From positions 1,550,001 through 1,614,000 of the forward strand of contig NZ_CP072333.1 of assembly GCF_018127745.1 (NCBI RefSeq): a stretch of DNA of 64,000 nucleotides, given 5' to 3'. Under the pieces are notes generated by a model. That model did no database searches, was not told where the DNA came from, and worked only from the letters and a program-made list of their open reading frames with translations. The stretch's first letter is position 1; each line of letters starts with the position of its first letter. Positions 1 to 64,000 of the stretch are shown here, one piece after another. The translations under genes and the position numbers were made by a program. The DNA comes from Porphyromonas sp. oral taxon 275. GTDB lineage: Bacteria; Bacteroidota; Bacteroidia; Bacteroidales; Porphyromonadaceae.

Positions 1-158
1 CCGAGGAGGTAGAGCTGGTGCTCCAGTAGGGCTACTTGGTCTACGGCTAACCACTCGGTGAGGTTGGCCGTCTCGGTCTCGCCTCGATTGATCTGCTCGA
101 GTAGGTCTGTAGGGATCTGAGCGACCGAGCGTGCGCCTACACGTTTGGCTTGGGTCAT
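1..158 (-). CDS. N-terminal fragment, possible AlkD-like HEAT-repeat protein
   Basis: An ATG at 158 opens a frame that runs uninterrupted off the left edge of the window, giving 52 residues that begin MTQAKRVGARSVAQIP and continue through NLTEWLAVDQVALLEHQLYL. It lies 19 bp beyond the stop of the ClC gene on the same strand, so it is probably the last visible member of the sppA-to-clc transcription unit. The start resembles Bacteroidota proteins annotated as DNA alkylation repair (AlkD/HEAT-like), but that match is from memory and rests on the N-terminus only. No catalytic part is visible, so the function remains open. Confidence 0.6.
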   Translation of the reverse strand, partial: MTQAKRVGARSVAQIPTDLLEQINRGETETANLTEWLAVDQVALLEHQLYLL

Positions 159-177
159 GTATGGGGGACTACTGGGC

Positions 178-1974
178 TTAGTCGCCGATGAAGGTCGCGT
201 TGAGCACCTCGCGGTAGCTGTTGAAGATGGCACTCTTGGAGATGAAGCCTAGGTAGCGACCCTCATCATCGACGACGGGCATCTTCCACGCCTTAGTCTC
301 GTCGAAGAGGCGCATCACCTTGGTCATCGGCGTCGAGGCATAGACCTTGACCTCGGGTGTGACCATGAAGCGGCGAACGCGGTAGCGCTCGTAGAGCTCG
401 GGGCGGAACATGATGTTGCGCACATTGTCCAGCTCCACGATCCCCACCAGCATACCCTGGCTATCGACGACGGGGAAGGAATTGCGATGGCTGACGCTGA
501 TGACGCGCACCATCTCCCCTAGAGTCATGTCGGGACTGACGCGCTCGAAGTCCTGCTCCAGCACGTGCTCGACATTCATCAGCGTCAGCACGGCCGTATC
601 CTTCTGATGCGTCAGGAGCTTACCCTGCTCCGCCAGGCGCAGCGAGTAGATACTGTGCGGCATGAAGATACGTATCGTGGCGAAGGAGGTCAGCGAGACC
701 AGCATCAGCGGCAGGAAGAGGTTGTAGCCGCCCGAGAGCTCGGCGATGAGGAAGACCCCCGTCAAGGGGGCATGCATCACCCCAGCCATCAGGCCCGCCA
801 TCCCGAGCAGGATATAGTTCTTCGGCGAGATAAAGACCTGCAGCGAGGAGAAGTAATTGACCAGGTAGGAGAAAATAAAGCCCGTGAAGCCGCCAGCAAA
901 GAGCGTGGGGGCGAAGAGCCCGCCGCAGCCGCCGCCTGAGTTCGTCGCCACCGAGGCGAAGACCTTGAAGAGCAGCGTCAAGAGGAAGAAGGCAAAGACG
1001 ACCCAATAGGAGCCCGCGAAGCCCTCGAAGAGGCTCCCCTCGAGCAGCTCGATATACTGCCCGTCCAGCAGCGTATTGATCGCATCATAGCCCTCACCAT
1101 AGAGCGGAGGGAAGAGGAAGATCAAGAGAGAGAGGATGGCCGCGGAGATGAAGTAGCGACGGCGACGGCTCTCCACCCGCTTGAAGGCACCCTCGATGCG
1201 GAACATCGTCTTGGAGAAATAGAGCGAGATCAGCCCGCAGAGGATCCCCAGCAGGATCATCAGCGGGATGCGCTCTATATGGTAGGGATCTGTGGGGATG
1301 AACTGGAAGAGGATCTCCTTACCCGTGAGGATATAGGCCACAGCGGCCGCAGAGACGGAGCTCACCAGCAGCGGCAGCACTGAGGCCATCGTCAGGTCCA
1401 GCAGCAGCACCTCGATGACGAAGACCAGCCCCGTGATGGGTGCCTTGAAGATGCCTCCCAGCGCGCCAGCCACACCGCAGCCGATGAGCAGCATCAGGTT
1501 GCGCTGCTCGAGGCGGAAGAGGCGGCCGAAGTTCGACCCAATAGCTGCGCCCGTCAGCACGATGGGCGACTCCGCCCCGACCGAGCCCCCGAAGCCGATG
1601 GTGATGGCACTGGCTATGAGTGAGGACCAGGTATTGTGGGGCTTCAGCCGACTCTTGCGCTGCGAGATGGCACTGAGCACCTTCGTCACACCGTGACTGA
1701 TGTCATCGCGCACCACGTAGCGTACGAAGAGCAGCGACAGCAGGATCCCCAGCGCGGGCAGGATCAAGTAGAGGTAGCTGTGCTCGTCTATACCGAGGAG
1801 CAGGAAGCGCTCTATATGATGGATGATGAACTTGAGGAAGGCCGCCAGCAGCGCCATCGTGACACCGATGGAGAGACTAAGCAGGAGGATGAAGTAGCGC
1901 TCGCTGATATGCTGCTCCCGCCAGACGATGAGGCGCTCCAGCAGCGTGCGGCCTGTGGCTAGTCCGAGCTTCAT
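178..1974 (-). CDS. ClC-family chloride channel/antiporter with C-terminal CBS pair
   Basis: This 598-residue inner-membrane protein has the ClC fold followed by a cytoplasmic CBS domain pair (about residues 465-595). The first selectivity-filter loop reads GGSVGAESP, with the probable gating glutamate at residue 135. The later filter segment is GGGCGGLFAPTLFAGG. About ten hydrophobic segments occupy residues 28-450. ClC proteins conduct chloride or exchange chloride for protons; CBS pairs usually sense adenine nucleotides. Which mode applies cannot be told from sequence by eye. The gene begins 18 bp after tsaC ends and is probably co-transcribed with it. The ATG at 1974 precedes the first transmembrane region with a short basic leader. 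Confidence 0.92.
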   Translation of the reverse strand: MKLGLATGRTLLERLIVWREQHISERYFILLLSLSIGVTMALLAAFLKFIIHHIERFLLLGIDEHSYLYLILPALGILLSLLFVRYVVRDDISHGVTKVLSAISQRKSRLKPHNTWSSLIASAITIGFGGSVGAESPIVLTGAAIGSNFGRLFRLEQRNLMLLIGCGVAGALGGIFKAPITGLVFVIEVLLLDLTMASVLPLLVSSVSAAAVAYILTGKEILFQFIPTDPYHIERIPLMILLGILCGLISLYFSKTMFRIEGAFKRVESRRRRYFISAAILSLLIFLFPPLYGEGYDAINTLLDGQYIELLEGSLFEGFAGSYWVVFAFFLLTLLFKVFASVATNSGGGCGGLFAPTLFAGGFTGFIFSYLVNYFSSLQVFISPKNYILLGMAGLMAGVMHAPLTGVFLIAELSGGYNLFLPLMLVSLTSFATIRIFMPHSIYSLRLAEQGKLLTHQKDTAVLTLMNVEHVLEQDFERVSPDMTLGEMVRVISVSHRNSFPVVDSQGMLVGIVELDNVRNIMFRPELYERYRVRRFMVTPEVKVYASTPMTKVMRLFDETKAWKMPVVDDEGRYLGFISKSAIFNSYREVLNATFIGD

Positions 1975-1992
1975 AGGGCGATAGCAAGCAGG

Positions 1993-2586
1993 CTAGGGAC
2001 GGATGACCTTGACCTCTCCCGAGGGGCCCAGCATGATGATCTGCGAGGGCTTGCTAGGGGTCTTATCCGTCTGACGATAGCGTACGACGTAGTCTACACC
2101 CTCAAGGATCGCGGGGCTGATCCCGTCGAAGAAGAGCGGCGTAGGGTCGCCGCTGATATTGGCCGAGGTCGAGACGATGGGGCGACGCAGGCGGCGACAG
2201 AGGGCGGAGGAAAACTTCTCCCGGCTCTGCCTAATGCCGAGGCTCTGCCCCTCGCCTAGCAATGAGGGCGCCACACCCTTAGCCCCCTGATAGATGATGG
2301 TGATGGGACGCACCGCCAGCTCCATGAGGTCGTAGGCCACATCGGGCACGGGCCCGACGATGGACTCCAGTGGGTAGGTCTCGTCGATGAGTACGAGCAT
2401 GCTTTTGCTATCGGCACGCTGCTTGAGCTCATAGATGCGGCGCACGGCCTCCTCATTGGTCGCGTCGCAGCCGATGCCCCATACCGTATCGGTAGGATAT
2501 AGGATGATACCGCCGCGGCGCAGCGTCTCTACGGCCTGAGCTAGGTCCTCGGGGGCGTAGAGCTCCTCGTCCTTAGTCTTCTTCAT
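1993..2586 (-). CDS. tsaC: L-threonylcarbamoyladenylate synthase (TsaC/YrdC family)
   Basis: This enzyme makes threonylcarbamoyl-AMP from threonine, bicarbonate and ATP, the first step of the t6A tRNA modification at position 37. The 197-residue single YrdC domain shows GGIILYPTDTVWGIGCDAT near the N-terminus, the KQR basic motif and the STSANISGDP segment, all typical of the family. A longer in-frame reading to 2682 exists, but it would overlap thiL by over 100 bp and add an arginine-rich, unrelated leader, so the ATG at 2586 (MKKTKDEEL) is preferred. Even so it overlaps the thiL stop by 14 bp, which suggests translational coupling. The Sua5 C-terminal domain is absent. Confidence 0.9.
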   Translation of the reverse strand: MKKTKDEELYAPEDLAQAVETLRRGGIILYPTDTVWGIGCDATNEEAVRRIYELKQRADSKSMLVLIDETYPLESIVGPVPDVAYDLMELAVRPITIIYQGAKGVAPSLLGEGQSLGIRQSREKFSSALCRRLRRPIVSTSANISGDPTPLFFDGISPAILEGVDYVVRYRQTDKTPSKPSQIIMLGPSGEVKVIRP

Positions 2587-3664
2587 GAGCCTTGTCTGTA
2601 GCTTGGTCCTTGGTATCGGTAGCGGGCGTACCCTCGGCCTCCTCGGGCCAGCCCTGGGCACGCAGCTTGATCTCTGCCCCATCGGGCGTGACGAGGTAGC
2701 AGCCTTGTCCCGCCTCCGTGACGTGCCCGATGACGTGCACCCCCTCTAGCGAGCGGATGCGGTCCAGCTCCCCGAGCGGCAGGGTGAAGATGAGCTCGAA
2801 GTCCTCGCCGCCGCTGAGGGCCACCGTCGTCGTCGACATGCCGAGCTCCTCGGCCATGCTGGCCGTCTCGACGTCGATAGGTAGGCGCTCCTCGTAAATG
2901 CGTATCCCTACGCCGCTTTCCTTAGCTAGGTGAAGCAGTTCGCTCGCCAGACCATCGCTGCTGTCGATCATTGCGGTCGGACGCAGTCCCTGCTCCTGAA
3001 GCTGGCGGATGATGTCCTGCCGTGCCTCGGGGCGTAGCTGGCGCTCGAGGATGTACTCACGCCCAGCGAAGTCAGGGTCAAAGTCGCCCGTCTGCCCCGC
3101 GAAGACGCGCTTCTCGCGCTCCAGCAGCTGCAGCCCCATGAAGGCCGCACCAAGGTTCCCGCTCACACAGATGAGGTCGGTAGGCTGTGCCCCATTGCGA
3201 CGCGTCGCCTCCCCCTTAGCCACGATGCCGAGGCAAGTGATGCTCAGGCATAGCCCCGTGAGGCTGGAGCTGGTATCGCCGCCGATGAGGTCCACCCCAT
3301 AGCGGTCGCAGGCCAGCCTCAGCCCCGCATAGAGCTCTTCGAGGTCCTCCAGCGCGAAGCGTGCCGACACGCCTAGCGAGACGGTGAGCTGCTGCGGGTG
3401 CCCGTACATCGCGTAGATATCGGAGAAGCTCGAGACAGCCGCCTTGTAGCCGAGGTGCTTGAGCGGGGTGTAGGTGAGGTCGAAGTGAATGCCCTCCAGC
3501 AGGAGGTCGGTCGTGACGAGGGTCTCAGTGCCCTCGGGGTAGGCTACGATGGCGGCATCATCGCCGACACCGAGCACGGTCGTGTCATTATGCTTGGGCA
3601 GCCCCTGGGTCAGGTGGCGTATAAGGCCGAACTCCCCGAGCTCGGCCAACTCTGTTCTCTGCAT
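2573..3664 (-). CDS. thiL: Thiamine-monophosphate kinase
   Basis: ThiL phosphorylates thiamine monophosphate to thiamine pyrophosphate, the last step of cofactor synthesis, in the cytosol. The 363-residue protein carries the ATP/Mg-binding GVGDDAAIV at residues 32-40, the DLLLEGIHFD loop at 53-62, GGDT at 128-131 and IDSSDGLASELLHLA near 230. The last 20 or so residues are a charged, low-complexity tail beyond the usual fold. It sits in a tight minus-strand run after lpxK (31 bp gap) and overlaps tsaC by 14 bp. No other thiamine gene or TPP riboswitch-like leader was seen nearby. Confidence 0.93.
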   Translation of the reverse strand: MQRTELAELGEFGLIRHLTQGLPKHNDTTVLGVGDDAAIVAYPEGTETLVTTDLLLEGIHFDLTYTPLKHLGYKAAVSSFSDIYAMYGHPQQLTVSLGVSARFALEDLEELYAGLRLACDRYGVDLIGGDTSSSLTGLCLSITCLGIVAKGEATRRNGAQPTDLICVSGNLGAAFMGLQLLEREKRVFAGQTGDFDPDFAGREYILERQLRPEARQDIIRQLQEQGLRPTAMIDSSDGLASELLHLAKESGVGIRIYEERLPIDVETASMAEELGMSTTTVALSGGEDFELIFTLPLGELDRIRSLEGVHVIGHVTEAGQGCYLVTPDGAEIKLRAQGWPEEAEGTPATDTKDQATDKAHEED

Positions 3665-3695
3665 CTAGATGCTTGACTTACTTAGTTCGTACTGC

Positions 3696-4802
3696 TCAGC
3701 GTCTCAGCGCTGGCGGGAGAGCACTGGCTGCGCGCTGCAGCATCTGCTCGAAGGCCTCCCGCTGGTAGAGGATCTCCGTCCGTATGGGGAGGTAGTATAG
3801 ATGGTCGATCAGCTCGGCGGGCAGCTCGTCCTGCAGCTCCACGAGACGCACGGCATCCTTCTCCGTCGTCATCAGGTAGAGCGGATCGGGGCTCTGGGCT
3901 TGCAGCGCCTCGTAGCACTGTGCGATGGTGGCGAGGTCTCGCGAGCGGTAGCTGTGGTGGTCGGGATAGACGAGGCGCTCGACGAGGCGGTACTTGCTCT
4001 CGAGGTAGCTGTGGAAGCTCTGCGGCGCGGCTATCCCCGAGAGGGCCACCAGGCGCACCCCGTCGGGCAGCTCGCCCCCACGATGGGAGGAGGCCGTGCC
4101 TGCTAGGCTACGTAGCCTGTGCGGACGATGGTAGCAGATGTGCGAGAAGAAGATCTGCTGATGCGGATAGAGCGCGAGGTTGCGCTGCATGATACGCATC
4201 TGGATGGGTGACATATCCTCGGGGCACTTCGTCATGATGATGGAGTCGGCGCGGTAGCGCGCTGAGGCAGGCTCACGCAGATTGCCTGCGGGGAGCAGGG
4301 CATCCTCATGCAGCTCGCGGCTGGCATCGATCAGGAGGATGCTGAAGGACGGGTGCACGTAGCGGTGCTGGAAGCCATCGTCCAGCAGCACCACCTCGGG
4401 ACGCTCGGCCTCGGGCAAGGCCATGAGGTAGCGCATCGCTCTGCGGCGGTCGCCGTCGACAATGAGGCGCACCTCAGGATACTTGAGGCTCAGCTGCTTC
4501 GGCTCATCGCCTATCTGCTGCACGCTGGCCCCTGGAGTGACGTCCTGCAGGCCACGGCTGGAGCGCTTATAGCCGCGACTGATGACGGCCAGGCGGTAGC
4601 TGGGACGCAGCAGCTCGATGATCAGCTCGATGTGCGGCGTCTTACCCGTACCTCCGACGGTGATGTTGCCCACACAGATCAGCGGGATGTCGTAGTGGTG
4701 CTCCCGCAGCAGCCCGCTATTGAAGAGGTAGTTGCGGAGGCTCACCCCAGCGCCGTAGACGAGGGAGCAGAGCTTGAGGAGTGGATTGTCGCGGCGCTGC
4801 AT
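3696..4802 (-). CDS. lpxK: Tetraacyldisaccharide 4'-kinase
   Basis: LpxK phosphorylates the 4' position of the lipid A disaccharide precursor at the inner face of the cytoplasmic membrane. The 368-residue length fits the Bacteroidota family. A hydrophobic N-terminal region is followed by the P-loop segment GNITVGGTGKTPH at residues 45-57; LLDDGFQHR, a family hallmark, follows in the middle. The gene lies 33 bp downstream of sppA and 31 bp upstream of thiL, consistent with a single message. With kdsC elsewhere in the window it points to ordinary lipid A/LPS synthesis. Confidence 0.95.
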   Translation of the reverse strand: MQRRDNPLLKLCSLVYGAGVSLRNYLFNSGLLREHHYDIPLICVGNITVGGTGKTPHIELIIELLRPSYRLAVISRGYKRSSRGLQDVTPGASVQQIGDEPKQLSLKYPEVRLIVDGDRRRAMRYLMALPEAERPEVVLLDDGFQHRYVHPSFSILLIDASRELHEDALLPAGNLREPASARYRADSIIMTKCPEDMSPIQMRIMQRNLALYPHQQIFFSHICYHRPHRLRSLAGTASSHRGGELPDGVRLVALSGIAAPQSFHSYLESKYRLVERLVYPDHHSYRSRDLATIAQCYEALQAQSPDPLYLMTTEKDAVRLVELQDELPAELIDHLYYLPIRTEILYQREAFEQMLQRAASALPPALRR

Positions 4803-4835
4803 AGCAGGGAGCTGTGGGGGCTAGCAGGCTAAGGC

Positions 4836-6662
4836 TTAGTAAGGTGTCGTGCCGTAGGGCAGACGAGCCTGGATGCCTGAATAGGTGGTGAGCTGACGCA
4901 TCAAGAGGCTGACGCGGCGCTCTTCCTCGGTCATGAACTTGGCACGCAGACGGGCCACGAAGCTATCGGAGGTCTCGCTGGAGAAGAGCTGATCCCAAAG
5001 GCTGCGGGAGGTCTCCCCATAGTTCACACGGTAGTTCTTGCTGATGCCAGCGAGCTTGGCGGCCAGTTGGATGGCAGTGTCGAGCCCACCGAGCTCATCG
5101 ACGAGGCCGAGCTCCTTGGCCTTCGACCCCAGCCATACGCGACCCTGACCAACCTTGTCGACCGAGTCAACGGGCATATCACGCCCCTCGCTGACACGGC
5201 TGAGGAAGGTGCGGTAGCCGCGCTCGACCATACGCTGCACAGCGCTGCGCGCCTCGGGACTAAGGCCCTGCAACTGGAAGCCGAAGAAGCTCGCATCGAG
5301 CACCCCTGCATAGGGCGAAGTCTTGACGACGTCCATCGACAGTCCAAGACGCTGCGCCAGTGCCGAGGCGTCGGGGATGATGCCGAAGATACCGATCGAT
5401 CCCGTCAAGGTCATGGGGCTAGCGACGATGGCATCTGCTGCCGAGGCGACGTAGTAGCCCCCCGAGGCTGCGAGGTCTCCCATAGAGACGACGACGGGCA
5501 TCTTCTTCTTGAGGCGGCGCATCTCGTGCCAAATGGCCTCACTGAGGAAGGCACTACCGCCTGGGCTGTTGATACGCAGCACGAGGGCCTTGGCCTTGCC
5601 CTCCTCGGCGACCCGCTTGAGGTCCTGGGCCAGCTGCTCACCTATCCCCTCACCATAGGAGCTGCCCGACATGATGTCGCCCTCGGCATAGAGGACGGTG
5701 ATCTCGGGAGCATCACGTAGCGGACGACGCTCGTCGGGCTGCGCTACGAGATCCGCGAGGCTGGCCTGGTGCAGCTGCTTGGGGGACTTCACCCCTACAA
5801 GGCGGCTGATGATATCCTCCATATCGAGGCGGAAGACCAGGCTATCCACGAGTCGATAGCGCAGTAGCTCACGTGCCTCATCGAAGGCGCGGCCCATATT
5901 CGTGAAGGTCTGCAGGCTCTCGACCGAGATACGCCGTGCAGAGGCAATCCCCTGAAGCATGTGCTCCCATACGCCCTCGAGGTACACGCGCGTCTGCTCC
6001 CTATTGGGCTCGCTGCGCTGGTCGAGGATGTAGGGCTCGACGGCCCCCTTGTAGGTGCCCACCTTGAAGACCTCGGCCTTGATCCCGAGCTTGTCCAGCG
6101 CCTGACGCATCATCATTGTGCTGCTGGCGAGCCCGACGAGGCTCACCGAGCCCTCGGGGTTGATGTAGATCTTGTCCGCTGCCGTAGCTAGGTAATAGGC
6201 GCGCTGGTCGTAGCTGTCACCATAGGCGTAGACGAACTTCCCCGACTTCTTGAAGTCGAGGAGCGCATTGCGCAGCTCGTCGATAGACGCCAGTCCCGCA
6301 TTGAGGGACTCTACGTTGAGATAAATCCCCTTGATCTTATCGCTAGCCTTAGCCCTGCGTATGCCCTCGATGGCCTGCGTCAGCGAGACGGGCTGACTGC
6401 CCTTATTGCCTGGCAGGTACTGCATCCAGTCATCGGTGGTCACGATCTCCCGTATGTCCGCCAGGTCAATGCGCAGGACGCTATTAGACGCCAGCTCAGG
6501 CACCCGTGAGGAGGGACTCGGGATCATCATCGCAATAAGTACGAAGAAGAACATGATCGCCAGCCCGCAGGCGATGACGTGTGCACCGAGGAAGCCCAAG
6601 AAGGCAGCTAGTACCGTTTTCCCAAAGCTGAGTGGTCTACGTGGAAGTGGGGTTATATCCAT
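4836..6662 (-). CDS. sppA: Signal peptide peptidase SppA, 67K type
   Basis: SppA is a membrane-anchored Ser/Lys protease that degrades cleaved signal peptides. The preferred start is the ATG at 6662 (MDITPLPRRPLSFGKT), giving 608 residues with one transmembrane helix at about 15-47; an in-frame ATG at 6692 falls inside the promoter box and is unlikely. The long form with two tandem S49 domains is present. The probable general-base lysine is in VGTYKGAVEP (Lys195) and the nucleophile in DLAASGGYY (Ser390), by analogy with the E. coli enzyme. It is the first gene of the run leading to lpxK, thiL, tsaC and clc, with a TATATTTG box just upstream. Confidence 0.93.
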   Translation of the reverse strand: MDITPLPRRPLSFGKTVLAAFLGFLGAHVIACGLAIMFFFVLIAMMIPSPSSRVPELASNSVLRIDLADIREIVTTDDWMQYLPGNKGSQPVSLTQAIEGIRRAKASDKIKGIYLNVESLNAGLASIDELRNALLDFKKSGKFVYAYGDSYDQRAYYLATAADKIYINPEGSVSLVGLASSTMMMRQALDKLGIKAEVFKVGTYKGAVEPYILDQRSEPNREQTRVYLEGVWEHMLQGIASARRISVESLQTFTNMGRAFDEARELLRYRLVDSLVFRLDMEDIISRLVGVKSPKQLHQASLADLVAQPDERRPLRDAPEITVLYAEGDIMSGSSYGEGIGEQLAQDLKRVAEEGKAKALVLRINSPGGSAFLSEAIWHEMRRLKKKMPVVVSMGDLAASGGYYVASAADAIVASPMTLTGSIGIFGIIPDASALAQRLGLSMDVVKTSPYAGVLDASFFGFQLQGLSPEARSAVQRMVERGYRTFLSRVSEGRDMPVDSVDKVGQGRVWLGSKAKELGLVDELGGLDTAIQLAAKLAGISKNYRVNYGETSRSLWDQLFSSETSDSFVARLRAKFMTEEERRVSLLMRQLTTYSGIQARLPYGTTPY

Positions 6663-6689
6663 GATCAAAGGGGCATAAATGCGTGTGTA

Positions 6690-6697
6690 CAAATATA
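6690..6697 (-). promoter_or_regulatory. -7 promoter box for sppA operon
   Basis: The minus strand reads TATATTTG here, a match to the Bacteroidota TAnnTTTG -7 element, 27 bp upstream of the chosen sppA start. No clear -33 TTTG was found at the usual spacing. Confidence 0.6.
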
Positions 6698-6842
6698 CTG
6701 ATTTATCCCTATAGTCCTTATCACCCCGCTAGATGCCTCTGCGGACAGAGCCTCATCCTACCCCCACCTCCCTCCTCTCATCTATAGACGAAGAGCAGCA
6801 GCCTAAGCTCCAGCGGCGCGCAAGCTAAGGAGAAGGTCTCCC

Positions 6843-6940
6843 GAGGGATATCAGTCAGCCCTCTGAGTGCCGCCAGTCACCGCGCTGAGTACCGTCAGTC
6901 AGCCCTCTGAGGGTCGTCAGTCAAGCGGCTGAGGGATAGC
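6843..6940. repeat. 22-bp dyad repeat array 1
   Basis: Four full units begin at 6843, 6865, 6887 and 6909, exactly 22 bp apart, followed by a decayed fifth at 6931. The first unit reads GAGGGATATCAGTCAG plus six bases. The array lies in the 382-bp gap between the thioredoxin gene stop (7045) and the sppA start (6662). Apart from the array, that gap holds a terminator hairpin at 6976-7017 and the sppA promoter box. I see nothing else in 6700-6842. Confidence 0.85.
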
Positions 6941-6975
6941 GAGCAGGAGGAGAAAGGGTAGGTCTGGAAGAAGGG

Positions 6976-7017
6976 AGCCCGCCCCCACGTAGCGCTGAGG
7001 CTAGGTGGGGGCGGGCT
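6976..7017 (-). terminator. Terminator of the thioredoxin gene
   Basis: A 13-bp perfect GC-rich stem (AGCCCGCCCCCAC paired with GTGGGGGCGGGCT) encloses a 16-base loop, 27 bp beyond the stop at 7045. On the minus strand it is followed by a pyrimidine-rich CCCTTCTTCC stretch. Confidence 0.75.
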
Positions 7018-7044
7018 GCTTGGTTTAGGGGGGCGGGGGCGAGG

Positions 7045-8226
7045 CTAGAGCTTGCCGCCCGTCGTCTTGAGGATCTCGTCGAGCGTCTTGGCGATCCTCG
7101 CACCACGCAGGTCGCGGGCTACGATCTTGCCGTCAGGAGCGAAGAGGATGAGCTGAGGGATACCGCTGATACCATAGAGGTCAGTAGCCTCCTCCTTGTT
7201 GAAGATCTGAGGCCAGGGCAGCTTGAGCTCCTGGACAGCCTTCAGATAGTCCTCCATCTTATCCCAGACAGCGATGCCGAGGACCTGGAGACCCTTGGGG
7301 CCGTAGACCTCCAGAGCCTTCTTGAGGTGGGGCATCTCGGCGCGGCAGGGCCCGCACCAGGAGGCCCAGAAGTCTACCAGCGTGTAGTGCCCCTTGCCGA
7401 CATAGTCGCTGAGGCGCACCTCCTTCTGGTCGTCGCTGAGGCCCTTGAAGTCCTGGAACATCGCCCCGGGCTGCGTGGCCTCGAGCTTGCGACGGCTGTC
7501 GAGGTACTCCTGCACACGGGGGTCCTGCTGCACAGCCTTACCAGCGCGGGAGACGTAGCTCTCGGCCTTGGCGAGGTCGACACTGGAGCCGCGCATGAGT
7601 TCGGTCAGGGCGTAGAAGCCGAGCCCGTCGTCCTTGTGCATGTCGAGGACAGCCAAGAGACGAGGCTCGAGGCCGCTGTAGAGCTCGTTTAGGATGGCCT
7701 CGCACTTGGCATCGCGCTCCTCAGGGGTGAGCGTGGTGTCCTTGCGAGCAGCCTTGTAGCGCCCGAGGAAGCCATCGGCATAGTTCTCGATCTCCTGGCT
7801 GAGCTTAGCGCGCTCGTCGTTGAGCGGCGCGCCCTTAGCGTGCGGGCCGTTCATGGGCGCCTGGATGACCCCCTCCTCGACAATGAAGGGAAGGGCATAG
7901 GTCATAGGCAGGTAAAGCTGCCCCGCGAAGCCATCCTCAGCTACGGAGCGGTCGAAGGTAAACTTACCCCCCTCGATCTTGGTGCTGTCGGCGGGCTTCT
8001 CCTTCATCGAGCCCTTAGTATAGAGATAGACCCACTGGCCGTTGTGCTTCTCGGGCACGGAGCCGAGGATAAGGTAGCGCCCAGGCTGGTGGGACGCTGG
8101 GCTGGCGACCACGGCGCGAGCCTCGGGACGTACGGCGGCCTTCTTGCGGCGCTGAGCCACGGCGGGTAGCGCGGTGGCTACAGCCAGCGCTAGGAGCCCG
8201 ACGCGGAGCCATTGATTCTTGTTCAT
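7045..8226 (-). CDS. Periplasmic TlpA-like thiol-disulfide protein with DUF4369 domain
   Basis: The 393-residue protein starts with a signal peptide (MNKNQWLRVGLLALAVATAL, cleavage near AVAQ). It has a DUF4369-like domain (about residues 48-140), a helical middle, and a C-terminal thioredoxin fold with the redox motif WCGPC (cysteines 291 and 294). Such proteins act in the periplasm or at the outer membrane in disulfide reduction or stress defence. The ATG at 8226 is chosen over one 60 bp upstream because it places the signal peptide at the N-terminus. It lies 62 bp behind the NanM-like gene and may be read from the same message, though a link to sialic acid use is not established. A strong hairpin follows. 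Confidence 0.88.
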   Translation of the reverse strand: MNKNQWLRVGLLALAVATALPAVAQRRKKAAVRPEARAVVASPASHQPGRYLILGSVPEKHNGQWVYLYTKGSMKEKPADSTKIEGGKFTFDRSVAEDGFAGQLYLPMTYALPFIVEEGVIQAPMNGPHAKGAPLNDERAKLSQEIENYADGFLGRYKAARKDTTLTPEERDAKCEAILNELYSGLEPRLLAVLDMHKDDGLGFYALTELMRGSSVDLAKAESYVSRAGKAVQQDPRVQEYLDSRRKLEATQPGAMFQDFKGLSDDQKEVRLSDYVGKGHYTLVDFWASWCGPCRAEMPHLKKALEVYGPKGLQVLGIAVWDKMEDYLKAVQELKLPWPQIFNKEEATDLYGISGIPQLILFAPDGKIVARDLRGARIAKTLDEILKTTGGKL

Positions 8227-8288
8227 TGCGTCTGTTCGATTATTTAAGGTGAATAGTAGCGAATGCTTGCTGTCTGCAGCGGGCACAG

Positions 8289-9473
8289 CTAAGGCTTAGC
8301 CTCGAGGCAGATGATCTGGGGCGTGCGTATGCCCGGCATCTGCTCGCCCTGCATCACGAGGACGCACTCGGGGCTGTAGACGAGGAGAGTGGCGCCAGCG
8401 CGAGCAAAGTGCTCGTCCGAGACGCGGCTGGGGAGCCAGCGCCCTCGCTTGGGGTCAAAGAAGCTGAGCGAGCGCTCGAAGCGGTACCACTCCTTAGGGT
8501 GGCGCAGGTAGCCCGCCTGCTCGGCCTCTATGCGCGCCCGCTCCTCGGGGGATAGCCCCGAGCTGGGGAGTGCTAGGAGCCGAATGCGCTCGAGGGCTGC
8601 GGAGAAGACCTCACGGTCGACGCCGCCAGCCCCAACAAGTGCCCCACCCCAGGGGAAGAGCAGGCCGCCCGAATGCTCGTTGGCCGGCGCTCTACGATAG
8701 TAGCCGCGCCAGCCCAGCTCGGGGCGTGAGGTGATGAGGCGGTATAGTCCCTGCTGTACCCGTGCTGGGCGCATCGGGCTACCGGGGGTGAAGCCTCCGC
8801 CGACCCAGAGCGTATCGCCCTGCATGGTCGCCACAGGCTGCACGTAGCCCTCGGGGTCGGGTAGATCCGCCAGGCGCTGCCAGCCACGCTCGGGTGCCGA
8901 GCGGTCGTAGCGCCATACGGCTCTGGAGGGACGGCCATCCTGATTGCCCCCGACTATATAAAGGTAGCTCCCCGAGGCAGCACCGGCCGCATTGTCGAGC
9001 GTGAAGGGGAGCGGAGCGAGCTCTCGGTAGCGCACTTTTCCTCCCTCGAGTGTCAGGGCATAGACCTCACGGCGCGCACCCTCTGGGCTCTGTCCGCCCA
9101 GCAGGAAGAGCGTGTCGGCCGTCTGGAGGCTCAGCCCGTAGGCCAGGGGACGAGGCAGCGCCGTCGTCGGGCGCCAGCGGAGCTCCGTGCCGTGGAGCTC
9201 GCCGAGGAAGGCCTGGCGGTAGAGGCGCTTGGCTCCGCCCTCGGCCGCAGGACGCTCGGGGAAGTTCGCCCCACCTGCGAAGAAGAGCAGCCCCCCCAGT
9301 CGCCCCGCCGCTGCCGCCGACACGCCGAGGCTGTCGTAGGCAGGGTCACCGAAGCGGCTCGGTAGCTCCCTATAGCTCAGCCTCGGCGCGCGTAGACTCG
9401 GGCTACAGGAGCCGAGGAGGAGCGCACCGAGGAGGAGCGGGAGCACGAGGGGCAGGGGGGAGCGGCTAGACAC
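8289..9473 (-). CDS. nanM: Kelch-repeat lipoprotein, probable N-acetylneuraminate epimerase (NanM-like)
   Basis: NanM-type mutarotases interconvert sialic acid anomers in the periplasm before uptake. This 394-residue protein has a lipoprotein signal ending LLGSC, then a six-bladed kelch pattern: LGGLLFFAGGANFPERP, DTLFLLGGQSPEG, SGSYLYIVGGNQDG, GDTLWVGGGFTPGSP and GGALVGAGGVDREV. The GANFPE motif is typical of the cyclically permuted mutarotase family. The start is a GTG at 9473 that overlaps the end of the YhcH-type gene by 8 bp, so coupling is likely; no ATG precedes the signal peptide. Context with an MFS transporter and a YhcH protein supports the role, but no nanA or nanE is present in the window. 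Confidence 0.82.
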   Translation of the reverse strand: MSSRSPLPLVLPLLLGALLLGSCSPSLRAPRLSYRELPSRFGDPAYDSLGVSAAAAGRLGGLLFFAGGANFPERPAAEGGAKRLYRQAFLGELHGTELRWRPTTALPRPLAYGLSLQTADTLFLLGGQSPEGARREVYALTLEGGKVRYRELAPLPFTLDNAAGAASGSYLYIVGGNQDGRPSRAVWRYDRSAPERGWQRLADLPDPEGYVQPVATMQGDTLWVGGGFTPGSPMRPARVQQGLYRLITSRPELGWRGYYRRAPANEHSGGLLFPWGGALVGAGGVDREVFSAALERIRLLALPSSGLSPEERARIEAEQAGYLRHPKEWYRFERSLSFFDPKRGRWLPSRVSDEHFARAGATLLVYSPECVLVMQGEQMPGIRTPQIICLEAKP

Positions 9474-9915
9474 GCGCCTTGATGATGAGCTTGCGGATCT
9501 TCTCGCCCTGCCCGATCAGCGGCGCATGGGCGTCCTCGGGGTAGACGATGGCGAAGTCTCCAGGCTGGAGATCGACGTAGCTCGTGGGGGTGTCGTCGTA
9601 GAGGACGAAGTCATTCTCCACGTCGAAGGCCGCACGTGGGCGCTCGCAGCTGTCGGTGCTGCGCCAGCCGATGCGCTCACGTCCCTCCAGGAGGACATGG
9701 ATGTCGAGGTAGGCCTGATGGGCCTCCAGTGGCTGGTCGGCCTGGAGGACGGTCGCGGGCTCGACGTTGTTGATGAAGAGCGTGTCGCCCTCCAGCTCGA
9801 TGCGGCCGAGCTCGGCATGCAGGAGGTCGTGCTCCTTGACGTAGGCGAAGACGCGTGCGAAGAGGGGGTGGAGCGCCTCGTAGCGGGCGCTATCCTTGAG
9901 TGTACCTAGTACCAT
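9466..9915 (-). CDS. YhcH/YjgK/YiaL family protein (sialic-acid associated, NanQ-like)
   Basis: This 149-residue cupin-like protein belongs to the family formerly called the beta-galactosidase beta subunit. In E. coli the member YhcH (NanQ) travels with the nan operon and is thought to open or anomerise sialic acid. Visible family features are the DAHLDIHV-type segment (here EAHQAYLDIHVLLEGRERIG), the FVLYDDTPTSY stretch and FAIVYPEDAHAPLIG, which carries probable metal-binding histidine and acidic residues. It follows the transporter by 42 bp and overlaps the NanM-like gene by 8 bp. The exact reaction here is inferred from context. Confidence 0.85.
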   Translation of the reverse strand: MVLGTLKDSARYEALHPLFARVFAYVKEHDLLHAELGRIELEGDTLFINNVEPATVLQADQPLEAHQAYLDIHVLLEGRERIGWRSTDSCERPRAAFDVENDFVLYDDTPTSYVDLQPGDFAIVYPEDAHAPLIGQGEKIRKLIIKARV

Positions 9916-9957
9916 GAGCGTAGGGTGTATATATAATGTATAGGAGGAGCGAGGGGA

Positions 9958-11211
9958 CTACTCCATATTGTCCGTGGTGGGGCGCAGGAGGCTGAGCTGT
10001 ATCGCTAGGGCCACAAGGACGATGCCCCCCAGCAGGACGAAGCCAAAGCCGAGGTTGCCCTCATCCTTCCAGCGACCCAGTACCTGCGTCACCGCAGCCC
10101 CTGCGAAGACGCCTATCATATTCATGAAGCCGTAGGCCGTAGCGCGTAGGCGGGAGGGGACGAACTGGCAGAGGATAGGCATATTGTTCGCGTCGAACAT
10201 CCCGTAGCCCACGCCGAAGAGGATCCCAGCCCCGACGACGGCGACCGTGGAGTGCCCGTAGCCGAGCAGCATCAGCGAGGGTACGGTCAGCGCCAGCCCT
10301 ATAGCGCCCGTATAGATACGTCCGCGGAGGTTGCGCTTAACCCAGCGGTCGGAGAGCGTCCCCCCGACGAGTACCCCGACGAAGGAGGCCGCTGCGATGG
10401 TGATGGTAGAGAGGGGGCCGGCGGCGCTCATCTCGATCCCGAGGTTCTCGGAGAAGAGGGTCGGCAGCCAGTTCTTCGTAGCCCAGCCGGGGAGACTAGG
10501 GACGGCGAAGTAGATGAGAATGGCCCAGAAGGCGACGTTCTGGAAGAGCCAGGCGAAGCTCTGCCCTAGGCTGCGGAGGGTGAAGCTCTCGGCGGGCTTG
10601 GCCGAGGCAGAGGCAGCGGGCGCCTTCTTCGGCATCTCGTGCAGGAAGAGCAGCAGTACCCCAGCGTAGACCATCCCGATGATCCCAAAGGTGAAGAAGG
10701 TCGTATGCCAGCTGTAGGCCGAGGCGAGCGTGGCACCGAAGCCCCCAATCGCCTGCCCCATATAGAGCCCCGTCATGTGGATCCCTACGGCCAGCGAGCG
10801 GCTCTTGCCCTCGTGGTAGTCGGCAATCAGCGAGAGGCCTGCGGGGATGTAGAGGGCCTCACTGACCCCCATCAGGGCACGTAGCACCTTGAGCGTGGTG
10901 AAGTCATTGGCCACCCCCATGAGGAAGGTCACGAGCGACCAGATGAAGATACTCCCGACGATGAGCCACTTGCGGTTGACGCGATCAGAGATAGCTCCAG
11001 CGAAGGGGCTCACACAGCCATAGATCCAGAGGAAGATGGCCATGAGGATGCCGAAGTTCTCCGCGCTCTGCAGCTCGGTGATGTCCAGCATCATCGCATC
11101 CTTCATCGTGCTGAGCATCTGACGGTCCATATAGTTCAGGAGCGCCACGACCCAGAGGAGAGCGACCACGAGCCACGGGTAATAGCTCTTGCTACGTAGT
11201 GAGGTAAACAT
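9958..11211 (-). CDS. nanT: MFS transporter, probable sialic acid permease (NanT type)
   Basis: A 417-residue inner-membrane protein with twelve predicted hydrophobic helices and the MFS signature between helices 2 and 3 (GAISDRVNRKWL). The N-terminal LNYMDRQMLSTMK resembles the anion:cation symporter branch that includes hexuronate and Bacteroidota sialate carriers. Neighbouring NanM-like and YhcH-like genes make N-acetylneuraminate the best guess for substrate; a sugar acid such as a hexuronate is the alternative. The gene leads the operon, with a good TATCTTTG/TTG promoter 59 bp upstream of the start. Confidence 0.72.
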   Translation of the reverse strand: MFTSLRSKSYYPWLVVALLWVVALLNYMDRQMLSTMKDAMMLDITELQSAENFGILMAIFLWIYGCVSPFAGAISDRVNRKWLIVGSIFIWSLVTFLMGVANDFTTLKVLRALMGVSEALYIPAGLSLIADYHEGKSRSLAVGIHMTGLYMGQAIGGFGATLASAYSWHTTFFTFGIIGMVYAGVLLLFLHEMPKKAPAASASAKPAESFTLRSLGQSFAWLFQNVAFWAILIYFAVPSLPGWATKNWLPTLFSENLGIEMSAAGPLSTITIAAASFVGVLVGGTLSDRWVKRNLRGRIYTGAIGLALTVPSLMLLGYGHSTVAVVGAGILFGVGYGMFDANNMPILCQFVPSRLRATAYGFMNMIGVFAGAAVTQVLGRWKDEGNLGFGFVLLGGIVLVALAIQLSLLRPTTDNME

Positions 11212-11269
11212 GCGTGTCTTTAGTAGTTAGTGAGCGGGTGAAAACAGATTGATTTACACTATACGAAGG

Positions 11270-11301
11270 CAAAGATAAGTATTTATCCGAGGAGCGTCCA
11301 A
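11270..11301 (-). promoter_or_regulatory. Promoter of the nanT operon
   Basis: On the minus strand TATCTTTG (11270-11277) is preceded, after a 21-bp spacer, by TTG (11299-11301). This fits the Bacteroidota -7/-33 arrangement and leaves a leader of about 55 bases before the nanT start. Confidence 0.7.
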
Positions 11302-11331
11302 GTTACGTGCCTCGGCCGTGTTCCCCCTCTG

Positions 11332-12441
11332 CTATCGCCTCACGCCCTGCCCGTAGTCGAGGGTGAAGAGCTCCCGGCTACCCTCGGGCCAGTCCCTCAG
11401 CTGAGCTCGGTGCGCCAGTACGCCCATCGTGCAGCGCAGGTTGATCTCCACGGCGGGATGCAGTGCGAGGACCTCGCCTCGGCGGTAGACGAAGAGGTCT
11501 ATACCTATATATCCGACGTAGCTCGAGCCCGCGAGCTGCTCGCTGAGGTAGGCCTCGTGCAGCGCGATCAGAGCCGCCAGCTCCCGCTCGGGGACGAGCG
11601 CCCTGAGCCGCTCCCCGAGCTGCTGCTGCGTCCACAGCACATTGCCCGCATAGGCGCCACGCTCGGAGGTGACGAAGTGCGAGTAGCCGACGAAGTGCAC
11701 CGCGCCCGTCTCGAGGCGCTCGTACTCTAGGGCCCAGTTGGCCACCACCTGCCAGTAGGGCTCGAGGCTCACCGAGCCCAGGCGCTGGCAGCTGCCGACG
11801 GCGGAGGCGAGCTCGCGCGCCTCGGGCAGCGCCGAGACGAGCTGCACGCCGCGCCCCGAGGAGCTGTAGGGACGCTTGAGCACGAGCCGCGCACCCGCCG
11901 CCTGCTCCGAGCCGAGTCTCCGCCAGAGCTGGAGGAGCCGCCGCTCGGTCTCGGCACGATCCGCCCCCGCCTCCACCCAGTGCGCCCGTAGTGCCTCGGG
12001 ATAGCCAAGCTCGCGGCAGCAGCGCTCCACGAGCCCCGCGCAGCCTCGACGATGCGCCAGGCGGCGGTAGGGCACATCCAGCTCGGGCAGCAGCAGGCGA
12101 TAAGGAGCTAGGCAGGGCGCTGCCGTCAGTTCCTTGAGGATATGCGGCTCCAGCACCCAGGGCTTGACCTCCAGTACCGTCCCCGCCTCGGGAGGACGCG
12201 GCAGCTCCGCTCCCTCATGATCGAGGAGGCGTGCCGCGCTATCCTCCAGCGCCGGCAGATAGAGGTAGTCGCCCTGCTCTGCGAGTAAACGCAAGAGGTG
12301 CGTCGCCTCATAGCGTAGGCGACGCACCTCTCGGCTGGGACTATAGTGCTGCTGGGCTGGGAGGCGCAGAGCCTCCTCTCCCCCAGCGTTGAAGACCCAG
12401 AGGCGTGCTGTGGGACTAACCGCGGCGCTTGAGCTCGTCAC
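11332..12441 (-). CDS. ATP-grasp fold protein of unknown substrate
   Basis: A 369-residue cytosolic protein. The beginning LWVFNAGGEEALRL resembles a Bacteroidota family with an N-terminal pre-ATP-grasp region. The central ARLVLKRPYSSSGRGVQLVS looks like the ATP-grasp lysine plus glycine-rich loop, and the C-terminal YIGIDLFVYRRG and EINLRCTMGVLAHR look like the metal-binding carboxylate/Asn region. ATP-grasp enzymes ligate a carboxylate to an amine or thiol; nothing identifies this substrate. The start is GTG at 12441, lying 26 bp inside the end of mscL. The base composition is very GC rich with many arginines. It may be a peptide or amino-acid ligase, but this is not shown. Confidence 0.75.
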   Translation of the reverse strand: MTSSSAAVSPTARLWVFNAGGEEALRLPAQQHYSPSREVRRLRYEATHLLRLLAEQGDYLYLPALEDSAARLLDHEGAELPRPPEAGTVLEVKPWVLEPHILKELTAAPCLAPYRLLLPELDVPYRRLAHRRGCAGLVERCCRELGYPEALRAHWVEAGADRAETERRLLQLWRRLGSEQAAGARLVLKRPYSSSGRGVQLVSALPEARELASAVGSCQRLGSVSLEPYWQVVANWALEYERLETGAVHFVGYSHFVTSERGAYAGNVLWTQQQLGERLRALVPERELAALIALHEAYLSEQLAGSSYVGYIGIDLFVYRRGEVLALHPAVEINLRCTMGVLAHRAQLRDWPEGSRELFTLDYGQGVRR

Positions 12442-12838
12442 GGATCTCGCGAAGCAGCTCGATATCCTCAGGCGTGGGAGCGGGTGCTGCAGGAGCTTCC
12501 TCTTCCTTCTTGCGGAAGCTGTTCATCAGCTTGATGATGCAGAAGATGGAGAGGGCGATGATGAAGAAGTCTACCGTCGTCTGGACGAAGTTCCCCCAGT
12601 TCAGCTCGATAGCCTCCTTGACTACGCTACCGTCAGCAGCGAGCTCTGCAGGGCGCAGGACAGCCTTAGCGTCAGCAAAGTTGCTGCCCGTGATGAGGCC
12701 GATGGGAGGCATGATGATGTCATTGACCAGCGAGGATACGATCTTGCCGAAGGCACCACCGATGATGATACCCACTGCCATATCCATGACGTTGCCCTTG
12801 AGGGCGAATTCCTTGAATTCCTGTACGAACTTGCTCAT
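12416..12838 (-). CDS. mscL: Large-conductance mechanosensitive channel
   Basis: MscL opens under membrane tension during osmotic downshock and releases solutes. The 140-residue protein has the classical layout: amphipathic N-terminus (MSKFVQEFKEFALKGNV), pore helix VMDMAVGIIIGGAFGKIVSS, a periplasmic loop, second helix VDFFIIALSIFCIIKLMNSF, and a charged C-terminal bundle ending DELKRRG. The ATG at 12838 is the family start; an in-frame start 105 bp upstream would add an unrelated leader spanning the promoter. The ATP-grasp gene starts inside its last codons. Confidence 0.95.
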   Translation of the reverse strand: MSKFVQEFKEFALKGNVMDMAVGIIIGGAFGKIVSSLVNDIIMPPIGLITGSNFADAKAVLRPAELAADGSVVKEAIELNWGNFVQTTVDFFIIALSIFCIIKLMNSFRKKEEEAPAAPAPTPEDIELLREIRDELKRRG

Positions 12839-12893
12839 AAACTTTGGTTGATTATCAATGTCTGTCACCCTATACGAGTCGCATAGTGGTGTA

Positions 12894-12901
12894 CAAATAT
12901 A
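12894..12901 (-). promoter_or_regulatory. -7 promoter box for mscL
   Basis: TATATTTG on the minus strand, 55 bp before the mscL ATG. A second overlapping candidate, TATTTTTG, lies at 12903-12910. No clear -33 box accompanies either. Confidence 0.55.
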
Positions 12902-13016
12902 GCAAAAATACGTAAAGAAGTACGCTGCTATCCGCCTCAGCACCTGCCACCTGTAGCCCCGCCGCCTCGCCTCCGCCCCGAGCGGGCAGCGCCTCGTCCT
13001 AGGGCGGAGCTCCGTC

Positions 13017-13103
13017 GAGGGATATCCCTCAGGCCCCTCGAGGGATATCAGTCAGCGCCCTGAGGGACGGCAGTCAAGACGCTGAGGGATATCAGTCAGC
13101 GCA
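13017..13103. repeat. 22-bp dyad repeat array 2
   Basis: Units begin at 13017, 13040, 13062 and 13084 (spacings 23, 22, 22). The first core is the perfect palindrome GAGGGATATCCCTC; the second and fourth are the hybrid GAGGGATATCAGTC; the third has GAGGGACGGCAGTC. The left flank reads GAGCTCCGTC, as at other arrays. The array lies in the 607-bp gap between the divergent mscL and outer-membrane protein promoters. The gap also holds a small hairpin (CCCCTTAG/CTAAGGGG, 13107-13140) and a promoter at 13351-13380. The remainder shows no gene I can support. Confidence 0.85.
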
Positions 13104-13350
13104 GCCCCCCTTAGCTGAGGCTGCGGGACGAACTAAGGGGAGACAAACAGCGCAGCCTATTCCACCGCACCCACTCCTAGGGCTCACCTTGGGCGACCTT
13201 AGCCTTCACGAGCTCCAATCCAGCCTCTGCCTGCGGGCTGAGCGTGCGGGGAGGAGCTCCAAAGGAGGACTGCAAGCGGCGGTCTAAAACTAGCGGGGGA
13301 AGGCTCAGGCACAAGGAATAATGAACCTTTAAGCGGAATCTTGCTTTCTA

Positions 13351-13380
13351 TTGCAGAAACTCGTGTTTTACTTATCTTTG
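13351..13380 (+). promoter_or_regulatory. Promoter of the outer-membrane protein pair
   Basis: TTG at 13351 and TATCTTTG at 13373-13380 are separated by 19 bp, a good Bacteroidota -33/-7 pair. The untranslated leader to the first ATG is about 60 bases and AT-rich, unlike the surroundings, which fits a highly expressed outer-membrane protein gene. Confidence 0.75.
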
Positions 13381-13445
13381 CAATAGAGTAGCGCGCTCCC
13401 TAAAGGGATCGTACACTCTAATTGATTGTGTAACACCATACACGT

Positions 13446-15815
13446 ATGCATATGAAAAAACTCTCTATCGTATTGTGCGCTTCGCTGCTCGCAGGTATCA
13501 GCAGCCAAGCTCTAGCACAGGTACAGGATGTCAGCTTCACCGTGGCCCCCGTCATCGGGTATACCCAGTGGAGCAAGAAGCTTAACCTTGGGGATGCTCC
13601 CTACTGGGGGATTCGTGCCGGCTTCGGCTTCGGTCCCCTCTTCGAGATCCGCGGGCTCTATGAGCGCAGCTATGACCTTAAGGGCAAGACCAAGGACACG
13701 CGTCCCGACTGGGCAGCTAAGTGGCTCGACAAGCTCGACGACTCCAACGCCGACATCGAGCGCATCGGCGGTGAGCTCAAGCTCAACCTCTGGTCCAACG
13801 CCGTCGTTACCCCCTACCTCACCGCAGGCGGTGGTGTGATGAAGTTCACCTACACGGGTAAGCCCGTCGGTGGTCTGACGCAGGACTACAAGGAAGAGCA
13901 GATCTACGGGGCAGGTGGCCTCGGTCTGAAGTTCAACATGGGTCAGCGCGTCGCCCTCTCCCTCGAGGGGAAGGACCTGATGTTCAACGTCAACGGCAAC
14001 AACCGCTTCCTCACCGACGCGACCAACGGCAGCAAGCTGCTGCACAACTGGACGGGTCAGGCCTCGCTGGACATCTACTTCGGGGGCTCCTCCTCACAGC
14101 CTAGCGACGCCGTATCTCGCGCCTACAAGAACCTCTACACCGACGGCTTCCGCGGCCTCAAGTTCGTCCTCGAGCCTGGCGTAGCCTATGTAGACTTCGC
14201 CAACAACACGGGCTACGCTGACCAGTGGTTCGTCGGGGGATCTGCAGGGGTAGACTTCAGCAGCATCTTCGGCCTGCGTGGGTTCTACTATCAGGCTACC
14301 GAGAAGCCCCAGACGCTCAAGCTGAACTTCAACGATCAGCTAGCTATGTACGGGGGGAACTTCATCGCTCGCCTCAACATGCCCCTAGGTCTGACGCCTA
14401 GCCTCAATATCGGTGCAGGTTACCTGGACGCAGGTAAGAAGTACGTCGGTGACGGCAGCGCAGTCAAGGCCGAGAGCGGTCTCTTCCTCTTCGGTGGTGC
14501 TGGGCTCGAGATCCCCCTGCACCGCTACGTCGCCCTCTACGGGAATGTCAACGCCATGCTGACGCAGCGCGGCAATCCCGACATCACGGAGGTGACGAAC
14601 CCCGAGCAGGTCAAGGTCGCTACCTTCTACCAGGCTGGCCTGCGCTTCAACCTCGGTCGCTCTGCACGCGATGGCCGCGCTCTCTACGAGAACTACAGCC
14701 AGGAGCAAGTGAACAGCGCCCTTGCTGAGGCCAACGAAGCCAACCTACAGGAGCTGAACAAGCTGCGCGCCAAGTACGACGCACGCATCCAGAAGCTCAA
14801 CAAGCAGCTGGAGGAAGCTGTAGCCCGTCAGGACACGGCCTCCGCTGTACGTATCCTCGAGGAGAAGCAGCGCGTGACAGCCAGCGCCAGCACCACCGAG
14901 AAGAAGGTGCAGCAGACACAGAATGCGCCCCGCACGGTGACGCTGACCACGACGCAGTTCGAGCAGCTCGTACGTCGCGTCATCAGCGACCTGGAGAAGA
15001 GCAAGACGCCCGCTAGCAACTCGCTCTCCGCCATCACCTCGAGCCAGCTCTCCGACCTCGACAAGATCCTCCTGCTGAATGCGCTCTACCACAACCCCCA
15101 GGCTACGCAGTTCGCGCTGCCCGCTCTGGCGCCCGCGCAGCCCGTACAGCAGGGTGCTGCTCAGCCCGACGCGCAGCAGGTAGATGCCAATATCGCGCTG
15201 GTCAAGCGCCTCGATCAGGTCATCGACCGCCTGGATGCCATCAACAGCAACCAGGAGGCTACCGCCAAGGCCACCACGACCGTAGCGCGCAAGGCCAGTG
15301 AGGCCACGACGGGCGCTACGCCTCTGGTGCAGCACGCACAGCAGCACATCATCGTCGCTGATCGTGACGCTGAGGGCAAGGTCCAGGCACAGGAGATCCG
15401 TGTCAAGGAGGCTAGCGAGCCCGTCTTCACGCTGACTCGTGCAGGCTTCTTCGTAGCCCCCAACTTCGGTGATCAGTTCCAGCTGAACGCTGGTGTACGT
15501 GCCTATGCCCAGATCGGCCAGTCGAAGTTCGACCTCGTGCCCGACGTCTACTACGGCTTCGGCAGCACCAATGGCTTCGGGCTCAATGCCAATCTGCACT
15601 ACAACCTGCCTAAGTTCCTCGGCGCTGACTTCTCGCCCTACCTCGGCGTAGGTCTTGGCTACAACAAGGTCGGTGCTACCAAGCGCTTCCTCCCCAACTA
15701 TATCCTCGGCGCTCGTCTAGAGAAGGTGCTGGGTGGGGCGCTCTCGCTCGACTACACGGTACGTGGTGCTCTGCGCAACAATCAGATCGCTGTCGGCTAC
15801 AGCTTCAACCTCTAG
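13446..15815 (+). CDS. Large outer-membrane protein with three barrel-like modules and a coiled coil
   Basis: A 789-residue exported protein with signal peptide (MKKLSIVLCASLLAG, cleavage near ALAQ). Two N-terminal modules (about 25-215 and 235-405) look like diverged copies of one beta-rich OmpA-like barrel: compare VSFTVAPVIGYTQW with LKFVLEPGVAYVDF, and LTAGGGVMKF with LNIGAGYLDAG. A coiled coil (about 415-500) and a Gln/Ala-rich linker follow. A third beta-rich stretch (about 650-789) ends in GYSFNL, a barrel-type C-terminus. Translation could start at 13446 or at the second ATG, 13452, which puts the signal peptide exactly at the start. It is co-transcribed with the OmpA-domain gene 6 bp downstream. 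Function is unknown beyond outer-membrane structure. Confidence 0.8.
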   Translation: MHMKKLSIVLCASLLAGISSQALAQVQDVSFTVAPVIGYTQWSKKLNLGDAPYWGIRAGFGFGPLFEIRGLYERSYDLKGKTKDTRPDWAAKWLDKLDDSNADIERIGGELKLNLWSNAVVTPYLTAGGGVMKFTYTGKPVGGLTQDYKEEQIYGAGGLGLKFNMGQRVALSLEGKDLMFNVNGNNRFLTDATNGSKLLHNWTGQASLDIYFGGSSSQPSDAVSRAYKNLYTDGFRGLKFVLEPGVAYVDFANNTGYADQWFVGGSAGVDFSSIFGLRGFYYQATEKPQTLKLNFNDQLAMYGGNFIARLNMPLGLTPSLNIGAGYLDAGKKYVGDGSAVKAESGLFLFGGAGLEIPLHRYVALYGNVNAMLTQRGNPDITEVTNPEQVKVATFYQAGLRFNLGRSARDGRALYENYSQEQVNSALAEANEANLQELNKLRAKYDARIQKLNKQLEEAVARQDTASAVRILEEKQRVTASASTTEKKVQQTQNAPRTVTLTTTQFEQLVRRVISDLEKSKTPASNSLSAITSSQLSDLDKILLLNALYHNPQATQFALPALAPAQPVQQGAAQPDAQQVDANIALVKRLDQVIDRLDAINSNQEATAKATTTVARKASEATTGATPLVQHAQQHIIVADRDAEGKVQAQEIRVKEASEPVFTLTRAGFFVAPNFGDQFQLNAGVRAYAQIGQSKFDLVPDVYYGFGSTNGFGLNANLHYNLPKFLGADFSPYLGVGLGYNKVGATKRFLPNYILGARLEKVLGGALSLDYTVRGALRNNQIAVGYSFNL

Positions 15816-15821
15816 TGCGCT

Positions 15822-16895
15822 ATGAAGTCGCTTAAGACCAAGAGCCTGCTACTAGCCCTTACGCTCCTCGGAGCAGCGGGCACCGAGCTCCGTGCCCAGA
15901 GCACGGACTCGGTCGCCCAGCTCCAGGTGAGCCGCGTGGACAGCGTGATCACGCTGACCGAGGATGAGCTGGTGGCTGGCCTACGCGCCATCGCTGAGGC
16001 CTGGCAGGCTCGTCAGCAGCAGGTAGTCCCCCAGCAGACCGAGCTCGCTCGCGTGCTGAAGCTCCAGCTGCTGCTCAATAGCCTCGGGCTAAGTGCTGCC
16101 CAGCGCCCCGTGCAGCCCGTCGTGGCTGGGGCGGCGCCCGCACAGCGCGTGTACTACCCCGACGTCTATGGCTATGCGCGTCGCTACCAGCAGCCACAGC
16201 AGCAGTACCAGGACCTCACCAGTGGCGCTCGCATCGATCGCCTGGAGCGTCTCCTGGAGCTGAGCCTCCTGCAGCGCCAGGCGGAGCAGAAGGTGACGAC
16301 GCTGCCCGCAGCACAGGCACGTGCAGCACGTCAGACCAATGACTCGCTGCTCTACGTCCTACGCCAGGAGCTCGGTGCCCTACGTCAGGAGCGTGAGGCG
16401 CTGCGTCAGCAGCCCAGCCAGGTGCAGCAGCAGCCTCAGCAGCAGCCCACCACGACGCAGATCGTGATGCCTGCCGTACCCCTGCAGCCCGCACAGCCTG
16501 TCCAGCAGCCCGTGATGCCCCTGCAGCCGCTGCAGCCCGCTCAGCCTACGAGCGAGCTATCGGATGCGCTGCTGGTGACCTACTTCAAGCGCCAGGTCTT
16601 CTTCGCCGTAGGCCGCAGCGAACTGCTGCCCGAGGCACGCCTGACGCTCAACGAGGTCTACCGCTTCCTCAGCCAGGACAGCCAGCTGCGCCTCTTCCTC
16701 ACGGGCTTTGCCTCCCCTGAGGGAAACGCTAAGCGCAATGCGAGCCTAGCCGAGCAGCGCAGCCGCGCCGTCTTCGACTACCTCGTCAGCTGCGGTGTCT
16801 CCCGTGACCGCCTCGTGGCTGTCGCTGGAGGGGTAGACCGCAACACCGATCTCTACGGCGTCGCACGTCGCGTAGATATCGAGCTGAAGAAGTAA
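15822..16895 (+). CDS. OmpA-domain peptidoglycan-binding outer-membrane protein
   Basis: A 357-residue exported protein with signal peptide (MKSLKTKSLLLALTLLGAAG). A long helical, Gln/Pro-rich region (about 60-250, several PQQ and QPAQP runs) leads to a C-terminal OmpA-like domain (about 255-357). The domain shows VFFAVGRSELLPEA, FLTGFASPEGNAKRN, LAEQRSRAVFDYL and VARRVDIELKK, the usual peptidoglycan-binding pattern. It lies 6 bp after the multi-barrel gene. The likely role is to tether the outer membrane or its partner protein to the cell wall. No barrel is obvious in this protein itself, so the neighbour may supply it (inference). Confidence 0.85.
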   Translation: MKSLKTKSLLLALTLLGAAGTELRAQSTDSVAQLQVSRVDSVITLTEDELVAGLRAIAEAWQARQQQVVPQQTELARVLKLQLLLNSLGLSAAQRPVQPVVAGAAPAQRVYYPDVYGYARRYQQPQQQYQDLTSGARIDRLERLLELSLLQRQAEQKVTTLPAAQARAARQTNDSLLYVLRQELGALRQEREALRQQPSQVQQQPQQQPTTTQIVMPAVPLQPAQPVQQPVMPLQPLQPAQPTSELSDALLVTYFKRQVFFAVGRSELLPEARLTLNEVYRFLSQDSQLRLFLTGFASPEGNAKRNASLAEQRSRAVFDYLVSCGVSRDRLVAVAGGVDRNTDLYGVARRVDIELKK

Positions 16896-16944
16896 AGCCA
16901 CTCCCCACGAGCACGCTCCATCTAAGGCGTGCCACATAAACAAG

Positions 16945-16989
16945 GAAGCCCCCGAGGCGCTCACCGATGTGAGCAGCCTCGGGGGCTTC
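16945..16989. terminator. Bidirectional terminator between ompA-like and glutaredoxin-like genes
   Basis: A long hairpin (GAAGCCCCCGAGGC paired with GCCTCGGGGGCTTC, plus an inner GCTCAC/GTGAGC stem) lies between the convergent genes ending at 16895 and 17139. It could end transcription from both sides. The rest of the 243-bp gap shows nothing further. Confidence 0.8.
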
Positions 16990-17138
16990 GCTATTAGGAT
17001 CGTATGCCTAGGGGCTAGGGGCGAAGGTCAGAGCAGGCTGAGCCTCCAGCCTCCTTAGACTAAGAACGGCCATGAGGGAGCCTCGAGGAGCGTCCTAGAC
17101 GAGGGCGAGGCCTTGTCCACGAGCCGCCAGCGGGCAGC

Positions 17139-17444
17139 CTAGCAGCCCGAGCCGTCGATGCTGCAGGCAGTACCTGCGGCGACGCTCGCCGAGCGGCGCG
17201 ACAGCCCAGCCTCCTCGGGACAGAGCGTCACCGTACCATCCTCGAGGACGAAGCAGGGGACCCCTGCCCAACCCTTGCGCTTGGCGACCTCAAAGGCAGG
17301 CTCGCTGTCACGGAGGCGAAGGAAGGCCTTGAGGTGGCTGATGTGCGCCCCGATATCTATTACTTCGTAGCGGGCGTCGCCCTTGACCTGCTCCTCGACA
17401 GCTGCGCAGTCGGGGCAGCTGGGCATACCATATATCTTGATCAT
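17139..17444 (-). CDS. Glutaredoxin-like protein
   Basis: A 101-residue cytosolic protein beginning MIKIYGMPSCPDCAAVEEQV, with the redox motif CPDC at residues 10-13. GWAGVPCFVLEDGTVTL in the second half corresponds to the cis-proline region of the glutaredoxin/thioredoxin fold. The last 20 residues contain two more cysteines (TACSIDGSGC), a tail I do not recognise. It probably reduces disulfides or mixed disulfides; partners are unknown. It stands alone on the minus strand, with a 412-bp gap upstream that holds repeat array 3. Confidence 0.8.
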   Translation of the reverse strand: MIKIYGMPSCPDCAAVEEQVKGDARYEVIDIGAHISHLKAFLRLRDSEPAFEVAKRKGWAGVPCFVLEDGTVTLCPEEAGLSRRSASVAAGTACSIDGSGC

Positions 17445-17672
17445 GATGCTTGGTGATGGGATGAAACTTAATAATCTATGTACTCTAGTAACCTCTGAGA
17501 AGGCTCGGAGGTTGCGTCACAGCGAGCACTTAGCTCGGCGAAGGCTCGCCGAGGATGTCCGTCTTCCGCCCCCGAGGCTGGGCTAAGTGGCAAGCCTTCG
17601 CCCACCTACCTAAGCCCTCCCGCGATCGGGCAAGCTAAGGCGGAGCGCGGGCAGTGCCTACACCCCGCTCCC

Positions 17673-17755
17673 TAAGGGATATCCCTCAGAGGTCTGACTG
17701 CTATCCCTCACGGGCGTGACAGGCGTCCCTCAGCGCGCTGACTGATAGCTCTCAA
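17673..17755. repeat. 22-bp dyad repeat array 3
   Basis: Cores fall at a 22-bp phase with unit starts at 17673, 17695, 17717 and 17739. In this array the arms are mostly reversed: TGACTGCTATCCCTCA, TGACAGGCGTCCCTCA and a decayed TGACTGATAGCTCTCA, preceded by the palindromic AAGGGATATCCCTC. The array occupies part of the 412-bp gap 17445-17856. That gap also contains the terminator at 17778-17826 and a small GC-rich hairpin near 17533-17552. No gene was found in it. Confidence 0.82.
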
Positions 17756-17777
17756 CACCCCTCCCCCTAGTACGAAG

Positions 17778-17826
17778 CGACTCCGCCCCCGCCGTGCTCC
17801 ATACGAGCATAGCGGGGGCGGAGTCG
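17778..17826 (-). terminator. Terminator of the Tricorn-like protease gene
   Basis: A perfect 15-bp stem (CGACTCCGCCCCCGC with GCGGGGGCGGAGTCG) around a 19-base loop, 30 bp beyond the stop at 17857. Confidence 0.75.
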
Positions 17827-17856
17827 TCCTATAGTACCTAATCGGAGGTAGCGGAG

Positions 17857-20800
17857 CTACTTGCCCAGCACCTCGACAGCCTTCAGTAGCTGCGTGTCGA
17901 CGCCCTTGAGCACCTTCTCGGGATCGAGGGGGATGATGACGTCGGGGATCATCTGAGTATTCTCGAGATAGGTCCCCTCAGCCGTGCGGTAGCCTACGGC
18001 GGGGATGCCGTAGTAGAGGCTGGGGTCGAGGAGCGTATCCCAGTTCACGCTGGTCATCGTACCTGCCACGGGCATCCCGACGACCTTGCCGATATGCTGG
18101 TGCTGGTAGACCCAGGGCGTGCCGTGGGCATTGCTGTAGTCGGCTTCGCAGGTGAGCATGACGCTAGGCTTATTCCAGCGGCGGCTCGGCATCTCGCAGT
18201 AGTCCTTGCCACGCACCTCCTGCGTCAGGTACTGCTTGCCCGAGAAGAAGACCTCGATATCCTCATGCAGGCGCCCACCGCCGTTGTAGCGGATGTCGAT
18301 GACGATGCCCTTGCGGTCGTAGTAGCGGCCGAGGGCCTCGGAGTACACGGTACGGAAGTGCTCGTCCGCCATCGAGGGGATATGCACATAGCCGTACTTG
18401 CCGCCCGAAGCCTTATCTACCTCGGCGGCACGCTGCTTGACCCAGCGGCGATATAGCAGCGCTGAGAGCTGCCCCGCCGTGATGGGGCGGATGACCTCCT
18501 CATGCTCGCTGCCATCGGCGCTGCGGAAGCGTACGAGGAGGCGCTTGCCCGCCTTGTCGCTCAGCAGCGGATAGTAGTCCATCCCCGCCTTGATCTGCTG
18601 CCCGTCCAGGGCCAGGATCAGCGCGCCCTGACGCAGACGCGAGTCGGAGCGGTCGAAGGGCCCCCCAGCGACCACCTCATCCACCACGAGCCCATCCCCC
18701 GCACGCGGCGAGGAGACGAATAGACCCAGCTCGGCGGTGGGGAAGGACGAGGGCGGAGTGCGGTAGCGCCCGCCCGTGTGGGAGACGTTCAGCTCGCCCA
18801 GCAGCTCAGCTAGCAGCTCGGCGAAGTCCTGTGAGTGGCTGATATAGGGCAGGTAGCGGCGGTAGTGGTCGGTGAGCTTGGGCCAGTTGACGCCGTGCAT
18901 ATCCTTGCGGTAGAAGCGGGCAGCCTCCTCACGCACGACCTCCTCATACATAGCGCGGCGCTCAGCAGCGCGGTCGATGGAGCGGCGTCCCGAGAGGCTG
19001 ATGGGCTTGAGCGTCTCGCTGCGGGGGTCGAACTTCTGCGGGGAGGAGCCGAGGATGAAGTAGGTCTTGCCCTCGCGGTCGCTGTCGAAGAAGGCGGAGC
19101 TCAGCCCCAGCTTGCGCAGCAGCCCCGTCGTATGCTTCCTGAGGTCATGCACCCAGAGGTCGTAGCTGCCCTCCGTAGAGGAGAGGTAGTAGAGCTTCTG
19201 CCCGTCGGGGCTCATGATGAGGTCGCCGAGCGTGGCGGAGCGTGGGGTGAGGCGCACCGTGCGTAGGTCGAGGTCGTCCCACTCGAGGCGCGTCTCCTTC
19301 TTCGTCGCGGTGCTGGTCTTAGCCTCGGCCTTCGTGCTCGTGCTGTCGCTCTTAGCCTTGGCACGCTGCTTCTCCAGCTCCTTATAGAGCTCCTGCTCCT
19401 CCTCGCTGCGCAGGTACTGCTCGTGGGCTGCGCGGTTGAGGAAGATCATCATCACGTCGGTCTGCGAGCCCCAGGAGGCGTGGTTACGCATGCCATAGCG
19501 CTCGGTCAGGTAGACCAGCGACTGCCCGTCGCGACTCCAGCGAGGCGCCCAGCAGCGGTAGCCGCTGTTGGTGAGGTTGTAGACCTTGCCATCGCCCGAG
19601 GTGCTCACCAGGCCGATATCGCTATAGGGCGCATGGTCACGCGCCACGTAGGTAAGCGCCAGCCACTTGCCATCGGGCGACCAGTTGAAGTCAATCTCGC
19701 CCGAGCGCTCGTGGGCATAGCGCCCGTCGGTGACCTGGCGGGTCTTGCCTGTGCGGAGGTTGTGGATCATGATGCGCTCGCGGTCGAGGACGAAGGCCAG
19801 CTCCGTACCGTCGGGAGAGATCTGTGGGTACATCTGCTCGCCCGAGACGCCGAGCTCGAGGCGCCGCTCGGTGATCTGCGTCGCGTTGGGGAAGTTCGGG
19901 TCCTCGCTGCGGGCGATGCGCGCCTCGTAGAGCGCCCAGCTGCCGCCCTTACAGCTCGCGTAGATGAGGCTACGGCCATCGCGGCCGAAGGTCACCCCAC
20001 GGTCTACCTGTGAGCCGAAGGTCACCTGCTTGGTCGTCGTGTAGTCGGCACTGGTGACGAAGACATCCCCACGGGAGATGAAGGCGATCTGCTTACCGTC
20101 GGGCGAGACAGAGGAGGAGCCCAGGCTGCGGCTCATTGAGAGCGTCAGCTGCTCGCCCTCGCTGGAGTCGCGCACGATGCTGATGGGTACGCGCTGCTCG
20201 CGCCCGCCAGGGGCCAGTGTATAGATCTCACCCGCGTAGCCGAAGCAGAGGAGCCCCGCCTGCGAACTGCTGAGGAAGCGGACGGGATCGCCCTTGAGCT
20301 GCGTGAGGGCGCGGGGCGTGGCGGCCGTATCGTAGAGCGCACGGCTGTAGACGTTCATCGAGCCCCCAGCGCGCTCACTGAGGAAGTAGAGGCTCTTGCC
20401 GTCGGGGCTGTAGATCGGGTTACGGTCCTCGCCGTCGTGCTGCACGATCGGGCGGTAGCTGCCTCGAGTGAGGTCGTACTCCCAGAGGTCACGGCTGGCG
20501 GAGGAGGTATGATGCTTGCGCCAGGTATCCTCGTAGCTCTTGATGTCCTGATAGAGGAAGCGCTTGCCGTCGGCACTGAAGTGGATCGCCTCGACGGGCG
20601 TAGCGGTGACGAGCTCGGGACGGCCGCCCGTGACGGGCACACGGTAGAGCTCGGTGAGGAAGCTCGCAGGGTAGAGCGCCGAGGCTGCAGGATCCTGTAG
20701 GTGCGCCTTGAAGACGAGGTAGCGCCCGTCGGGCGTGAAGCACTGGGGCGTCTCCGTACCCGAGTGTGTGGTCAGCTGGCGCAGCTCGCCCCCCGTGGCA

Positions 20801-21087
20801 GGGATGAGGTAGATATTCGTCCCCTCAGCATTGCGGTCGCTGGAGAAGGCGATATAGCGGCCATCGGGCGACCATACGGGCTGGCTCTCGTAGCTGGAGG
20901 CCGTGGTCAGGCGGCGCGCTTCGCCCCCCGTCGTAGGGACCGTATAGATATCCCCCTGATAGGCAAAGGCGATCTGCCGACCATCGGGCGAGATACTCGG
21001 GTAGCGCAGCCACAGCGGACGCTCCTGAGCTGCCAGCGTAGCCCCTGAAGCCAGGAGCAGCGTACATAGTACCGTGCGAAGAGTCAT
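17857..21087 (-). CDS. Tricorn-like S41 protease with beta-propeller and PDZ
   Basis: A 1076-residue exported protein with signal peptide (MTLRTVLCTLLLASGATLAAQ). WD40-like/PD40 propeller repeats (SPDGRQIAFAYQGD, SPDGRYIAFSSDRN, SPDGKSLYFLSERA and others) run to about residue 680, with a Lys/Glu-rich insert. A C1 helical region with ELNVSHTGGRY follows, then a PDZ-like domain and a C-terminal S41 peptidase. By analogy with archaeal tricorn, the histidine in SHTGG and Ser985 in DYSNAHGTPW are candidate catalytic residues. Such proteases trim oligopeptides. The ATG at 21087 gives a clean signal peptide; a start 39 bp upstream does not. A close paralogue lies at 46555-49896. The gene lies 66 bp after rluD and could share its message. 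Confidence 0.88.
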   Translation of the reverse strand: MTLRTVLCTLLLASGATLAAQERPLWLRYPSISPDGRQIAFAYQGDIYTVPTTGGEARRLTTASSYESQPVWSPDGRYIAFSSDRNAEGTNIYLIPATGGELRQLTTHSGTETPQCFTPDGRYLVFKAHLQDPAASALYPASFLTELYRVPVTGGRPELVTATPVEAIHFSADGKRFLYQDIKSYEDTWRKHHTSSASRDLWEYDLTRGSYRPIVQHDGEDRNPIYSPDGKSLYFLSERAGGSMNVYSRALYDTAATPRALTQLKGDPVRFLSSSQAGLLCFGYAGEIYTLAPGGREQRVPISIVRDSSEGEQLTLSMSRSLGSSSVSPDGKQIAFISRGDVFVTSADYTTTKQVTFGSQVDRGVTFGRDGRSLIYASCKGGSWALYEARIARSEDPNFPNATQITERRLELGVSGEQMYPQISPDGTELAFVLDRERIMIHNLRTGKTRQVTDGRYAHERSGEIDFNWSPDGKWLALTYVARDHAPYSDIGLVSTSGDGKVYNLTNSGYRCWAPRWSRDGQSLVYLTERYGMRNHASWGSQTDVMMIFLNRAAHEQYLRSEEEQELYKELEKQRAKAKSDSTSTKAEAKTSTATKKETRLEWDDLDLRTVRLTPRSATLGDLIMSPDGQKLYYLSSTEGSYDLWVHDLRKHTTGLLRKLGLSSAFFDSDREGKTYFILGSSPQKFDPRSETLKPISLSGRRSIDRAAERRAMYEEVVREEAARFYRKDMHGVNWPKLTDHYRRYLPYISHSQDFAELLAELLGELNVSHTGGRYRTPPSSFPTAELGLFVSSPRAGDGLVVDEVVAGGPFDRSDSRLRQGALILALDGQQIKAGMDYYPLLSDKAGKRLLVRFRSADGSEHEEVIRPITAGQLSALLYRRWVKQRAAEVDKASGGKYGYVHIPSMADEHFRTVYSEALGRYYDRKGIVIDIRYNGGGRLHEDIEVFFSGKQYLTQEVRGKDYCEMPSRRWNKPSVMLTCEADYSNAHGTPWVYQHQHIGKVVGMPVAGTMTSVNWDTLLDPSLYYGIPAVGYRTAEGTYLENTQMIPDVIIPLDPEKVLKGVDTQLLKAVEVLGK

Positions 21088-21153
21088 ACGTGATAAGGAG
21101 TAAGGTGATAGATAGTAAAGCCACACAGGTGGACGAGGCAGGCCGCGCGCGGC

Positions 21154-22398
21154 CTAGTCCTTGTCCACCTGTGCTGCGTAGCCGCGCCAGCGCTCCAAGA
21201 GGAGCGCCAGATCGGACGGCAAATCACTGTCGAAGGTCAGCTCCTGCCCCGTGTGCGGATGGACGAAGCCAAGGGTCTTGGCATGGAGGGCCTGCCGCGG
21301 GCAGAGGGCGAGGCAGTTCTGGACGAACGGTCGGTAGCGGGCGAACTGATTGCCCCATAGGATGCGGTCGCCGCCGTAGCGCTCGTCGGCGAAGAGCGGG
21401 TGCCCGAGGTGCCGCATATGGGCACGTATCTGATGCGTGCGCCCCGTCTCGAGGCGACACTCCACCCAGGAGACATAGGCCAGCTCCTCGAGGACGGTGT
21501 AGTGCGTGACGGCGTGCTTGCCCTTGTCGCTACCCTCGGGGTAAACGGCCATCTGGAGGCGATCGCGCTCATCGCGGCCTATATTGCCGACGATGGTGCC
21601 CTCAGGGCTGTCGAAACGCCCCCAGACGAGGGCGCGGTAGGTGCGCTTGGTGGTCTTCTCGAAGAACTGACGCGAGAGATGCGCCTTCGTCTCGGGGCGC
21701 TTGGCCACGACGAGCAGCCCGCTCGTATCCTTGTCGATGCGGTGCACGAGCCCCAGGCGTGGATCCTCGGGGTCGTAGTGCGGGTCGTCCTTGAGGTAAT
21801 AGGCCAGGGCATTGACCAGCGTCCCCGTATAGTTGCCATGCCCGGGATGGACGACGAGGCCCGCGGGCTTATTGACCACCAGGAGGTATTCGTCCTCGTA
21901 GACGATGTCCAGGGGGATATCCTCGGGGATGATCTCCAGCTGGCGGCGCGGACGGCGCAGCTGGAGCGTGACGACCTCGAGGGGCTTGATGCGGTAGTTG
22001 GCCTTGACGGGACGGTCACCGACGAAGACATAGCCGCCCTCCAGCGCCTGCTGGATACGGCTGCGGGAGGTGTGGGGCATGCGCGTGGCGAGGAACTTGT
22101 CGATGCGCAGCAGCTCCTGCCCCTTGTCGGCGACGACGCGGAAGTGCTCGTAGAGCGGCGTGCTGTCAGCGTGCGTCAGATAGGAGACGGCGGCGGGATC
22201 CCCCGCCTCGTCCTCCTCGTCCTCGAGGAGCTCCCCGTCCAGCTCGTCGGCTAGGGGTGCTTCGTCCCCTGTAGCCCCCAGCTGGCCTTTGCCCCCCTCG
22301 GGAGCGTGAGCTGATCCTTGGCTACGTAGCTCCTCGGCGAGCTCAAGTGCGAGCTCAGCCTCGAGCTCGTCTGCGGTAGGCTTGGGCGTGGCTACCAC
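21154..22398 (-). CDS. rluD: 23S rRNA pseudouridine synthase, RluD family
   Basis: RluD-type enzymes isomerise uridines in the helix 69 loop of 23S rRNA. The 414-residue protein has an S4 RNA-binding domain (about 96-150) and the catalytic motif HRIDKDTSGLLV, with the catalytic aspartate at 222. Before the S4 domain lies a roughly 75-residue acidic extension rich in Glu, Asp and Ala that the family normally lacks. The frame opens with GTG at 22398, overlapping the PASTA gene stop by 7 bp; the next ATG is inside the S4 domain, so a start near GTG is needed and coupling is likely. It is the last gene of the ftsK-to-rluD run. Confidence 0.9.
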   Translation of the reverse strand: MVATPKPTADELEAELALELAEELRSQGSAHAPEGGKGQLGATGDEAPLADELDGELLEDEEDEAGDPAAVSYLTHADSTPLYEHFRVVADKGQELLRIDKFLATRMPHTSRSRIQQALEGGYVFVGDRPVKANYRIKPLEVVTLQLRRPRRQLEIIPEDIPLDIVYEDEYLLVVNKPAGLVVHPGHGNYTGTLVNALAYYLKDDPHYDPEDPRLGLVHRIDKDTSGLLVVAKRPETKAHLSRQFFEKTTKRTYRALVWGRFDSPEGTIVGNIGRDERDRLQMAVYPEGSDKGKHAVTHYTVLEELAYVSWVECRLETGRTHQIRAHMRHLGHPLFADERYGGDRILWGNQFARYRPFVQNCLALCPRQALHAKTLGFVHPHTGQELTFDSDLPSDLALLLERWRGYAAQVDKD

Positions 22399-23045
22399 CA
22401 GTCCGTCGTATTTTCCTTCTTAGGCTCGGGGGCGACACTCACGCTATCGGCGAGGCTATCGCGTCCCCAGCCCTCGATGAGGCGATCCAGGCCGAGCGTG
22501 TCGACGACGGCCGTAGCTACATAGAGGTAGAGCTTGGTATTGACGGGCAGCTGCGTCCCCTGCGGGATGCTCTTGCCATCAGCCGTCTTGAGGTCGACGA
22601 CCGAGCCCACGTAGCCCCCTGGGACGGTGCGCTGCTCGACCTCCTCGAAGCCTAGCCCGCGCAGCAGCGCCAGGATCTGGCGTGCCGACTGGTCCTTGTA
22701 GGCAGGGATGGTCTGATTGCGTGGGTGCAGCCCGTTGATGGCGATGAAGAGCAGACGCCCCGCCTTGACGCGGCTGCCTGGGGCGGGGACGACATCGCGG
22801 ATCGTGCCGGGGCGGGCGGTCTTGGAGAAGGTCGAGTCGTTGATCTCGTACTCCAGCCCGACGGACTTCAGGATCTGCTCGGCCTCGGCCAGCGTCTTGC
22901 CCCTCAGGTCGGGGATGACGACGCTATCGCCATGCTTGGTATAGAGGTCGAGCCCGAAGGTGAGGATGAGGACAAAGAGCAGGCTTAGCCCTATCATAAG
23001 GGCCAGATGTGTGAGGAGGGAGTCCTTGGTGAAGAGCTTCTTCAT
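22392..23045 (-). CDS. PASTA-domain membrane protein
   Basis: A 217-residue protein with a short cytoplasmic tail, one transmembrane helix (LALMIGLSLLFVLILTFGL, about 13-31) and three PASTA-like repeats. The repeats are recognisable by VVIPDLRGKTLAEAEQIL, IPAYKDQSARQILALL and the following glycine-rich strands. PASTA domains bind peptidoglycan fragments or beta-lactams; in Bacteroidota these small proteins lack a kinase and commonly sit next to rluD, as here. The C-terminus ends in a charged tail. It starts 23 bp after mlaF and overlaps rluD by 7 bp. Confidence 0.87.
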   Translation of the reverse strand: MKKLFTKDSLLTHLALMIGLSLLFVLILTFGLDLYTKHGDSVVIPDLRGKTLAEAEQILKSVGLEYEINDSTFSKTARPGTIRDVVPAPGSRVKAGRLLFIAINGLHPRNQTIPAYKDQSARQILALLRGLGFEEVEQRTVPGGYVGSVVDLKTADGKSIPQGTQLPVNTKLYLYVATAVVDTLGLDRLIEGWGRDSLADSVSVAPEPKKENTTDWW

Positions 23046-23068
23046 AGATTTGCTAGGGAGAGCGCAGG

Positions 23069-23800
23069 CTAGAGGCGACCCGCGTTGACGAAGAGGGTGA
23101 CGGACTCGGGCGTGTCGGGTGCGTCGATGGTGGCGCTACTGCCCTCCCACTCCTTGAGGCCGTTATGGATGTAGATGATCTTGTCCCCGATGGAGTGCAC
23201 CGAGTTCATATCATGGGTGTTGACGATGGTGGTGATGCCGTACTCACGGGTGATCTCGTAGATGAGCTGGTCGATGACCATGGAGGTCTTGGGGTCAAGG
23301 CCCGAGTTCGGCTCGTCGCAGAAGAGGTAGCGAGGATTCAGGGCGATGGCGCGGGCGATGGCCGTGCGCTTCATCATTCCACCGCTGATCTCGGCAGGGT
23401 ACTTATTGGCTGCGTCTGCCAGCCCGACGCGCTCCAGCAGCTCCATAGCTCGGTGGTAGCGGCGGTCGTAGCTCTCGCGGGAGAACATCTCCATAGGGAA
23501 GAGCACATTCTCCACCACCGTCATGCTGTCGAAGAGCGCCGAGCCCTGGAAGAGCATCCCCATCTCGCGGCGCAGGCCCAGCAGGCTAGGCTTGTCCATG
23601 CCCACTAGGTCGCGGCCGTCGTAGAGCACCTCCCCTACGTCGGGTGTGATGAGGCCGATCATACACTTGACGAAGACGGACTTCCCCGCTCCGCTACGCC
23701 CGATGACGAGGCTGGTCTTACCGGCCTCGAAGGTGGCATCAATACCCTTGAGCACCTCCTTCTCGCCGAAGCGCTTGTAGAGAGACTTTACCTGGATCAT
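23069..23800 (-). CDS. mlaF: MlaF-like ABC transporter ATPase
   Basis: A 243-residue ATP-binding subunit of an MCE-type phospholipid or lipid transporter. It has the Walker A GRSGAGKS (34-41), a Q-loop MLFQGSALFDSMTV typical of MlaF, the signature ISGGMMKR (138-145) and Walker B YLFCDEP (158-164) followed by NSGLDP. The ATG at 23800 (MIQVKSLYKRFG) is the family start; an upstream in-frame start would overlap mlaE by about 70 bp. It follows mlaE by 4 bp. The expected MCE substrate-binding protein (MlaD type) is not in this window. Confidence 0.9.
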   Translation of the reverse strand: MIQVKSLYKRFGEKEVLKGIDATFEAGKTSLVIGRSGAGKSVFVKCMIGLITPDVGEVLYDGRDLVGMDKPSLLGLRREMGMLFQGSALFDSMTVVENVLFPMEMFSRESYDRRYHRAMELLERVGLADAANKYPAEISGGMMKRTAIARAIALNPRYLFCDEPNSGLDPKTSMVIDQLIYEITREYGITTIVNTHDMNSVHSIGDKIIYIHNGLKEWEGSSATIDAPDTPESVTLFVNAGRL

Positions 23801-23804
23801 AGCG

Positions 23805-24551
23805 CTAGGTAAGCATGAGGTTGGTGAGCAGCACGTCGAAGAAAAGGATGAGCACGCTGCTATTGACGACGGCACGGGTGCTGGAGGAGCCCACCTGCAG
23901 GGCGCCGCCCTTGACGCAGTAGCCGTAGTAGGAGGCTACTGAGGAGATGATGAAGGCGTAGACCAGGCTCTTGATGATGGAGTGGCCTACGTAGGCGGGG
24001 GTGAAGAAGAGCTGCAGTCCGTAGACATAGTCCTGGTGCGTCAGCCCGTTGGCCAGGTCGCAGGCGATGTAGCCCCCGTAGATGCCCGTGATCATAGAGA
24101 AGATGGAGAGCACTGGGATGAAGCTCATGAAGCCGACGATCTTGGGCAGGATGAGGAAATTGGCTGAGTTGACCCCCATGATCTCCATGGCATCGATCTG
24201 CTCCGTGACGCGCATCGTCCCCAGCTCGGAGGCGATGCTGGAGCCTACCTTCCCCGAGAGGATGAGGCACATCACCGTCGAGGAGAACTCTAGGATCATG
24301 ATCTCACGCGCCGAGTAGCCTATGGTGAAGCGCGGGATGAGCGGGCTGGTCATATTGATCGACAGCTGGATGGTGATCACCGCCCCTATAAAGAAGGAGA
24401 TGATGAAGACGATCCATATCGAGCCCACACCGAGGCTGTAGATCTCCCGCACGACGGAGCGGTGGAACATGTGCCAGCGCAGCGGCAGGGCGAAGGTACG
24501 CCCCATGAGCTGCGTGTACTCACCGATGTTGGCTAGGACTTTGGATTGCAT
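23805..24551 (-). CDS. mlaE: MlaE-like ABC transporter permease
   Basis: A 248-residue inner-membrane permease of the MlaE/YrbE family with about five hydrophobic segments. The family-typical stretch around KVGSSIASELGTMRVTEQID, followed by LEIMGV-like AMEIMGVNSANFLILPK, is clearly present. With MlaF it should form the inner-membrane ABC core that moves phospholipids between membranes. It starts 36 bp after the LolA-like gene, which suggests envelope-lipid genes grouped behind ftsK. Confidence 0.92.
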   Translation of the reverse strand: MQSKVLANIGEYTQLMGRTFALPLRWHMFHRSVVREIYSLGVGSIWIVFIISFFIGAVITIQLSINMTSPLIPRFTIGYSAREIMILEFSSTVMCLILSGKVGSSIASELGTMRVTEQIDAMEIMGVNSANFLILPKIVGFMSFIPVLSIFSMITGIYGGYIACDLANGLTHQDYVYGLQLFFTPAYVGHSIIKSLVYAFIISSVASYYGYCVKGGALQVGSSSTRAVVNSSVLILFFDVLLTNLMLT

Positions 24552-24587
24552 AGATGCACTGTAAGGGAAGGGGAAGGGACTCGACAG

Positions 24588-25220
24588 CTAGCGTAGGTCG
24601 ATGACCTCGCAGCCGGGATAGCTACGCTCGCTGAGCACATAGAAGGAGGCCGCAGCTGCATTGCGGTGGCTGGGCGCCCCGAGCTCGGCCGTCAGGCGAC
24701 TCCCATCGCGCGCCACGAAGACGAGGCGCGTGGGGCTGCCGCTCTTAGTCTGGAAGCTTGCCTCCACACTCCGTATATTACTCTTGCCCTGGGGCACGAA
24801 GCGCACAAGGGTCGTCGCTGCGGGAGCTGGGAGCTGGCTACTGGTGAAGCCCTGAGCACGCGAGCGCAGGAAGCGCAGCGGGTTGATCTGCAGCAGCTCC
24901 TCCTCCGTGGGGCGCGAATGGGTCAGTGTCTCCTCGGCCTTGTCATAGTAGCTCAGCGTCCCCGAGCTGTAGACAGCAGTGATGCTGCCATACTCGAGGC
25001 GGAAGGCATCCCCCTGTAGGTACATGCGCCCCTTGGTCGTGCCCTGCGGCTTGCCCGCACGGTCCTGGAGACGCGTCACGAACTCCACCTGCGCCATGCC
25101 CGAGCCGTAGAGGCTCGTCTCGGCGCGCTCGAGCAGCTGCGTCAGCTCTCGGGACTGCTGCGCCGAGGCGGGCAGCAGCCCGAGGATGAGGAGCAGTGCT
25201 CCGTATATCACTTGCTTCAT
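24588..25220 (-). CDS. lolA: LolA-like outer-membrane lipoprotein carrier
   Basis: A 210-residue periplasmic protein with signal peptide (MKQVIYGALLLILGLLPASA) and a LolA-like beta-sheet pattern: AQVEFVTRLQDRAGKPQ, GRMYLQGDAFRLEY, ITAVYSSGTLSYYDKAEETL, and a C-terminal RLTAELGAP. LolA carries lipoproteins from the inner to the outer membrane. Sequence conservation in this family is low, so the assignment leans on the fold pattern, on length and on its position directly after ftsK (35 bp gap), a common Bacteroidota arrangement. The ATG at 25220 starts the signal peptide. Confidence 0.83.
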   Translation of the reverse strand: MKQVIYGALLLILGLLPASAQQSRELTQLLERAETSLYGSGMAQVEFVTRLQDRAGKPQGTTKGRMYLQGDAFRLEYGSITAVYSSGTLSYYDKAEETLTHSRPTEEELLQINPLRFLRSRAQGFTSSQLPAPAATTLVRFVPQGKSNIRSVEASFQTKSGSPTRLVFVARDGSRLTAELGAPSHRNAAAASFYVLSERSYPGCEVIDLR

Positions 25221-25255
25221 ATCTTGATCTCTAGAGTCAGCAGGCACGCCCTAGG

Positions 25256-27811
25256 CTACATCCTGTCGAGGAGCTGCTGTAGGCTGGCCTGATCCTTAAT
25301 ATATACCTCACGCGGCTTACTCCCCTCTTGCGGGCCGACGACACCTGCTCCCTCGAGCTGGTCCATCAGGCGCCCGGCACGGTTGTAGCCGATGTTGAAC
25401 TTACGCTGTATGTAGGAGGTCGAGCCTACCTGCATCTGCACTACCAGGAGGGCCACCTCGTCGAAGAGGCTATCCTTCTCCTGGGGACTGAACCCCTTAT
25501 CCTTAGCTCCATCCCCTCCCTCAGGAACGTACTCGGGCAGCTCATAGGCATATCCGAGGCTTTCCTGCGAGGCGATATGCTCGACGATGAGCTCCGTCTC
25601 GGGCGTGTCCATGAAGGCACACTGCACGCGTATCATATCCTTGCCCTGATAGAAGAGCATATCCCCGCGACCGATCAGCTGGTTGGCTCCCGGCGAATCG
25701 AGGACGGTACGGGAGTCGACCATGGAGAAGACCTTGAAGGCAATACGCGCTGGGAAGTTCGCCTTGATGAGCCCTGTGATGACATCGGTCGAAGGGCGCT
25801 GCGTGGCGATGACCATGTGTATCCCCGCGGCGCGCGCCTTCTGCGCCAGACGGGCGATGGGCTGCTCCACCTCCTTGCCGACGGTCATCATCAGATCGGC
25901 GAACTCGTCCACGATGAGCACGATGTAGGGCATCAGCTCGTGCCCATCCAGGCGGCTGAGCTCGCCCGAGCGTACCTGCTCGTTGTACTCCTTGATATTG
26001 CGCACGGCGCGCCCTGCCGTCTGGAGCTTGCGGTAGCGGTTGTCCATCTCGACGCAGAGCGAATTGAGCGTAGCCACCACCCTACTCATGTCGGTGATGA
26101 TCGCCTTGTCGGAGTCGGGCAGCTTGGCTAGGAACTGGTGCTCGATCTCCTCGTAGATGGAGAACTCCAGCATCTTGGGGTCCACCATGACGAACTTGAG
26201 TTCCTCGGGGCGCTTGCTGTAGAGCAGCGAGGTGATCAGGGCGTTCAGCCCGACACTCTTCCCCTGCCCCGTCGCCCCTGCAATGAGGAGGTGGGGCATC
26301 TTCACGAGGTCGAAGATGAAGGGCTCATTGGTGATCGTCTTCCCTATACCTACGGGGAGCTCCATGCGCTCCTGCTGCTCGCGATACTTGCGCGAGGCGA
26401 GGATGCTGCGCATCGAGACGGTCTGCGGATTGGAGTTAGGCACCTCGATACCGATCGTCCCCTGGCCAGGCATGGGGGCGATGATACGCACGCCCTCGCT
26501 CTTGAGCCCCATGGCGATGTCGTCGTCCATAGCCTTGATGCGCGAGACCTTAATCCCCGAGTCGGGGATGACCTCGTAGAGCGTCACCGTCGGGCCGACG
26601 GTCGCCTTGCAGGGCGTGACGGGCATCTTGAAGCTCGCCAGCGTGTCGATGATCCGCTGCTTGTTGTGCTCGATCTCGTCCATGTCTATGCCCGTGGCGC
26701 TCTGCTCGTAGTCGCGCAGCAGGTCGATCGAGGGCTTCTGATAGTGCGCCAGCTGTATGCCTGGGGCAAGCGGAGCACGCTCAGGCAGCTCCTCCTCCAC
26801 AAGGTCATCGGCGGGCGCCTGCTCGACGATCATCCCCTGGCTGGGGTCGAGGTCCGCCGTAGGCTCGGCGCTGAAGACGGGATCAGACGTCCTATAGGGG
26901 CTATAGCTGTCGTGCTCGGCCTCGGCACGCAAGGGCGCCTCGTGCGCCTGCTCCATCATCGATGTGTAGGGCAGCTCCTCCTCGTAGAGCTCGTCAGCCA
27001 AGCGCTCGGTGTGCTCCTCGGCTGCAGGGCCAGCGGCCTCGTCAGCCTCGGGGGCGACTTCCCCAGGCTTACGCGTCCAGCGCTCCCAGAGGCTCGGACG
27101 GCGGAGATGAAGCTCGGGCGCCTTGATCGGCGGATGCTGCACGGCCTTAAGGACACGGTCGGAGCAGAGGATGCTCACGATGATGACCGTCCCCAAGAGC
27201 AGCAAGAGGAGCCCCGAAGTCCCCAGGTGCAGCGCGAGCTGCTGGTAGTAGTGTGCGCCCCAGGCTCCGCCGAAGACCAGGAAGGTATCCGAGGGCCAGA
27301 GCTGCTGCAGGCCTGTCAGAGCGATCGCGCTCCACAGGGCGAGGAAGCCCCAGAAGAGGAAGCGAGCCAGCGCACGGATCAGGCGCGAATGGCGGTCAAA
27401 GACGACATAGAGCGCCGTCTGGAAGCCAAAGGCGAAGAGGGCAAAGGTACCGAAGCCGAAGAGCTCGTTGAAGAGGTAGTTCCCCATGCGTGCCCCGAGG
27501 AGGCCAAAGGGATTGCGCACCTCGAGCCCCAGCTCCTGCAGCTGCTGCGGTGTCAGGCTCGGGTCGAGCAGACTCTGGTCTGCGCCCCCCGAGAAGAGGA
27601 AGCCCAGGACGGAGCAGAGGCAGAAGGCCAAGAGGAGAAGGAAGCTAAGCGCCAGGACGACGGCCATGCGGTTGTTGTCTCTATTCTTGGAGACGAGCCC
27701 ACGCAGCCACTGCATGAGGCCTGCTGCCAGCGAGCCCCGCCCGTCGGTCGAGGACGTGCGCTTGGCCTGCGATGATCGTTGTGCTTGCTTTGTCTGGGGT
27801 TGTTTCGCCAT
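25256..27811 (-). CDS. ftsK: DNA translocase FtsK
   Basis: FtsK anchors at the division septum and pumps chromosomal DNA toward dif for XerCD resolution. The 851-residue protein has four N-terminal membrane segments (about 50-73, 118-138, 150-168, 198-216) and an acidic linker (250-345). The RecA-like motor has Walker A GATGQGKS (512-519) and a VMVDPKMLEF region, and a C-terminal winged-helix gamma domain (about 785-851) should read KOPS sites. It is the first gene of a run ftsK-lolA-mlaE-mlaF-PASTA-rluD. A good promoter lies 45 bp upstream. Confidence 0.96.
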   Translation of the reverse strand: MAKQPQTKQAQRSSQAKRTSSTDGRGSLAAGLMQWLRGLVSKNRDNNRMAVVLALSFLLLLAFCLCSVLGFLFSGGADQSLLDPSLTPQQLQELGLEVRNPFGLLGARMGNYLFNELFGFGTFALFAFGFQTALYVVFDRHSRLIRALARFLFWGFLALWSAIALTGLQQLWPSDTFLVFGGAWGAHYYQQLALHLGTSGLLLLLLGTVIIVSILCSDRVLKAVQHPPIKAPELHLRRPSLWERWTRKPGEVAPEADEAAGPAAEEHTERLADELYEEELPYTSMMEQAHEAPLRAEAEHDSYSPYRTSDPVFSAEPTADLDPSQGMIVEQAPADDLVEEELPERAPLAPGIQLAHYQKPSIDLLRDYEQSATGIDMDEIEHNKQRIIDTLASFKMPVTPCKATVGPTVTLYEVIPDSGIKVSRIKAMDDDIAMGLKSEGVRIIAPMPGQGTIGIEVPNSNPQTVSMRSILASRKYREQQERMELPVGIGKTITNEPFIFDLVKMPHLLIAGATGQGKSVGLNALITSLLYSKRPEELKFVMVDPKMLEFSIYEEIEHQFLAKLPDSDKAIITDMSRVVATLNSLCVEMDNRYRKLQTAGRAVRNIKEYNEQVRSGELSRLDGHELMPYIVLIVDEFADLMMTVGKEVEQPIARLAQKARAAGIHMVIATQRPSTDVITGLIKANFPARIAFKVFSMVDSRTVLDSPGANQLIGRGDMLFYQGKDMIRVQCAFMDTPETELIVEHIASQESLGYAYELPEYVPEGGDGAKDKGFSPQEKDSLFDEVALLVVQMQVGSTSYIQRKFNIGYNRAGRLMDQLEGAGVVGPQEGSKPREVYIKDQASLQQLLDRM

Positions 27812-27855
27812 TGTGAGGATCTACTGGGGCCTAGCACCCATGCTTCTTTATCCTG

Positions 27856-27887
27856 CAAAAATACTCAAACGGCGGCACTTGCTCAAA
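27856..27887 (-). promoter_or_regulatory. Promoter of the ftsK operon
   Basis: On the minus strand TATTTTTG (27856-27863) is preceded by TTTG (27884-27887) with a 20-bp spacer, an almost ideal Bacteroidota -7/-33 pair. Confidence 0.72.
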
Positions 27888-28060
27888 CGGCTCCTCCCCT
27901 CGCTCCCTACCCGAGTGCGCCGCTGGGGCAAGCCGTCCAGCAGCCTAGCTCCAGCCGCTCCCAGCCGCCGCCCGCACAAGACTCCCAGCCCACCGCCCCA
28001 CGCCTCCCCCAAAGCTACTCCCAGCCCCACCACGAGCTGACTGCCTTACCCAAGCTCTGC

Positions 28061-28169
28061 GAGAGATATCCCTCAGCCTCGCCACTGGCGACACCCAGCG
28101 CTCCGACTGGCGGCACTCAGCGCGCTGACTGGCGGCACTCAGCGCGCTGACTGATATCCTTCACCGCCC
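28061..28169. repeat. 22-bp dyad repeat array 4
   Basis: Units are phased at 22 bp with starts at 28061, 28083 (decayed), 28104, 28126 and 28148. Cores include GAGAGATATCCCTCAG, then two nearly identical TGACTGGCGGCACTCAG-type units and TGACTGATATCCTTCA. Spacers are GCGCGC. The array is in the 565-bp gap between divergent ftsK and cysS and is followed by a 95-bp block (28189-28283) shared with array 5. The rest of the gap (27890-28050) is C-rich without a supported gene. Confidence 0.85.
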
Positions 28170-28188
28170 CCTCCCCACTAGAGGAGCT

Positions 28189-28283
28189 GCGCGGTGTGCT
28201 TAGGATGGAGGGCGAGCAGGGTATGCTCCCTCCAGCCCTAGGAGGCGGCTTTCCCCACGTCTCATTTCCTAGGAGGCAAGGCA
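28189..28283 (+). repeat. 95-bp conserved block, copy A
   Basis: This block, starting GCGCGGTGTGCTTAGG and ending AGGAGGCAAGGCA, matches 36053-36147 with about 89 of 95 identical positions and no gaps (counted by eye). It contains an inverted repeat (GGAGGG near its start, GCTCCCTCC after it). It ends 49 bp before the TATCTTTG box of cysS. Confidence 0.85.
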
Positions 28284-28332
28284 GGGCGGTACGCCTGGCG
28301 AAGGGGGTGCGGGCTAAGGCGGGGACTTGTCG

Positions 28333-28340
28333 TATCTTTG
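28333..28340 (+). promoter_or_regulatory. -7 promoter box for cysS operon
   Basis: TATCTTTG, 36 bp before the cysS ATG at 28377. No convincing -33 element at the normal distance. Confidence 0.65.
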
Positions 28341-28376
28341 TGGGAAGAACGATCAAGAACATCACCCACTCGCATT

Positions 28377-29849
28377 ATGGAGCACCCACTGCACATATAT
28401 AATAGCTTGACGCGCCGTCGGGAGCAGTTCGTCCCCCTGGCTGAGCCCCACGTCGGGCTGTACGTCTGCGGGCCTACGGTCTACGGCGATGCCCACCTAG
28501 GACACGCCCGCCCCGCCATCACCTTCGACATCCTCTTCCGCTTCCTCCGCCACCTCGGCTATAAGGTGCGCTACGTGCGCAACATCACTGACGTGGGCCA
28601 TCTGGAGCACGACGCCGATTCGGGCGAAGACAAGATCGCCAAGAAGGCACGCCTCGAGCAGCTCGAGCCCATGGAGGTCGTGCAGTACTACCTCACGCGC
28701 TACCACGAGGCGATGGCCCAGCTCGGCGTCCTGCCCCCCAGCATCGAGCCGCAGGCCTCGGGGCACATCCTCGAGCAGATCGCTCTGACGCAGCAGATCC
28801 TCGATGCGGGCTTCGCCTACGTCAGCGAAGGCTCGGTCTACTTCGACGTCACGAAGTACGACAAGGTCTACGGCTATGGCGAGCTCAGCGGCCGACGTAT
28901 CGAGGATATGCTCTCCAACACGCGCAGCCTCGACGGGCAGGACGAGAAGCGCAATCCACTGGACTTCGCCCTGTGGAAGAAGGCCCAGCCCGAGCACATC
29001 ATGCGCTGGCCCAGCCCTTGGGGCGAAGGCTTCCCGGGCTGGCATGCCGAGTGCACGGCCATGGGGCGTAAGTACCTCGGGGAGCACTTCGACATCCACG
29101 GCGGAGGGATGGACCTCGTCTTCCCGCACCACGAGTGCGAGATCGCTCAGGCCAAGGCCTCCCAGGGGGGGCACGAGCTGGTGCGCTACTGGATGCACAA
29201 TAACATGATCACCATCGAGGGGCAGAAGATGGGCAAGTCGCTGGGCAACTTCATCACCCTGGAGCAGTTCTTCACGGGCGACCATCCCAAGCTGGCGCAG
29301 GCCTACAGCCCGATGACGATCCGCTTCTTCATCCTCAGCGCGCACTACCGCGGGACGGTGGACTTCAGCAACGAGGCCCTGCAGGCTGCCCAGAAGGGAC
29401 TCGGCCGGCTGCTGGATGCCGCAGCCCTCATCGACGGGCTCAAGGCCAGCGCCACGAGCACGGTCGACATCACGGGCCTAGCCCAGCGCTGCCACGAGGC
29501 ACTCTGTGACGACCTCAATACGCCTATGGTCATCGCCGAGCTCTTCGATGCGGCGCGGGTCATCAATGCCGTACACAACCATCAGGCGACCATCACTGCG
29601 GCTGAGATCGAGGAGCTCAGCAACACCTATCGCCTCTACCTCACCGAACTGCTCGGGCTGGTGGATGAGCGCCAGGGCGATGGGGCTGCGCACGAAGCCT
29701 TCAGCGGCGCCGTGGAGCTGCTGCTGAGCCTGCGTCAGGATGCCAAGAGCCGCAAGGACTGGACGACCTCCGACCGCATACGTGACGAGCTGACGGCCCT
29801 CGGCTTCACCATCAAGGATACCAAGGAGGGGACCGAGTGGTCGCTCTAG
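28377..29849 (+). CDS. cysS: Cysteinyl-tRNA synthetase
   Basis: CysS charges tRNA-Cys with cysteine. The 490-residue protein shows the class I signature HLGH (40-43) and KMGKS (284-288). Probable zinc ligands by comparison with E. coli are Cys31, Cys226, His251 and Glu255 ([24 protein letters not shown]). The ATG at 28377 ([14 protein letters not shown]) is the family start; an upstream in-frame codon lies within the promoter box. It heads a plus-strand run of four genes whose ends overlap or nearly touch. Confidence 0.97.
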
Positions 29850-29851
29850 CC

Positions 29852-30844
29852 ATGCACTACAGCTTCGTCATCCCCGTCTACAACCGCCCTGAGGAGCTCG
29901 AGGAGCTGCTCGGGAGCATCGTGCGGCTCAGAGGGGACTACGCCTACGAGGTCGTCATCGTGGAGGACGGATCGACGCGCAGCAGCGAGGCAGTGGTAGC
30001 CCGCTACCGTGACCAGCTGCCTGCCCTCGTCTACCTCGTCGTACCCAATGGCGGCCCCTCTCGGGCACGCAACCTCGGCGTAGCTCAGGCCAGCGGGGAG
30101 TACGTCCTCATCCTCGACTCGGACGTCGTCCTACCCGAGGGCTACCTCGCAGCCGTCGACACCGCGCTGCAGGACACGACGGTGGAGGCCTTCGGCGGGC
30201 CCGATGCCGCCTCCCCCGACTTCAGTCCCGTGCAGCAGGCCATCAACTACGCGATGACTTCGCCCCTCACCACGGGCGGCATACGCGGGGGCAGCGCTGG
30301 GGCGATGGAGCAGTTCAAGCCCCGCAGCTTCAACCTCGGCTGCCGCCGCGAGCGTTACCTCGCCTTGGGCGGCTTCGATGAGCGGATGCGCTTCGGCGAG
30401 GATATAGACTTCAGCCTCCGCCTCCTCGAGGCTGGGGCACGGACGATCCTCATCCCTGGGGCTTGGGTCTATCACAAGCGGCGCGTGGACTTCCGCAAGT
30501 TCTTCCGTCAGGTGCATAACTCCGGCATCGCCCGTATCCACCTCGAGACACGCCACCCGGGGAGCACGCGTCTAGTGCACCTGCTACCCGCGGCCTTCAC
30601 GGTCGGCTCCCTCCTGGCGCTTACCTTTGGCTGGGGACGCTGGGGGCTTGTGGCTCTGGCGCTCCTATGGTTCGTCGATGCCCTACAGCGCACGCGAGGC
30701 GGGGTGGAGGTCGCCGCACTCTCGGTCGTGGCCTGCTTCGTGCAGCTCTGGGGCTACGGCTCAGGCTTCCTGCGCGCCTGGTGGGGCAAGTACGTCCAGC
30801 ACAAGCCCGAGTTCACGGCCTTCAAGGATAACTTCTATGACTAG
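29852..30844 (+). CDS. Family 2 glycosyltransferase with C-terminal membrane segments
   Basis: A 330-residue GT-A type transferase. It has an N-terminal SFVIPVYNRPEELEELL, VVIVEDGSTR, the nucleotide-sugar DSD metal motif (LILDSDVVLP, near residue 90) and a RFGEDIDFSLRL segment with the probable catalytic ED pair near residue 185. Two or more hydrophobic helices follow after about residue 240, suggesting membrane attachment. Such enzymes build cell-surface glycans or glycolipids; donor and acceptor are unknown. The ATG at 29852 is 2 bp past the cysS stop, and the gene overlaps the next one by 8 bp. Confidence 0.88.
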   Translation: MHYSFVIPVYNRPEELEELLGSIVRLRGDYAYEVVIVEDGSTRSSEAVVARYRDQLPALVYLVVPNGGPSRARNLGVAQASGEYVLILDSDVVLPEGYLAAVDTALQDTTVEAFGGPDAASPDFSPVQQAINYAMTSPLTTGGIRGGSAGAMEQFKPRSFNLGCRRERYLALGGFDERMRFGEDIDFSLRLLEAGARTILIPGAWVYHKRRVDFRKFFRQVHNSGIARIHLETRHPGSTRLVHLLPAAFTVGSLLALTFGWGRWGLVALALLWFVDALQRTRGGVEVAALSVVACFVQLWGYGSGFLRAWWGKYVQHKPEFTAFKDNFYD

Positions 30845-31445
30845 CGCGCAGCTCGTCCTCTCCCTCTCGCTTGGCCTCCTGCTGAGCGCTGCGAGCTGTC
30901 GCCCCCAGCTGCAGCCCGACACGCGCTCTGGGCTGGTCATCCCCGAGCGCATCATCAGCCCGCAGGCACGCCTCGACTACGCCATAGTCCACTACTGGGA
31001 CAAGAGCCCCCAGTGGACACCCGAGCGCGCGGCCGAGCTGGAGCTATGGATCGCCGACTACAGCGGGCTGATCGCAGGCCAAGCCCCCAGCAAGGTGCGC
31101 CAGCCGCTCATCAGTAGTCTGGACTACATCCCCAGCGAACTGATCCCGCTGACGCTGGCTAGCTATCGCCGTCAGCTCCTCGACTCGGCCTCACTCCTCC
31201 ACGACGAGCACAGCTACGCCCTGCTGCTCCTCTGGGCGCGCCACAGCCCCAAGCTCGACTCGGCTCAGCAGGAGGGGGCGCTCGAGGAGCTACGCCTGCT
31301 GCGTAAGCGCTGGAGCGGCCCTGCCCCCATCGACAGCCTCATCCTGCAGGACAGCCTGACTCGTGCGGACAGCCTTGCCGCTAGCCCTCAGCCCCTTCCC
31401 CGCCCCCGACGAACCAAGCCACGCCCTATAGCCGATGAAGAGTAA
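30837..31445 (+). CDS. Lipoprotein resembling DUF5106 proteins
   Basis: A 202-residue protein with a lipoprotein signal (MTSAQLVLSLSLGLLLSAASC). The following ARLDYAIVHYWDKSP is reminiscent of the DUF5106 start, which often precedes a thioredoxin domain in Bacteroidota, but no thioredoxin domain or CxxC is present here. The C-terminus is Pro/Arg-rich. The ATG at 30837 overlaps the glycosyltransferase stop by 8 bp and the gene overlaps the MarR-type gene by 11 bp. Role unknown; probably periplasm-facing and membrane-anchored. Confidence 0.75.
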   Translation: MTSAQLVLSLSLGLLLSAASCRPQLQPDTRSGLVIPERIISPQARLDYAIVHYWDKSPQWTPERAAELELWIADYSGLIAGQAPSKVRQPLISSLDYIPSELIPLTLASYRRQLLDSASLLHDEHSYALLLLWARHSPKLDSAQQEGALEELRLLRKRWSGPAPIDSLILQDSLTRADSLAASPQPLPRPRRTKPRPIADEE

Positions 31446-32082
31446 GCGACTCCTCACCCAGCTCATCGAATACGTAGAGCTCTTCGAAGCCGCCTTCCCC
31501 GAGGCCGAGGAGCTGCACCTGGCGAGCTTCATCACCTTCGTGCAAAGTCTGCTGGAGGACCATAAGGCAGAGCAGTCCCAGCGCCCGAGCCTCGGCCAAG
31601 CGATGCCCCTAGAGGTCGACATAGCACGGCATCTGGCCCTGCTGCAGCGCTACTCCAAGAGCTACACCAAGCGTGCTCTGGCCGCCTCCGACACGCTGCA
31701 GAGCGAGGAGGAATACTCCTACCTCGTGAGCCTCATCAGCGGTCAGCCCCTGACGAAGACGGAGCTGAACACCCTCAACGCCCTAGAGAAGACCTCGGGC
31801 TCAGAGATCATCCGCCGCCTCGTGCAGAAGGGGCTCGCCACCGAGCAGCCCGACGAACGAGATCGCCGCAGCGTACTCGTCTCCATCACCCCACGCGGTA
31901 GGGCCGAGCTGCAGAAGGTCTTCCCCCAGCTACATATAGCGGCCTCGCTTCTCTCCCAGCCCCTGCTACCCGAGCAGAAGTCCACGCTGGGGCTCCTACT
32001 GAGCTACCTCTGTCAGGAGCACGGCACCCTCTACCCAGCCAAGAGCGATACACCCCTGGAGGAGCTGCTCCATAAGCCCTAG
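31435..32082 (+). CDS. MarR-family transcriptional regulator
   Basis: A 215-residue DNA-binding protein with a helical N-terminal half and a winged helix. LTKTELNTLNALEKTSGSEIIRRLVQKGLA forms the helix-turn-helix region (quoted segments: LTKTELNTLNALEKTSG and SEIIRRLVQKGLATEQ), and the wing reads DERDRRSVLVSITPRG, the clearest MarR signature. It is longer than the usual 140-160 residues because of an extra N-terminal region. It is translationally coupled to the lipoprotein gene and may regulate this operon or envelope genes; no operator was identified. A strong bidirectional terminator follows. Confidence 0.88.
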   Translation: MKSKRLLTQLIEYVELFEAAFPEAEELHLASFITFVQSLLEDHKAEQSQRPSLGQAMPLEVDIARHLALLQRYSKSYTKRALAASDTLQSEEEYSYLVSLISGQPLTKTELNTLNALEKTSGSEIIRRLVQKGLATEQPDERDRRSVLVSITPRGRAELQKVFPQLHIAASLLSQPLLPEQKSTLGLLLSYLCQEHGTLYPAKSDTPLEELLHKP

Positions 32083-32181
32083 ACGAGTAGCGAGCAAGTG
32101 CTGACTTGCCTGCCATCTAGGCACAAGGCAAGTTCCCCTTTCCCTTTCGTTCACTTAGGGATAAGTACGAGAATAAGGATA

Positions 32182-32230
32182 AAAGGCCGCGGGCCCGAGT
32201 CTCATAGGTAGACTTGGGCCCGCGGCCTTT
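32182..32230. terminator. Bidirectional terminator between marR-like gene and yicC
   Basis: A 21-bp arm beginning AAAGGCCGCGGGCCC pairs with GGGCCCGCGGCCTTT across a 7-base loop. A-tract and T-tract on either side make it usable by both convergent genes (ends at 32082 and 32300). Confidence 0.88.
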
Positions 32231-32299
32231 ATGCTAGCTCAGCTCTCGCAGAGCTGCCGTGGAGGTGGCGCGCAGCTAGGTGCTACGTCTGGGGCGACG

Positions 32300-33187
32300 C
32301 TAGAGGACGTTCAGCACCTGCTCCTTGATCTGCTCCAGCTCATCCTTCATCTGCACGACGAGCTGCTGCATAGCGGCGTGATTGCTCTTAGAGCCCATGG
32401 TGTTGATCTCGCGGCCGATCTCCTGAGCAATGAAGCCGAGCGTCTTACCCTGCCCGGGCTGGGGCGCGTCCAGCACCTCCATGAAGTAGCTGAGGTGGTG
32501 CGCCAGGCGCGACTTCTCCTCGTTGATATCGAGCTTCTCGATGTAGTAGATGAGCTCCTGCTCGAGGCGTGAGCGATCGTAGTCCCCGCTGGGCATGAGC
32601 TTGCGCAGGCCTTCCTCGAGGCGCTGACGCACCTGCTGGATGCGCTCGGCCTCAGGGTAGGTGATCTCCGCCAGCAGTGCCGTGATGCGCTGGATACGCT
32701 CGGCGAGCACCTCGTAGAGCATGACGCCTTCCTGACGGCGAAACTCCATAAGCTCGTCCACTGCCTGCTGCGTAGCCTGGCGAAGCACCGCCAGCTCCTC
32801 CTCCCCGAGCTCGGGCTGACGCGTGCTCTCGGTATCGAGGACGCCGGGCAGGCGAAGAAGCGCTGCCGTGTCGAGGGGAAGCTCCTGCCCCAGCTCGCTG
32901 CTCAGCGCTCTCAGCTGATGGACATAGCCCAGGAGTGCCTCGCGGTTGATGAGGCTGGCGTTGCCCTCGAGGGCGTCGTCATCGATGCTGATGCTGAGGT
33001 CAATCTTGCCCCGCTGTAGCTGGCTGGTGATGAGGCTACGCAGCTCGAGCTCGGCCGTGCGGTAGGCCGAGGGGACACGTGCCGAGAGGTCGGCCTGCTT
33101 GCTGTTGAGGGACTTGATGGCTACGGTGATGGTACGCGAGCCGTAGCGCAGGGCGGCCTTACCGAAGCCCGTCATGGAGTATATCAT
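32300..33187 (-). CDS. yicC: YicC/YloC family endoribonuclease
   Basis: A 295-residue protein with the family N-terminus MIYSMTGFGKAALRYGSRTI and the C-terminal QEIGREINTMGSKSNHAAMQ and KDELEQIKEQVLNVL segments. YicC proteins are reported to be manganese-dependent endoribonucleases that affect small RNA and mRNA turnover. The length matches the family. It is the last gene of a three-gene minus-strand run, 24 bp after the phosphatase-like gene, and ends at a strong terminator. Confidence 0.93.
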   Translation of the reverse strand: MIYSMTGFGKAALRYGSRTITVAIKSLNSKQADLSARVPSAYRTAELELRSLITSQLQRGKIDLSISIDDDALEGNASLINREALLGYVHQLRALSSELGQELPLDTAALLRLPGVLDTESTRQPELGEEELAVLRQATQQAVDELMEFRRQEGVMLYEVLAERIQRITALLAEITYPEAERIQQVRQRLEEGLRKLMPSGDYDRSRLEQELIYYIEKLDINEEKSRLAHHLSYFMEVLDAPQPGQGKTLGFIAQEIGREINTMGSKSNHAAMQQLVVQMKDELEQIKEQVLNVL

Positions 33188-33211
33188 AGCTGTGGAAGTA
33201 TTTGAGAGCGT

Positions 33212-34714
33212 CTACTTAGTTCGTTTCTTGAGCGCCTCACGGCGGGCACGCTGACGGGCCTCCAGCTCGTGCTGATACTGGGCGGCCTTCTTCTGCCCAC
33301 GCTTGCTGGAGGCAAAGGCATTATAGTTGAAGATCTCGGGAAGGGCACGGGCGCGGTCGACGAACTTCAGTTCGCCCGTCTCCGTACGGCGCAGCACGAG
33401 CTCATCATAGAGGCTATCCCGAGCGGCCAGGCTATCGGGCGGTGCGGTGCCGAGGCGATAGGCGCTGTAGTGCAGCTGGCGGCGGCTGACGACGATATGC
33501 TGGTAGAGCGCCAGGCCCGTACCGAGGCGATCATAGCCCTTGTCGAAGGTGTTGTGCGCCTCCTGGCTTACGGCTGGGCTCACCACGAGGACCGGGGAGA
33601 TCGTGTCCCCCGCAGCACTACGCTGCGAGGCGCGGCCGTAGCAGCCGTCGTGCCCCTGCAGGATCAGGTCGGCCCCCGCAGCGATGAGCTCATCGCGGAG
33701 GAAGTAGTGCATCACCAGGTGCTGCTGCTCCTCGAGCACGCGGTCTACGGGCAGGTGCAGCAGCACGATACGCCACTGGCGCTCGTCGCACTGCAGGGCC
33801 TGCCTCAGCCAGCTGCGCTGCACCTGGATGCCGCCCCAGCTGATGAGGCGCGCCGCGTCCAGCACGACGAAGCGCACATAGGGGTAGTCAACATAGTAGC
33901 TACGCCCTAGATAGCCCTCGGGACCATTGGCAGGGTAAGGGTACTGCGCCCGCCAGCGCGGGTCGAGGGCATAGCCCGTATGTTCCTTGATGTAGGAGGC
34001 GGTGCCAGGCACGACGAGCTGCGGCAAGCGGCTGGAGCGTCTGCCAAGGAGCTCGTACCATTCCCTCCAGGCGGCATCATTAGCTCCCGTGAGGTAGTTG
34101 CCCGTGAGGGCGTAGAGGTCTAGGTCGGGGAAGCTGCGGTCGATACGCTCCAGCAGCTGGCGCTTCTGCTGGGGGGTGGCTGTGTCCAGAGCCCCAAGGT
34201 AAACGAGCTGCAGAGAGTCCGCGGCCTCTATGGGCGTACGGAAGCTGTAGACCTCGGACTGCACGCCGCCCGTCACCAGACGATAGCGGTACTGCGTCCC
34301 AGGCTGGAGGCTGTCGAGGGCTACCTGATAGTAGCAGCCGCGCCCCGAGGCGGTCACGACCTGCTGCCCCTCGGCCTGATAGCGTAGCGTCTCGGTCTGC
34401 AGGCGGCCACGACGTCCCTTGGGGCGCTCGTAGCTCAGCAGGAGGTAGCTCTCTGCGAGCTCCTCCCCGCAGCGCCAGCTCACCACACGGCTCTGGGCGT
34501 AGTCCTCACCTGGCAGCAGCTGCACGCGCTCGATACGCATCGGGCTGCGGTAGCTGGGCTCGTCGGGATCGGCCTGCAGGAGGAAGAAGAGGCCGCAGGC
34601 GATGAGCGCCAGCCCAAGCACCAGCAGCGCCAGCACCCACAGGCGCAGACCGAGATAGGTCTTCGGCTTGGGGGGCAGCGGCTTGGGCTTCTTGGGTGAT
34701 TGGCGACGTGGCAT
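33212..34714 (-). CDS. Purple acid phosphatase-like protein with degenerate metal site
   Basis: A 500-residue protein with one N-terminal transmembrane anchor (about 22-46), a fibronectin-III-like N-terminal domain (about 60-165; QPGTQYRYRLVTGG) and a calcineurin-like phosphoesterase fold. The expected metal-ligand motifs are altered: the GDxG strand reads LGALDTA (173-179), GDxxY reads TGNYL (204-208), GNHE reads GTAS (237-240) and GHxH reads GHDG (354-357); only His320 in VLLHLP looks retained. It is probably not a normal metallophosphatase. The C-terminus is strongly basic and coiled. It sits between the prenyl synthase and yicC. Confidence 0.8.
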   Translation of the reverse strand: MPRRQSPKKPKPLPPKPKTYLGLRLWVLALLVLGLALIACGLFFLLQADPDEPSYRSPMRIERVQLLPGEDYAQSRVVSWRCGEELAESYLLLSYERPKGRRGRLQTETLRYQAEGQQVVTASGRGCYYQVALDSLQPGTQYRYRLVTGGVQSEVYSFRTPIEAADSLQLVYLGALDTATPQQKRQLLERIDRSFPDLDLYALTGNYLTGANDAAWREWYELLGRRSSRLPQLVVPGTASYIKEHTGYALDPRWRAQYPYPANGPEGYLGRSYYVDYPYVRFVVLDAARLISWGGIQVQRSWLRQALQCDERQWRIVLLHLPVDRVLEEQQHLVMHYFLRDELIAAGADLILQGHDGCYGRASQRSAAGDTISPVLVVSPAVSQEAHNTFDKGYDRLGTGLALYQHIVVSRRQLHYSAYRLGTAPPDSLAARDSLYDELVLRRTETGELKFVDRARALPEIFNYNAFASSKRGQKKAAQYQHELEARQRARREALKKRTK

Positions 34715-34755
34715 CCCTAGGGGCTTCGATGAATAGGGCTAAGAGCGGTAGCAGG

Positions 34756-35736
34756 CTAATAGCTGCGCGCTGCGATGTAGTCGGCCAGCGCCAGGAGCGA
34801 CTGCCTATAGGCGCTGTCGGGGTAGTGTAGGATGAGCTGCTTGGCCTCGTCGATGTAGTGCATGAGGCGCTCCTCGGCATAGCGGATTCCTCCGCCCTCG
34901 ATGGCGAGCTCCGTCAGCCGCGCTACGCCCTCCTCGCTCAGCGGATGCTGGCTAAGGGTCGCCAGCGCCTCCTTGGTCTCGGGGCTGTCGGGCTGCTGGA
35001 GTAGGACGTGAAGCAGGGGCAGCGTGACCTTACCCTCACGCAGGTCGTTGCCCGTGGGCTTACCCACGTCGCCCTTGTAGTAGTCGAAGATATCGTCTCG
35101 TATCTGGAAGGCCATCCCCAGGAGCTCACCGATCAGGGTGAAGCGCTCCTTGTCCTCCGTGCTTGCCTCCGTGGTGATAGCGGCAATGCGAGCACAGCTG
35201 GCGAAGAGCACCGCCGTCTTCTGCCTGATGATCTCGTAGTAGTTCGCCTCGTCTAGGCGCAGGCTGTCGGCACTCTCGAACTGGCGGATCTCGCCCTCCG
35301 TGAGCTCGCGCCCGATGCCCGAGACGATAGCCATCACCTCGAGGTCACGCAGCGCGATAGCGCCGATCAGTGCCGAGGAGAGGATGAAGTCACCCATCAG
35401 AACGGCCACGCGATTGTCGAAGATCGCCCCGAGCGTAGGGCGTCCGCGGCGTGTCTTGGCCTCGTCGATGACGTCGTCATGGATGAGGGTCGCGGTATGG
35501 ATCAGCTCCAGCAGGACGGCGGCATCGATGCTGCGCTGCGCGGGGCTCTTCCCCTCGGGAAGCCCCGAGAGAAGCGCCACGAGGATAGGGCGCACCTTTT
35601 TGCCCGTGGAGGCACTGAGCAGCTCGATGGCACGTCCCAGCCACTCCGACTTGGTCGCGAGTATCTCGGCAAATTGGCTATGGAAGTTGTCCACCAGCGT
35701 TGCGATGGGCGCCTTGATCTTATCTAGTTGATCCAT
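34756..35736 (-). CDS. Polyprenyl (octaprenyl-type) diphosphate synthase
   Basis: This trans-prenyltransferase extends isoprenoid diphosphates to make the quinone side chain. The 326-residue protein contains both aspartate-rich motifs: the first DDVID at 87-91 (HDDVIDEAKTRRGRPT) and the second DDIFD at 214-218 (MAFQIRDDIFDYYKGD), plus the GKKVRP start motif. Chain length cannot be read reliably. It is the first gene of the run leading to the phosphatase-like gene and yicC, with TATTTTTG 27 bp upstream of the ATG. Confidence 0.92.
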   Translation of the reverse strand: MDQLDKIKAPIATLVDNFHSQFAEILATKSEWLGRAIELLSASTGKKVRPILVALLSGLPEGKSPAQRSIDAAVLLELIHTATLIHDDVIDEAKTRRGRPTLGAIFDNRVAVLMGDFILSSALIGAIALRDLEVMAIVSGIGRELTEGEIRQFESADSLRLDEANYYEIIRQKTAVLFASCARIAAITTEASTEDKERFTLIGELLGMAFQIRDDIFDYYKGDVGKPTGNDLREGKVTLPLLHVLLQQPDSPETKEALATLSQHPLSEEGVARLTELAIEGGGIRYAEERLMHYIDEAKQLILHYPDSAYRQSLLALADYIAARSY

Positions 35737-35762
35737 GAGCAGTCCTTAGTTATCTATTAGTG

Positions 35763-35770
35763 CAAAAATA
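35763..35770 (-). promoter_or_regulatory. -7 promoter box for the prenyl synthase operon
   Basis: TATTTTTG on the minus strand, 26 bp upstream of the ATG. Upstream DNA is locally AT-rich (35795-35820), unlike the rest of the gap. Confidence 0.6.
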
Positions 35771-35922
35771 CGGATAATCCGACAGACGCCTGACGGTCAA
35801 GTATAATTTTGCTTAAGTGCAAGGATGCTAGCCATAAGCCCCAGCCTCGCAGCGAGGATCGAACAGCCCCGCCCCAAGGCGACACCCCTACTCCAGCGAG
35901 GCGTCAGCCTTACCCGAGCTCC

Positions 35923-36033
35923 GTGAGGGATAGCCGTCACGGCGCTGAGTGATACCCCTCAGCCTCGCCACTGGCGGCACTCAGCGCTTTGACTGGCGGC
36001 ACTCAGCGGGCTGACTGATACCCCTCACGGGGG
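35923..36033. repeat. 22-bp dyad repeat array 5
   Basis: About five units at 22- to 23-bp phase: a TGAGGGATAGCCGTCA core, TGAGTGATACCCCTCA, two CACTGGCGGCACTCAG-type cores and TGACTGATACCCCTCA. The left flank is GAGCTCCG. The array lies in the 494-bp gap between the divergent prenyl synthase and lipoprotein genes. It is followed by the second copy of the 95-bp block. The stretch 35821-35920 shows nothing else. Confidence 0.84.
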
Positions 36034-36052
36034 CTCCCTCACTAGAAGCGTA

Positions 36053-36147
36053 GCGCGGTGTGCTTAGGATGGAGGACGGGCAGGGTATGCTCCCTCCAGC
36101 CCTAGGAGGCGGCTTTCCCCACGGCTCATTCAATAGGAGGCAAGGCA
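36053..36147 (+). repeat. 95-bp conserved block, copy B
   Basis: Ungapped copy of 28189-28283 with about six mismatches. It ends 49 bp before the TACCTTCG promoter-like box at 36197, the same distance as in copy A. Confidence 0.85.
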
Positions 36148-36196
36148 CACTCCTTAGCGCTACAGGAGGACGCTTGCACCCTGCTGAAGAATTCTC

Positions 36197-36204
36197 TACC
36201 TTCG
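36197..36204 (+). promoter_or_regulatory. Weak -7-like box for the lipoprotein gene
   Basis: TACCTTCG differs from TAnnTTTG at one position. TTGC occurs at 36173, near the -33 position. Start codon follows 26 bp later. Confidence 0.4.
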
Positions 36205-36230
36205 TTGAGACTTTTTAACACTAAGCAAAA

Positions 36231-37082
36231 ATGAAACAACTAGCAAGCATACTACTGGCAGCAGCAGCCCTGGGCTCCTGCTCCAAGGGGAATGACACCC
36301 CCATCGTCCCGACGCCCCCAGCACCAGCCCCGCAGGTAGACTACATCGCCAAGATCGAAGAGTTCGAGCAGGGAAAGCCCGAGAAGCGCTACGAGATCAG
36401 CTTCGCCTACGACGCCCAGAAGCGGCTCAGCTCCTTTGTCGAGACCTACCCTCAGGCCACTCCCGCGCAGGTCATCAAGGGCACACTATCCTACTCCGAT
36501 GAGGCCATCACCCTTGTGTACGAGGAGCATAAGACTCAGGAAGTATTCGTGAAGCCTGCGGAATATCGCCTAGCACTGGACGCCAAAGGCAAAGCCAGCA
36601 AACTGCAGGAGACGCATCACTACGCGGGAGGTGAAGACATCCACGCAGAGGAGGGCTATAGCTACAAGGGCGATGGACAGCTCGTGGGCTACAAGCCTTG
36701 GTACTACGACACCGCGACCCTAAGCTGGCACAATGGCGATATGACGAAGGTCGTCTATAGCTATAGCTACCTGGGCGTGGATCAGTCACGCACCGATACG
36801 AGGACCTATACGACCACGACGAACCGCAGCTACCCCGACCTCAACCTCTTCCTAGCGACTACAGCCCCCACGACGAAGACGAAGGACCTTTGGTCGGACC
36901 AGCTCGGCCTACGCTCTACACACCTACTCTCCAGCTTTACAGAGCACTTTAGTCACTCGGGGTCAACCACCAAGAAGACCTTTGCCTACAAGCTGGACGC
37001 CAAGGGGAGACCCACCGAGGTAGCGCTAAGCGATAGCGAGGGTACCCCACGCACCTTCATCATCACCTACCTCGAGAAGTAG
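36231..37082 (+). CDS. Lipoprotein of unknown function with YD-like strands
   Basis: A 283-residue protein with a lipoprotein signal (MKQLASILLAAAALGSCSKG) and a Pro-rich spacer. A beta-rich body follows in which ISFAYDAQKRLSSF, YSYKGDGQLVGYKPW and FAYKLDAKGRPTEVAL resemble the YD-type or DUF4595-type strands of Bacteroidota surface lipoproteins. No catalytic motif is seen. It stands alone, bounded upstream by repeat array 5 plus the 95-bp block and downstream by a perfect palindrome terminator and array 6. Its codons are slightly less GC-rich than those of its neighbours by eye, so lateral acquisition is possible but unproven. Confidence 0.75.
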   Translation: MKQLASILLAAAALGSCSKGNDTPIVPTPPAPAPQVDYIAKIEEFEQGKPEKRYEISFAYDAQKRLSSFVETYPQATPAQVIKGTLSYSDEAITLVYEEHKTQEVFVKPAEYRLALDAKGKASKLQETHHYAGGEDIHAEEGYSYKGDGQLVGYKPWYYDTATLSWHNGDMTKVVYSYSYLGVDQSRTDTRTYTTTTNRSYPDLNLFLATTAPTTKTKDLWSDQLGLRSTHLLSSFTEHFSHSGSTTKKTFAYKLDAKGRPTEVALSDSEGTPRTFIITYLEK

Positions 37083-37106
37083 CTCACGCTATATTCGCTA
37101 AGCCGT

Positions 37107-37140
37107 CAGAGGGAGGGAGCAGATCTGCTCCCTCCCTCTG
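37107..37140 (+). terminator. Perfect 34-bp palindrome, probable terminator
   Basis: CAGAGGGAGGGAGCAGA is followed directly by its exact reverse complement, giving a perfect 34-bp inverted repeat 24 bp after the lipoprotein stop. It could act as a terminator in both directions, though no T-tract follows. Confidence 0.65.
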
Positions 37141-37263
37141 GTGTATTCTACAGACAGGCTTCGATACCTGAACCTAGATACGACAACTACCAGCGTACGC
37201 ATTAGCCTCTCCTCGGGCGGCGCCAAGGCTTGGAGTGCGCCGTCAGCCTTGCCCGGAGCTCCG

Positions 37264-37373
37264 CGAGGAATAGCCGTCACAGCGCTGACTGCTATCCCTC
37301 AGCTATTTGACTGGCGGCACTCGGCGCCGTGACTGGCGGCACTCAGAGGGCTGAGGGATATCCCTCACGGGGG
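37264..37373. repeat. 22-bp dyad repeat array 6
   Basis: Units start at about 37264, then 37286, 37308, 37330 and 37352, 22 bp apart. Cores are GAGGAATAGCCGTCAC, TGACTGCTATCCCTCA, TGACTGGCGGCACTCG, TGACTGGCGGCACTCA and the palindrome TGAGGGATATCCCTCA. The left flank is GGAGCTCCGC and the right flank CGGGGGCTCC, as in array 5. The 446-bp gap 37083-37528 also contains the palindrome at 37107-37140 and the pyrB promoter box; 37380-37495 shows nothing further. Confidence 0.86.
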
Positions 37374-37500
37374 CTCCGCCAGTAGAGGTGTGCCGCTGGA
37401 GGGCGAAGGGGAGCAGCGCTTGAAGGAGCCGCAGGCGGGAGATCTTAGCCTAGTGCCGAGCAAGCAGGGGCAGGACGCGACGAGCCTAGCGAATTAGTGT

Positions 37501-37508
37501 TACCTTTG
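37501..37508 (+). promoter_or_regulatory. -7 promoter box for pyrBI
   Basis: TACCTTTG, 20 bp before the pyrB ATG. No convincing -33 element and no obvious pyrimidine attenuator leader are visible. Confidence 0.6.
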
Positions 37509-37528
37509 CTCACACTTAGCGACAAGAT

Positions 37529-38443
37529 ATGAAGCATCTAGTATCGATCAATCAGCTAGACAGCTCGGAGATCATCCGCCTGCTCGACCGAGCTGCGCTC
37601 TTCGAGAACTGCCCCAATCGTAAGCTCCTGGAGGGACGTATCGTGGCGACCCTCTTCTTCGAGCCCTCCACCCGTACGCGCTTGAGCTTCGAGACCGCCG
37701 TCAATCGGCTCGGCGGACGCGTCATCGGCTTCTCCGACGCAGCGACCTCCAGCTCCTCCAAGGGCGAGTCGCTCAAGGACACCATCTCCATGGTCGCCAA
37801 CTACGCCGATGTCATCGTCATGCGACACTTCCTCGAGGGCGCTGCCCTCTATGCCTCGGAGCTTGACCGCACGCCTATCGTCAACGCGGGCGACGGGGCC
37901 AACCAGCATCCCTCGCAGACGCTGCTGGACCTCTACTCCATACGCAAGACGCAGGGCACACTCTTCGACCGCACCATTGCCCTGGTGGGGGACCTCAAGT
38001 ACGGGCGTACGGTGCACTCGCTCATCGAGGGAATGGCGCACTTCCGCCCCCGCTTCATCTTCGTCTCGCCCCCCGAGCTGCGTATGCCGGAGGAGTGCAA
38101 GGACTTCTGCCGCCTGCACGGTATCCCCTTCACCGAGACGACGGACTTCGGCCCCGAGGTCATCCAGTCGGTAGACATCCTCTATATGACGCGCGTGCAG
38201 CGTGAGCGCTTCATAGATCCCGAGGAGTATGAGCGCGTCAAGAACGTCTACGTGCTGACCCGCTCCATGCTCGAGGGGTGCCGCCCGACGATGCGCATCC
38301 TCCACCCGCTGCCGCGCGTCGGGGAGATCGCGCAGGACGTGGATGACACGCCTCAGGCCTACTTCGTCCAGCAGGCGCAGAACGGGCTCTACGTGCGCCA
38401 GTCCATCCTCTGCGAGGTGCTCAACATAGAGATAGACAACTAA
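37529..38443 (+). CDS. pyrB: Aspartate carbamoyltransferase catalytic chain
   Basis: PyrB joins carbamoyl phosphate and aspartate in de novo pyrimidine synthesis. The 304-residue chain has the carbamoyl-phosphate motif [13 protein letters not shown], the mobile [12 protein letters not shown] loop, [10 protein letters not shown], and the aspartate-binding region with [10 protein letters not shown] near the end. The start ATG at 37529 ([15 protein letters not shown]) fits the family length. It is followed 13 bp later by the regulatory chain, so a PyrB-PyrI holoenzyme subject to nucleotide control is expected. Confidence 0.97.
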
Positions 38444-38456
38444 GCCTCCCTGCCCC

Positions 38457-38921
38457 ATGCCTAAAGAGAAAATGCTGGTCGAAGCGATCCAAGACGGCAT
38501 CGTCCTCGACCATATACCCGCCGACAAGCTCTTCGCCATCGTCTCGCTGCTGCGCCTACAGCAGCTGACGACCCCCGTGACTATAGGCAACAATCTGCAG
38601 AGTGCCCGCCAGCAGCGCAAGGGCGTCATCAAGCTATCCGACCACAAGGTCTCCTCGCGCGAGCTCGACAAGATAGCCCTCATCGCCCCCGAGGTACACC
38701 TCAATCGCATCCAGGACTATGAGGTGATCGAGAAGCGCCAGGTCGAGCTCCCCCACGAGGTCTACGACCTAGCACGCTGCCCCAATCCTAAGTGCATCAC
38801 CAATGCCGAGCCCATGCGCACGCACTTCCACGTGGCGACGCATCCCGAGGACGGCACCGTGATCCTCGAGTGCCACTACTGTGGGCGCAAGACGCCCGCC
38901 GAGCAGGCCGAGCTGCTATGA
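38457..38921 (+). CDS. pyrI: Aspartate carbamoyltransferase regulatory chain
   Basis: PyrI binds ATP or CTP and controls PyrB allosterically. The 154-residue chain has an N-terminal allosteric domain and a C-terminal zinc domain with cysteines 108, 113, 139 and 142 (ARCPNPKC and ECHYCGRK). Its TGA overlaps the ATG of the next gene by four bases (ATGA), so all three genes should share one message. Confidence 0.96.
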   Translation: MPKEKMLVEAIQDGIVLDHIPADKLFAIVSLLRLQQLTTPVTIGNNLQSARQQRKGVIKLSDHKVSSRELDKIALIAPEVHLNRIQDYEVIEKRQVELPHEVYDLARCPNPKCITNAEPMRTHFHVATHPEDGTVILECHYCGRKTPAEQAELL

Positions 38922-39502
38922 GGACGGACTGGAAGCCCGGGACCCTCATCTACCCGCTCCCTGCTGTGCTGATCAGCTGCGGCGGTATGGGCGAGGGCGA
39001 GGAGAGCAATCTCCTGACGGCCTCCTGGGTCAGCACCGTCTGCACCAATCCGCCGATGTGCGTAGTGGGCATACGCCCTGAGCGCCACTCCTACCACATC
39101 ATCAAGGAGCGGGGCGCCTTCGGCATCAACCTCACCACGCGCGCCATGGCACGGGAGACCGACTGGTGCGGCGTCGTCTCGGGGCGTAGGGAGGACAAGT
39201 TCGACCGCTGTGGCTTCACCAAGGAGGCAGGCAGCGTACTCGGCGTGCCCCTGGTGCTCGAGTCCCCCATCAGCATCGAGTGCCGCGTGCGCGAGATCAC
39301 GCCTCTAGGTAGCCACGACATGTTCCTCTCGGAGGTCGTAGGCGTGCGCGCCGACGAGCAGTACATAGATCCCGAGACGGGCGCCTTCGACATGCAGCGC
39401 GCTGGCCTCTTGGTCTACGCGCACGGCCAGTACTTCGGCCTAGGCGAATACCTCGGGCACTTCGGCTGGTCGGTGCGTAAGAAGAAGACCAAGCGCCGTT
39501 AG
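38918..39502 (+). CDS. Flavin reductase-like (FMN-binding) protein
   Basis: A 194-residue protein of the flavin reductase-like FMN-binding family: YPLPAVLISCGG, the NLLTASWVSTVCTNPPMCVVG substrate/FMN region (quoted in two parts: NLLTASWVSTVCTNP and PMCVVGIRPERHSY) and GAFGINLTT. Members bind FMN and reduce flavin or act as uncharacterised oxidoreductases. The C-terminus is a basic KKKTKRR tail. The ATG at 38918 overlaps the pyrI stop, so it is co-translated with the pyrimidine genes; a functional link to dihydroorotate or flavin metabolism is only a guess. Confidence 0.86.
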   Translation: MRTDWKPGTLIYPLPAVLISCGGMGEGEESNLLTASWVSTVCTNPPMCVVGIRPERHSYHIIKERGAFGINLTTRAMARETDWCGVVSGRREDKFDRCGFTKEAGSVLGVPLVLESPISIECRVREITPLGSHDMFLSEVVGVRADEQYIDPETGAFDMQRAGLLVYAHGQYFGLGEYLGHFGWSVRKKKTKRR

Positions 39503-39555
39503 GGCACAGCTCACCACCACACTGGGGAGGAGCAGGCTGCTCCGCCCCTAGAGGC

Positions 39556-39585
39556 GAGGGCAAGCCGTACCGACGGCCTGCCCTC
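39556..39585 (+). terminator. Hairpin between the pyrBI operon and mutS2
   Basis: GAGGGCAAGCCGT pairs with ACGGCCTGCCCTC with one internal mismatch, 53 bp after the flavin reductase stop and just before an AT-rich run leading to mutS2. Confidence 0.6.
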
Positions 39586-39605
39586 TCCCCTATTATATAT
39601 ATGGT

Positions 39606-42200
39606 ATGAACGTCCAGACACTAGACCTATATCCCCATAACTACGTCGACAAGATCGGCTTCGTAGAGCTGCGCCAGCTGCTGGCTGCCCACTGCGCCTC
39701 CTCGCTAGGGCGCGAGCGCATGCTCTCCCTAGAGGCCTCTGCCGACTACGAGCGTATCTCCCTCGAGCTGGAGGAGACGCGCGAGATGATGCAGCTCCTC
39801 ACGAGCGAGCACCAGCTGCCCAGCCTCCAGATCGTGGACTGCCGCGAGGCGCTCCACCGCATACGCCCTCAGGGCACCTATGTCGAGGAGCTGGAGCTGC
39901 AGGACCTGCTACGCATGCTGGAGACGCTGCACGCCCTGCACCGATTCTTCACCGAGGAGCAGAGCACGGGGGAGCGCGCCGATGAGAGCCTCGTCTACCT
40001 CTACCCCCGCCTTACGGCGCTGCTCGAGGACCGACCTACCTTCCCCAAGGTCGAGCAGCATCTGAGGAGCCTCCTGACCGAGGAAGGACGCCTGAGAGAC
40101 AATGCCTCGCGCGAGCTGCTGCAGATACGCCGCACGCTCGCCGAGACCGAGCGCAGCCTCTCGGGCATGCTGCAGCGCATCCTCACAGGCGCCCGCCGCG
40201 AAGGCTGGGTGGAGCAGGACGTGCAGCCCGCCCTACGTGATGGGCGCCTCGTGATCCCCGTCAGCCCGATGCACAAGCGTAAGATTCGCGGCATCGTCCA
40301 CGATGAGTCCGCCACGGGGAAGACCGTCTACATCGAGCCCGTAGAGCTCGTCGAGGCCAACAACCGTATCCGCGAGCTGGAGAGCGAGGAGCGTCGCGAG
40401 GTCATCCGCATCCTTACCGAGGTGGCCAATAGACTACGCCCCAACCTCCGCCACCTGCTGGAGAGCTACGAGCTGCTGGCGACCTACGACTTCGTCTATG
40501 CCAAGGCGCACTGGGCGCTGGAGCTGGGGGCGCAGTGTCCGCGCCTTAGCCCCGAGCCGCGTCTGGAATGGTACGGCGCACGCCACCCCCTGCTGCAGCG
40601 CTCGCTCAGCGCCTCGGGGCGGAGCATCGTCCCCCTAGACATCACGCTCCAGGCCCCCGATGCGCGTATCCTCCTGATCTCGGGGCCCAACGCTGGGGGT
40701 AAGTCCGTATGCCTCAAGACCGTGGGCCTACTGCAGTACCTCCTACAGTGCGGGCTGCCCATCCCCGTGCAGGATCACTCCGAGGCAGGGATCTTCGAGC
40801 GGCTCTACATCGACATCGGCGACGAGCAGAGCATAGATGACGACCTCAGCACCTATAGCTCGCACCTGAGGAACATGAAGCACTTCGTGCGCCACGCCGA
40901 CCGTGCGAGCCTGCTGCTAATCGACGAATTCGGCGGCGGCACCGAGCCCACCATAGGCGGCGCCATAGCTCAGGCGCTGCTGCACCGCTTCAATGACCAA
41001 GGGGCCTTCGGCGTCATCACGACGCACTACCAGAACCTCAAGACCTACGCCGAGGACCATCCCGGGCTCATCAACGGCGCCATGCTCTACGACCGCCACG
41101 AGATGCGCCCCCTCTTCCGCCTCTCCATTGGGCGCCCGGGGAGCTCCTTCGCCATCGAGATCGCCCGCAAGATCGGCCTCCCCGAGGACGTCATCGCCGA
41201 GGTCTCCGAGCAGGTAGGCAGCGAGTACATCGACATGGATAAGTACCTGCAGGACATTATCCGCGACAAGCGCTACTGGGAGACCAAGCGCCAGAGCATA
41301 CGTCAGGACGAGCGCGCGCTGCAGGAGGCACGACAGCGCTTCGACGAGGGTACCGAGCACCTCAAGAGCGAGCGCAAGAAGATCCTCGAGGAGGCACGCC
41401 GCGAGGCAGCCCGCATCATCCAGGAGGCGGGCGGACGCATCGAGCGCACCATCCGCGAGATCCGTGAGGCCGAGGCCGCCAAGGACCAGACACGCCTCAT
41501 CCGCCAGCAGCTCACCGAGTACAAGGAGGGGCTATCGGCTGAGGAAGAAGCCCTGCAGCTAGCTGCGGCCAAGAAGACGCAGCGAGAGGTGGAGCGCCTC
41601 TTGGCGCGCCGTGAGCGTCGTGCCAAGGGCAAGACCCAGCCCAAGGAGCAGCCTCGCCTGGCCGCCCTCGTCACCGACACCGAGCGCGAGGCCGTCGCTA
41701 GCCATAGCGTGCTGGGGGAGATCAGCGTCGGCAGCACCGTCCGTATCGAGGGACAGAAAGCGCTGGGGCAGGTCCTCTCGCTCAGCGACCGTGAGGCCGT
41801 CGTCGCCCTCGGCGCGCTCAAGACCACCGTCCCGCTGAGCCGCCTGCAGCTCGCCACCAAGGGCGAGGCAGGGCGTCTCAAGCACCAGCAGCATCAGCAG
41901 CCCATACAGCCGCAGGCCTCGAGCATCATCGACCAGATCCATCAGAAGCGCTTGCACTTCCGCCACGAGCTGGATGTGCGCGGCTTCCGAGCTGGTGAGG
42001 CGCTGGATGCCGTAGGCTACTACGTCGACGAGGCCCTGCAGCTCGGGGTCGGGCAGGTACGTATCCTGCACGGCACGGGCACGGGGGCGCTACGCGAGGC
42101 CATACGCAGCTACCTCGGCGGTGTGCGTGGCGTGGCGAACTTCCACGACGAAGATGTACGCTTCGGCGGGGCAGGCATTACCGTCGTCCACATGGAGTAG
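39606..42200 (+). CDS. mutS2: Endonuclease MutS2
   Basis: MutS2 is a MutS homologue without the mismatch-recognition domain that suppresses recombination and rescues stalled ribosomes in some species. The 864-residue protein has core and lever helices, the ATPase with Walker A GPNAGGKS (360-367) and LLLIDEFGGGTEP (Walker B), a long Arg/Glu-rich coiled region (about 540-690), and a C-terminal Smr nuclease domain (about 780-864: LDVRGFRAGEALDAV and RILHGTGTGALREAIRSYL). The ATG at 39606 (MNVQTLDLYPHNYVDKI) is preferred over one at 39601 that is out of frame. Confidence 0.95.
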   Translation: MNVQTLDLYPHNYVDKIGFVELRQLLAAHCASSLGRERMLSLEASADYERISLELEETREMMQLLTSEHQLPSLQIVDCREALHRIRPQGTYVEELELQDLLRMLETLHALHRFFTEEQSTGERADESLVYLYPRLTALLEDRPTFPKVEQHLRSLLTEEGRLRDNASRELLQIRRTLAETERSLSGMLQRILTGARREGWVEQDVQPALRDGRLVIPVSPMHKRKIRGIVHDESATGKTVYIEPVELVEANNRIRELESEERREVIRILTEVANRLRPNLRHLLESYELLATYDFVYAKAHWALELGAQCPRLSPEPRLEWYGARHPLLQRSLSASGRSIVPLDITLQAPDARILLISGPNAGGKSVCLKTVGLLQYLLQCGLPIPVQDHSEAGIFERLYIDIGDEQSIDDDLSTYSSHLRNMKHFVRHADRASLLLIDEFGGGTEPTIGGAIAQALLHRFNDQGAFGVITTHYQNLKTYAEDHPGLINGAMLYDRHEMRPLFRLSIGRPGSSFAIEIARKIGLPEDVIAEVSEQVGSEYIDMDKYLQDIIRDKRYWETKRQSIRQDERALQEARQRFDEGTEHLKSERKKILEEARREAARIIQEAGGRIERTIREIREAEAAKDQTRLIRQQLTEYKEGLSAEEEALQLAAAKKTQREVERLLARRERRAKGKTQPKEQPRLAALVTDTEREAVASHSVLGEISVGSTVRIEGQKALGQVLSLSDREAVVALGALKTTVPLSRLQLATKGEAGRLKHQQHQQPIQPQASSIIDQIHQKRLHFRHELDVRGFRAGEALDAVGYYVDEALQLGVGQVRILHGTGTGALREAIRSYLGGVRGVANFHDEDVRFGGAGITVVHME

Positions 42201-42412
42201 CCGAGGGCTATCGAGGCTAAGGTAGAGGAAGGCTTTAGGCTTCGCTGGCCGCTACGAGCGGTAAGGGAGGCGAAGCGCCCGCCCCTTGGGACGCTCCCGA
42301 GCTTAGCCCCCTGCCCAAGCCGAGCGCAGCCCTTATCCTTATCCTCTCTACCCAGTGAACCGAGCGTGGAGCACCTGCCCCGCTGTGGTCACACGCTAGG
42401 GGGAGGGCCGCT

Positions 42413-42500
42413 GAGGGATATCCCTGAGGAGGCTGAGGGACGGCAGTCAGCACGCTGAGGGACGACAGTCAGCAGGCTGAGGGATATCCCTCACGGAGCT
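42413..42500. repeat. 22-bp dyad repeat array 7
   Basis: Four perfect 22-bp steps (42413, 42435, 42457, 42479). Cores are GAGGGATATCCCTGAG, GAGGGACGGCAGTCAG, GAGGGACGACAGTCAG and GAGGGATATCCCTCAC. The right flank CGGAGCTG is the reverse of the GAGCTCCG flank seen elsewhere. The array ends 48 bp before the thrS promoter box, in the 385-bp gap between mutS2 and thrS. Stretch 42201-42410 has no gene or hairpin I would support. Confidence 0.88.
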
Positions 42501-42548
42501 GCGGCGAGGCCATCCGCTCGCTGGGCAACACGCCACGGCAGATTATCG

Positions 42549-42556
42549 TATCTTTG
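42549..42556 (+). promoter_or_regulatory. -7 promoter box for thrS
   Basis: TATCTTTG, 29 bp before the thrS ATG. No T-box-like leader is present. Confidence 0.65.
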
Positions 42557-42585
42557 TACGAACAAGGACATATAATAGCACGTCA

Positions 42586-44559
42586 ATGAGTTCAATGATC
42601 AAAGTCACCTTCCCAGACGGCAGCCAGCGGGAGTACCCCGCAGGGACGACCTCTTGGGATATAGCTGGATCGATCAGCCCCCGCCTGCAGCAGGATGTCC
42701 TAGCTGCTGGGGTTAATGGTCAGATCTGGGACCTGATGCGCCCCCTCAAGGAGGATACCGAGCTGAAGCTCTATAAGTGGGAAGACCCCGAGGGGAAGTT
42801 CGCCTACTGGCACTCCAGCGCCCACCTCATGGCCGAGGCGCTACAGGAGATCTATCCCGAGGTCAAGTTCGGGATCGGCCCCCCCATCGAGAACGGCTTC
42901 TACTACGATATAGACCTGGGCGAGGGCGTCCAGATCAAGGATGCAGACCTAGCGGCCATCGAGGCCAAGATGCTCGAGGCGGCAGCGCGCAAGGAGCCCA
43001 TCATCCGCCGCGACATCACCAAGGCGGAGGTCACGGAGTTCTTCCGTCAGAAGGGCGACGAGTACAAGCTCGAGCTCATCGCGGACCTACCCGACGGCTC
43101 GATCACGACCTACACGCAGGGCGGCTTCACCGACCTTTGCCGTGGGCCACACGTCCCCAACACGGGCTACATCAAGGCCGTCAAGCTGCTCAGCGTGGCT
43201 GGTGCCTACTGGCGCGGCGACGAGAAGCGCAAGCAGCTGACGCGTATCTACGGGATCACCTTCCCCAAGAAGAAGATGCTCGACGAATACCTGCAGCTCC
43301 TCGAGGAGGCCAAGAAGCGCGACCACCGCAAGATCGGCAAGGAGCTCGGGCTCTTCGCCTTCTCGCAGAACGTAGGCTCGGGGCTGCCCCTCTGGCTGCC
43401 CCGCGGGACGCAGCTCCGCCTGCGTCTGGAGGACTTCCTCAAGCAGATCCAGAAGCAGTTCGGCTACCAGCAGGTCATCTCCCCACACATCGGCTCCAAG
43501 CAGCTCTACGTGACCTCTGGGCACTGGGCGAAGTACGGTGCGGACTCCTTCCGCCCCATCACCACACCCCAGGAGGGAGAGGAATTCATGCTCAAGCCCA
43601 TGAACTGCCCGCACCACTGCGAGATCTATAAGGCTATGGGCCCCCACTCCTACCGCGACCTGCCGCAGCGCCTGGCAGAGTTCGGCACCGTCTACCGCTA
43701 CGAGCAGAGCGGAGAGCTGCATGGGCTCACCCGCGTACGTGGCTTCACGCAGGACGACGCGCACCTCTTCTGCCGTCCCGACCAGATCAAGGAGGAGTTC
43801 TGCAAGGTGATGGACATCATCTTCATCATCTTCAAGGCACTCAACTTCCAGAACTTCGAGGCCCAGATCTCCCTACGTGACAAGGTCAATAGGGATAAGT
43901 ATATCGGCAGTGAGGAGAACTGGGAGCGCGCCGAGCAGGCCATCATCGACGCTTGCGCCGAGAAGGGGCTCCCCGCCGTCATCGAGTACGGTGAGGCAGC
44001 CTTCTACGGGCCTAAGCTCGACTTCATGGTCAAGGATGCCCTCGGCCGTCGCTGGCAGCTGGGTACGATCCAGGTGGACTACAACCTCCCCGAGCGCTTC
44101 GAGCTGGAGTACACGGGCGCGGATAACCGCAAGCATCGTCCCGTGATGATCCACCGCGCGCCCTTCGGCTCTATGGAGCGCTTCGTCGCCGTGCTCATCG
44201 AGCATACGGCTGGTCACTTCCCCCTGTGGCTGACGCCCGACCAGGTCGTCATCCTGCCCATCAGCGAGAAGTACAACGACTACGCCTACGAGGTGGCTGC
44301 CCAGCTCAACAAGCAGGACATCCGCACGCAGGTGGACGATCGCAACGAGAAGATCGGCCGCAAGATCCGCGACAACGAGCTCAAGCGTATCCCCTACATG
44401 CTCATCGTAGGCGAGAAGGAAGCCCAGGAAGGCGAAGTCTCGGTACGTGTGCAGGGTGAGGGTGATAAGGGTTCGCTGAAAATTGCTACCTTTGCAGAGC
44501 AAATCGCCGCTGAGGTGGATCGCCAGCTCAACGCTTGGCACACCGAGCAGCAAGCCTAA
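42586..44559 (+). CDS. thrS: Threonyl-tRNA synthetase
   Basis: ThrS charges tRNA-Thr and edits mischarged serine. The 657-residue protein has an N-terminal TGS domain (about 1-65), the editing domain with [11 protein letters not shown] (HxxxH) and a [19 protein letters not shown] stretch. The class II core has the zinc-binding [24 protein letters not shown] and [11 protein letters not shown], and a C-terminal anticodon-binding domain follows. It starts at ATG 42586, with an alternative at 42595. It is followed by a hairpin and then infC, a common order. Confidence 0.97.
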
Positions 44560-44600
44560 GAGATAACTTACTTTAAGTAGTCACACAGCAACACTTAAGT

Positions 44601-44630
44601 AGGGTGCTCCCCTAGCTCGGGGAGCGCCCT
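44601..44630 (+). terminator. Hairpin between thrS and infC
   Basis: AGGGTGCTCCCC pairs with GGGGAGCGCCCT (one G-T pair) around a six-base loop, 41 bp after thrS and 16 bp before infC. No T-tract follows, so it may be a weak terminator or a leader structure of the infC operon. Confidence 0.55.
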
Positions 44631-44646
44631 ACATATAATATACTGA

Positions 44647-45225
44647 ATGGCAGTAGACAACAAACAAAAGTTCCAGTACCGGACGAACGAGGCCATCCGC
44701 GTCAAGGAGGTACGTCTCGTCGGGGACAATGTAGAGCAGGGCGTATATCCCATCCAGCAGGCGCTACGCATCGCCGCGGACCAAGAGCTAGACCTGGTAG
44801 AGATCTCGCCCAACGTCAACCCACCAGTTTGCCGTGTCGTAGACTACTCTAAGTTCATCTTCCAGCTGAAGAAGAAGCAGAAGGAGCAGAAGGCGAAGAG
44901 CGTCAAGGTCGTCGTCAAGGAGATCCGCTTCGGTCCCCAGACTGATGACCACGACTACAACTTCAAGCTCAAGCACGCTAAGGGCTTCCTCAGCGAGGGC
45001 GCGAAGGTCAAGGCCTACGTATTCTTCCGTGGACGCTCCATCCTATTTAAGGATCAGGGAGAGGTGCTTCTCTTGCGCTTCGCCAACGACCTTGAGGACT
45101 ACGGCCGCGTAGAGAGCATGCCCGTCCTGGAAGGTAAGCGCATGACCATCATGCTTGCCCCCAAGAAGGTCGCCACCCCTGCTCCTAAGAAGGACAAGAC
45201 TAAGGACGAGGAAGACGAGGACTAG
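44647..45225 (+). CDS. infC: Translation initiation factor IF-3
   Basis: IF-3 keeps 30S subunits free and checks the start codon. The 192-residue protein has the N-domain ([15 protein letters not shown]) and C-domain ([20 protein letters not shown]), followed by a Lys/Asp/Glu-rich tail of about 20 residues ([12 protein letters not shown]) beyond the usual end. It begins with ATG rather than the rare AUU used for self-regulation in enterobacteria. It precedes rpmI and rplT as is usual. Confidence 0.97.
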
Positions 45226-45324
45226 TCCCCGCCCCCTCCGACACCATACCCCATCCCACTCCTCGCGCATAGGCTGCGTCAGTGGAGTAGGGCTATAAGT
45301 AATCACTCATATAACGAAAAGAAA

Positions 45325-45522
45325 ATGCCTAAGCTGAAGACAAACTCCAGCGCCAAGAAGCGCTTCGCGCTCACGGGCTCTGGTAAGATCAAGCGCAAAC
45401 ATGCCTTCAAGAGTCACATCCTAACCAAGAAGACGAAGAAGCAGAAGCGTAACCTCACCTACTTCACCACCGTGGATCAAGCTGACGTACGCGAAGTCAA
45501 GGAGCTCCTCCGTCTCCGCTAG
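45325..45522 (+). CDS. rpmI: Ribosomal protein L35 (bL35)
   Basis: A 65-residue basic protein, [20 protein letters not shown], with the family K/R-rich middle ([19 protein letters not shown]) and normal length. It is a component of the 50S subunit, lying 99 bp after infC. Confidence 0.97.
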
Positions 45523-45644
45523 TCTCCGAGAGGTAAGTAAGCCACGATTATTCAGTAACAGAGAGGTAAGCCCACAAGTATCAGCTCGTCCCGAGGCCCT
45601 GCCCCGAGCCGCCTGGTCGCTACCAATCACAAAGAAGTAACATC

Positions 45645-45989
45645 ATGCCAAGATCAGTCAATCACGTAGCTTCGCGCGCTAAGAGAAAGCGTATCCTCAA
45701 GCTCACTCGTGGGTACTACGGTGCTCGCAAGAACGTCTGGACCGTCGCCAAGAACACTTGGGAGAAGGGTCTGACCTACGCTTTCCGTGACCGCAAGAAC
45801 AAGAAGCGCAACTTCCGCGCCCTGTGGATCCAGCGTATCAACGCTGCTGCACGCCTGGAGGGACTCTCCTACTCCCGCCTGATGGGCGCCCTGCACGCTC
45901 AGGGTATCGAGATCAACCGTAAGGTCCTCGCTGACCTGGCGGTCAATCACCCCGAGGCCTTCAAGGCTATCGTAGCTAAGGTGAAGTAA
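45645..45989 (+). CDS. rplT: Ribosomal protein L20 (bL20)
   Basis: A 114-residue 23S rRNA-binding protein of the 50S subunit: [34 protein letters not shown] and [19 protein letters not shown] [16 protein letters not shown]. In other bacteria L20 represses this operon by binding its own leader. Here a 122-bp spacer separates it from rpmI, longer than usual, which may hold a control element. A terminator follows within 25 bp. Confidence 0.97.
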
Positions 45990-46011
45990 GCGCCTCGAGC
46001 CTCTTAGATAT

Positions 46012-46057
46012 AGAGCAGCCCAGTGGAATGACCTCCGTCATCCCGCTGGGCTGCTCT
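46012..46057 (+). terminator. Terminator of infC-rpmI-rplT
   Basis: AGAGCAGCCCAG pairs with CTGGGCTGCTCT, with further partial pairing inside, followed by CTTTGT. It lies 22 bp after rplT. Confidence 0.82.
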
Positions 46058-46104
46058 CTTTGTACCCCGTCCGAGCGGTAGCCTGCGCCCAGTCAAGCGA
46101 GGCC

Positions 46105-46303
46105 AAACTGTAGCAGTCAGCGAGCCGGGAGACAACAGCGGCGAGGGTGAGGAGTTTCAATCAGCGAAACGAAGGATAGCCATCAGCGAAACAACGCTGT
46201 AGCAGTCAATGAGCTGAAAGACGGCTGTGGCGAGCTTGAGGGGCGTCAGTCAGCGCCGTAAGGGACGGCAGTCAGCGAGCTGAGGGATATCCCTCACGAA
46301 GGC
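46105..46303. repeat. 22-bp dyad repeat array 8, longest and most decayed
   Basis: Nine steps of 22 bp can be followed from 46105 to 46303. The last three units are canonical (GAGGGGCGTCAGTCAG, AAGGGACGGCAGTCAG, GAGGGATATCCCTCAC), while the first six are diverged. Two of these carry an unusual spacer ending CGAAAC. The array lies in the 565-bp gap between rplT and the second Tricorn-like gene, which also holds the terminator at 46012-46057 and the promoter box at 46511. The stretch 46310-46500 shows nothing else. Confidence 0.75.
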
Positions 46304-46510
46304 GGGGCGAAGGTGAGACTTCGCTCCGCCTTCGTACTTTTATCGCGCCTCACCCTGCTTGAGCTGGGGGGAGGCTTGCTCTAGAGCGCGAGGCCCTTAG
46401 CTCTCGGGGCATGCTGGGATAGGAGCCTCGGGGAGGCAGCCCCAGCACGCCCCCAAGAGGACACCCGAGCCTTAGCCCCAGCAAGCTGTGCTGCGCTCGG
46501 GGCTTTTCAG

Positions 46511-46518
46511 TACCTTTG
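46511..46518 (+). promoter_or_regulatory. -7 promoter box for the second Tricorn-like gene
   Basis: TACCTTTG, 36 bp before the ATG at 46555. Confidence 0.6.
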
Positions 46519-46554
46519 TTCTAGTCAATTAACTATACGCATGCACACAAGACT

Positions 46555-49500
46555 ATGAAGCAACTCATCCCACTGGCCATCATCGGCTGCCTGACACTGG
46601 GCACCCTCGGTAGCCTGAGCGCCCAGAGCTCCCAGCGCCCCCTCTGGCTGCGCCATCAGCAGATCAGCCCCGACGGCCGCAGCATCGCCTTCTGCTACCG
46701 CGGTGATATCTATACCGTACCTACCGAAGGAGGGCGCGCGCTGCGTCTGACCTCCAATGCCGCCTACGATGGCACCCCCATCTGGAGCCCCGACAGCCGA
46801 CAGATCGCCTTCTCCTCCGACCGCGAGGGTGGGCGTGACGTCTTCCTCATCGGTGCCGACGGCACTGAGCTGCGCCGCATCACCTCCAACAGTGCCAAGG
46901 AGGTCCCCGTAGCCTTCCTCGATGCCAAGACCCTCCTCTTCCAGGCCGACATCATGCCCACGGTGCAGCTCTCCCTGCATCCCACCCAGGGCTTCGTACA
47001 GACCTACGCCGTCAAGCTCGACGCCCAGGAGGCGCGCCCCAAGCTCTGGAACCCCTACCCCATGCTGCAGCCCTCGCTCTCGGGCAAGCAGCTCCTCTAC
47101 ACCGACCATAAGGGCTACGAGGATCAGTGGCGCAAGCACGCCCACTCACCCATCACACGCGACATCTGGCTGCGTGACGAGCAGGGCAAGCACACCAAGC
47201 TCACCAGCTTCGACGGCGAGGACCGCAATGCCGTCTGGGACGGGCAGGGCGGCTTCTACTACCTCAGTGAGCGCGAGGGCAACTCCAACATCTACCACCG
47301 CACCACCGCGAGCCCCACGGCTGCCGACACACGTCTGACGGACTTCAAGAAAGATCCCGTCCGCTTCCTTTCGCGCGCCACCGACGGCACGCTCTGCTTC
47401 GGCTACGACGGCGAGATCTACACGCTGCGCCCTGGCTCGAGCCCGCGCAGAGTGCCCGTACAGATCGTTACCGACGAGGAGGAGCCTAAGGTACAGTACC
47501 GTCAGTACAGCTCGGGCGTGAGCTCCTTCGCCGTCGCGCCCTCGGGCAAGGAGATCGCCTTCGTCGTCCACGGCGAGGTCTACGTGACGCACACCGAGTA
47601 CAAGACCACCAAGCGCATCACCAATACCCCCGTGCAGGAGCGTAGCGTCAGCTTCAGCCCCGACGGCCGCCAGATCGTCTACGCCGCAGAGCGCGATGGG
47701 CACTGGAATATCTACATGACCGAGCTGGAGCGCAAGGACGATAAGCTCTTCGTCTACGCTCGTGGGCTCAAGGAGCGCCAGCTGACCCGCAGCCAGGAAG
47801 CTTGCTTCCAGCCCACCTTCAGCCCCGACGGCAAGAAGGTCGCCTTCCTACGTGACCGCACCGGCATCTACGTCTACGACCTCGCCTCGGGCAAGGAGAC
47901 CAAGATACTGGATAAGAGCTACAACTATAGCTACGCCGACGGCGACCAGCACTACCAGTGGAGCCCCGACAGCCAGTGGATCCTGACGAACTACGGCGGC
48001 GAGGGCGGCTGGATGCACATCGACTGTGCGCTGGTCAAGGCCGACGGCTCGGGCGAGCGGATCAACCTCACCGAGAGCGGCTACAGGGAGGGCGAGGGCA
48101 AGTTCGCCTTCGGCGGCAAGGCCATTCTCTTCAGCTCCGACCGCGCGGGCTACCGCAGCCACGGCAGCTGGGGCTCCGAGAAGGACCTCTACCTGATGTT
48201 CCTCGACCGCGAGGCCTACGAGCACTTCCGCCAGACGAAGGAGGAGCGTGAGCTCCGCAAGCAGCAGGGCGAGGATAAGGACAAGGATAAGGACAAGAAG
48301 ACGGGCGCTGGCGTCTTCGACCTCGAGGACGAGGACTACAGCCCCATCTCCAGCGGCATCCTACGCATAGGCAAGAAGGCCAAGAAGAGCACCCAGACGG
48401 CGGCCAAGGACGGCGACAAGAAGAAGGAGGAAGAGCAGAAGAAGCCCTTCAAACCCGACTTCACCGACCGTGAGGACCGTATCGTACGCCTCACCTACGC
48501 CTCGGGCTCTATCTCGGACGCCGTCATCAACGGCGAGGGCACCAAGCTCTACTACATCGCCCGCTACGGCACCTCCACCGACCTCTGGGAGCGCGACCTG
48601 GAGACGCAGGCCACCCGTATCCTCTCCCCCGGCATCGGTGGCGGCGAACTGATCCTAGGCCAGGACGGCAAGACCGTCTATCTCGGTACGCAGTCGGGAC
48701 TGAAGAAGCTAGAGAACGGCACGCTGAAGAACATCGAGTTCGCCGCTGACTTCGAGCACCGCCCAGCCGAGGAGCGTAGCTACATCTTCGATCACAGCTG
48801 GCAGCAGGTCAAGGAGAAGTTCTACGACGTCAAGCTGCATGGCGTGGACTGGGACTACTACCGCACGACCTACCGCAAGTTCCTCCCGCATATCAACAAC
48901 GATCAGGACTTTGCCGAGATGCTCTCCGAGCTCCTCGGCGAGCTCAATGCCTCCCACACGGGGGCTCGTGCCTACTCCCGCAGCCAGACTCAGGCCACGG
49001 CTAGCCTCGGCGCCTTCTACGACCCCGACTACGAGGGTCGAGGGCTGCGCATCCTCGAGGTGCTCGACTCGGGGCCGCTGGCGCATGGCGAGCGCAAGGT
49101 CACCTCTGGCATGATCATCAAGAGCATTGACGGCGAGGACATCCTGCCCGGGCGCGCCCTCGAGCCCTACTTCAATGGCAAGGTCGGCAAGCGCGTCAAC
49201 CTCAGCATCCTCGATCCCAAGACGGGCAAGACCTTCGAGCACATCGTCAAGCCCATCTCCCAGGAGCAGCAGCGCGAGCTGCTGTACCGCCGCTGGCTAC
49301 GCCACTGCGAGGAGCTGGTACGTCAGCGCAGCGGGGGCCGTATCGCCTACGTCTACGTGCGGGCAATGAATAGCAGCAGCTTCCGCACCGTCTTCCAGGA
49401 TCTGCTAGGTAAGTACCGCAATGCCGAGGCGGCCATCGTCGACACCCGCTTCAACGGCGGCGGCTGGCTGCATGAGGATCTCACGCACCTCCTGAGTGGG

Positions 49501-49896
49501 AAGAAGTACCTCAGCTTCACCCCGCGTGGGCAGTATATCGGCGACGACCCCTTCATGCAGTGGAACAAGCCCAGCTGCGTCCTCATGAGCGAGGGCAACT
49601 ACAGCAACGGCCACGGCTTCCCCTGGGCCTACAAGACCCTCGGCCTCGGCAAGCTCATCGGCGCCCCCGTCGCGGGGACGATGACGGCCGTATGGTGGGA
49701 GTCGCAGATCAATCCCCACATCGTCTTCGGCATCCCGCAGGTCACCTGCTCGGATGAGCAGGGACGCCCGCTGGAGAACCAGACCCTGCAGCCCGACATC
49801 CTCATCTACAACACCCCCGAGCAGAGCCTCTCGGGCTACGATGCCCAGCTGATCCGTGCGGTCGATGAGATGATGAAGACCCTACCACAGAAGTAG
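46555..49896 (+). CDS. Tricorn-like S41 protease, second paralogue
   Basis: A 1113-residue exported protein (signal MKQLIPLAIIGCLTLGTLGS) with the same plan as the 17857-21087 product. It has PD40 propeller repeats (SPDGRSIAFCYRGD, SPDSRQIAFSSDRE, SPDGRQIVYAAERD), a Lys/Glu-rich insert (about 560-640), a helical region with ELNASHTGARAY, a PDZ-like domain, and the S41 core with RFNGGGWLHED and NYSNGHGFPW. Candidate catalytic residues are the histidine of SHTG and Ser1017. The N-terminus RPLWLR..ISPDGR..IAF is shared almost word for word with the paralogue. It is a single-gene unit with its own promoter and terminator. Confidence 0.9.
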   Translation: MKQLIPLAIIGCLTLGTLGSLSAQSSQRPLWLRHQQISPDGRSIAFCYRGDIYTVPTEGGRALRLTSNAAYDGTPIWSPDSRQIAFSSDREGGRDVFLIGADGTELRRITSNSAKEVPVAFLDAKTLLFQADIMPTVQLSLHPTQGFVQTYAVKLDAQEARPKLWNPYPMLQPSLSGKQLLYTDHKGYEDQWRKHAHSPITRDIWLRDEQGKHTKLTSFDGEDRNAVWDGQGGFYYLSEREGNSNIYHRTTASPTAADTRLTDFKKDPVRFLSRATDGTLCFGYDGEIYTLRPGSSPRRVPVQIVTDEEEPKVQYRQYSSGVSSFAVAPSGKEIAFVVHGEVYVTHTEYKTTKRITNTPVQERSVSFSPDGRQIVYAAERDGHWNIYMTELERKDDKLFVYARGLKERQLTRSQEACFQPTFSPDGKKVAFLRDRTGIYVYDLASGKETKILDKSYNYSYADGDQHYQWSPDSQWILTNYGGEGGWMHIDCALVKADGSGERINLTESGYREGEGKFAFGGKAILFSSDRAGYRSHGSWGSEKDLYLMFLDREAYEHFRQTKEERELRKQQGEDKDKDKDKKTGAGVFDLEDEDYSPISSGILRIGKKAKKSTQTAAKDGDKKKEEEQKKPFKPDFTDREDRIVRLTYASGSISDAVINGEGTKLYYIARYGTSTDLWERDLETQATRILSPGIGGGELILGQDGKTVYLGTQSGLKKLENGTLKNIEFAADFEHRPAEERSYIFDHSWQQVKEKFYDVKLHGVDWDYYRTTYRKFLPHINNDQDFAEMLSELLGELNASHTGARAYSRSQTQATASLGAFYDPDYEGRGLRILEVLDSGPLAHGERKVTSGMIIKSIDGEDILPGRALEPYFNGKVGKRVNLSILDPKTGKTFEHIVKPISQEQQRELLYRRWLRHCEELVRQRSGGRIAYVYVRAMNSSSFRTVFQDLLGKYRNAEAAIVDTRFNGGGWLHEDLTHLLSGKKYLSFTPRGQYIGDDPFMQWNKPSCVLMSEGNYSNGHGFPWAYKTLGLGKLIGAPVAGTMTAVWWESQINPHIVFGIPQVTCSDEQGRPLENQTLQPDILIYNTPEQSLSGYDAQLIRAVDEMMKTLPQK

Positions 49897-49922
49897 TAGG
49901 CTAGCGCCTGACTTCGCCCCAG

Positions 49923-49972
49923 GACAGCCCCCAGTGGACAGCGCTCCCGCGACGCCTCCGCTGGGGGCTGTC
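49923..49972 (+). terminator. Terminator of the second Tricorn-like gene
   Basis: GACAGCCCCCAG pairs exactly with CTGGGGGCTGTC around a 26-base loop, 27 bp after the stop. Confidence 0.75.
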
Positions 49973-50128
49973 TGCATCCCGTCCCCCAGCTTATCCACCG
50001 ACCTATCCCCACTATCCACCGCCCTAGGCTGCAGCACCGCCCCACGCTGCCCCTCCACTACTCCGCATCAAGGACAGGCGCAGGAGCGCCCCCTACCCAG
50101 CGCGCTGCGCCTCTAGGGGAGGCGTGCT

Positions 50129-50216
50129 GAGGGATATCAGTGGGCGCCGTGAGGGACGTCCGTGAGCCGCGTGAGGGATAGCAGTCAGCCCCGTGAGGGA
50201 TATCAGTCAGCAAGCT
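50129..50216. repeat. 22-bp dyad repeat array 9
   Basis: Four exact 22-bp steps (50129, 50151, 50173, 50195). Cores are GAGGGATATCAGTGGG, GAGGGACGTCCGTGAG, GAGGGATAGCAGTCAG and GAGGGATATCAGTCAG; spacers are GCGCCGT-like. The array lies in the 554-bp gap between the Tricorn-like gene and kdsC. The rest of the gap holds a terminator (49923-49972) and a promoter box (50417); 49975-50120 is C-rich and otherwise featureless. Confidence 0.88.
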
Positions 50217-50416
50217 GAGCGCAGGCTGTCGCGGCACTGAGTCTTGGCACGGCCTTTGCTAAGAGTCTTAGAGGAGCGGCGGCGAGAGCTATAGGCGGGC
50301 GCGCCCTTAGCCTAGGAGGCAGGGGCTGCGAGGCCACTCACCCCGCCTAACCTCCGAAGCAGCTAGCGCGGGCTCAGCCCCAAGGGCACGGGAATACAAG
50401 TAGGCGAAATTTGAGC

Positions 50417-50424
50417 TACTTTTG
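50417..50424 (+). promoter_or_regulatory. -7 promoter box for the kdsC operon
   Basis: TACTTTTG, 26 bp before the kdsC ATG, in a local AT-rich patch. Confidence 0.6.
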
Positions 50425-50450
50425 TATAATAAAAGATTTAAGGAAGCCAG

Positions 50451-50972
50451 ATGAGTAGTATTCCCCACGACCTAAGCCAAATCAAGGCCTTCGTCCTAGA
50501 CATGGACGGCGTAGTGAGTGCCAACGTCAGCCCCGTCGGGCCCGACGGCATGCCCATGCGTACGGTCAACGTCAAGGACGGCTATGCCATGCAGTACGCC
50601 GTGAAGCAAGGCTATACGCTGGCCGTCATCTCGGGTGGCGCGAGCGAAGCGATGACGGAGCGATTCCGCAACCTCGGCGCCAAGTACATCTATATGCGCA
50701 TCTCCGACAAGGCGCGCCAGCTCGAGCTCCTATGCCAGGAGTCAGGGCTGCGACCCGAGGAGATCGCCTACATCGGAGACGACATCCCCGACATCCCCGT
50801 CATGCGCCTAGTGGCCCTCCCCTGCGCCCCTGCCGACGCCGCCCCCGAGGTCAAGTCCATCGCCAAGTACATCTCCCTCTACAATGGGGGCTACGGCGTA
50901 GTGCGTGACGTCATCGAGCAGACGCTCAAGGCCAACAGCTGCTGGTCGCTCTCCGAGGGCTTCGGCTGGTAA
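50451..50972 (+). CDS. kdsC: KDO 8-phosphate phosphatase (HAD superfamily)
   Basis: KdsC removes phosphate from 3-deoxy-D-manno-octulosonate 8-phosphate to give KDO for the LPS core. The 173-residue C0-type HAD protein (no cap domain) shows FVLDMDGVVS with nucleophile Asp17 and Asp19, VISGGAS, and the GDDIPDIPVM acidic motif near residue 110. Length and the absence of a cap fit KdsC; related HADs such as NeuA-linked phosphatases are possible alternatives. It is followed 13 bp later by maf. Confidence 0.88.
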   Translation: MSSIPHDLSQIKAFVLDMDGVVSANVSPVGPDGMPMRTVNVKDGYAMQYAVKQGYTLAVISGGASEAMTERFRNLGAKYIYMRISDKARQLELLCQESGLRPEEIAYIGDDIPDIPVMRLVALPCAPADAAPEVKSIAKYISLYNGGYGVVRDVIEQTLKANSCWSLSEGFGW

Positions 50973-50985
50973 AGAGGCCCTAGAC

Positions 50986-51636
50986 ATGGATCAGATCACA
51001 CAAGCCGCCGCCACAGCACATCCCCTACTGCAGGGGCTGGCAGGCTGGCGCATCCTCCTCGGCTCGCAGTCGCCGCGCCGCGTGGAGCTGCTGCGGGGGC
51101 TAGGCTTACCCTTCGAGCAGCAGGTGCTGCCCGACATCGACGAGTCCTTCCCCGCCACGATGCCGCTCCCCGAGATCCCTGCCTACATCGCAGGGCAGAA
51201 GGCCGCGGCCTACCGCGGTGCCCTGGACGAGCGGACGCTCCTCATCACGGCCGACACGCTGGTCTTCGTCGATGACGAGCCGCTGGGCAAGCCTCGGACG
51301 CGGGAAGAGGCTGCCGCCATGCTGCGCCGCCTCAGCGGACGCAGGCACTGGGTCACCACGGGACTGGTCTTCACCACTCTCTCCCAGCAGGACAGCTACA
51401 GCGATACAGCGGCCGTGGACTTCGCCCCCCTCACGGAGGCCGATATCAGCTACTACCTCGAGCACTACGCCCCGCTAGACAAGGCAGGCGCCTATGGCAT
51501 CCAGGAGTGGATAGGCTACCGCGCCATCGAGCGTATCGAGGGGAGCTTCTACACGGTCATGGGGCTGCCCGTGCACCTCGTGAGTCATTACCTAAGCACA
51601 TTTAACAAAACACTATCGTCATGTATACACAAATAG
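50986..51636 (+). CDS. maf: Maf-family nucleotide pyrophosphatase
   Basis: Maf proteins hydrolyse non-canonical or modified nucleoside triphosphates (dTTP/UTP or m7GTP type). The 216-residue protein has ILLGSQSPRRVELLRGLGL near residue 24, DIDESFP, ITADTLVFVDDEPLGKP and AGAYGIQEW, all Maf hallmarks. ATG 50986 is chosen; the reading upstream lies within kdsC. The stop overlaps the nagA start by 16 bp. The roughly 20-residue N-terminal leader is longer than usual. Confidence 0.92.
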   Translation: MDQITQAAATAHPLLQGLAGWRILLGSQSPRRVELLRGLGLPFEQQVLPDIDESFPATMPLPEIPAYIAGQKAAAYRGALDERTLLITADTLVFVDDEPLGKPRTREEAAAMLRRLSGRRHWVTTGLVFTTLSQQDSYSDTAAVDFAPLTEADISYYLEHYAPLDKAGAYGIQEWIGYRAIERIEGSFYTVMGLPVHLVSHYLSTFNKTLSSCIHK

Positions 51637-52793
51637 TAGGAGGACGTATCTATACGCCCTCTGGCTGGATCGATGGGGGCTCCGTCCTCATCGAAGGCAA
51701 GCAGATCAAGGCAGTGCTGAATACCGAGCTCCCCGTCGTGGGGGCCCGCCTCATCAACGCACGTGGCTCCTACATCATCCCCGGCGGCATCGAGACGCAC
51801 GTACACGGGGCCGCAGGTGCGGACTTCATGGACGGCACCGTCGAGGCCTTCCGCACGGCAGCGGACTACCACCTGCAGAACGGGACGACGACCATCTACC
51901 CCACCCTCTCCACCTCGACCTACGAGACGATCATGAAGGGCATCGAGTGCACCGAGGTACTGCTCGCGGACGAGACCTCCTCGGTCGAAGGCCTGCACCT
52001 CGAGGGGCCTTACTTCTCCGTCAAGATGGCCGGTGCCCAGCTCCCCGAGCTGATCCGCCCCGCCCGCCCCGAGGAGTACACCAAGATCATGGAGCGCGGT
52101 AAGGGCATCATCAAGCGCTGGGACGCAGCCCCCGAGATCGAGGGTACGCTGGACTTCGGACGCTATGTCAAGGAGTTCGGCGTCGTCACCGCCATCGCCC
52201 ACACCGAGGCTGGCGAACCCGAGATCAAGGCTGCCTGGGAGCATGGCTATACGCTGGCCACGCACTTCTACAACGCGATGAAGGTCTCCCACAAGAAGGG
52301 CGTCTATAAGGTCCCTGGTGCGGTAGAGACGATCCTCGACCTGCCTGACTTCGACATCGAGGTCATCTGCGACGGCATCCACGTGCCCCCGCTGATGGTC
52401 AACCTCGCCTACAAGGTCAAGGGTCGCGAACGTATGGCGCTCACCACCGACGCCCTGCTGTACACGGGTACCCCCGCGGACTTCAAGGATCCTACGGGGC
52501 ACGCCATCGTCGAGGACGGCGTGTGCAAGCTCTCCGACCACTCGGCACTGGCGGGCAGCGTCGCTACGATGGATAGACTCATCCGCACGGCCGTACAGCA
52601 GTGCGACATCCCTCTGATCGACGCCGTCTATATGGCCTCGACGACGCCCGCCCGCATCATGAGCATCACCGACACCAAGGGGGCAATCGAGGCAGGCAAG
52701 GATGCCGATATCCTCTTCCTCGACGAGGAGCTGCAGCTGCACTTCGTCATGCACCGCGGTCGCGTCGTCCGTGGCGAGGAGTACTGGGCTTAG
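51621..52793 (+). CDS. nagA: N-acetylglucosamine-6-phosphate deacetylase
   Basis: NagA deacetylates GlcNAc-6-phosphate to glucosamine-6-phosphate in amino-sugar catabolism and cell-wall recycling. The 390-residue amidohydrolase has HVHG (His60 and His62), the metal-binding EGPYFS (Glu128), HTEAGEPE and THFYNAMK histidines, and the catalytic-aspartate segment TTDALLYTG. It starts at ATG 51621 inside the last codons of maf and ends at a terminator. With the nan genes and the adjacent sulfatase it fits host-glycan scavenging, though nagB is not in the window. Confidence 0.94.
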   Translation: MYTQIVGGRIYTPSGWIDGGSVLIEGKQIKAVLNTELPVVGARLINARGSYIIPGGIETHVHGAAGADFMDGTVEAFRTAADYHLQNGTTTIYPTLSTSTYETIMKGIECTEVLLADETSSVEGLHLEGPYFSVKMAGAQLPELIRPARPEEYTKIMERGKGIIKRWDAAPEIEGTLDFGRYVKEFGVVTAIAHTEAGEPEIKAAWEHGYTLATHFYNAMKVSHKKGVYKVPGAVETILDLPDFDIEVICDGIHVPPLMVNLAYKVKGRERMALTTDALLYTGTPADFKDPTGHAIVEDGVCKLSDHSALAGSVATMDRLIRTAVQQCDIPLIDAVYMASTTPARIMSITDTKGAIEAGKDADILFLDEELQLHFVMHRGRVVRGEEYWA

Positions 52794-52816
52794 TACCGCA
52801 CTCCCCTAGAGCTATG

Positions 52817-52855
52817 AGAGGCTAGACACGTCCGATCGCGGCGTGCCTAGCCTCT
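52817..52855 (+). terminator. Terminator of kdsC-maf-nagA
   Basis: AGAGGCTAGACACG pairs with CGTGCCTAGCCTCT with one mismatch, followed by TGGCTTTAG, 23 bp after nagA. Confidence 0.75.
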
Positions 52856-52913
52856 TGGCTTTAGTTCCCTCACAGCACGCCCACTACACAGCACACACTA
52901 CACCCATCACGCT

Positions 52914-54467
52914 ATGCGCTCTACCCTTCTCCTCAGTCTCGGGAGTGGCCTCCTGCTCCCCGCTACGCTCCTCAGCGCTGCCCAGCCCCTCCCCGCGCGG
53001 CGCCCCAATATCCTCCTCTTCCTCGTGGATGATATGGGCTGGCAGGATACCTCCGTATCCTTCGGGAGCGATACGACGGCGCTCAATAGGCGCTACCACA
53101 CCCCTGCCATGGAGCGCCTGGCGCGCCGTGGCGTGCGCTTCACCGACGCCTACGCTGCACCCGTCTCCTCCCCCAGCCGCTGCAGCCTCCTGACGGGGGC
53201 GCACGCCGCACGTCACCGCGTGACCAACTGGACACTGCGCTACGACATGCCCTCCGACCATGCCGACAGCACGCTGCAGGCCCCCGAGTGGAATGTCAAT
53301 GGCCTCAGCCCGCGCCCCGACACACCCCACACCTACTACGCACGTATGCTGCCCGAGCTGCTGCGTGCGGCGGGCTACCACACGATACACTGCGGCAAGG
53401 CGCACTTCGGCGCTATCGGTACACCCGCGGCCGACCCGCTGCAGCTGGGCTTCGAGGTCAATATCGCGGGGCACGCTGCTGGCGGGCCTGCCTCCTTCCT
53501 CGGGCGAGCGCGCTACGGACACGACTCGCTGGGCAAGCCCGTCTCTCCTATGGCTGTGCCGGGACTAGAGCGCTACTGGGATACCGACACCTACCTCAGC
53601 GAAGCCCTGACGCTGGAGGCCATACAGGCACTGCGGGCGCAGCGTAGCGCAGGCGACCGCCGTCCCTTCTTCCTCTACATGTCGCACTACGCCGTGCACG
53701 TGCCCTTCGACAGGGATCAGCGCTTCTATCAGCGCTACCTCGGCGAGGGCTTAGACCCCAAGGAGGCCGCCTACGCCGCGCTCGTCGAGGGCATGGACAA
53801 GAGCCTCGGGGATCTGATGGACGAACTGGAGCGCGCAGGTCAGCTCGACGACACGCTCATCCTCTTCATGAGTGACAATGGCGGCCTGGCGGCCTCGGCC
53901 TACTGGCACTCGGGGCAGCTGCACTGGCAGAACGCGCCCCTCTACAGCGGCAAGGGCTCCGTCTACGAAGGCGGCATACGCGTGCCGCTCATCGTCGCTG
54001 GGCCTGGGGTCGTAGGGCGCGACCGACGCGACAGCCATCCCGTGATGATCGAGGACCTCTTCCCCACGCTGCTGGAGGTCGCTGGAGTCCGCCCCGAGCA
54101 CCTGCCGCAGCAGGTGGATGGCCGCAGCCTCATCCCGCTACTCGAGGCCAAGCGCCAGCCTCGGGAGCGGACACTCTACTGGACTTATCCACACAACTGG
54201 GGATTGGACGGGCCAGGGATCAACTTCCACGCCGCCCTGCGCCAAGGCCGCTGGAAGCTCCTCTACAACTACCGTACGGGCCGCCATCAACTCTATGACC
54301 TCACGCACGACCTCGGGGAGCAGCGGGATCTCAGCACGACTTATCCACAGCGTGTACGGCAGCTCGCTCGGCAGCTCGGCCGCTACCTGCGTAGCGTGGG
54401 GGCACAGCGCCCCAGCATCAAGGCTACGGGCCAGCCCTGCCCTTGGCCCGACGAAGCCCTACGCTAG
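52914..54467 (+). CDS. Exported sulfatase, serine type
   Basis: A 517-residue S1-family sulfatase with signal peptide (MRSTLLLSLGSGLLLPATLL). The metal-binding NILLFLVDDMGWQD lies at about 32-45, the formylglycine motif SSPSRCSLLTG has Ser85 as the residue to be oxidised, and MSDNGG lies in the second half. The serine form needs an anaerobic sulfatase-maturating radical-SAM enzyme, which is not in the window. Substrate is unknown; the nagA neighbour suggests a sulfated GlcNAc-containing glycan such as mucin or glycosaminoglycan. It is separated from nagA by a terminator, though no clear promoter box was found. Confidence 0.92.
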   Translation: MRSTLLLSLGSGLLLPATLLSAAQPLPARRPNILLFLVDDMGWQDTSVSFGSDTTALNRRYHTPAMERLARRGVRFTDAYAAPVSSPSRCSLLTGAHAARHRVTNWTLRYDMPSDHADSTLQAPEWNVNGLSPRPDTPHTYYARMLPELLRAAGYHTIHCGKAHFGAIGTPAADPLQLGFEVNIAGHAAGGPASFLGRARYGHDSLGKPVSPMAVPGLERYWDTDTYLSEALTLEAIQALRAQRSAGDRRPFFLYMSHYAVHVPFDRDQRFYQRYLGEGLDPKEAAYAALVEGMDKSLGDLMDELERAGQLDDTLILFMSDNGGLAASAYWHSGQLHWQNAPLYSGKGSVYEGGIRVPLIVAGPGVVGRDRRDSHPVMIEDLFPTLLEVAGVRPEHLPQQVDGRSLIPLLEAKRQPRERTLYWTYPHNWGLDGPGINFHAALRQGRWKLLYNYRTGRHQLYDLTHDLGEQRDLSTTYPQRVRQLARQLGRYLRSVGAQRPSIKATGQPCPWPDEALR

Positions 54468-54549
54468 CCCCCTGGCTGACCTTAGTGCCAAGGGAAGCCC
54501 CCAAGTCCCGAGGCTAAGACCTTCTAAGGGCTCCGCCCTCCCCTCTATA

Positions 54550-54591
54550 CCTGCGCCCCACTGAAGCTCCTAGGCCTCAGCGGGGCGCAGG
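54550..54591 (+). terminator. Terminator of the sulfatase gene
   Basis: CCTGCGCCCCACTGA pairs with TCAGCGGGGCGCAGG with one G-T pair, 82 bp after the stop. Confidence 0.7.
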
Positions 54592-54610
54592 CATAAGGGG
54601 GAGCTCGTCT

Positions 54611-54698
54611 GAAGGATATCAGTCAGGGCGCTGAGGGACGTCAGTCAGCACCTCGAGGGATATCAGTCAAGGAGCTAAGGGCTATCCCTCGCGAAGCG
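54611..54698. repeat. 22-bp dyad repeat array 10, between convergent genes
   Basis: Four exact 22-bp steps (54611, 54633, 54655, 54677). Cores are GAAGGATATCAGTCAG, GAGGGACGTCAGTCAG, GAGGGATATCAGTCAA and AAGGGCTATCCCTCGC. It is the only array not upstream of any gene: it lies between the sulfatase (plus) and the alpha-2-macroglobulin-like gene (minus), flanked by a terminator on each side. The 504-bp gap otherwise shows only GC-rich featureless DNA at 54700-54890. Confidence 0.88.
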
Positions 54699-54891
54699 GG
54701 GAGCAAGCGGACAGCAGGCGCCAACGCAGCAGCGGACGCCTCGAGGGGACGCTTGGGACAGCGCCCACACCCCCTCTCCGCCTTAGCCTAAGGGAGGCCT
54801 TAGGCCGCTCAGCCTGAGGACGAAGCCCCGAGGCAGCTTAGCCCGAGCCGAAGCGCTCAGTTAGGTACGAGCTTCGCCCGCGCCCATAAAG

Positions 54892-54926
54892 AAGCCCCCG
54901 AGGAATGCTGGATTCCTCGGGGGCTT
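54892..54926 (-). terminator. Terminator of the alpha-2-macroglobulin-like gene
   Basis: AAGCCCCCGAGGAAT pairs exactly with ATTCCTCGGGGGCTT around a 5-base loop, followed on the minus strand by CTTTATG, 45 bp after the stop at 54972. Confidence 0.85.
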
Positions 54927-54971
54927 GCTTATCGGGATGGCGGCGGAGGCAGAGCGCGTGCGCCTGACGGC

Positions 54972-57900
54972 CTACTCTGTCTTGAGCTCAGAGGTGGTCC
55001 GCTGCTCGGGCGATACCGCCGTATGGGCGCTATACTCCGAGACGTAGAGGCTCTCCAGTGTCGTGACGACACCACTATATACCCCGGGGCGCGTCACCCA
55101 CTGGTCATAGTAGAGCTCCGTCGTCCCTGAGGTCAGCCGATCGACGAAGATATCCGTCCGTCCATCGCGAGGCACGACGTAGGCGTTGCCATATCTGATG
55201 GAGGGATAGAAGGGCTTCTGCTCGACGGGCTCGGCATAGCCTGGACGCGGGTCGCTGATCTTGACGTAGTCGAGGCCTTGCTTGAGCTTGATGACGAGCT
55301 GGGTGCGTATGCGGGCCCCGATGGGGAGCAGCTCGCCCTCCTCGAGGGGACGGAGGACATCGCGCCCGCCCTCCGTCGTCACGAGATATTGCTGCCGTGT
55401 GAGGCTCAGGCCTTCGCCCCAGGCCTTGACCGCTGCCGTAGGGATGCTGTAGTGCAGGCGAGCGGCGCCCCAGATGAGGCTGCCATCCTTCTTGATGACC
55501 TGCAGCGCACCCTTGGGACGACGGCTGGGGCTAAGCTCAAGGCTCGCCGTACGCTGGCTGCCCGTGAGCCTGAAGTCCTCCCCGCCCTCGAGCGCGAGTC
55601 TGAGTTCCGTGGCCTGAGCTGTGCCCCATGCCTCGAGCTGGGGCTCCGTCAGCGCCTCCAGCGCCAGGACGCTGCAGAGGGGATCCTTCCAGACCATCGT
55701 GCGGCGCTGGGTCAAGAGCCAGCGCTGCAGGCGCGGCACGAGGGAGCTATAGGCAGGGTCGAGGCGGAAGGCGCGTAGGGTCTCGACGGCCAGCGGCACC
55801 CCTGCCGAGCGACTCCAGTAGGGGATCTCCGCGGGCTGGGCAAAGAAGCTCATCGCGCCCTCATCCGAGAGGTGCTGGGCGAGGACCTTCAGCAGTATAG
55901 GCAGCTGCGCTCTGTGCTGCGGGGCTTGCTTGAGGACGTAGGCGATCTTCGCCAGATCCGTGACGGGGGCTTCCTTAGCCCGCTCACTCAGCAGACGCTG
56001 GTAGTGGCCGAGCATCGCCGCCAGCGCAGCCGAGCTCGGCACCGCTAGCTGCTGCGTGAGCTGCGCCCGCATATAGAGGTAGTCGAGCGGGATGTCGTAG
56101 TAGCCCCAGGGCCCGGGCTTGGATACACGAGCACGGTCCTCCTTGAGGCGCTGGTAGCGCTCGAGTTCCTCACGATCCATATAGGGCTGTGCCTCCCTCA
56201 GGAGCCCGAGGAGCTCCTGACGCTGGGGGGACTTAGCCTCCAGCAGCTCCAGCGTGGGCAGCAGGATGGCGATGACCTGCTGGCTGATATAGGCATCAGG
56301 CCTCCAGCCCTCGAACCATCCCCAGGTCGCCTCATTGCGTGCGGCCTTGAGCTCAGCGATACGCTGGCGCAGCTCGTGGGCATGATCCTTGGCGGCGAGG
56401 AAGTCCAGCAGCCTGCGCTCGGCCTCGAGCTCCCGCTTGAGCTCGTGGTACCAGGGGCTCTTGGCCGCCTCTACGGTGCGTGCCGCCACGAGGCTATCGC
56501 TGCGGTGTAGGCTCTGTCTACGGGCGGCGAGCCAAGCAGCGAAGCCGCGCGTCTGCTGTAGGCGCAGCACCTTGGCCTCGGCATAGAGACTGGCGGCCAG
56601 CGCGGGCGTACTCTTGTCCTCAGGCTCGGCGAGCTGGGGCAGCGCACCGAGGGCGAGGGCGAGCGGACTGGTCTCGAGCTGCAGCTCCAGGCGTGCTCGG
56701 CCGAGCCCCTGACCTAGGGGAGCCAGCAGGCTATCTAGGAAAAGCGTCTTCGTGCCCGCGCCCTCGAAGCTGAAGCTGAGGCCATCACTGAGCTGGGTCT
56801 CGTCACTGAGTAGCGGCAGTCTGTGCTGCTCCCCATCGCTGTAGCGGCGCCCCTGGGCCAGTACGCGCAGGCCGATCGAGTCGGCCGAGAGCGTAGGGAT
56901 CGAGAGGGGCAGCTGCAGCGTTTGGCTGCCCTGAGGCGCTAGGCGGAAGGGCTGCGAGTTCTCGGAGAGGACGCGCTGCGTGCTTAGGTCGAAGAGCTCG
57001 AGTCGCAGCGTGCCCTGCTCCTCTTCACGGCTCATATTCACCAGCGTAGCGCTGAGGACAGGCCTATCCCCACGGCGCAGGAAGCGCGGCAGCTGGGGGC
57101 GGAGGGAGAAGTCACGGTAGCTAGTCACTAGGCGCTGCTCCTGATAGCGGCGCATATCGGGCGTGTGTGCCAGCAGCACGAGGCGCCAGCGGGTCAGGGC
57201 CTCAGGCATGCGGAAGCTCCAGCTGGCCGTCCCCGAGGCATCCGTCGTCAGCCGTGGGAGGAAGTAGGCACTCTCGGCGAAGTCCTGACGCAGGGCCTTC
57301 GGCTCCTCTGCCACGTCTATCGGCGCAGCCTGATCCGCCTTCGCCGCAGCGCCTCGGAGCACGCTGGGAGCAGCGGCGAAGGCAGGCCCTATGATGCCGT
57401 CCATCCTCCCGGAGAACACCTCGGGCAGCTGGATATCCCCCCTGCCCATGCGTATGGGCATGCGTCGGCCACGGCCCAGCCAGCGGTAGCGGCGAGGCTG
57501 CGGCCCCGCTGCGAGGGCGTCGTGGACGAAGGAGCCACCACCTCTCTGAGCCTCACCCCATAGGTCCTCACCATAGACCGAGCGGGCGGGGCTCAGCCCC
57601 CAGCGATAGCCTCGGGGGAGCCTCGGCTCCATGTAGGACGGGTATTCGTCCATGAGCTGAAGGCTCGGCCTACTGAGTCTGAGGCGGCCGAAGATATCCA
57701 GCGCCGCATCGTACATCCAGGTGGAGACGGCAGCGCCAGCTACGGGCTTGCCTCCCGAGGTCAGCTGCACGCTCCAGCGCTCCTCGGCTCCGGGCTGCGT
57801 GCGGTCACGGAGGCTGGTCCACTTGAGCTCCAGCAGCGGTGCGGGCTGCTCTAGGGTGAAGCGCTCACTCGCACGGTAGAGACGGCCCTGATAGACGGTG

Positions 57901-60872
57901 TAGAGCTGGACCTCCAGCTGGTCGGGCAGCTTATCCTTAGCGGGGAGAGGGAGGGTGAAGAGCTCGATGCGGCCAGCCTTGCTCCGCAGCACACCGCGCG
58001 CCAGCTCCCCATAGCGGTGATGGACGACGTAGTGGATGTAGCCACCCTCAAGCCCGCTCACCCAGTGCAGACGGGCTGGGCGCTGGGCGCTGTAGGTCGA
58101 GTCTGCACGGAGGGCTAAGAGTGGGGGCACGAAGCCCGCGATCTGCTGATCGCGGCGGCTATCGAAGAGGTAAACGCGGCGATAGCCCTCGTAGCGCGTG
58201 CCGCCCTTATAGTGCGCCTTGTAGCGCAGCGTATAGAGGCCCGCCGCTAGCTCTTGGGGCTCGAGCCAGGGGCTGAAGGCTTGGCCTAGGGTTGTCTGCC
58301 CGCTGTGACGTAGCCTATCCCCCTCGTAGAGCTCGTAGTCGACCCGCATCGTGGAGTCCACCCACGCCGTCATGGGGTAGGTGAAGCGCAGCTCGGGCAG
58401 CGGGCGCGACAGATCCAGGAGCTCGGGGAGGTCTAGCTGGACCTCCCCGAGCACCTCGCCTAGGGCAAGGCTCAGGCTACGCTGTGTCGTCTCGCCTGCC
58501 TCGTCTGTGGCCGTCACCTCCACGCGGTAGCTATAGCTGCCGTGGTCCTGCTCGTCCTGCTCTAGCTGACGGCGCAGGGCGCCTAGATCCAGCGGCAGGG
58601 CGAAGGCGCCATCTGCCCCCGAGCGCAGCGTGCTATCCAGGAGCACACGGGGCGAGGCATAGTCATAGATCGAGCGCCACGGGCGCCACAGCTGCTCGGC
58701 ACGCAGTACGCAGCGTAGGCGTGCCCGCTCGACGGGCTCACCACTGAGGCGGCGCAGCTGCCCCTTGACGCTCAGCAGGGCATCCGCGGGATAGGGCCTG
58801 GGCGGCTCCTCGAGCTGGAGCTCGAGGGCGTGACGCTTGTACTCGAGGAGCTGTGCGAAGGCCTGCGCCTGGGGCTGTCGGTACTGATAGCCCTGGGGCT
58901 CGACGAAGCGCGCACGCAGGTACAGCTGCCCGAGGAGGACCTCTGGAGCTAGGCGATGACTAGCATGATAGCGGCCCAGCTCATCGCTCCGTACCTCCTC
59001 GGACCACAGCAGCCCATCACGGGCATCACTCAGCTCGAGGCGTATGCGCTGCCCTCGAGCAGGGCGTGCCTGCCGTGCAAGGAAGCCCACATCGACAGCC
59101 TCCCCATAGATATGCATCACTTGGCCTGGGCGGTAGGCGGGGCGGTCAGTCGTCACCCACAGCTGGAGCCCGCGGGCTGCGAAGTCGATGGCAGGCTGGG
59201 GCTTCTCGCCATAGCCGTAGTACTTGATACGCAGTGGATCCCTGAGGTCGCGTGCCTGCAGGACGCTCGTCTGCGACTCATGGCGGTCGAGCAGGATGAG
59301 CCCGAGGCTATCGGTACGTAGGCTACCCGCTAGTGTGGGCAGGCTCTCGTGGCGCTTGTCATACCTATACTGAGCCAGCTCGAGCCCCGAGAGCGGGCGG
59401 CCCGTAGCTGCGTCGAGCCACTGCCGCGGCACGTGATTGGGGCTAGCGGAGGACCAGAGATCTAGCACCATGAAGGCACTGCTGACGAAGGTCTCCTCAT
59501 GCACCAAGGCGCGCTTCTGCGAGGCGCGGGGATCGAGCTCGGCGCGTACACGGACGAAGTAGTTGCGTCGCTGGGGTAGCTTGAGCTCTAGGACAAGATG
59601 CTTCCCCACCTTGGCGAGGCTATCGACGGGGAGCGAGCACTGCTTGACCAGCATGGGCTTATCCTGGGCACTCGGCCTCCAGTCCTCCCCGCGCTCGGTA
59701 GGCCTATAGACGCGTGGCGCCTCGTAGAGACTCACCTGCAGGCCACGTACGAGGTAGGCCGTGTCGAGACGTAGGGAGACCTTGTCTGGCATCCCCCAGG
59801 GCTGCTCCAGCTGGAGGGACATACTCGGCTCGAGGCGCTCAGCACGCGCCTGCCGCAGCTGCTTCAGTTCGTCGGGCTGCAGCTGCCCCGCCTGGCTGAG
59901 GAGGCGATCAGCGAAGCGCGCGGCCTCCAGCGGCTCGCTGCTGTAGAGGTCGACGAGATTGGGCGCTACGGAGCCAAAGTAGTGCTGGTGCTGATAGCGC
60001 TGGGCGAAGTGCTCGATACGCTCCATGGCCTGCCGCGCCGTCAGCCTCCCCGACTGGCTCTTCAGCTCGCGCTCCAGCACGAGGAAGTCCGCCAGGAGCG
60101 CGCTATAGCTGGTAGTCCCTGCACTGCGAGCCAAGGTGAGGAGCGCTGGCTGGGTGGGGAGTAAGCCCTCGGGATACCTACTGCCTCCCCCGCGCATATC
60201 GTGCAGGTAGTCGAGGAGCTCGAGGAGCGCCGAGATGCCCGTTTGCCCCGAGGCCTTCGTCCCCCCAGCTAGATCCAGCAGCTCAAGGTAAGGAGCAGGG
60301 ATCGGCTGCATGAGGGCAGAGCCCGCTCCTCGGAGCTGCTCCACCAGCTGGAGGTAGTAGCGATCCAGGTCGGCCTGATGCCAGTGCATGAGCTGGGAGA
60401 GCGGACGCGCCTTGACGGGAAGCGGCGTATCGAAGGCTGCGCCTCCACGCGTGCTATAGTTCGAGATCATACGTAGGCTGTAGAGCCCGAGGAGGATACG
60501 CTCACGGGGGCTGAGCCAAGGCGCTTGCTCGATGGAGGCTAGGGAAATCCCCAGCTGGGACTCCGCCGTACTCGGCCCCTTGAGGGAGTTCTTCACCTCT
60601 ACCAGTGCCGTAGTGGCCTCGAGGAGTACATCGAGGCGGCGCTGACCCGAGGCAGCATCGAAGAGCTCCTCTGCGGCCGTCACCGCGTCGCGGAGGTGAC
60701 GCTGTGCCTGGGCTGCCTTGAGCTTGGTGCGCAGCTGCTCGAGGCTAGGCTGTGCCTTGGTCTGCGTGCTCTGTATGCCCTGGGTCTGAGCCTTTAGCCC
60801 GAGGGGTACGCCCAGCGAGCCAAGCAGGCCCAGGCTGAGCATCCATATAGCAATCGAAGATCGTCGTGACAT
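54972..60872 (-). CDS. Giant alpha-2-macroglobulin-like exported protein without thioester
   Basis: A 1966-residue protein with signal peptide (MSRRSSIAIWMLSLGLLGSL, cleavage near LKAQ). A helical N-terminal region (about 30-370) precedes the macroglobulin-type beta domains, including the MG2-like LWVTTDRPAYRPGQVMHIYG. The A2M signature region reads ESAYFLPRLTTDASGTASW and MPEALTRWRLVLLAHTPD. The following helical toroid region, where CxEQ is expected, reads LPQLAEPEDKSTPALA and has no cysteine. The C-terminal domain ends with YDQWVTRPGVYSGVVTTLES. Bacterial homologues are periplasmic protease traps or surface proteins; lacking the thioester, this one would not bind covalently. ATG 60872 is chosen because it begins the signal peptide. 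Confidence 0.87.
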   Translation of the reverse strand: MSRRSSIAIWMLSLGLLGSLGVPLGLKAQTQGIQSTQTKAQPSLEQLRTKLKAAQAQRHLRDAVTAAEELFDAASGQRRLDVLLEATTALVEVKNSLKGPSTAESQLGISLASIEQAPWLSPRERILLGLYSLRMISNYSTRGGAAFDTPLPVKARPLSQLMHWHQADLDRYYLQLVEQLRGAGSALMQPIPAPYLELLDLAGGTKASGQTGISALLELLDYLHDMRGGGSRYPEGLLPTQPALLTLARSAGTTSYSALLADFLVLERELKSQSGRLTARQAMERIEHFAQRYQHQHYFGSVAPNLVDLYSSEPLEAARFADRLLSQAGQLQPDELKQLRQARAERLEPSMSLQLEQPWGMPDKVSLRLDTAYLVRGLQVSLYEAPRVYRPTERGEDWRPSAQDKPMLVKQCSLPVDSLAKVGKHLVLELKLPQRRNYFVRVRAELDPRASQKRALVHEETFVSSAFMVLDLWSSASPNHVPRQWLDAATGRPLSGLELAQYRYDKRHESLPTLAGSLRTDSLGLILLDRHESQTSVLQARDLRDPLRIKYYGYGEKPQPAIDFAARGLQLWVTTDRPAYRPGQVMHIYGEAVDVGFLARQARPARGQRIRLELSDARDGLLWSEEVRSDELGRYHASHRLAPEVLLGQLYLRARFVEPQGYQYRQPQAQAFAQLLEYKRHALELQLEEPPRPYPADALLSVKGQLRRLSGEPVERARLRCVLRAEQLWRPWRSIYDYASPRVLLDSTLRSGADGAFALPLDLGALRRQLEQDEQDHGSYSYRVEVTATDEAGETTQRSLSLALGEVLGEVQLDLPELLDLSRPLPELRFTYPMTAWVDSTMRVDYELYEGDRLRHSGQTTLGQAFSPWLEPQELAAGLYTLRYKAHYKGGTRYEGYRRVYLFDSRRDQQIAGFVPPLLALRADSTYSAQRPARLHWVSGLEGGYIHYVVHHRYGELARGVLRSKAGRIELFTLPLPAKDKLPDQLEVQLYTVYQGRLYRASERFTLEQPAPLLELKWTSLRDRTQPGAEERWSVQLTSGGKPVAGAAVSTWMYDAALDIFGRLRLSRPSLQLMDEYPSYMEPRLPRGYRWGLSPARSVYGEDLWGEAQRGGGSFVHDALAAGPQPRRYRWLGRGRRMPIRMGRGDIQLPEVFSGRMDGIIGPAFAAAPSVLRGAAAKADQAAPIDVAEEPKALRQDFAESAYFLPRLTTDASGTASWSFRMPEALTRWRLVLLAHTPDMRRYQEQRLVTSYRDFSLRPQLPRFLRRGDRPVLSATLVNMSREEEQGTLRLELFDLSTQRVLSENSQPFRLAPQGSQTLQLPLSIPTLSADSIGLRVLAQGRRYSDGEQHRLPLLSDETQLSDGLSFSFEGAGTKTLFLDSLLAPLGQGLGRARLELQLETSPLALALGALPQLAEPEDKSTPALAASLYAEAKVLRLQQTRGFAAWLAARRQSLHRSDSLVAARTVEAAKSPWYHELKRELEAERRLLDFLAAKDHAHELRQRIAELKAARNEATWGWFEGWRPDAYISQQVIAILLPTLELLEAKSPQRQELLGLLREAQPYMDREELERYQRLKEDRARVSKPGPWGYYDIPLDYLYMRAQLTQQLAVPSSAALAAMLGHYQRLLSERAKEAPVTDLAKIAYVLKQAPQHRAQLPILLKVLAQHLSDEGAMSFFAQPAEIPYWSRSAGVPLAVETLRAFRLDPAYSSLVPRLQRWLLTQRRTMVWKDPLCSVLALEALTEPQLEAWGTAQATELRLALEGGEDFRLTGSQRTASLELSPSRRPKGALQVIKKDGSLIWGAARLHYSIPTAAVKAWGEGLSLTRQQYLVTTEGGRDVLRPLEEGELLPIGARIRTQLVIKLKQGLDYVKISDPRPGYAEPVEQKPFYPSIRYGNAYVVPRDGRTDIFVDRLTSGTTELYYDQWVTRPGVYSGVVTTLESLYVSEYSAHTAVSPEQRTTSELKTE

Positions 60873-60929
60873 CGGATAGTGCTTTAGTAAGTGAAGGAGC
60901 CGTGCTCTAGCTCCCGTGAGGACTTTGCA

Positions 60930-60937
60930 CAAATGTA
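60930..60937 (-). promoter_or_regulatory. -7 promoter box for the alpha-2-macroglobulin-like gene
   Basis: TACATTTG on the minus strand, 57 bp upstream of the ATG. A second TTTCTTTG lies 10 bp further upstream. Confidence 0.55.
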
Positions 60938-61017
60938 CAAAGAAAGCGCTACCCCTTATCCCTGAGCCGCACCCCACCGAGCCACCGCCTGACATCGCGA
61001 GCTAAGTGCCCGCCGCC

Positions 61018-61118
61018 TGACCGATATCCGTCAGGCGGCTGAGGGATAAGTATGACGGCGCTGAGGGATAGCTGTCAGAGTGCTGACTGCTATCCATGAG
61101 GGAGCTGAGGTATAGCGG
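61018..61118. repeat. 22-bp dyad repeat array 11
   Basis: Units start at 61018, 61040, 61062, 61084 and 61106, each 22 bp apart. Cores are TGACCGATATCCGTCA, TGAGGGATAAGTATGA, TGAGGGATAGCTGTCA, TGACTGCTATCCATGA and a partial TGAGGTATAGC. The array is in the 418-bp gap between the alpha-2-macroglobulin-like gene start and the susD-like stop. The gap also holds the promoter box at 60930 and the terminator at 61191-61236. Confidence 0.84.
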
Positions 61119-61190
61119 GGACGAGCCGGAGCGCAAGGGGGGACGAGGCTAAGACCCAGCTCAGCCCCCAGCGAATAGGGGCATGAAAAG

Positions 61191-61236
61191 GCAGCGGCCG
61201 CAGTGCCCGTCGAGACGGGACAGCTGCGGCCGCTGC
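61191..61236 (-). terminator. Terminator of the susC-susD pair
   Basis: GCAGCGGCCGCAG pairs exactly with CTGCGGCCGCTGC, with an inner CCCGTC/GACGGG stem; the minus strand continues CTTTTCATG. It is 54 bp after the susD-like stop. Confidence 0.85.
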
Positions 61237-61290
61237 GCTAGAGGTGGGGAGGGAGCTCAGGAGGAGCTGCTCCCCACAGGATGGATAGGC

Positions 61291-62883
61291 TTAGTAGCCC
61301 TCGGTCTGCTTGATCAGCGGGTCGTTATTGAGCACCGTGCGGTCCACAGGCCAGAGGAGCTTCTGACGCTCCGTCGTCTTGAGGATAGGCGTAGGAGCTG
61401 TCCCCGTCAGATGGTCGTCGGAGTAAGCAGCAGCAGCGGAGAAGACCAGGGGCTGCTTGCTGGCATCCTGCAGACGAAGCAGGTCATACCAGCGCTTGTA
61501 CTCCCCTGCGAACTCGTGGTCACGCTCCTTGAGGATAGCCAGCTCGTTGGCCGCGAAGTCGCCGCTGACGAACTCATGCCCTGCGAACTTCGTCCCGAAG
61601 GCACGCTTGCGGATCAGGTTGAGCTCCGCCGAGGGATCTTCGCCCAGGGCATTCTTCACCTCAGCCAGCAGCAGCAGGACATCGGCATAGCGGTAGAGGA
61701 TGACATTGCTGTCATAGATGTGCGCATTGTCCGAGTAGAGCTGTCCCTGATACTTGAGGAATACCGAGCCGGGGAGCAGGTTACCTGGCGTACCGACCGT
61801 GAACTCGAAGAAGGTAGCGCTACGACGCGTGTCATCCTCATCGAAGCTAGCCACGAAGCTAGGCTTGTACTCGTTGTAGAGGATCCCCGTGCTCATCGCC
61901 TTGAGCGTATCCCCAGGGAAGAGCACCCCGTCCTTATCGCGGGCCGAGCCTACGAAGAGACGGTTCTGGTACATGTAGTGACCGTAGTCATTGGTGGCCT
62001 CCTGACGGTCGAAGTAAAGGTTGAGGATGATCTCCTTACCGTTCTTCTTCTTGGCGTCGAAGTTCGCAGCGAACTTATCCTCCAGCTCGAAGGCCTGGCT
62101 GCCGACGATACCCTCAAGGGCGGTCTTCGCCTTGCGCAGGTCAGCCTCACCCGTGGCGGTATGGTTGCCCGTGGTCACCTTAGCCGACCAGAGGTATACC
62201 TCAGCCTTGAGGAGCTCGGTAGCAGCACGCGACCACTCGGTCTTGATGCTCTTCCAGGGGCTCGTGGCCAGCAGCTCGGAGGACTTCTCTACATCCTTCT
62301 TGATGAAGTCCAGCGTCTCCTCGGCCGAGGAGCGCGCCTTGTGGTAGCTCGTGGGGTCGGTGATCGCCTCCTCGGCTACACGGGGCTCCGTCTCGAGGAC
62401 TACCCCCCCGTAGCTCTTGTAGAGCACGAAGTAGATGTAGGCGCGGATACCGTAGGCCTTACCTAGATAGGTCTTGCGCTCGGCGTCCGTGAGGAAGGGG
62501 CACTGCGTCTCTACCTTCTTGATGAAGAGGTTGATGTGCAGCAGGTCACCGTAGAGGCCGCCCCAGTTGGAGATCCCAGGACGGTCAGCATCCAGGACGC
62601 TCTGCTTTACCTCCACGGAGGACTGACTCTCGCCTGTGGCCGATACGGTGAACTTCATCGTACCGGCGCGCAGCTCGCCAAAGACGCGGAAGACAGAGTA
62701 GTTGTTGCGCAGGATACCATTGAGGGCCTGGTAGTTCGCCTCTACCTGAGCGAGGTTGTTCCAGTAGTTGTTGGTGCCGTAGTGGTCAAGGGGCTTAAGG
62801 TCCAGCAGATCACTCTTACAGGAGGACAGTGCAGTCAGCGAGAGGGCGCATGCTACGATCGCCCATAGTCTATACTTATTCAT
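61291..62883 (-). CDS. SusD/RagB-family nutrient-binding outer-membrane lipoprotein
   Basis: A 530-residue surface lipoprotein (signal MNKYRLWAIVACALSLTALSSC) that caps a SusC-type porin and binds ligand. SusD family features are DLLDLKPLDHYGTNNYWNN, the TPR-like helices with FLTDAERKTYLGKAYGIRAY, VILYRYADVLLLLAEVKNAL and the C-terminal ERDHEFAGEYKRWYDLLRL. The ligand is not readable; in Porphyromonas gingivalis RagB handles peptides, while in Bacteroides SusD proteins handle glycans. ATG 62883 gives the signal at the terminus. It is 14 bp after the SusC gene stop, so the two form a unit. Confidence 0.94.
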   Translation of the reverse strand: MNKYRLWAIVACALSLTALSSCKSDLLDLKPLDHYGTNNYWNNLAQVEANYQALNGILRNNYSVFRVFGELRAGTMKFTVSATGESQSSVEVKQSVLDADRPGISNWGGLYGDLLHINLFIKKVETQCPFLTDAERKTYLGKAYGIRAYIYFVLYKSYGGVVLETEPRVAEEAITDPTSYHKARSSAEETLDFIKKDVEKSSELLATSPWKSIKTEWSRAATELLKAEVYLWSAKVTTGNHTATGEADLRKAKTALEGIVGSQAFELEDKFAANFDAKKKNGKEIILNLYFDRQEATNDYGHYMYQNRLFVGSARDKDGVLFPGDTLKAMSTGILYNEYKPSFVASFDEDDTRRSATFFEFTVGTPGNLLPGSVFLKYQGQLYSDNAHIYDSNVILYRYADVLLLLAEVKNALGEDPSAELNLIRKRAFGTKFAGHEFVSGDFAANELAILKERDHEFAGEYKRWYDLLRLQDASKQPLVFSAAAAYSDDHLTGTAPTPILKTTERQKLLWPVDRTVLNNDPLIKQTEGY

Positions 62884-62897
62884 AGAGAGCATACACA

Positions 62898-64000
62898 TTA
62901 GAATCCGACATTGAGCCCGAAGACCAGCGTACGAGGCAGGCTGTAGCCACCCATGGTGTCAGCACCTGGCTCAGGCGAATAGACGAGCTTGGCTGCGGTG
63001 AGGTAGCCGAGGTTCTGCGCCGTCAGCGAGAGCTCGAGGCTATTCATGGCCATCTTCTTGGTGAGGAACTCGGGCACACGGTAGCTGAGAGAGATCTCAC
63101 GGAAGGCGAGGTAGTCGCCACGGTAGATGAACTGTGAGGAGCTGCGGTAGAAGTTGGACTTCCCGAGCTGGTCGGCCCAGACGTAGGGCGAGTACTTGGC
63201 GTTGGGGTTCTCAGCGCTGAAGGTCTTATCACGGGCGATCGTCAGCGTGTTGAAGGTCCCCTGCATGTTCCCCAGGATCCAAGGCGTACGGCCGTCGATC
63301 ACGTGGTGGCCGAGCGCGTAGTCTAGGCGAGCCGAGAGGGTGAGCTGGCGCCAGGTGAGCTGCGTGTTGAATCCGCCCGTCACCAGAGGCGTCGAGCGAC
63401 CGATGTAGACGCGGTCGTACTGGTCGATCACGCCGTCGCCGTTGACGTCGCGCCAGCGTACATCACCGGGCTGGATGGGCAGGGCCTTGATGGCGTCCTT
63501 GGTAGCGGCGTCGAGATTAGCCCAGGCCTTAGGCCCGTAGAGGTTCTTGCCAGGGACCTTGTCGATGAGGTTCTCGGGAATCTCTGCCTCGGTGCGGTAG
63601 AGGCCCTCGGCCTTGAAGGCGTAGATGTCGCCAGGGCTCTGGCCTTCCTGATAGCCGCCTACCCACTTCTTCTCGTTGCCGTTACCGGTGTAGACCTCAT
63701 AGGCACCCTGACGGTTGCGCTCTAGGCCGTTATTCGGCAGCTTGAGGATGGTGTTCTTGTTGAAGCCACCATTGAGGCTCGCATTCCAGGTCCAGTCCTT
63801 GGTGGAGATGATGCGTGCCGTGAGGTCGAACTCGAAGCCTCGGTTGCGCAGCGAGCCGTTGTTGGTGCTGTAGCCCGAGATCCCTGAGTGCGAGGTGATG
63901 GGCATGCTGGCGAACTTGTCGACCGTGATACGATTGTAGTAGGTCAGGTTTGCCATCAGGCGGTTGTTGAAGAAGCCGAGGTCAGCCCCTAGCTCGAAGG
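62898..64000 (-). CDS. SusC/RagA-family TonB-dependent receptor, C-terminal part
   Basis: The frame runs from the right edge of the window to the stop at 62898 without interruption, giving about 367 residues of the outer-membrane barrel. Typical SusC barrel features include NLTYYNRITVDKF, GFEFDLTARIISTKDWTW, GDVRWRDVNGDGVIDQYDR (a conserved calcium-like loop) and PLVTGGFNTQLTWR. The C-terminal RTLVFGLNVGF ends in phenylalanine as expected for an outer-membrane barrel. The plug and signal peptide lie beyond the window. With the SusD-like lipoprotein it forms an active uptake complex powered by TonB. No sigma/anti-sigma or other regulator is visible here. Confidence 0.95.
   Translation of the reverse strand, partial: FELGADLGFFNNRLMANLTYYNRITVDKFASMPITSHSGISGYSTNNGSLRNRGFEFDLTARIISTKDWTWNASLNGGFNKNTILKLPNNGLERNRQGAYEVYTGNGNEKKWVGGYQEGQSPGDIYAFKAEGLYRTEAEIPENLIDKVPGKNLYGPKAWANLDAATKDAIKALPIQPGDVRWRDVNGDGVIDQYDRVYIGRSTPLVTGGFNTQLTWRQLTLSARLDYALGHHVIDGRTPWILGNMQGTFNTLTIARDKTFSAENPNAKYSPYVWADQLGKSNFYRSSSQFIYRGDYLAFREISLSYRVPEFLTKKMAMNSLELSLTAQNLGYLTAAKLVYSPEPGADTMGGYSLPRTLVFGLNVGF

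Follow-up and report, generated by a model that had tools for sequence, protein, structure and literature searches.

In the present study, we asked what kind of element recurs between the genes of a 64,000-nt stretch of Porphyromonas sp. oral taxon 275 (hereafter the window; the whole genome is 2.18 Mb), and what it might do there. A preliminary description had reported eleven arrays of short dyads repeated at a near-constant 22-bp step. Using a PWM trained on 22-mers, with the consensus CGCTGAGGGATATCCCTCAGCG, we recovered all eleven as chains at the positions given there. The plus-strand arrays were 6839-6948 (five units, the last degenerate; earlier given as 6843), 13013-13101 (four units with a first step of 23 bp, in a region divergent by gene calls), 42409-42496 (four units with the centres TA-CG-CG-TA, upstream of thrS), 46145-46299 (called as two chains of two and four units with a phase break between them), 50125-50234 (five units, the last degenerate), 54607-54694 (four units, in a convergent region by gene calls) and 61015-61124 (five units). 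The minus-strand arrays were 17670-17757 (four units), 28057-28166 (five units, in the divergent region upstream of an ftsK-like gene, a name taken from NCBIfam matches below the curated cut-off) and 35921-36030 (five units, in a divergent region), the regions again being assigned from gene calls. For the array at 37261-37370 (five units; PWM chain and gene calls), polarity was left unassigned. Further degenerate units may extend the array at 46145-46299 upstream to about 46105. A TATCTTTG box was located between the 42409-42496 array and thrS. It was also observed that the minus strand holds a 2007-aa open frame at 54972-60995, which had no NCBIfam match.

The anatomy of these arrays agreed with the earlier account in some respects and departed from it in others. 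Within the window chains, 39 of 40 steps were 22 bp and one was 23 bp, so the near-constant step held. The reported 16-bp dyad core was confirmed as a near-dyad, but perfect 16-bp dyads were rare: the window had 3 among its 52 units, and the larger sample described below had 15 among 233. Hybrid cores proved to be the rule among units, and the TGACTGATATCAGTCA core named earlier was absent as a unit from the window chains. GCGCGC was indeed the commonest spacer, but it accounted for only 12 of 194 spacers in the sample and 3 of 39 in the window. The successive dyads had also been placed on the same side of the DNA. The helical repeat of B-DNA is 10.5 bp; this placement is approximate because 22 bp corresponds to 2.1 turns and related families in congeners have steps of 21, 23 and 24 bp, and what stays fixed in each family is the distance from one dyad centre to the next.

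To describe the family at a larger scale, we scanned 464 kb of the same genome, consisting of the window and 20 stretches of 20 kb; the array density of this sample is biased upward because some stretches were picked where exact adjacent pairs already pointed to arrays. The PWM yielded 62 chains, or 61 arrays after the two halves of the 46105 array were joined (for the region counts, chains separated by under 60 bp were first joined), against 0 chains in two second-order Markov controls. Core matches agreeing at no fewer than 11 of the 12 fixed bases were found at 38 window positions, three of them outside arrays, whereas 2-3 such matches are expected in a first-order Markov sequence. Genome-wide, there were 77 exact adjacent unit pairs and 0 for the reversed-pattern control. 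An 88-position profile gave at least 156 matches in the genome (E up to 0.001), three of which sit side by side; with at most 150 first-look candidates scored per genome, this figure is a floor, and it counts matches, not places. Even so, it points to well over a hundred arrays, far more than the eleven first noticed. Among the 150 listed profile matches, 75 were on the plus strand and 75 on the minus strand, with 11-19 per 200-kb bin; apart from a few uneven bins (10 to 1 at 1.8-2.0 Mb), this split gave no sign of a chromosome-wide polarity. The spacing of these 150 listed matches along the chromosome was more even than random (CV 0.82 versus 0.99, 95% range 0.85-1.16).

The number and order of units were also regular. 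Four units were present in 47 of the 62 chains, five in nine, two in three, and six, eight and nine in one each. Judged by their centre bases, the 47 four-unit arrays read TA-CG-TA-TA in 22 cases, TA-CG-CG-TA in seven and TA-TA-CG-TA in five; the last unit was TA-centred in 47/47 and the first in 45/47, and unit 2 was CG-centred in 35/47. The arrays were polar as well. In the 59 chains of at least four units, 139/197 inner units carried GG in the left arm (TGAGGG-like) and 109/197 carried CT in the right arm (TGACTG-like), while the last unit had GG on the left in 49/59 and on the right in 34/59; this polarity is partly built in because the arm letters that were counted also served to set the orientation. 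Mean pairwise identity among 39 four-unit arrays was 0.78 in the core and 0.88 at key positions but 0.47 in the internal spacers, compared with 0.26 expected at random. Of 200 steps in the sample, 194 were 22 bp and six were 23 bp, a count that favours 22 because off-22 steps were penalised (21, 22 and 23 were allowed) and skipped units were assumed to span 44 bp. Together, the identities and the steps bore out the earlier suggestion of selection on spacing, and on the core as well.

Base covariation was informative about whether the arrays work as DNA or as RNA. The two centre bases changed jointly between TA and CG, being complementary at a frequency of 0.944 versus 0.559 with the halves shuffled (z 12.7), as would be expected for symmetrical DNA recognition. 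The preliminary description had listed transcribed hairpin strings among its candidates, and hairpin strings or terminators acting as RNA would explain why the units are near-palindromic. In addition, hairpins with an 8-bp perfect stem occurred within 150 bp of the gene on 15/43 gene-end sides (and 5/72 gene-start sides), though those at gene ends were located outside the arrays. Against an RNA role, the two variable arm positions were complementary less often than in shuffled halves (z -7.0 and -2.6), and the covarying central pair would occupy the loop of any hairpin. Just 7/61 arrays contained an 8-bp perfect stem, unlike the strong hairpin of an intrinsic terminator, RNAalifold returned 0 pairs for 35 aligned arrays (one strand), and the window had no Rfam match at gathering score. 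Arm covariation and RNAalifold likewise gave no sign of palindromes of the REP/BIME type that fold in RNA. Based on these results and on the -7 boxes lying between array and gene (see below), RNA hairpins were rejected, and we consider an RNA role highly improbable.

The position of the arrays relative to genes was determined from gene calls made with a simple codon-usage finder, which may miss short genes. None of the 62 chains in the sample overlapped a called gene, in agreement with the earlier statement that no array lies in a gene. In the region counts, which omit one of the 61 merged arrays located at a stretch edge, an array was present in 20/26 divergent regions and 28/53 tandem promoter-bearing regions, that is, in 48/79 promoter-bearing regions overall, with 31/79 lacking one. 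The proportion was 5/27 in convergent regions and 12/189 in regions without a promoter box, the convergent ones included. Placement partly follows available room because array-free regions are shorter than array-bearing ones. The 60 counted arrays occupied 60 distinct regions, none doubled, whereas 5000 simulated placements gave 13-14 doubled regions on average and no fewer than 7 in any run. Among the array-free regions, the 39 listed (31 with a promoter box and 8 others of at least 250 bp) contain no decaying arrays, because their best four units score -36 or lower.

The direction of promoter boxes was scored on 108 sides of 54 arrays, after arrays with a flank of more than 1000 bp or at a stretch edge had been dropped. 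On 55/70 gene-start sides, a TANNTTTG box, which we take to be the Bacteroidetes -7 consensus, lay between the array and the gene and pointed at the gene; about 3.8 boxes would be expected from the genome rate, and a box pointed back toward the array on only 2/70. The gene-end sides had a box toward the gene in 2/38 cases and toward the array in 2/38, and no promoter box was found inside the arrays. Because of this placement of boxes and gene-end hairpins, the arrays appear to occupy the gap past terminators and ahead of promoters. The location between transcription units reported earlier was thus borne out by gene calls, promoter boxes and region counts. Neither equal density inside genes nor a phase no better than chance, the two outcomes that the preliminary description had set against a functional array family, was observed in the sample.

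Binding sites in such positions could belong to a global transcription factor acting from upstream to adjust many promoters. Arrays were found upstream of promoter boxes in four species, and the 48/79 promoter-bearing regions with an array agree with this idea. However, the distance from array to -7 box ranged from 50 to 489 bp (median 170), and therefore no fixed contact with RNA polymerase is indicated; the array-adjacent genes are functionally unrelated (thrS, ftsK-like), and divergent regions carry a single array between both promoters. We consider regulation of this kind improbable.

The main rival to a host function is a short dispersed mobile or self-spreading repeat, MITE- or REP-like, which would have expanded separately in each species and survived in harmless intergenic gaps, its dyads serving as recognition sites of a mobiliser. 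Such a repeat would account for private motifs at about a hundred to several hundred places and for several families per genome (the congeners G004, G014 and G025, described below). It would also account for short conserved flanks, which extend to about -12 (TAGGGGGAGGGC-like) and +13, weakly to +25, and are near background beyond; the array ends are too blurred to define a target-site duplication. In the window, the 28057-28166 and 35921-36030 arrays have 114 bp of one flank in common at 90% identity, which may be the clearest sign of a larger unit having been copied. Near-identical four-unit cassettes at two loci of the congener G016 (L198 and L215, by eye) and G004 regions with two arrays point in the same direction. 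On the other hand, there was no excess of IS5-like TIRs: the best inverted 12-mer between 80-bp flanks averaged 9.24/12 in 58 arrays, the same value, 9.24 of 12, as between flanks of different arrays. Y1 transposase, the family searched, was present in 3/26 genomes and absent from G004, G014, G016 and G021, and a RAYT was rejected as general mobiliser. Nor does a mobile repeat sit easily with the lack of decayed copies in the listed regions, with the rule that our species never has two arrays in a region, or with a 22-bp spacing that is held while spacer sequence drifts. We regard a mobile repeat as possible but on balance unlikely. If this explanation is correct, the arrays are a repeat family without a known mobiliser, and the one-per-region rule is unexplained.

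Several other repeats and genes were observed near this material. Another dispersed repeat, distinct from the arrays and with matches some 100-295 bp long at 73-87% identity, adjoins several of them, namely in the flanks at L097:5832, L097:18735, L101:13735, L106:14176, L114:13130 and L114:17582. The left flanks at L102:11645 and L115:9215 have a 282-bp stretch in common (85%), possibly belonging to repeated RNA operons; the arrays there border long stretches without called genes. The sole Y1_Tnp gene found in the genome, of 151 aa, is located at L134:1480-1935.

When the profile of the 22-bp unit was scanned over the genome and its relatives, the family proved real and its motif private to the species. 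None of 60 relatives, a set that includes 25 congeners, had the pair pattern, and the 88-position profile had 0 matches in the 25 congeners, while the same architecture recurs in sampled congeners. G021, whose threonyl-tRNA synthetase (ThrS) is 93% identical, carries 23-bp arrays of CGAGTTACCATAACTCG, with 436 adjacent pairs (up to one mismatch) and 0 in the other 25 genomes. G004 (ThrS 94% identical) carries 22-bp arrays of GACCTATATAGGTC and GACCAGTACTGGTC, with 95 adjacent pairs at the same stringency and again 0 in the other 25 genomes. G014 (ThrS 94% identical) has three families, CGACCTACGGTAGGTCG (23), GACCCATGCATGGGTC (24) and AAACGTATACGTTT (22); more than one array family per genome was seen in G004, G014 and G025. 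By eye, sites in the closest sisters follow GANNN-core-NNNTC with 8 bp from TC to the next GA, and consensus cores of 4, 5 and 6 bp correspond to periods of 22, 23 and 24; the G025 arrays depart from this pattern. None of 37 arrays of at least three units in G021, G004 and G025 overlaps a called gene (three are at stretch edges), and boxes pointed toward the gene on 12/14 start sides in G021, 23/26 in G004 and 9/9 in G025. The occurrence of one array design in different, private sequences among sampled sister species suggests an unrecognised, fast-evolving marking of transcription-unit borders.

Unit number in these congeners bears on whether the arrays are functionless minisatellites of the BrickBuilt type, made by replication slippage. 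Slippage would suit a tandem period near two helical turns and the loose unit number of G004, where five units are commonest (11/21 arrays) within a range of 2 to 7. Elsewhere, however, the number is nearly fixed, at four in 47/62 chains of our species and five in 8/9 arrays of G021 and 7/9 of G025. The units are also ordered, and cores with the same index in different arrays are more alike (0.78) than cores inside one array (0.73). The probability of a slippage origin without function is, in our view, very small.

Across the genus, a phased match with a period of 20-25 was found in 17/19 sampled congeners (at least 40 kb of most), some of which may be coding repeats, and a strict dyad score was passed in 9/19; this column-shuffle score understates dyads elsewhere because it is weak, with only 12/74 matches of our own species passing z 2.5. 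Synteny identified few intergenic regions shared with congeners, and three genes (ftsK, an S41-like gene and thrS) were therefore followed, comparing 26, 14 and 24 upstream loci, respectively (one row that was a masked-sequence artefact was left out). Arrays were located upstream of all three in our species, G021 and G016, although the ftsK array of G021 does not carry the motif of the main G021 family, and the S41 gene of G016, at only 40% identity, might be paralogous. G011, G024 and G002 have arrays upstream of ftsK and thrS (854 bp away for G002 ftsK), G013 and G005 have them near thrS, and in G004 and G025 the thrS array is found only at more than 1 kb. The corresponding regions of the remaining congeners, including many ftsK and thrS loci, had no array. 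Arrays at orthologous promoters are weak evidence for a conserved position because arrays are so dense. Outside the genus, 78 loci gave eight lag-22 matches, and 22-bp dyad arrays were recognised by eye in Phocaeicola vulgatus, Bacteroides mediterraneensis, a Parabacteroides and two Bacteroidaceae MAGs. The array of P. vulgatus ATCC 8482 (L051:17421-17515) consists of about four units of CACATACGTATGTGTG by eye. Within the genus, an array at L017:1883-1984, in a MAG that appears to equal G016, is laid out as one long inverted repeat.

From the observed architecture, unit order, spacing, placement, one-per-region rule (in our species), private motif and recurrence in congeners, we infer a protein, contacts between its dimers, a nucleoprotein block and a boundary function. 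Half-sites that are conserved, centres that change symmetrically, spacers that drift in sequence but keep their length, an ordered series of units and a nearly constant unit number fit a protein array on duplex DNA, and the upstream position, the single array per region and the preference for divergent regions fit a boundary. Each array would act as duplex DNA over some 90-110 bp, in which four (sometimes five) ordered imperfect dyads with the half-site TGANNG follow one another at an unvarying 22-bp step. An abundant putative DNA-binding protein may sit on adjacent dyads as dimers that touch one another, building a compact block between transcription units and upstream of promoters. The probable role of this block is that of a boundary, keeping adjacent promoter regions (above all divergent ones) apart topologically or shielding them from read-through. 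Sister species would retain the architecture and the kind of place but swap the half-sites as binding specificity turns over, so that protein and sites likely co-evolve. Protein-array and chromosome-organising sites, both proposed in the preliminary description, remain the live class of explanation. No binding protein was found, Y1 transposase and Lrp/AsnC failing as genus-wide partners. Several observations speak against a boundary: the 31/79 promoter-bearing regions and the many congener ftsK and thrS upstream regions without an array, the variable array-to-box distance, the two arrays in each of three of 16 G004 regions (of different core classes in two of these, by eye) and the G025 boxes that point toward the array on 4/9 start sides and 3/5 end sides. 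Full replacement of the motif between close sisters would also be expected of a mobile repeat that turns over. Overall, we judge the chances to be about even that the arrays are duplex-DNA sites of a dimeric protein that forms a nucleoprotein block at transcription-unit borders.

A wider proposal, which we offer tentatively and hold to be somewhat less probable than its opposite, is that a general border element is in use throughout Porphyromonas and probably across the Bacteroidales, made of four to five ordered dyads with a family-specific spacing of 21-24 bp and placed upstream of most long promoter regions. Read by a rapidly evolving protein, it would give every species a genome-wide punctuation code of its own, exchanged completely from one sister species to the next. 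For a bacterial element found at most divergent promoter regions (20/26 in our species), it is unusual that the architecture recurs while the sequence is replaced between species whose threonyl-tRNA synthetases are 93-94% identical. If the arrays are protein-bound, they would represent a novel type of boundary, of the chromosome or of transcription, whose evolving code could be read directly in genomes.

Several known systems resemble the arrays in part. REP and BIME elements are species-specific intergenic palindromic units in ordered mosaics; BIMEs form hairpins in transcripts and frequently follow genes, and a RAYT is associated with REPs. The arrays are likewise numerous, species-specific, intergenic and ordered, but they show no RNA structure and lie upstream of promoters, and 23/26 genomes have no Y1 transposase. 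The Lrp/AsnC octamer wraps phased dyads, and its four dimers would fit four phased dyads. However, such a reader should accompany the arrays, whereas PF01037, present as one copy in 19/26 genomes, is missing in G011, G012, G017 and G024, in all four of which the lag test indicates phased arrays; a genus-wide Lrp/AsnC reader was thus not supported. CRISPR arrays, with near-identical repeats and long unique spacers, differ from the diverged units and 6-bp spacers found here.

A limited literature search returned BrickBuilt papers and nothing else relevant, and we do not claim the arrays as previously unreported. According to the available part of its description, the BrickBuilt MITE of P. gingivalis consists of intergenic 23-nt tandem units in 1 to 22.8 copies, with leader and tail segments and IS5-like TIRs (PMC4596501). 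The arrays resemble it in genus, strictly intergenic placement (0/62 chains overlap called genes) and tandem units of near-equal length, and the preliminary description had raised a relationship. Unlike the variable copies, leader/tail segments and TIRs given in that part of the account (PMC4596501), the arrays mostly comprise four ordered dyads. Their units are diverged and of 22 bp (four in 47/62 chains), in place of low-mismatch 23-nt units in widely variable number, and their flanks end at about -12/+13, in place of a leader and a tail tens to hundreds of bp long. In the congener G025, a genome of P. gingivalis size (2,354,886 bp), BrickBuilt-like and dyad arrays coexist as two separate classes: 23-nt arrays, some beside the published BrickBuilt TIR, and, in 440 kb, nine 22-bp arrays built of GATTTATATATAAATC, of which seven have five units. 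Given this coexistence and the lack of a TIR excess, membership in BrickBuilt or another TIR-MITE family was not supported. Further 22-bp dyad families, GAAACCACTAGTAGTTT, TTTCCACTAGTGGAAA and GTATATAAGGAAATTTATTTCC, were observed in G025 at L270, L277, L278, L279 and L280. As far as the available part of the 2018 P. gingivalis reannotation goes, short repeats of 3 to 31 bp were left unannotated (PMC5771137). The available part of the BrickBuilt paper also mentions 22-nt tandem repeats in P. gingivalis W83, at exact locations unidentified there, which have the same period and genus as the arrays; that part mentions neither private motifs nor a position relative to promoters (PMC4596501), whereas the arrays reported here have both.
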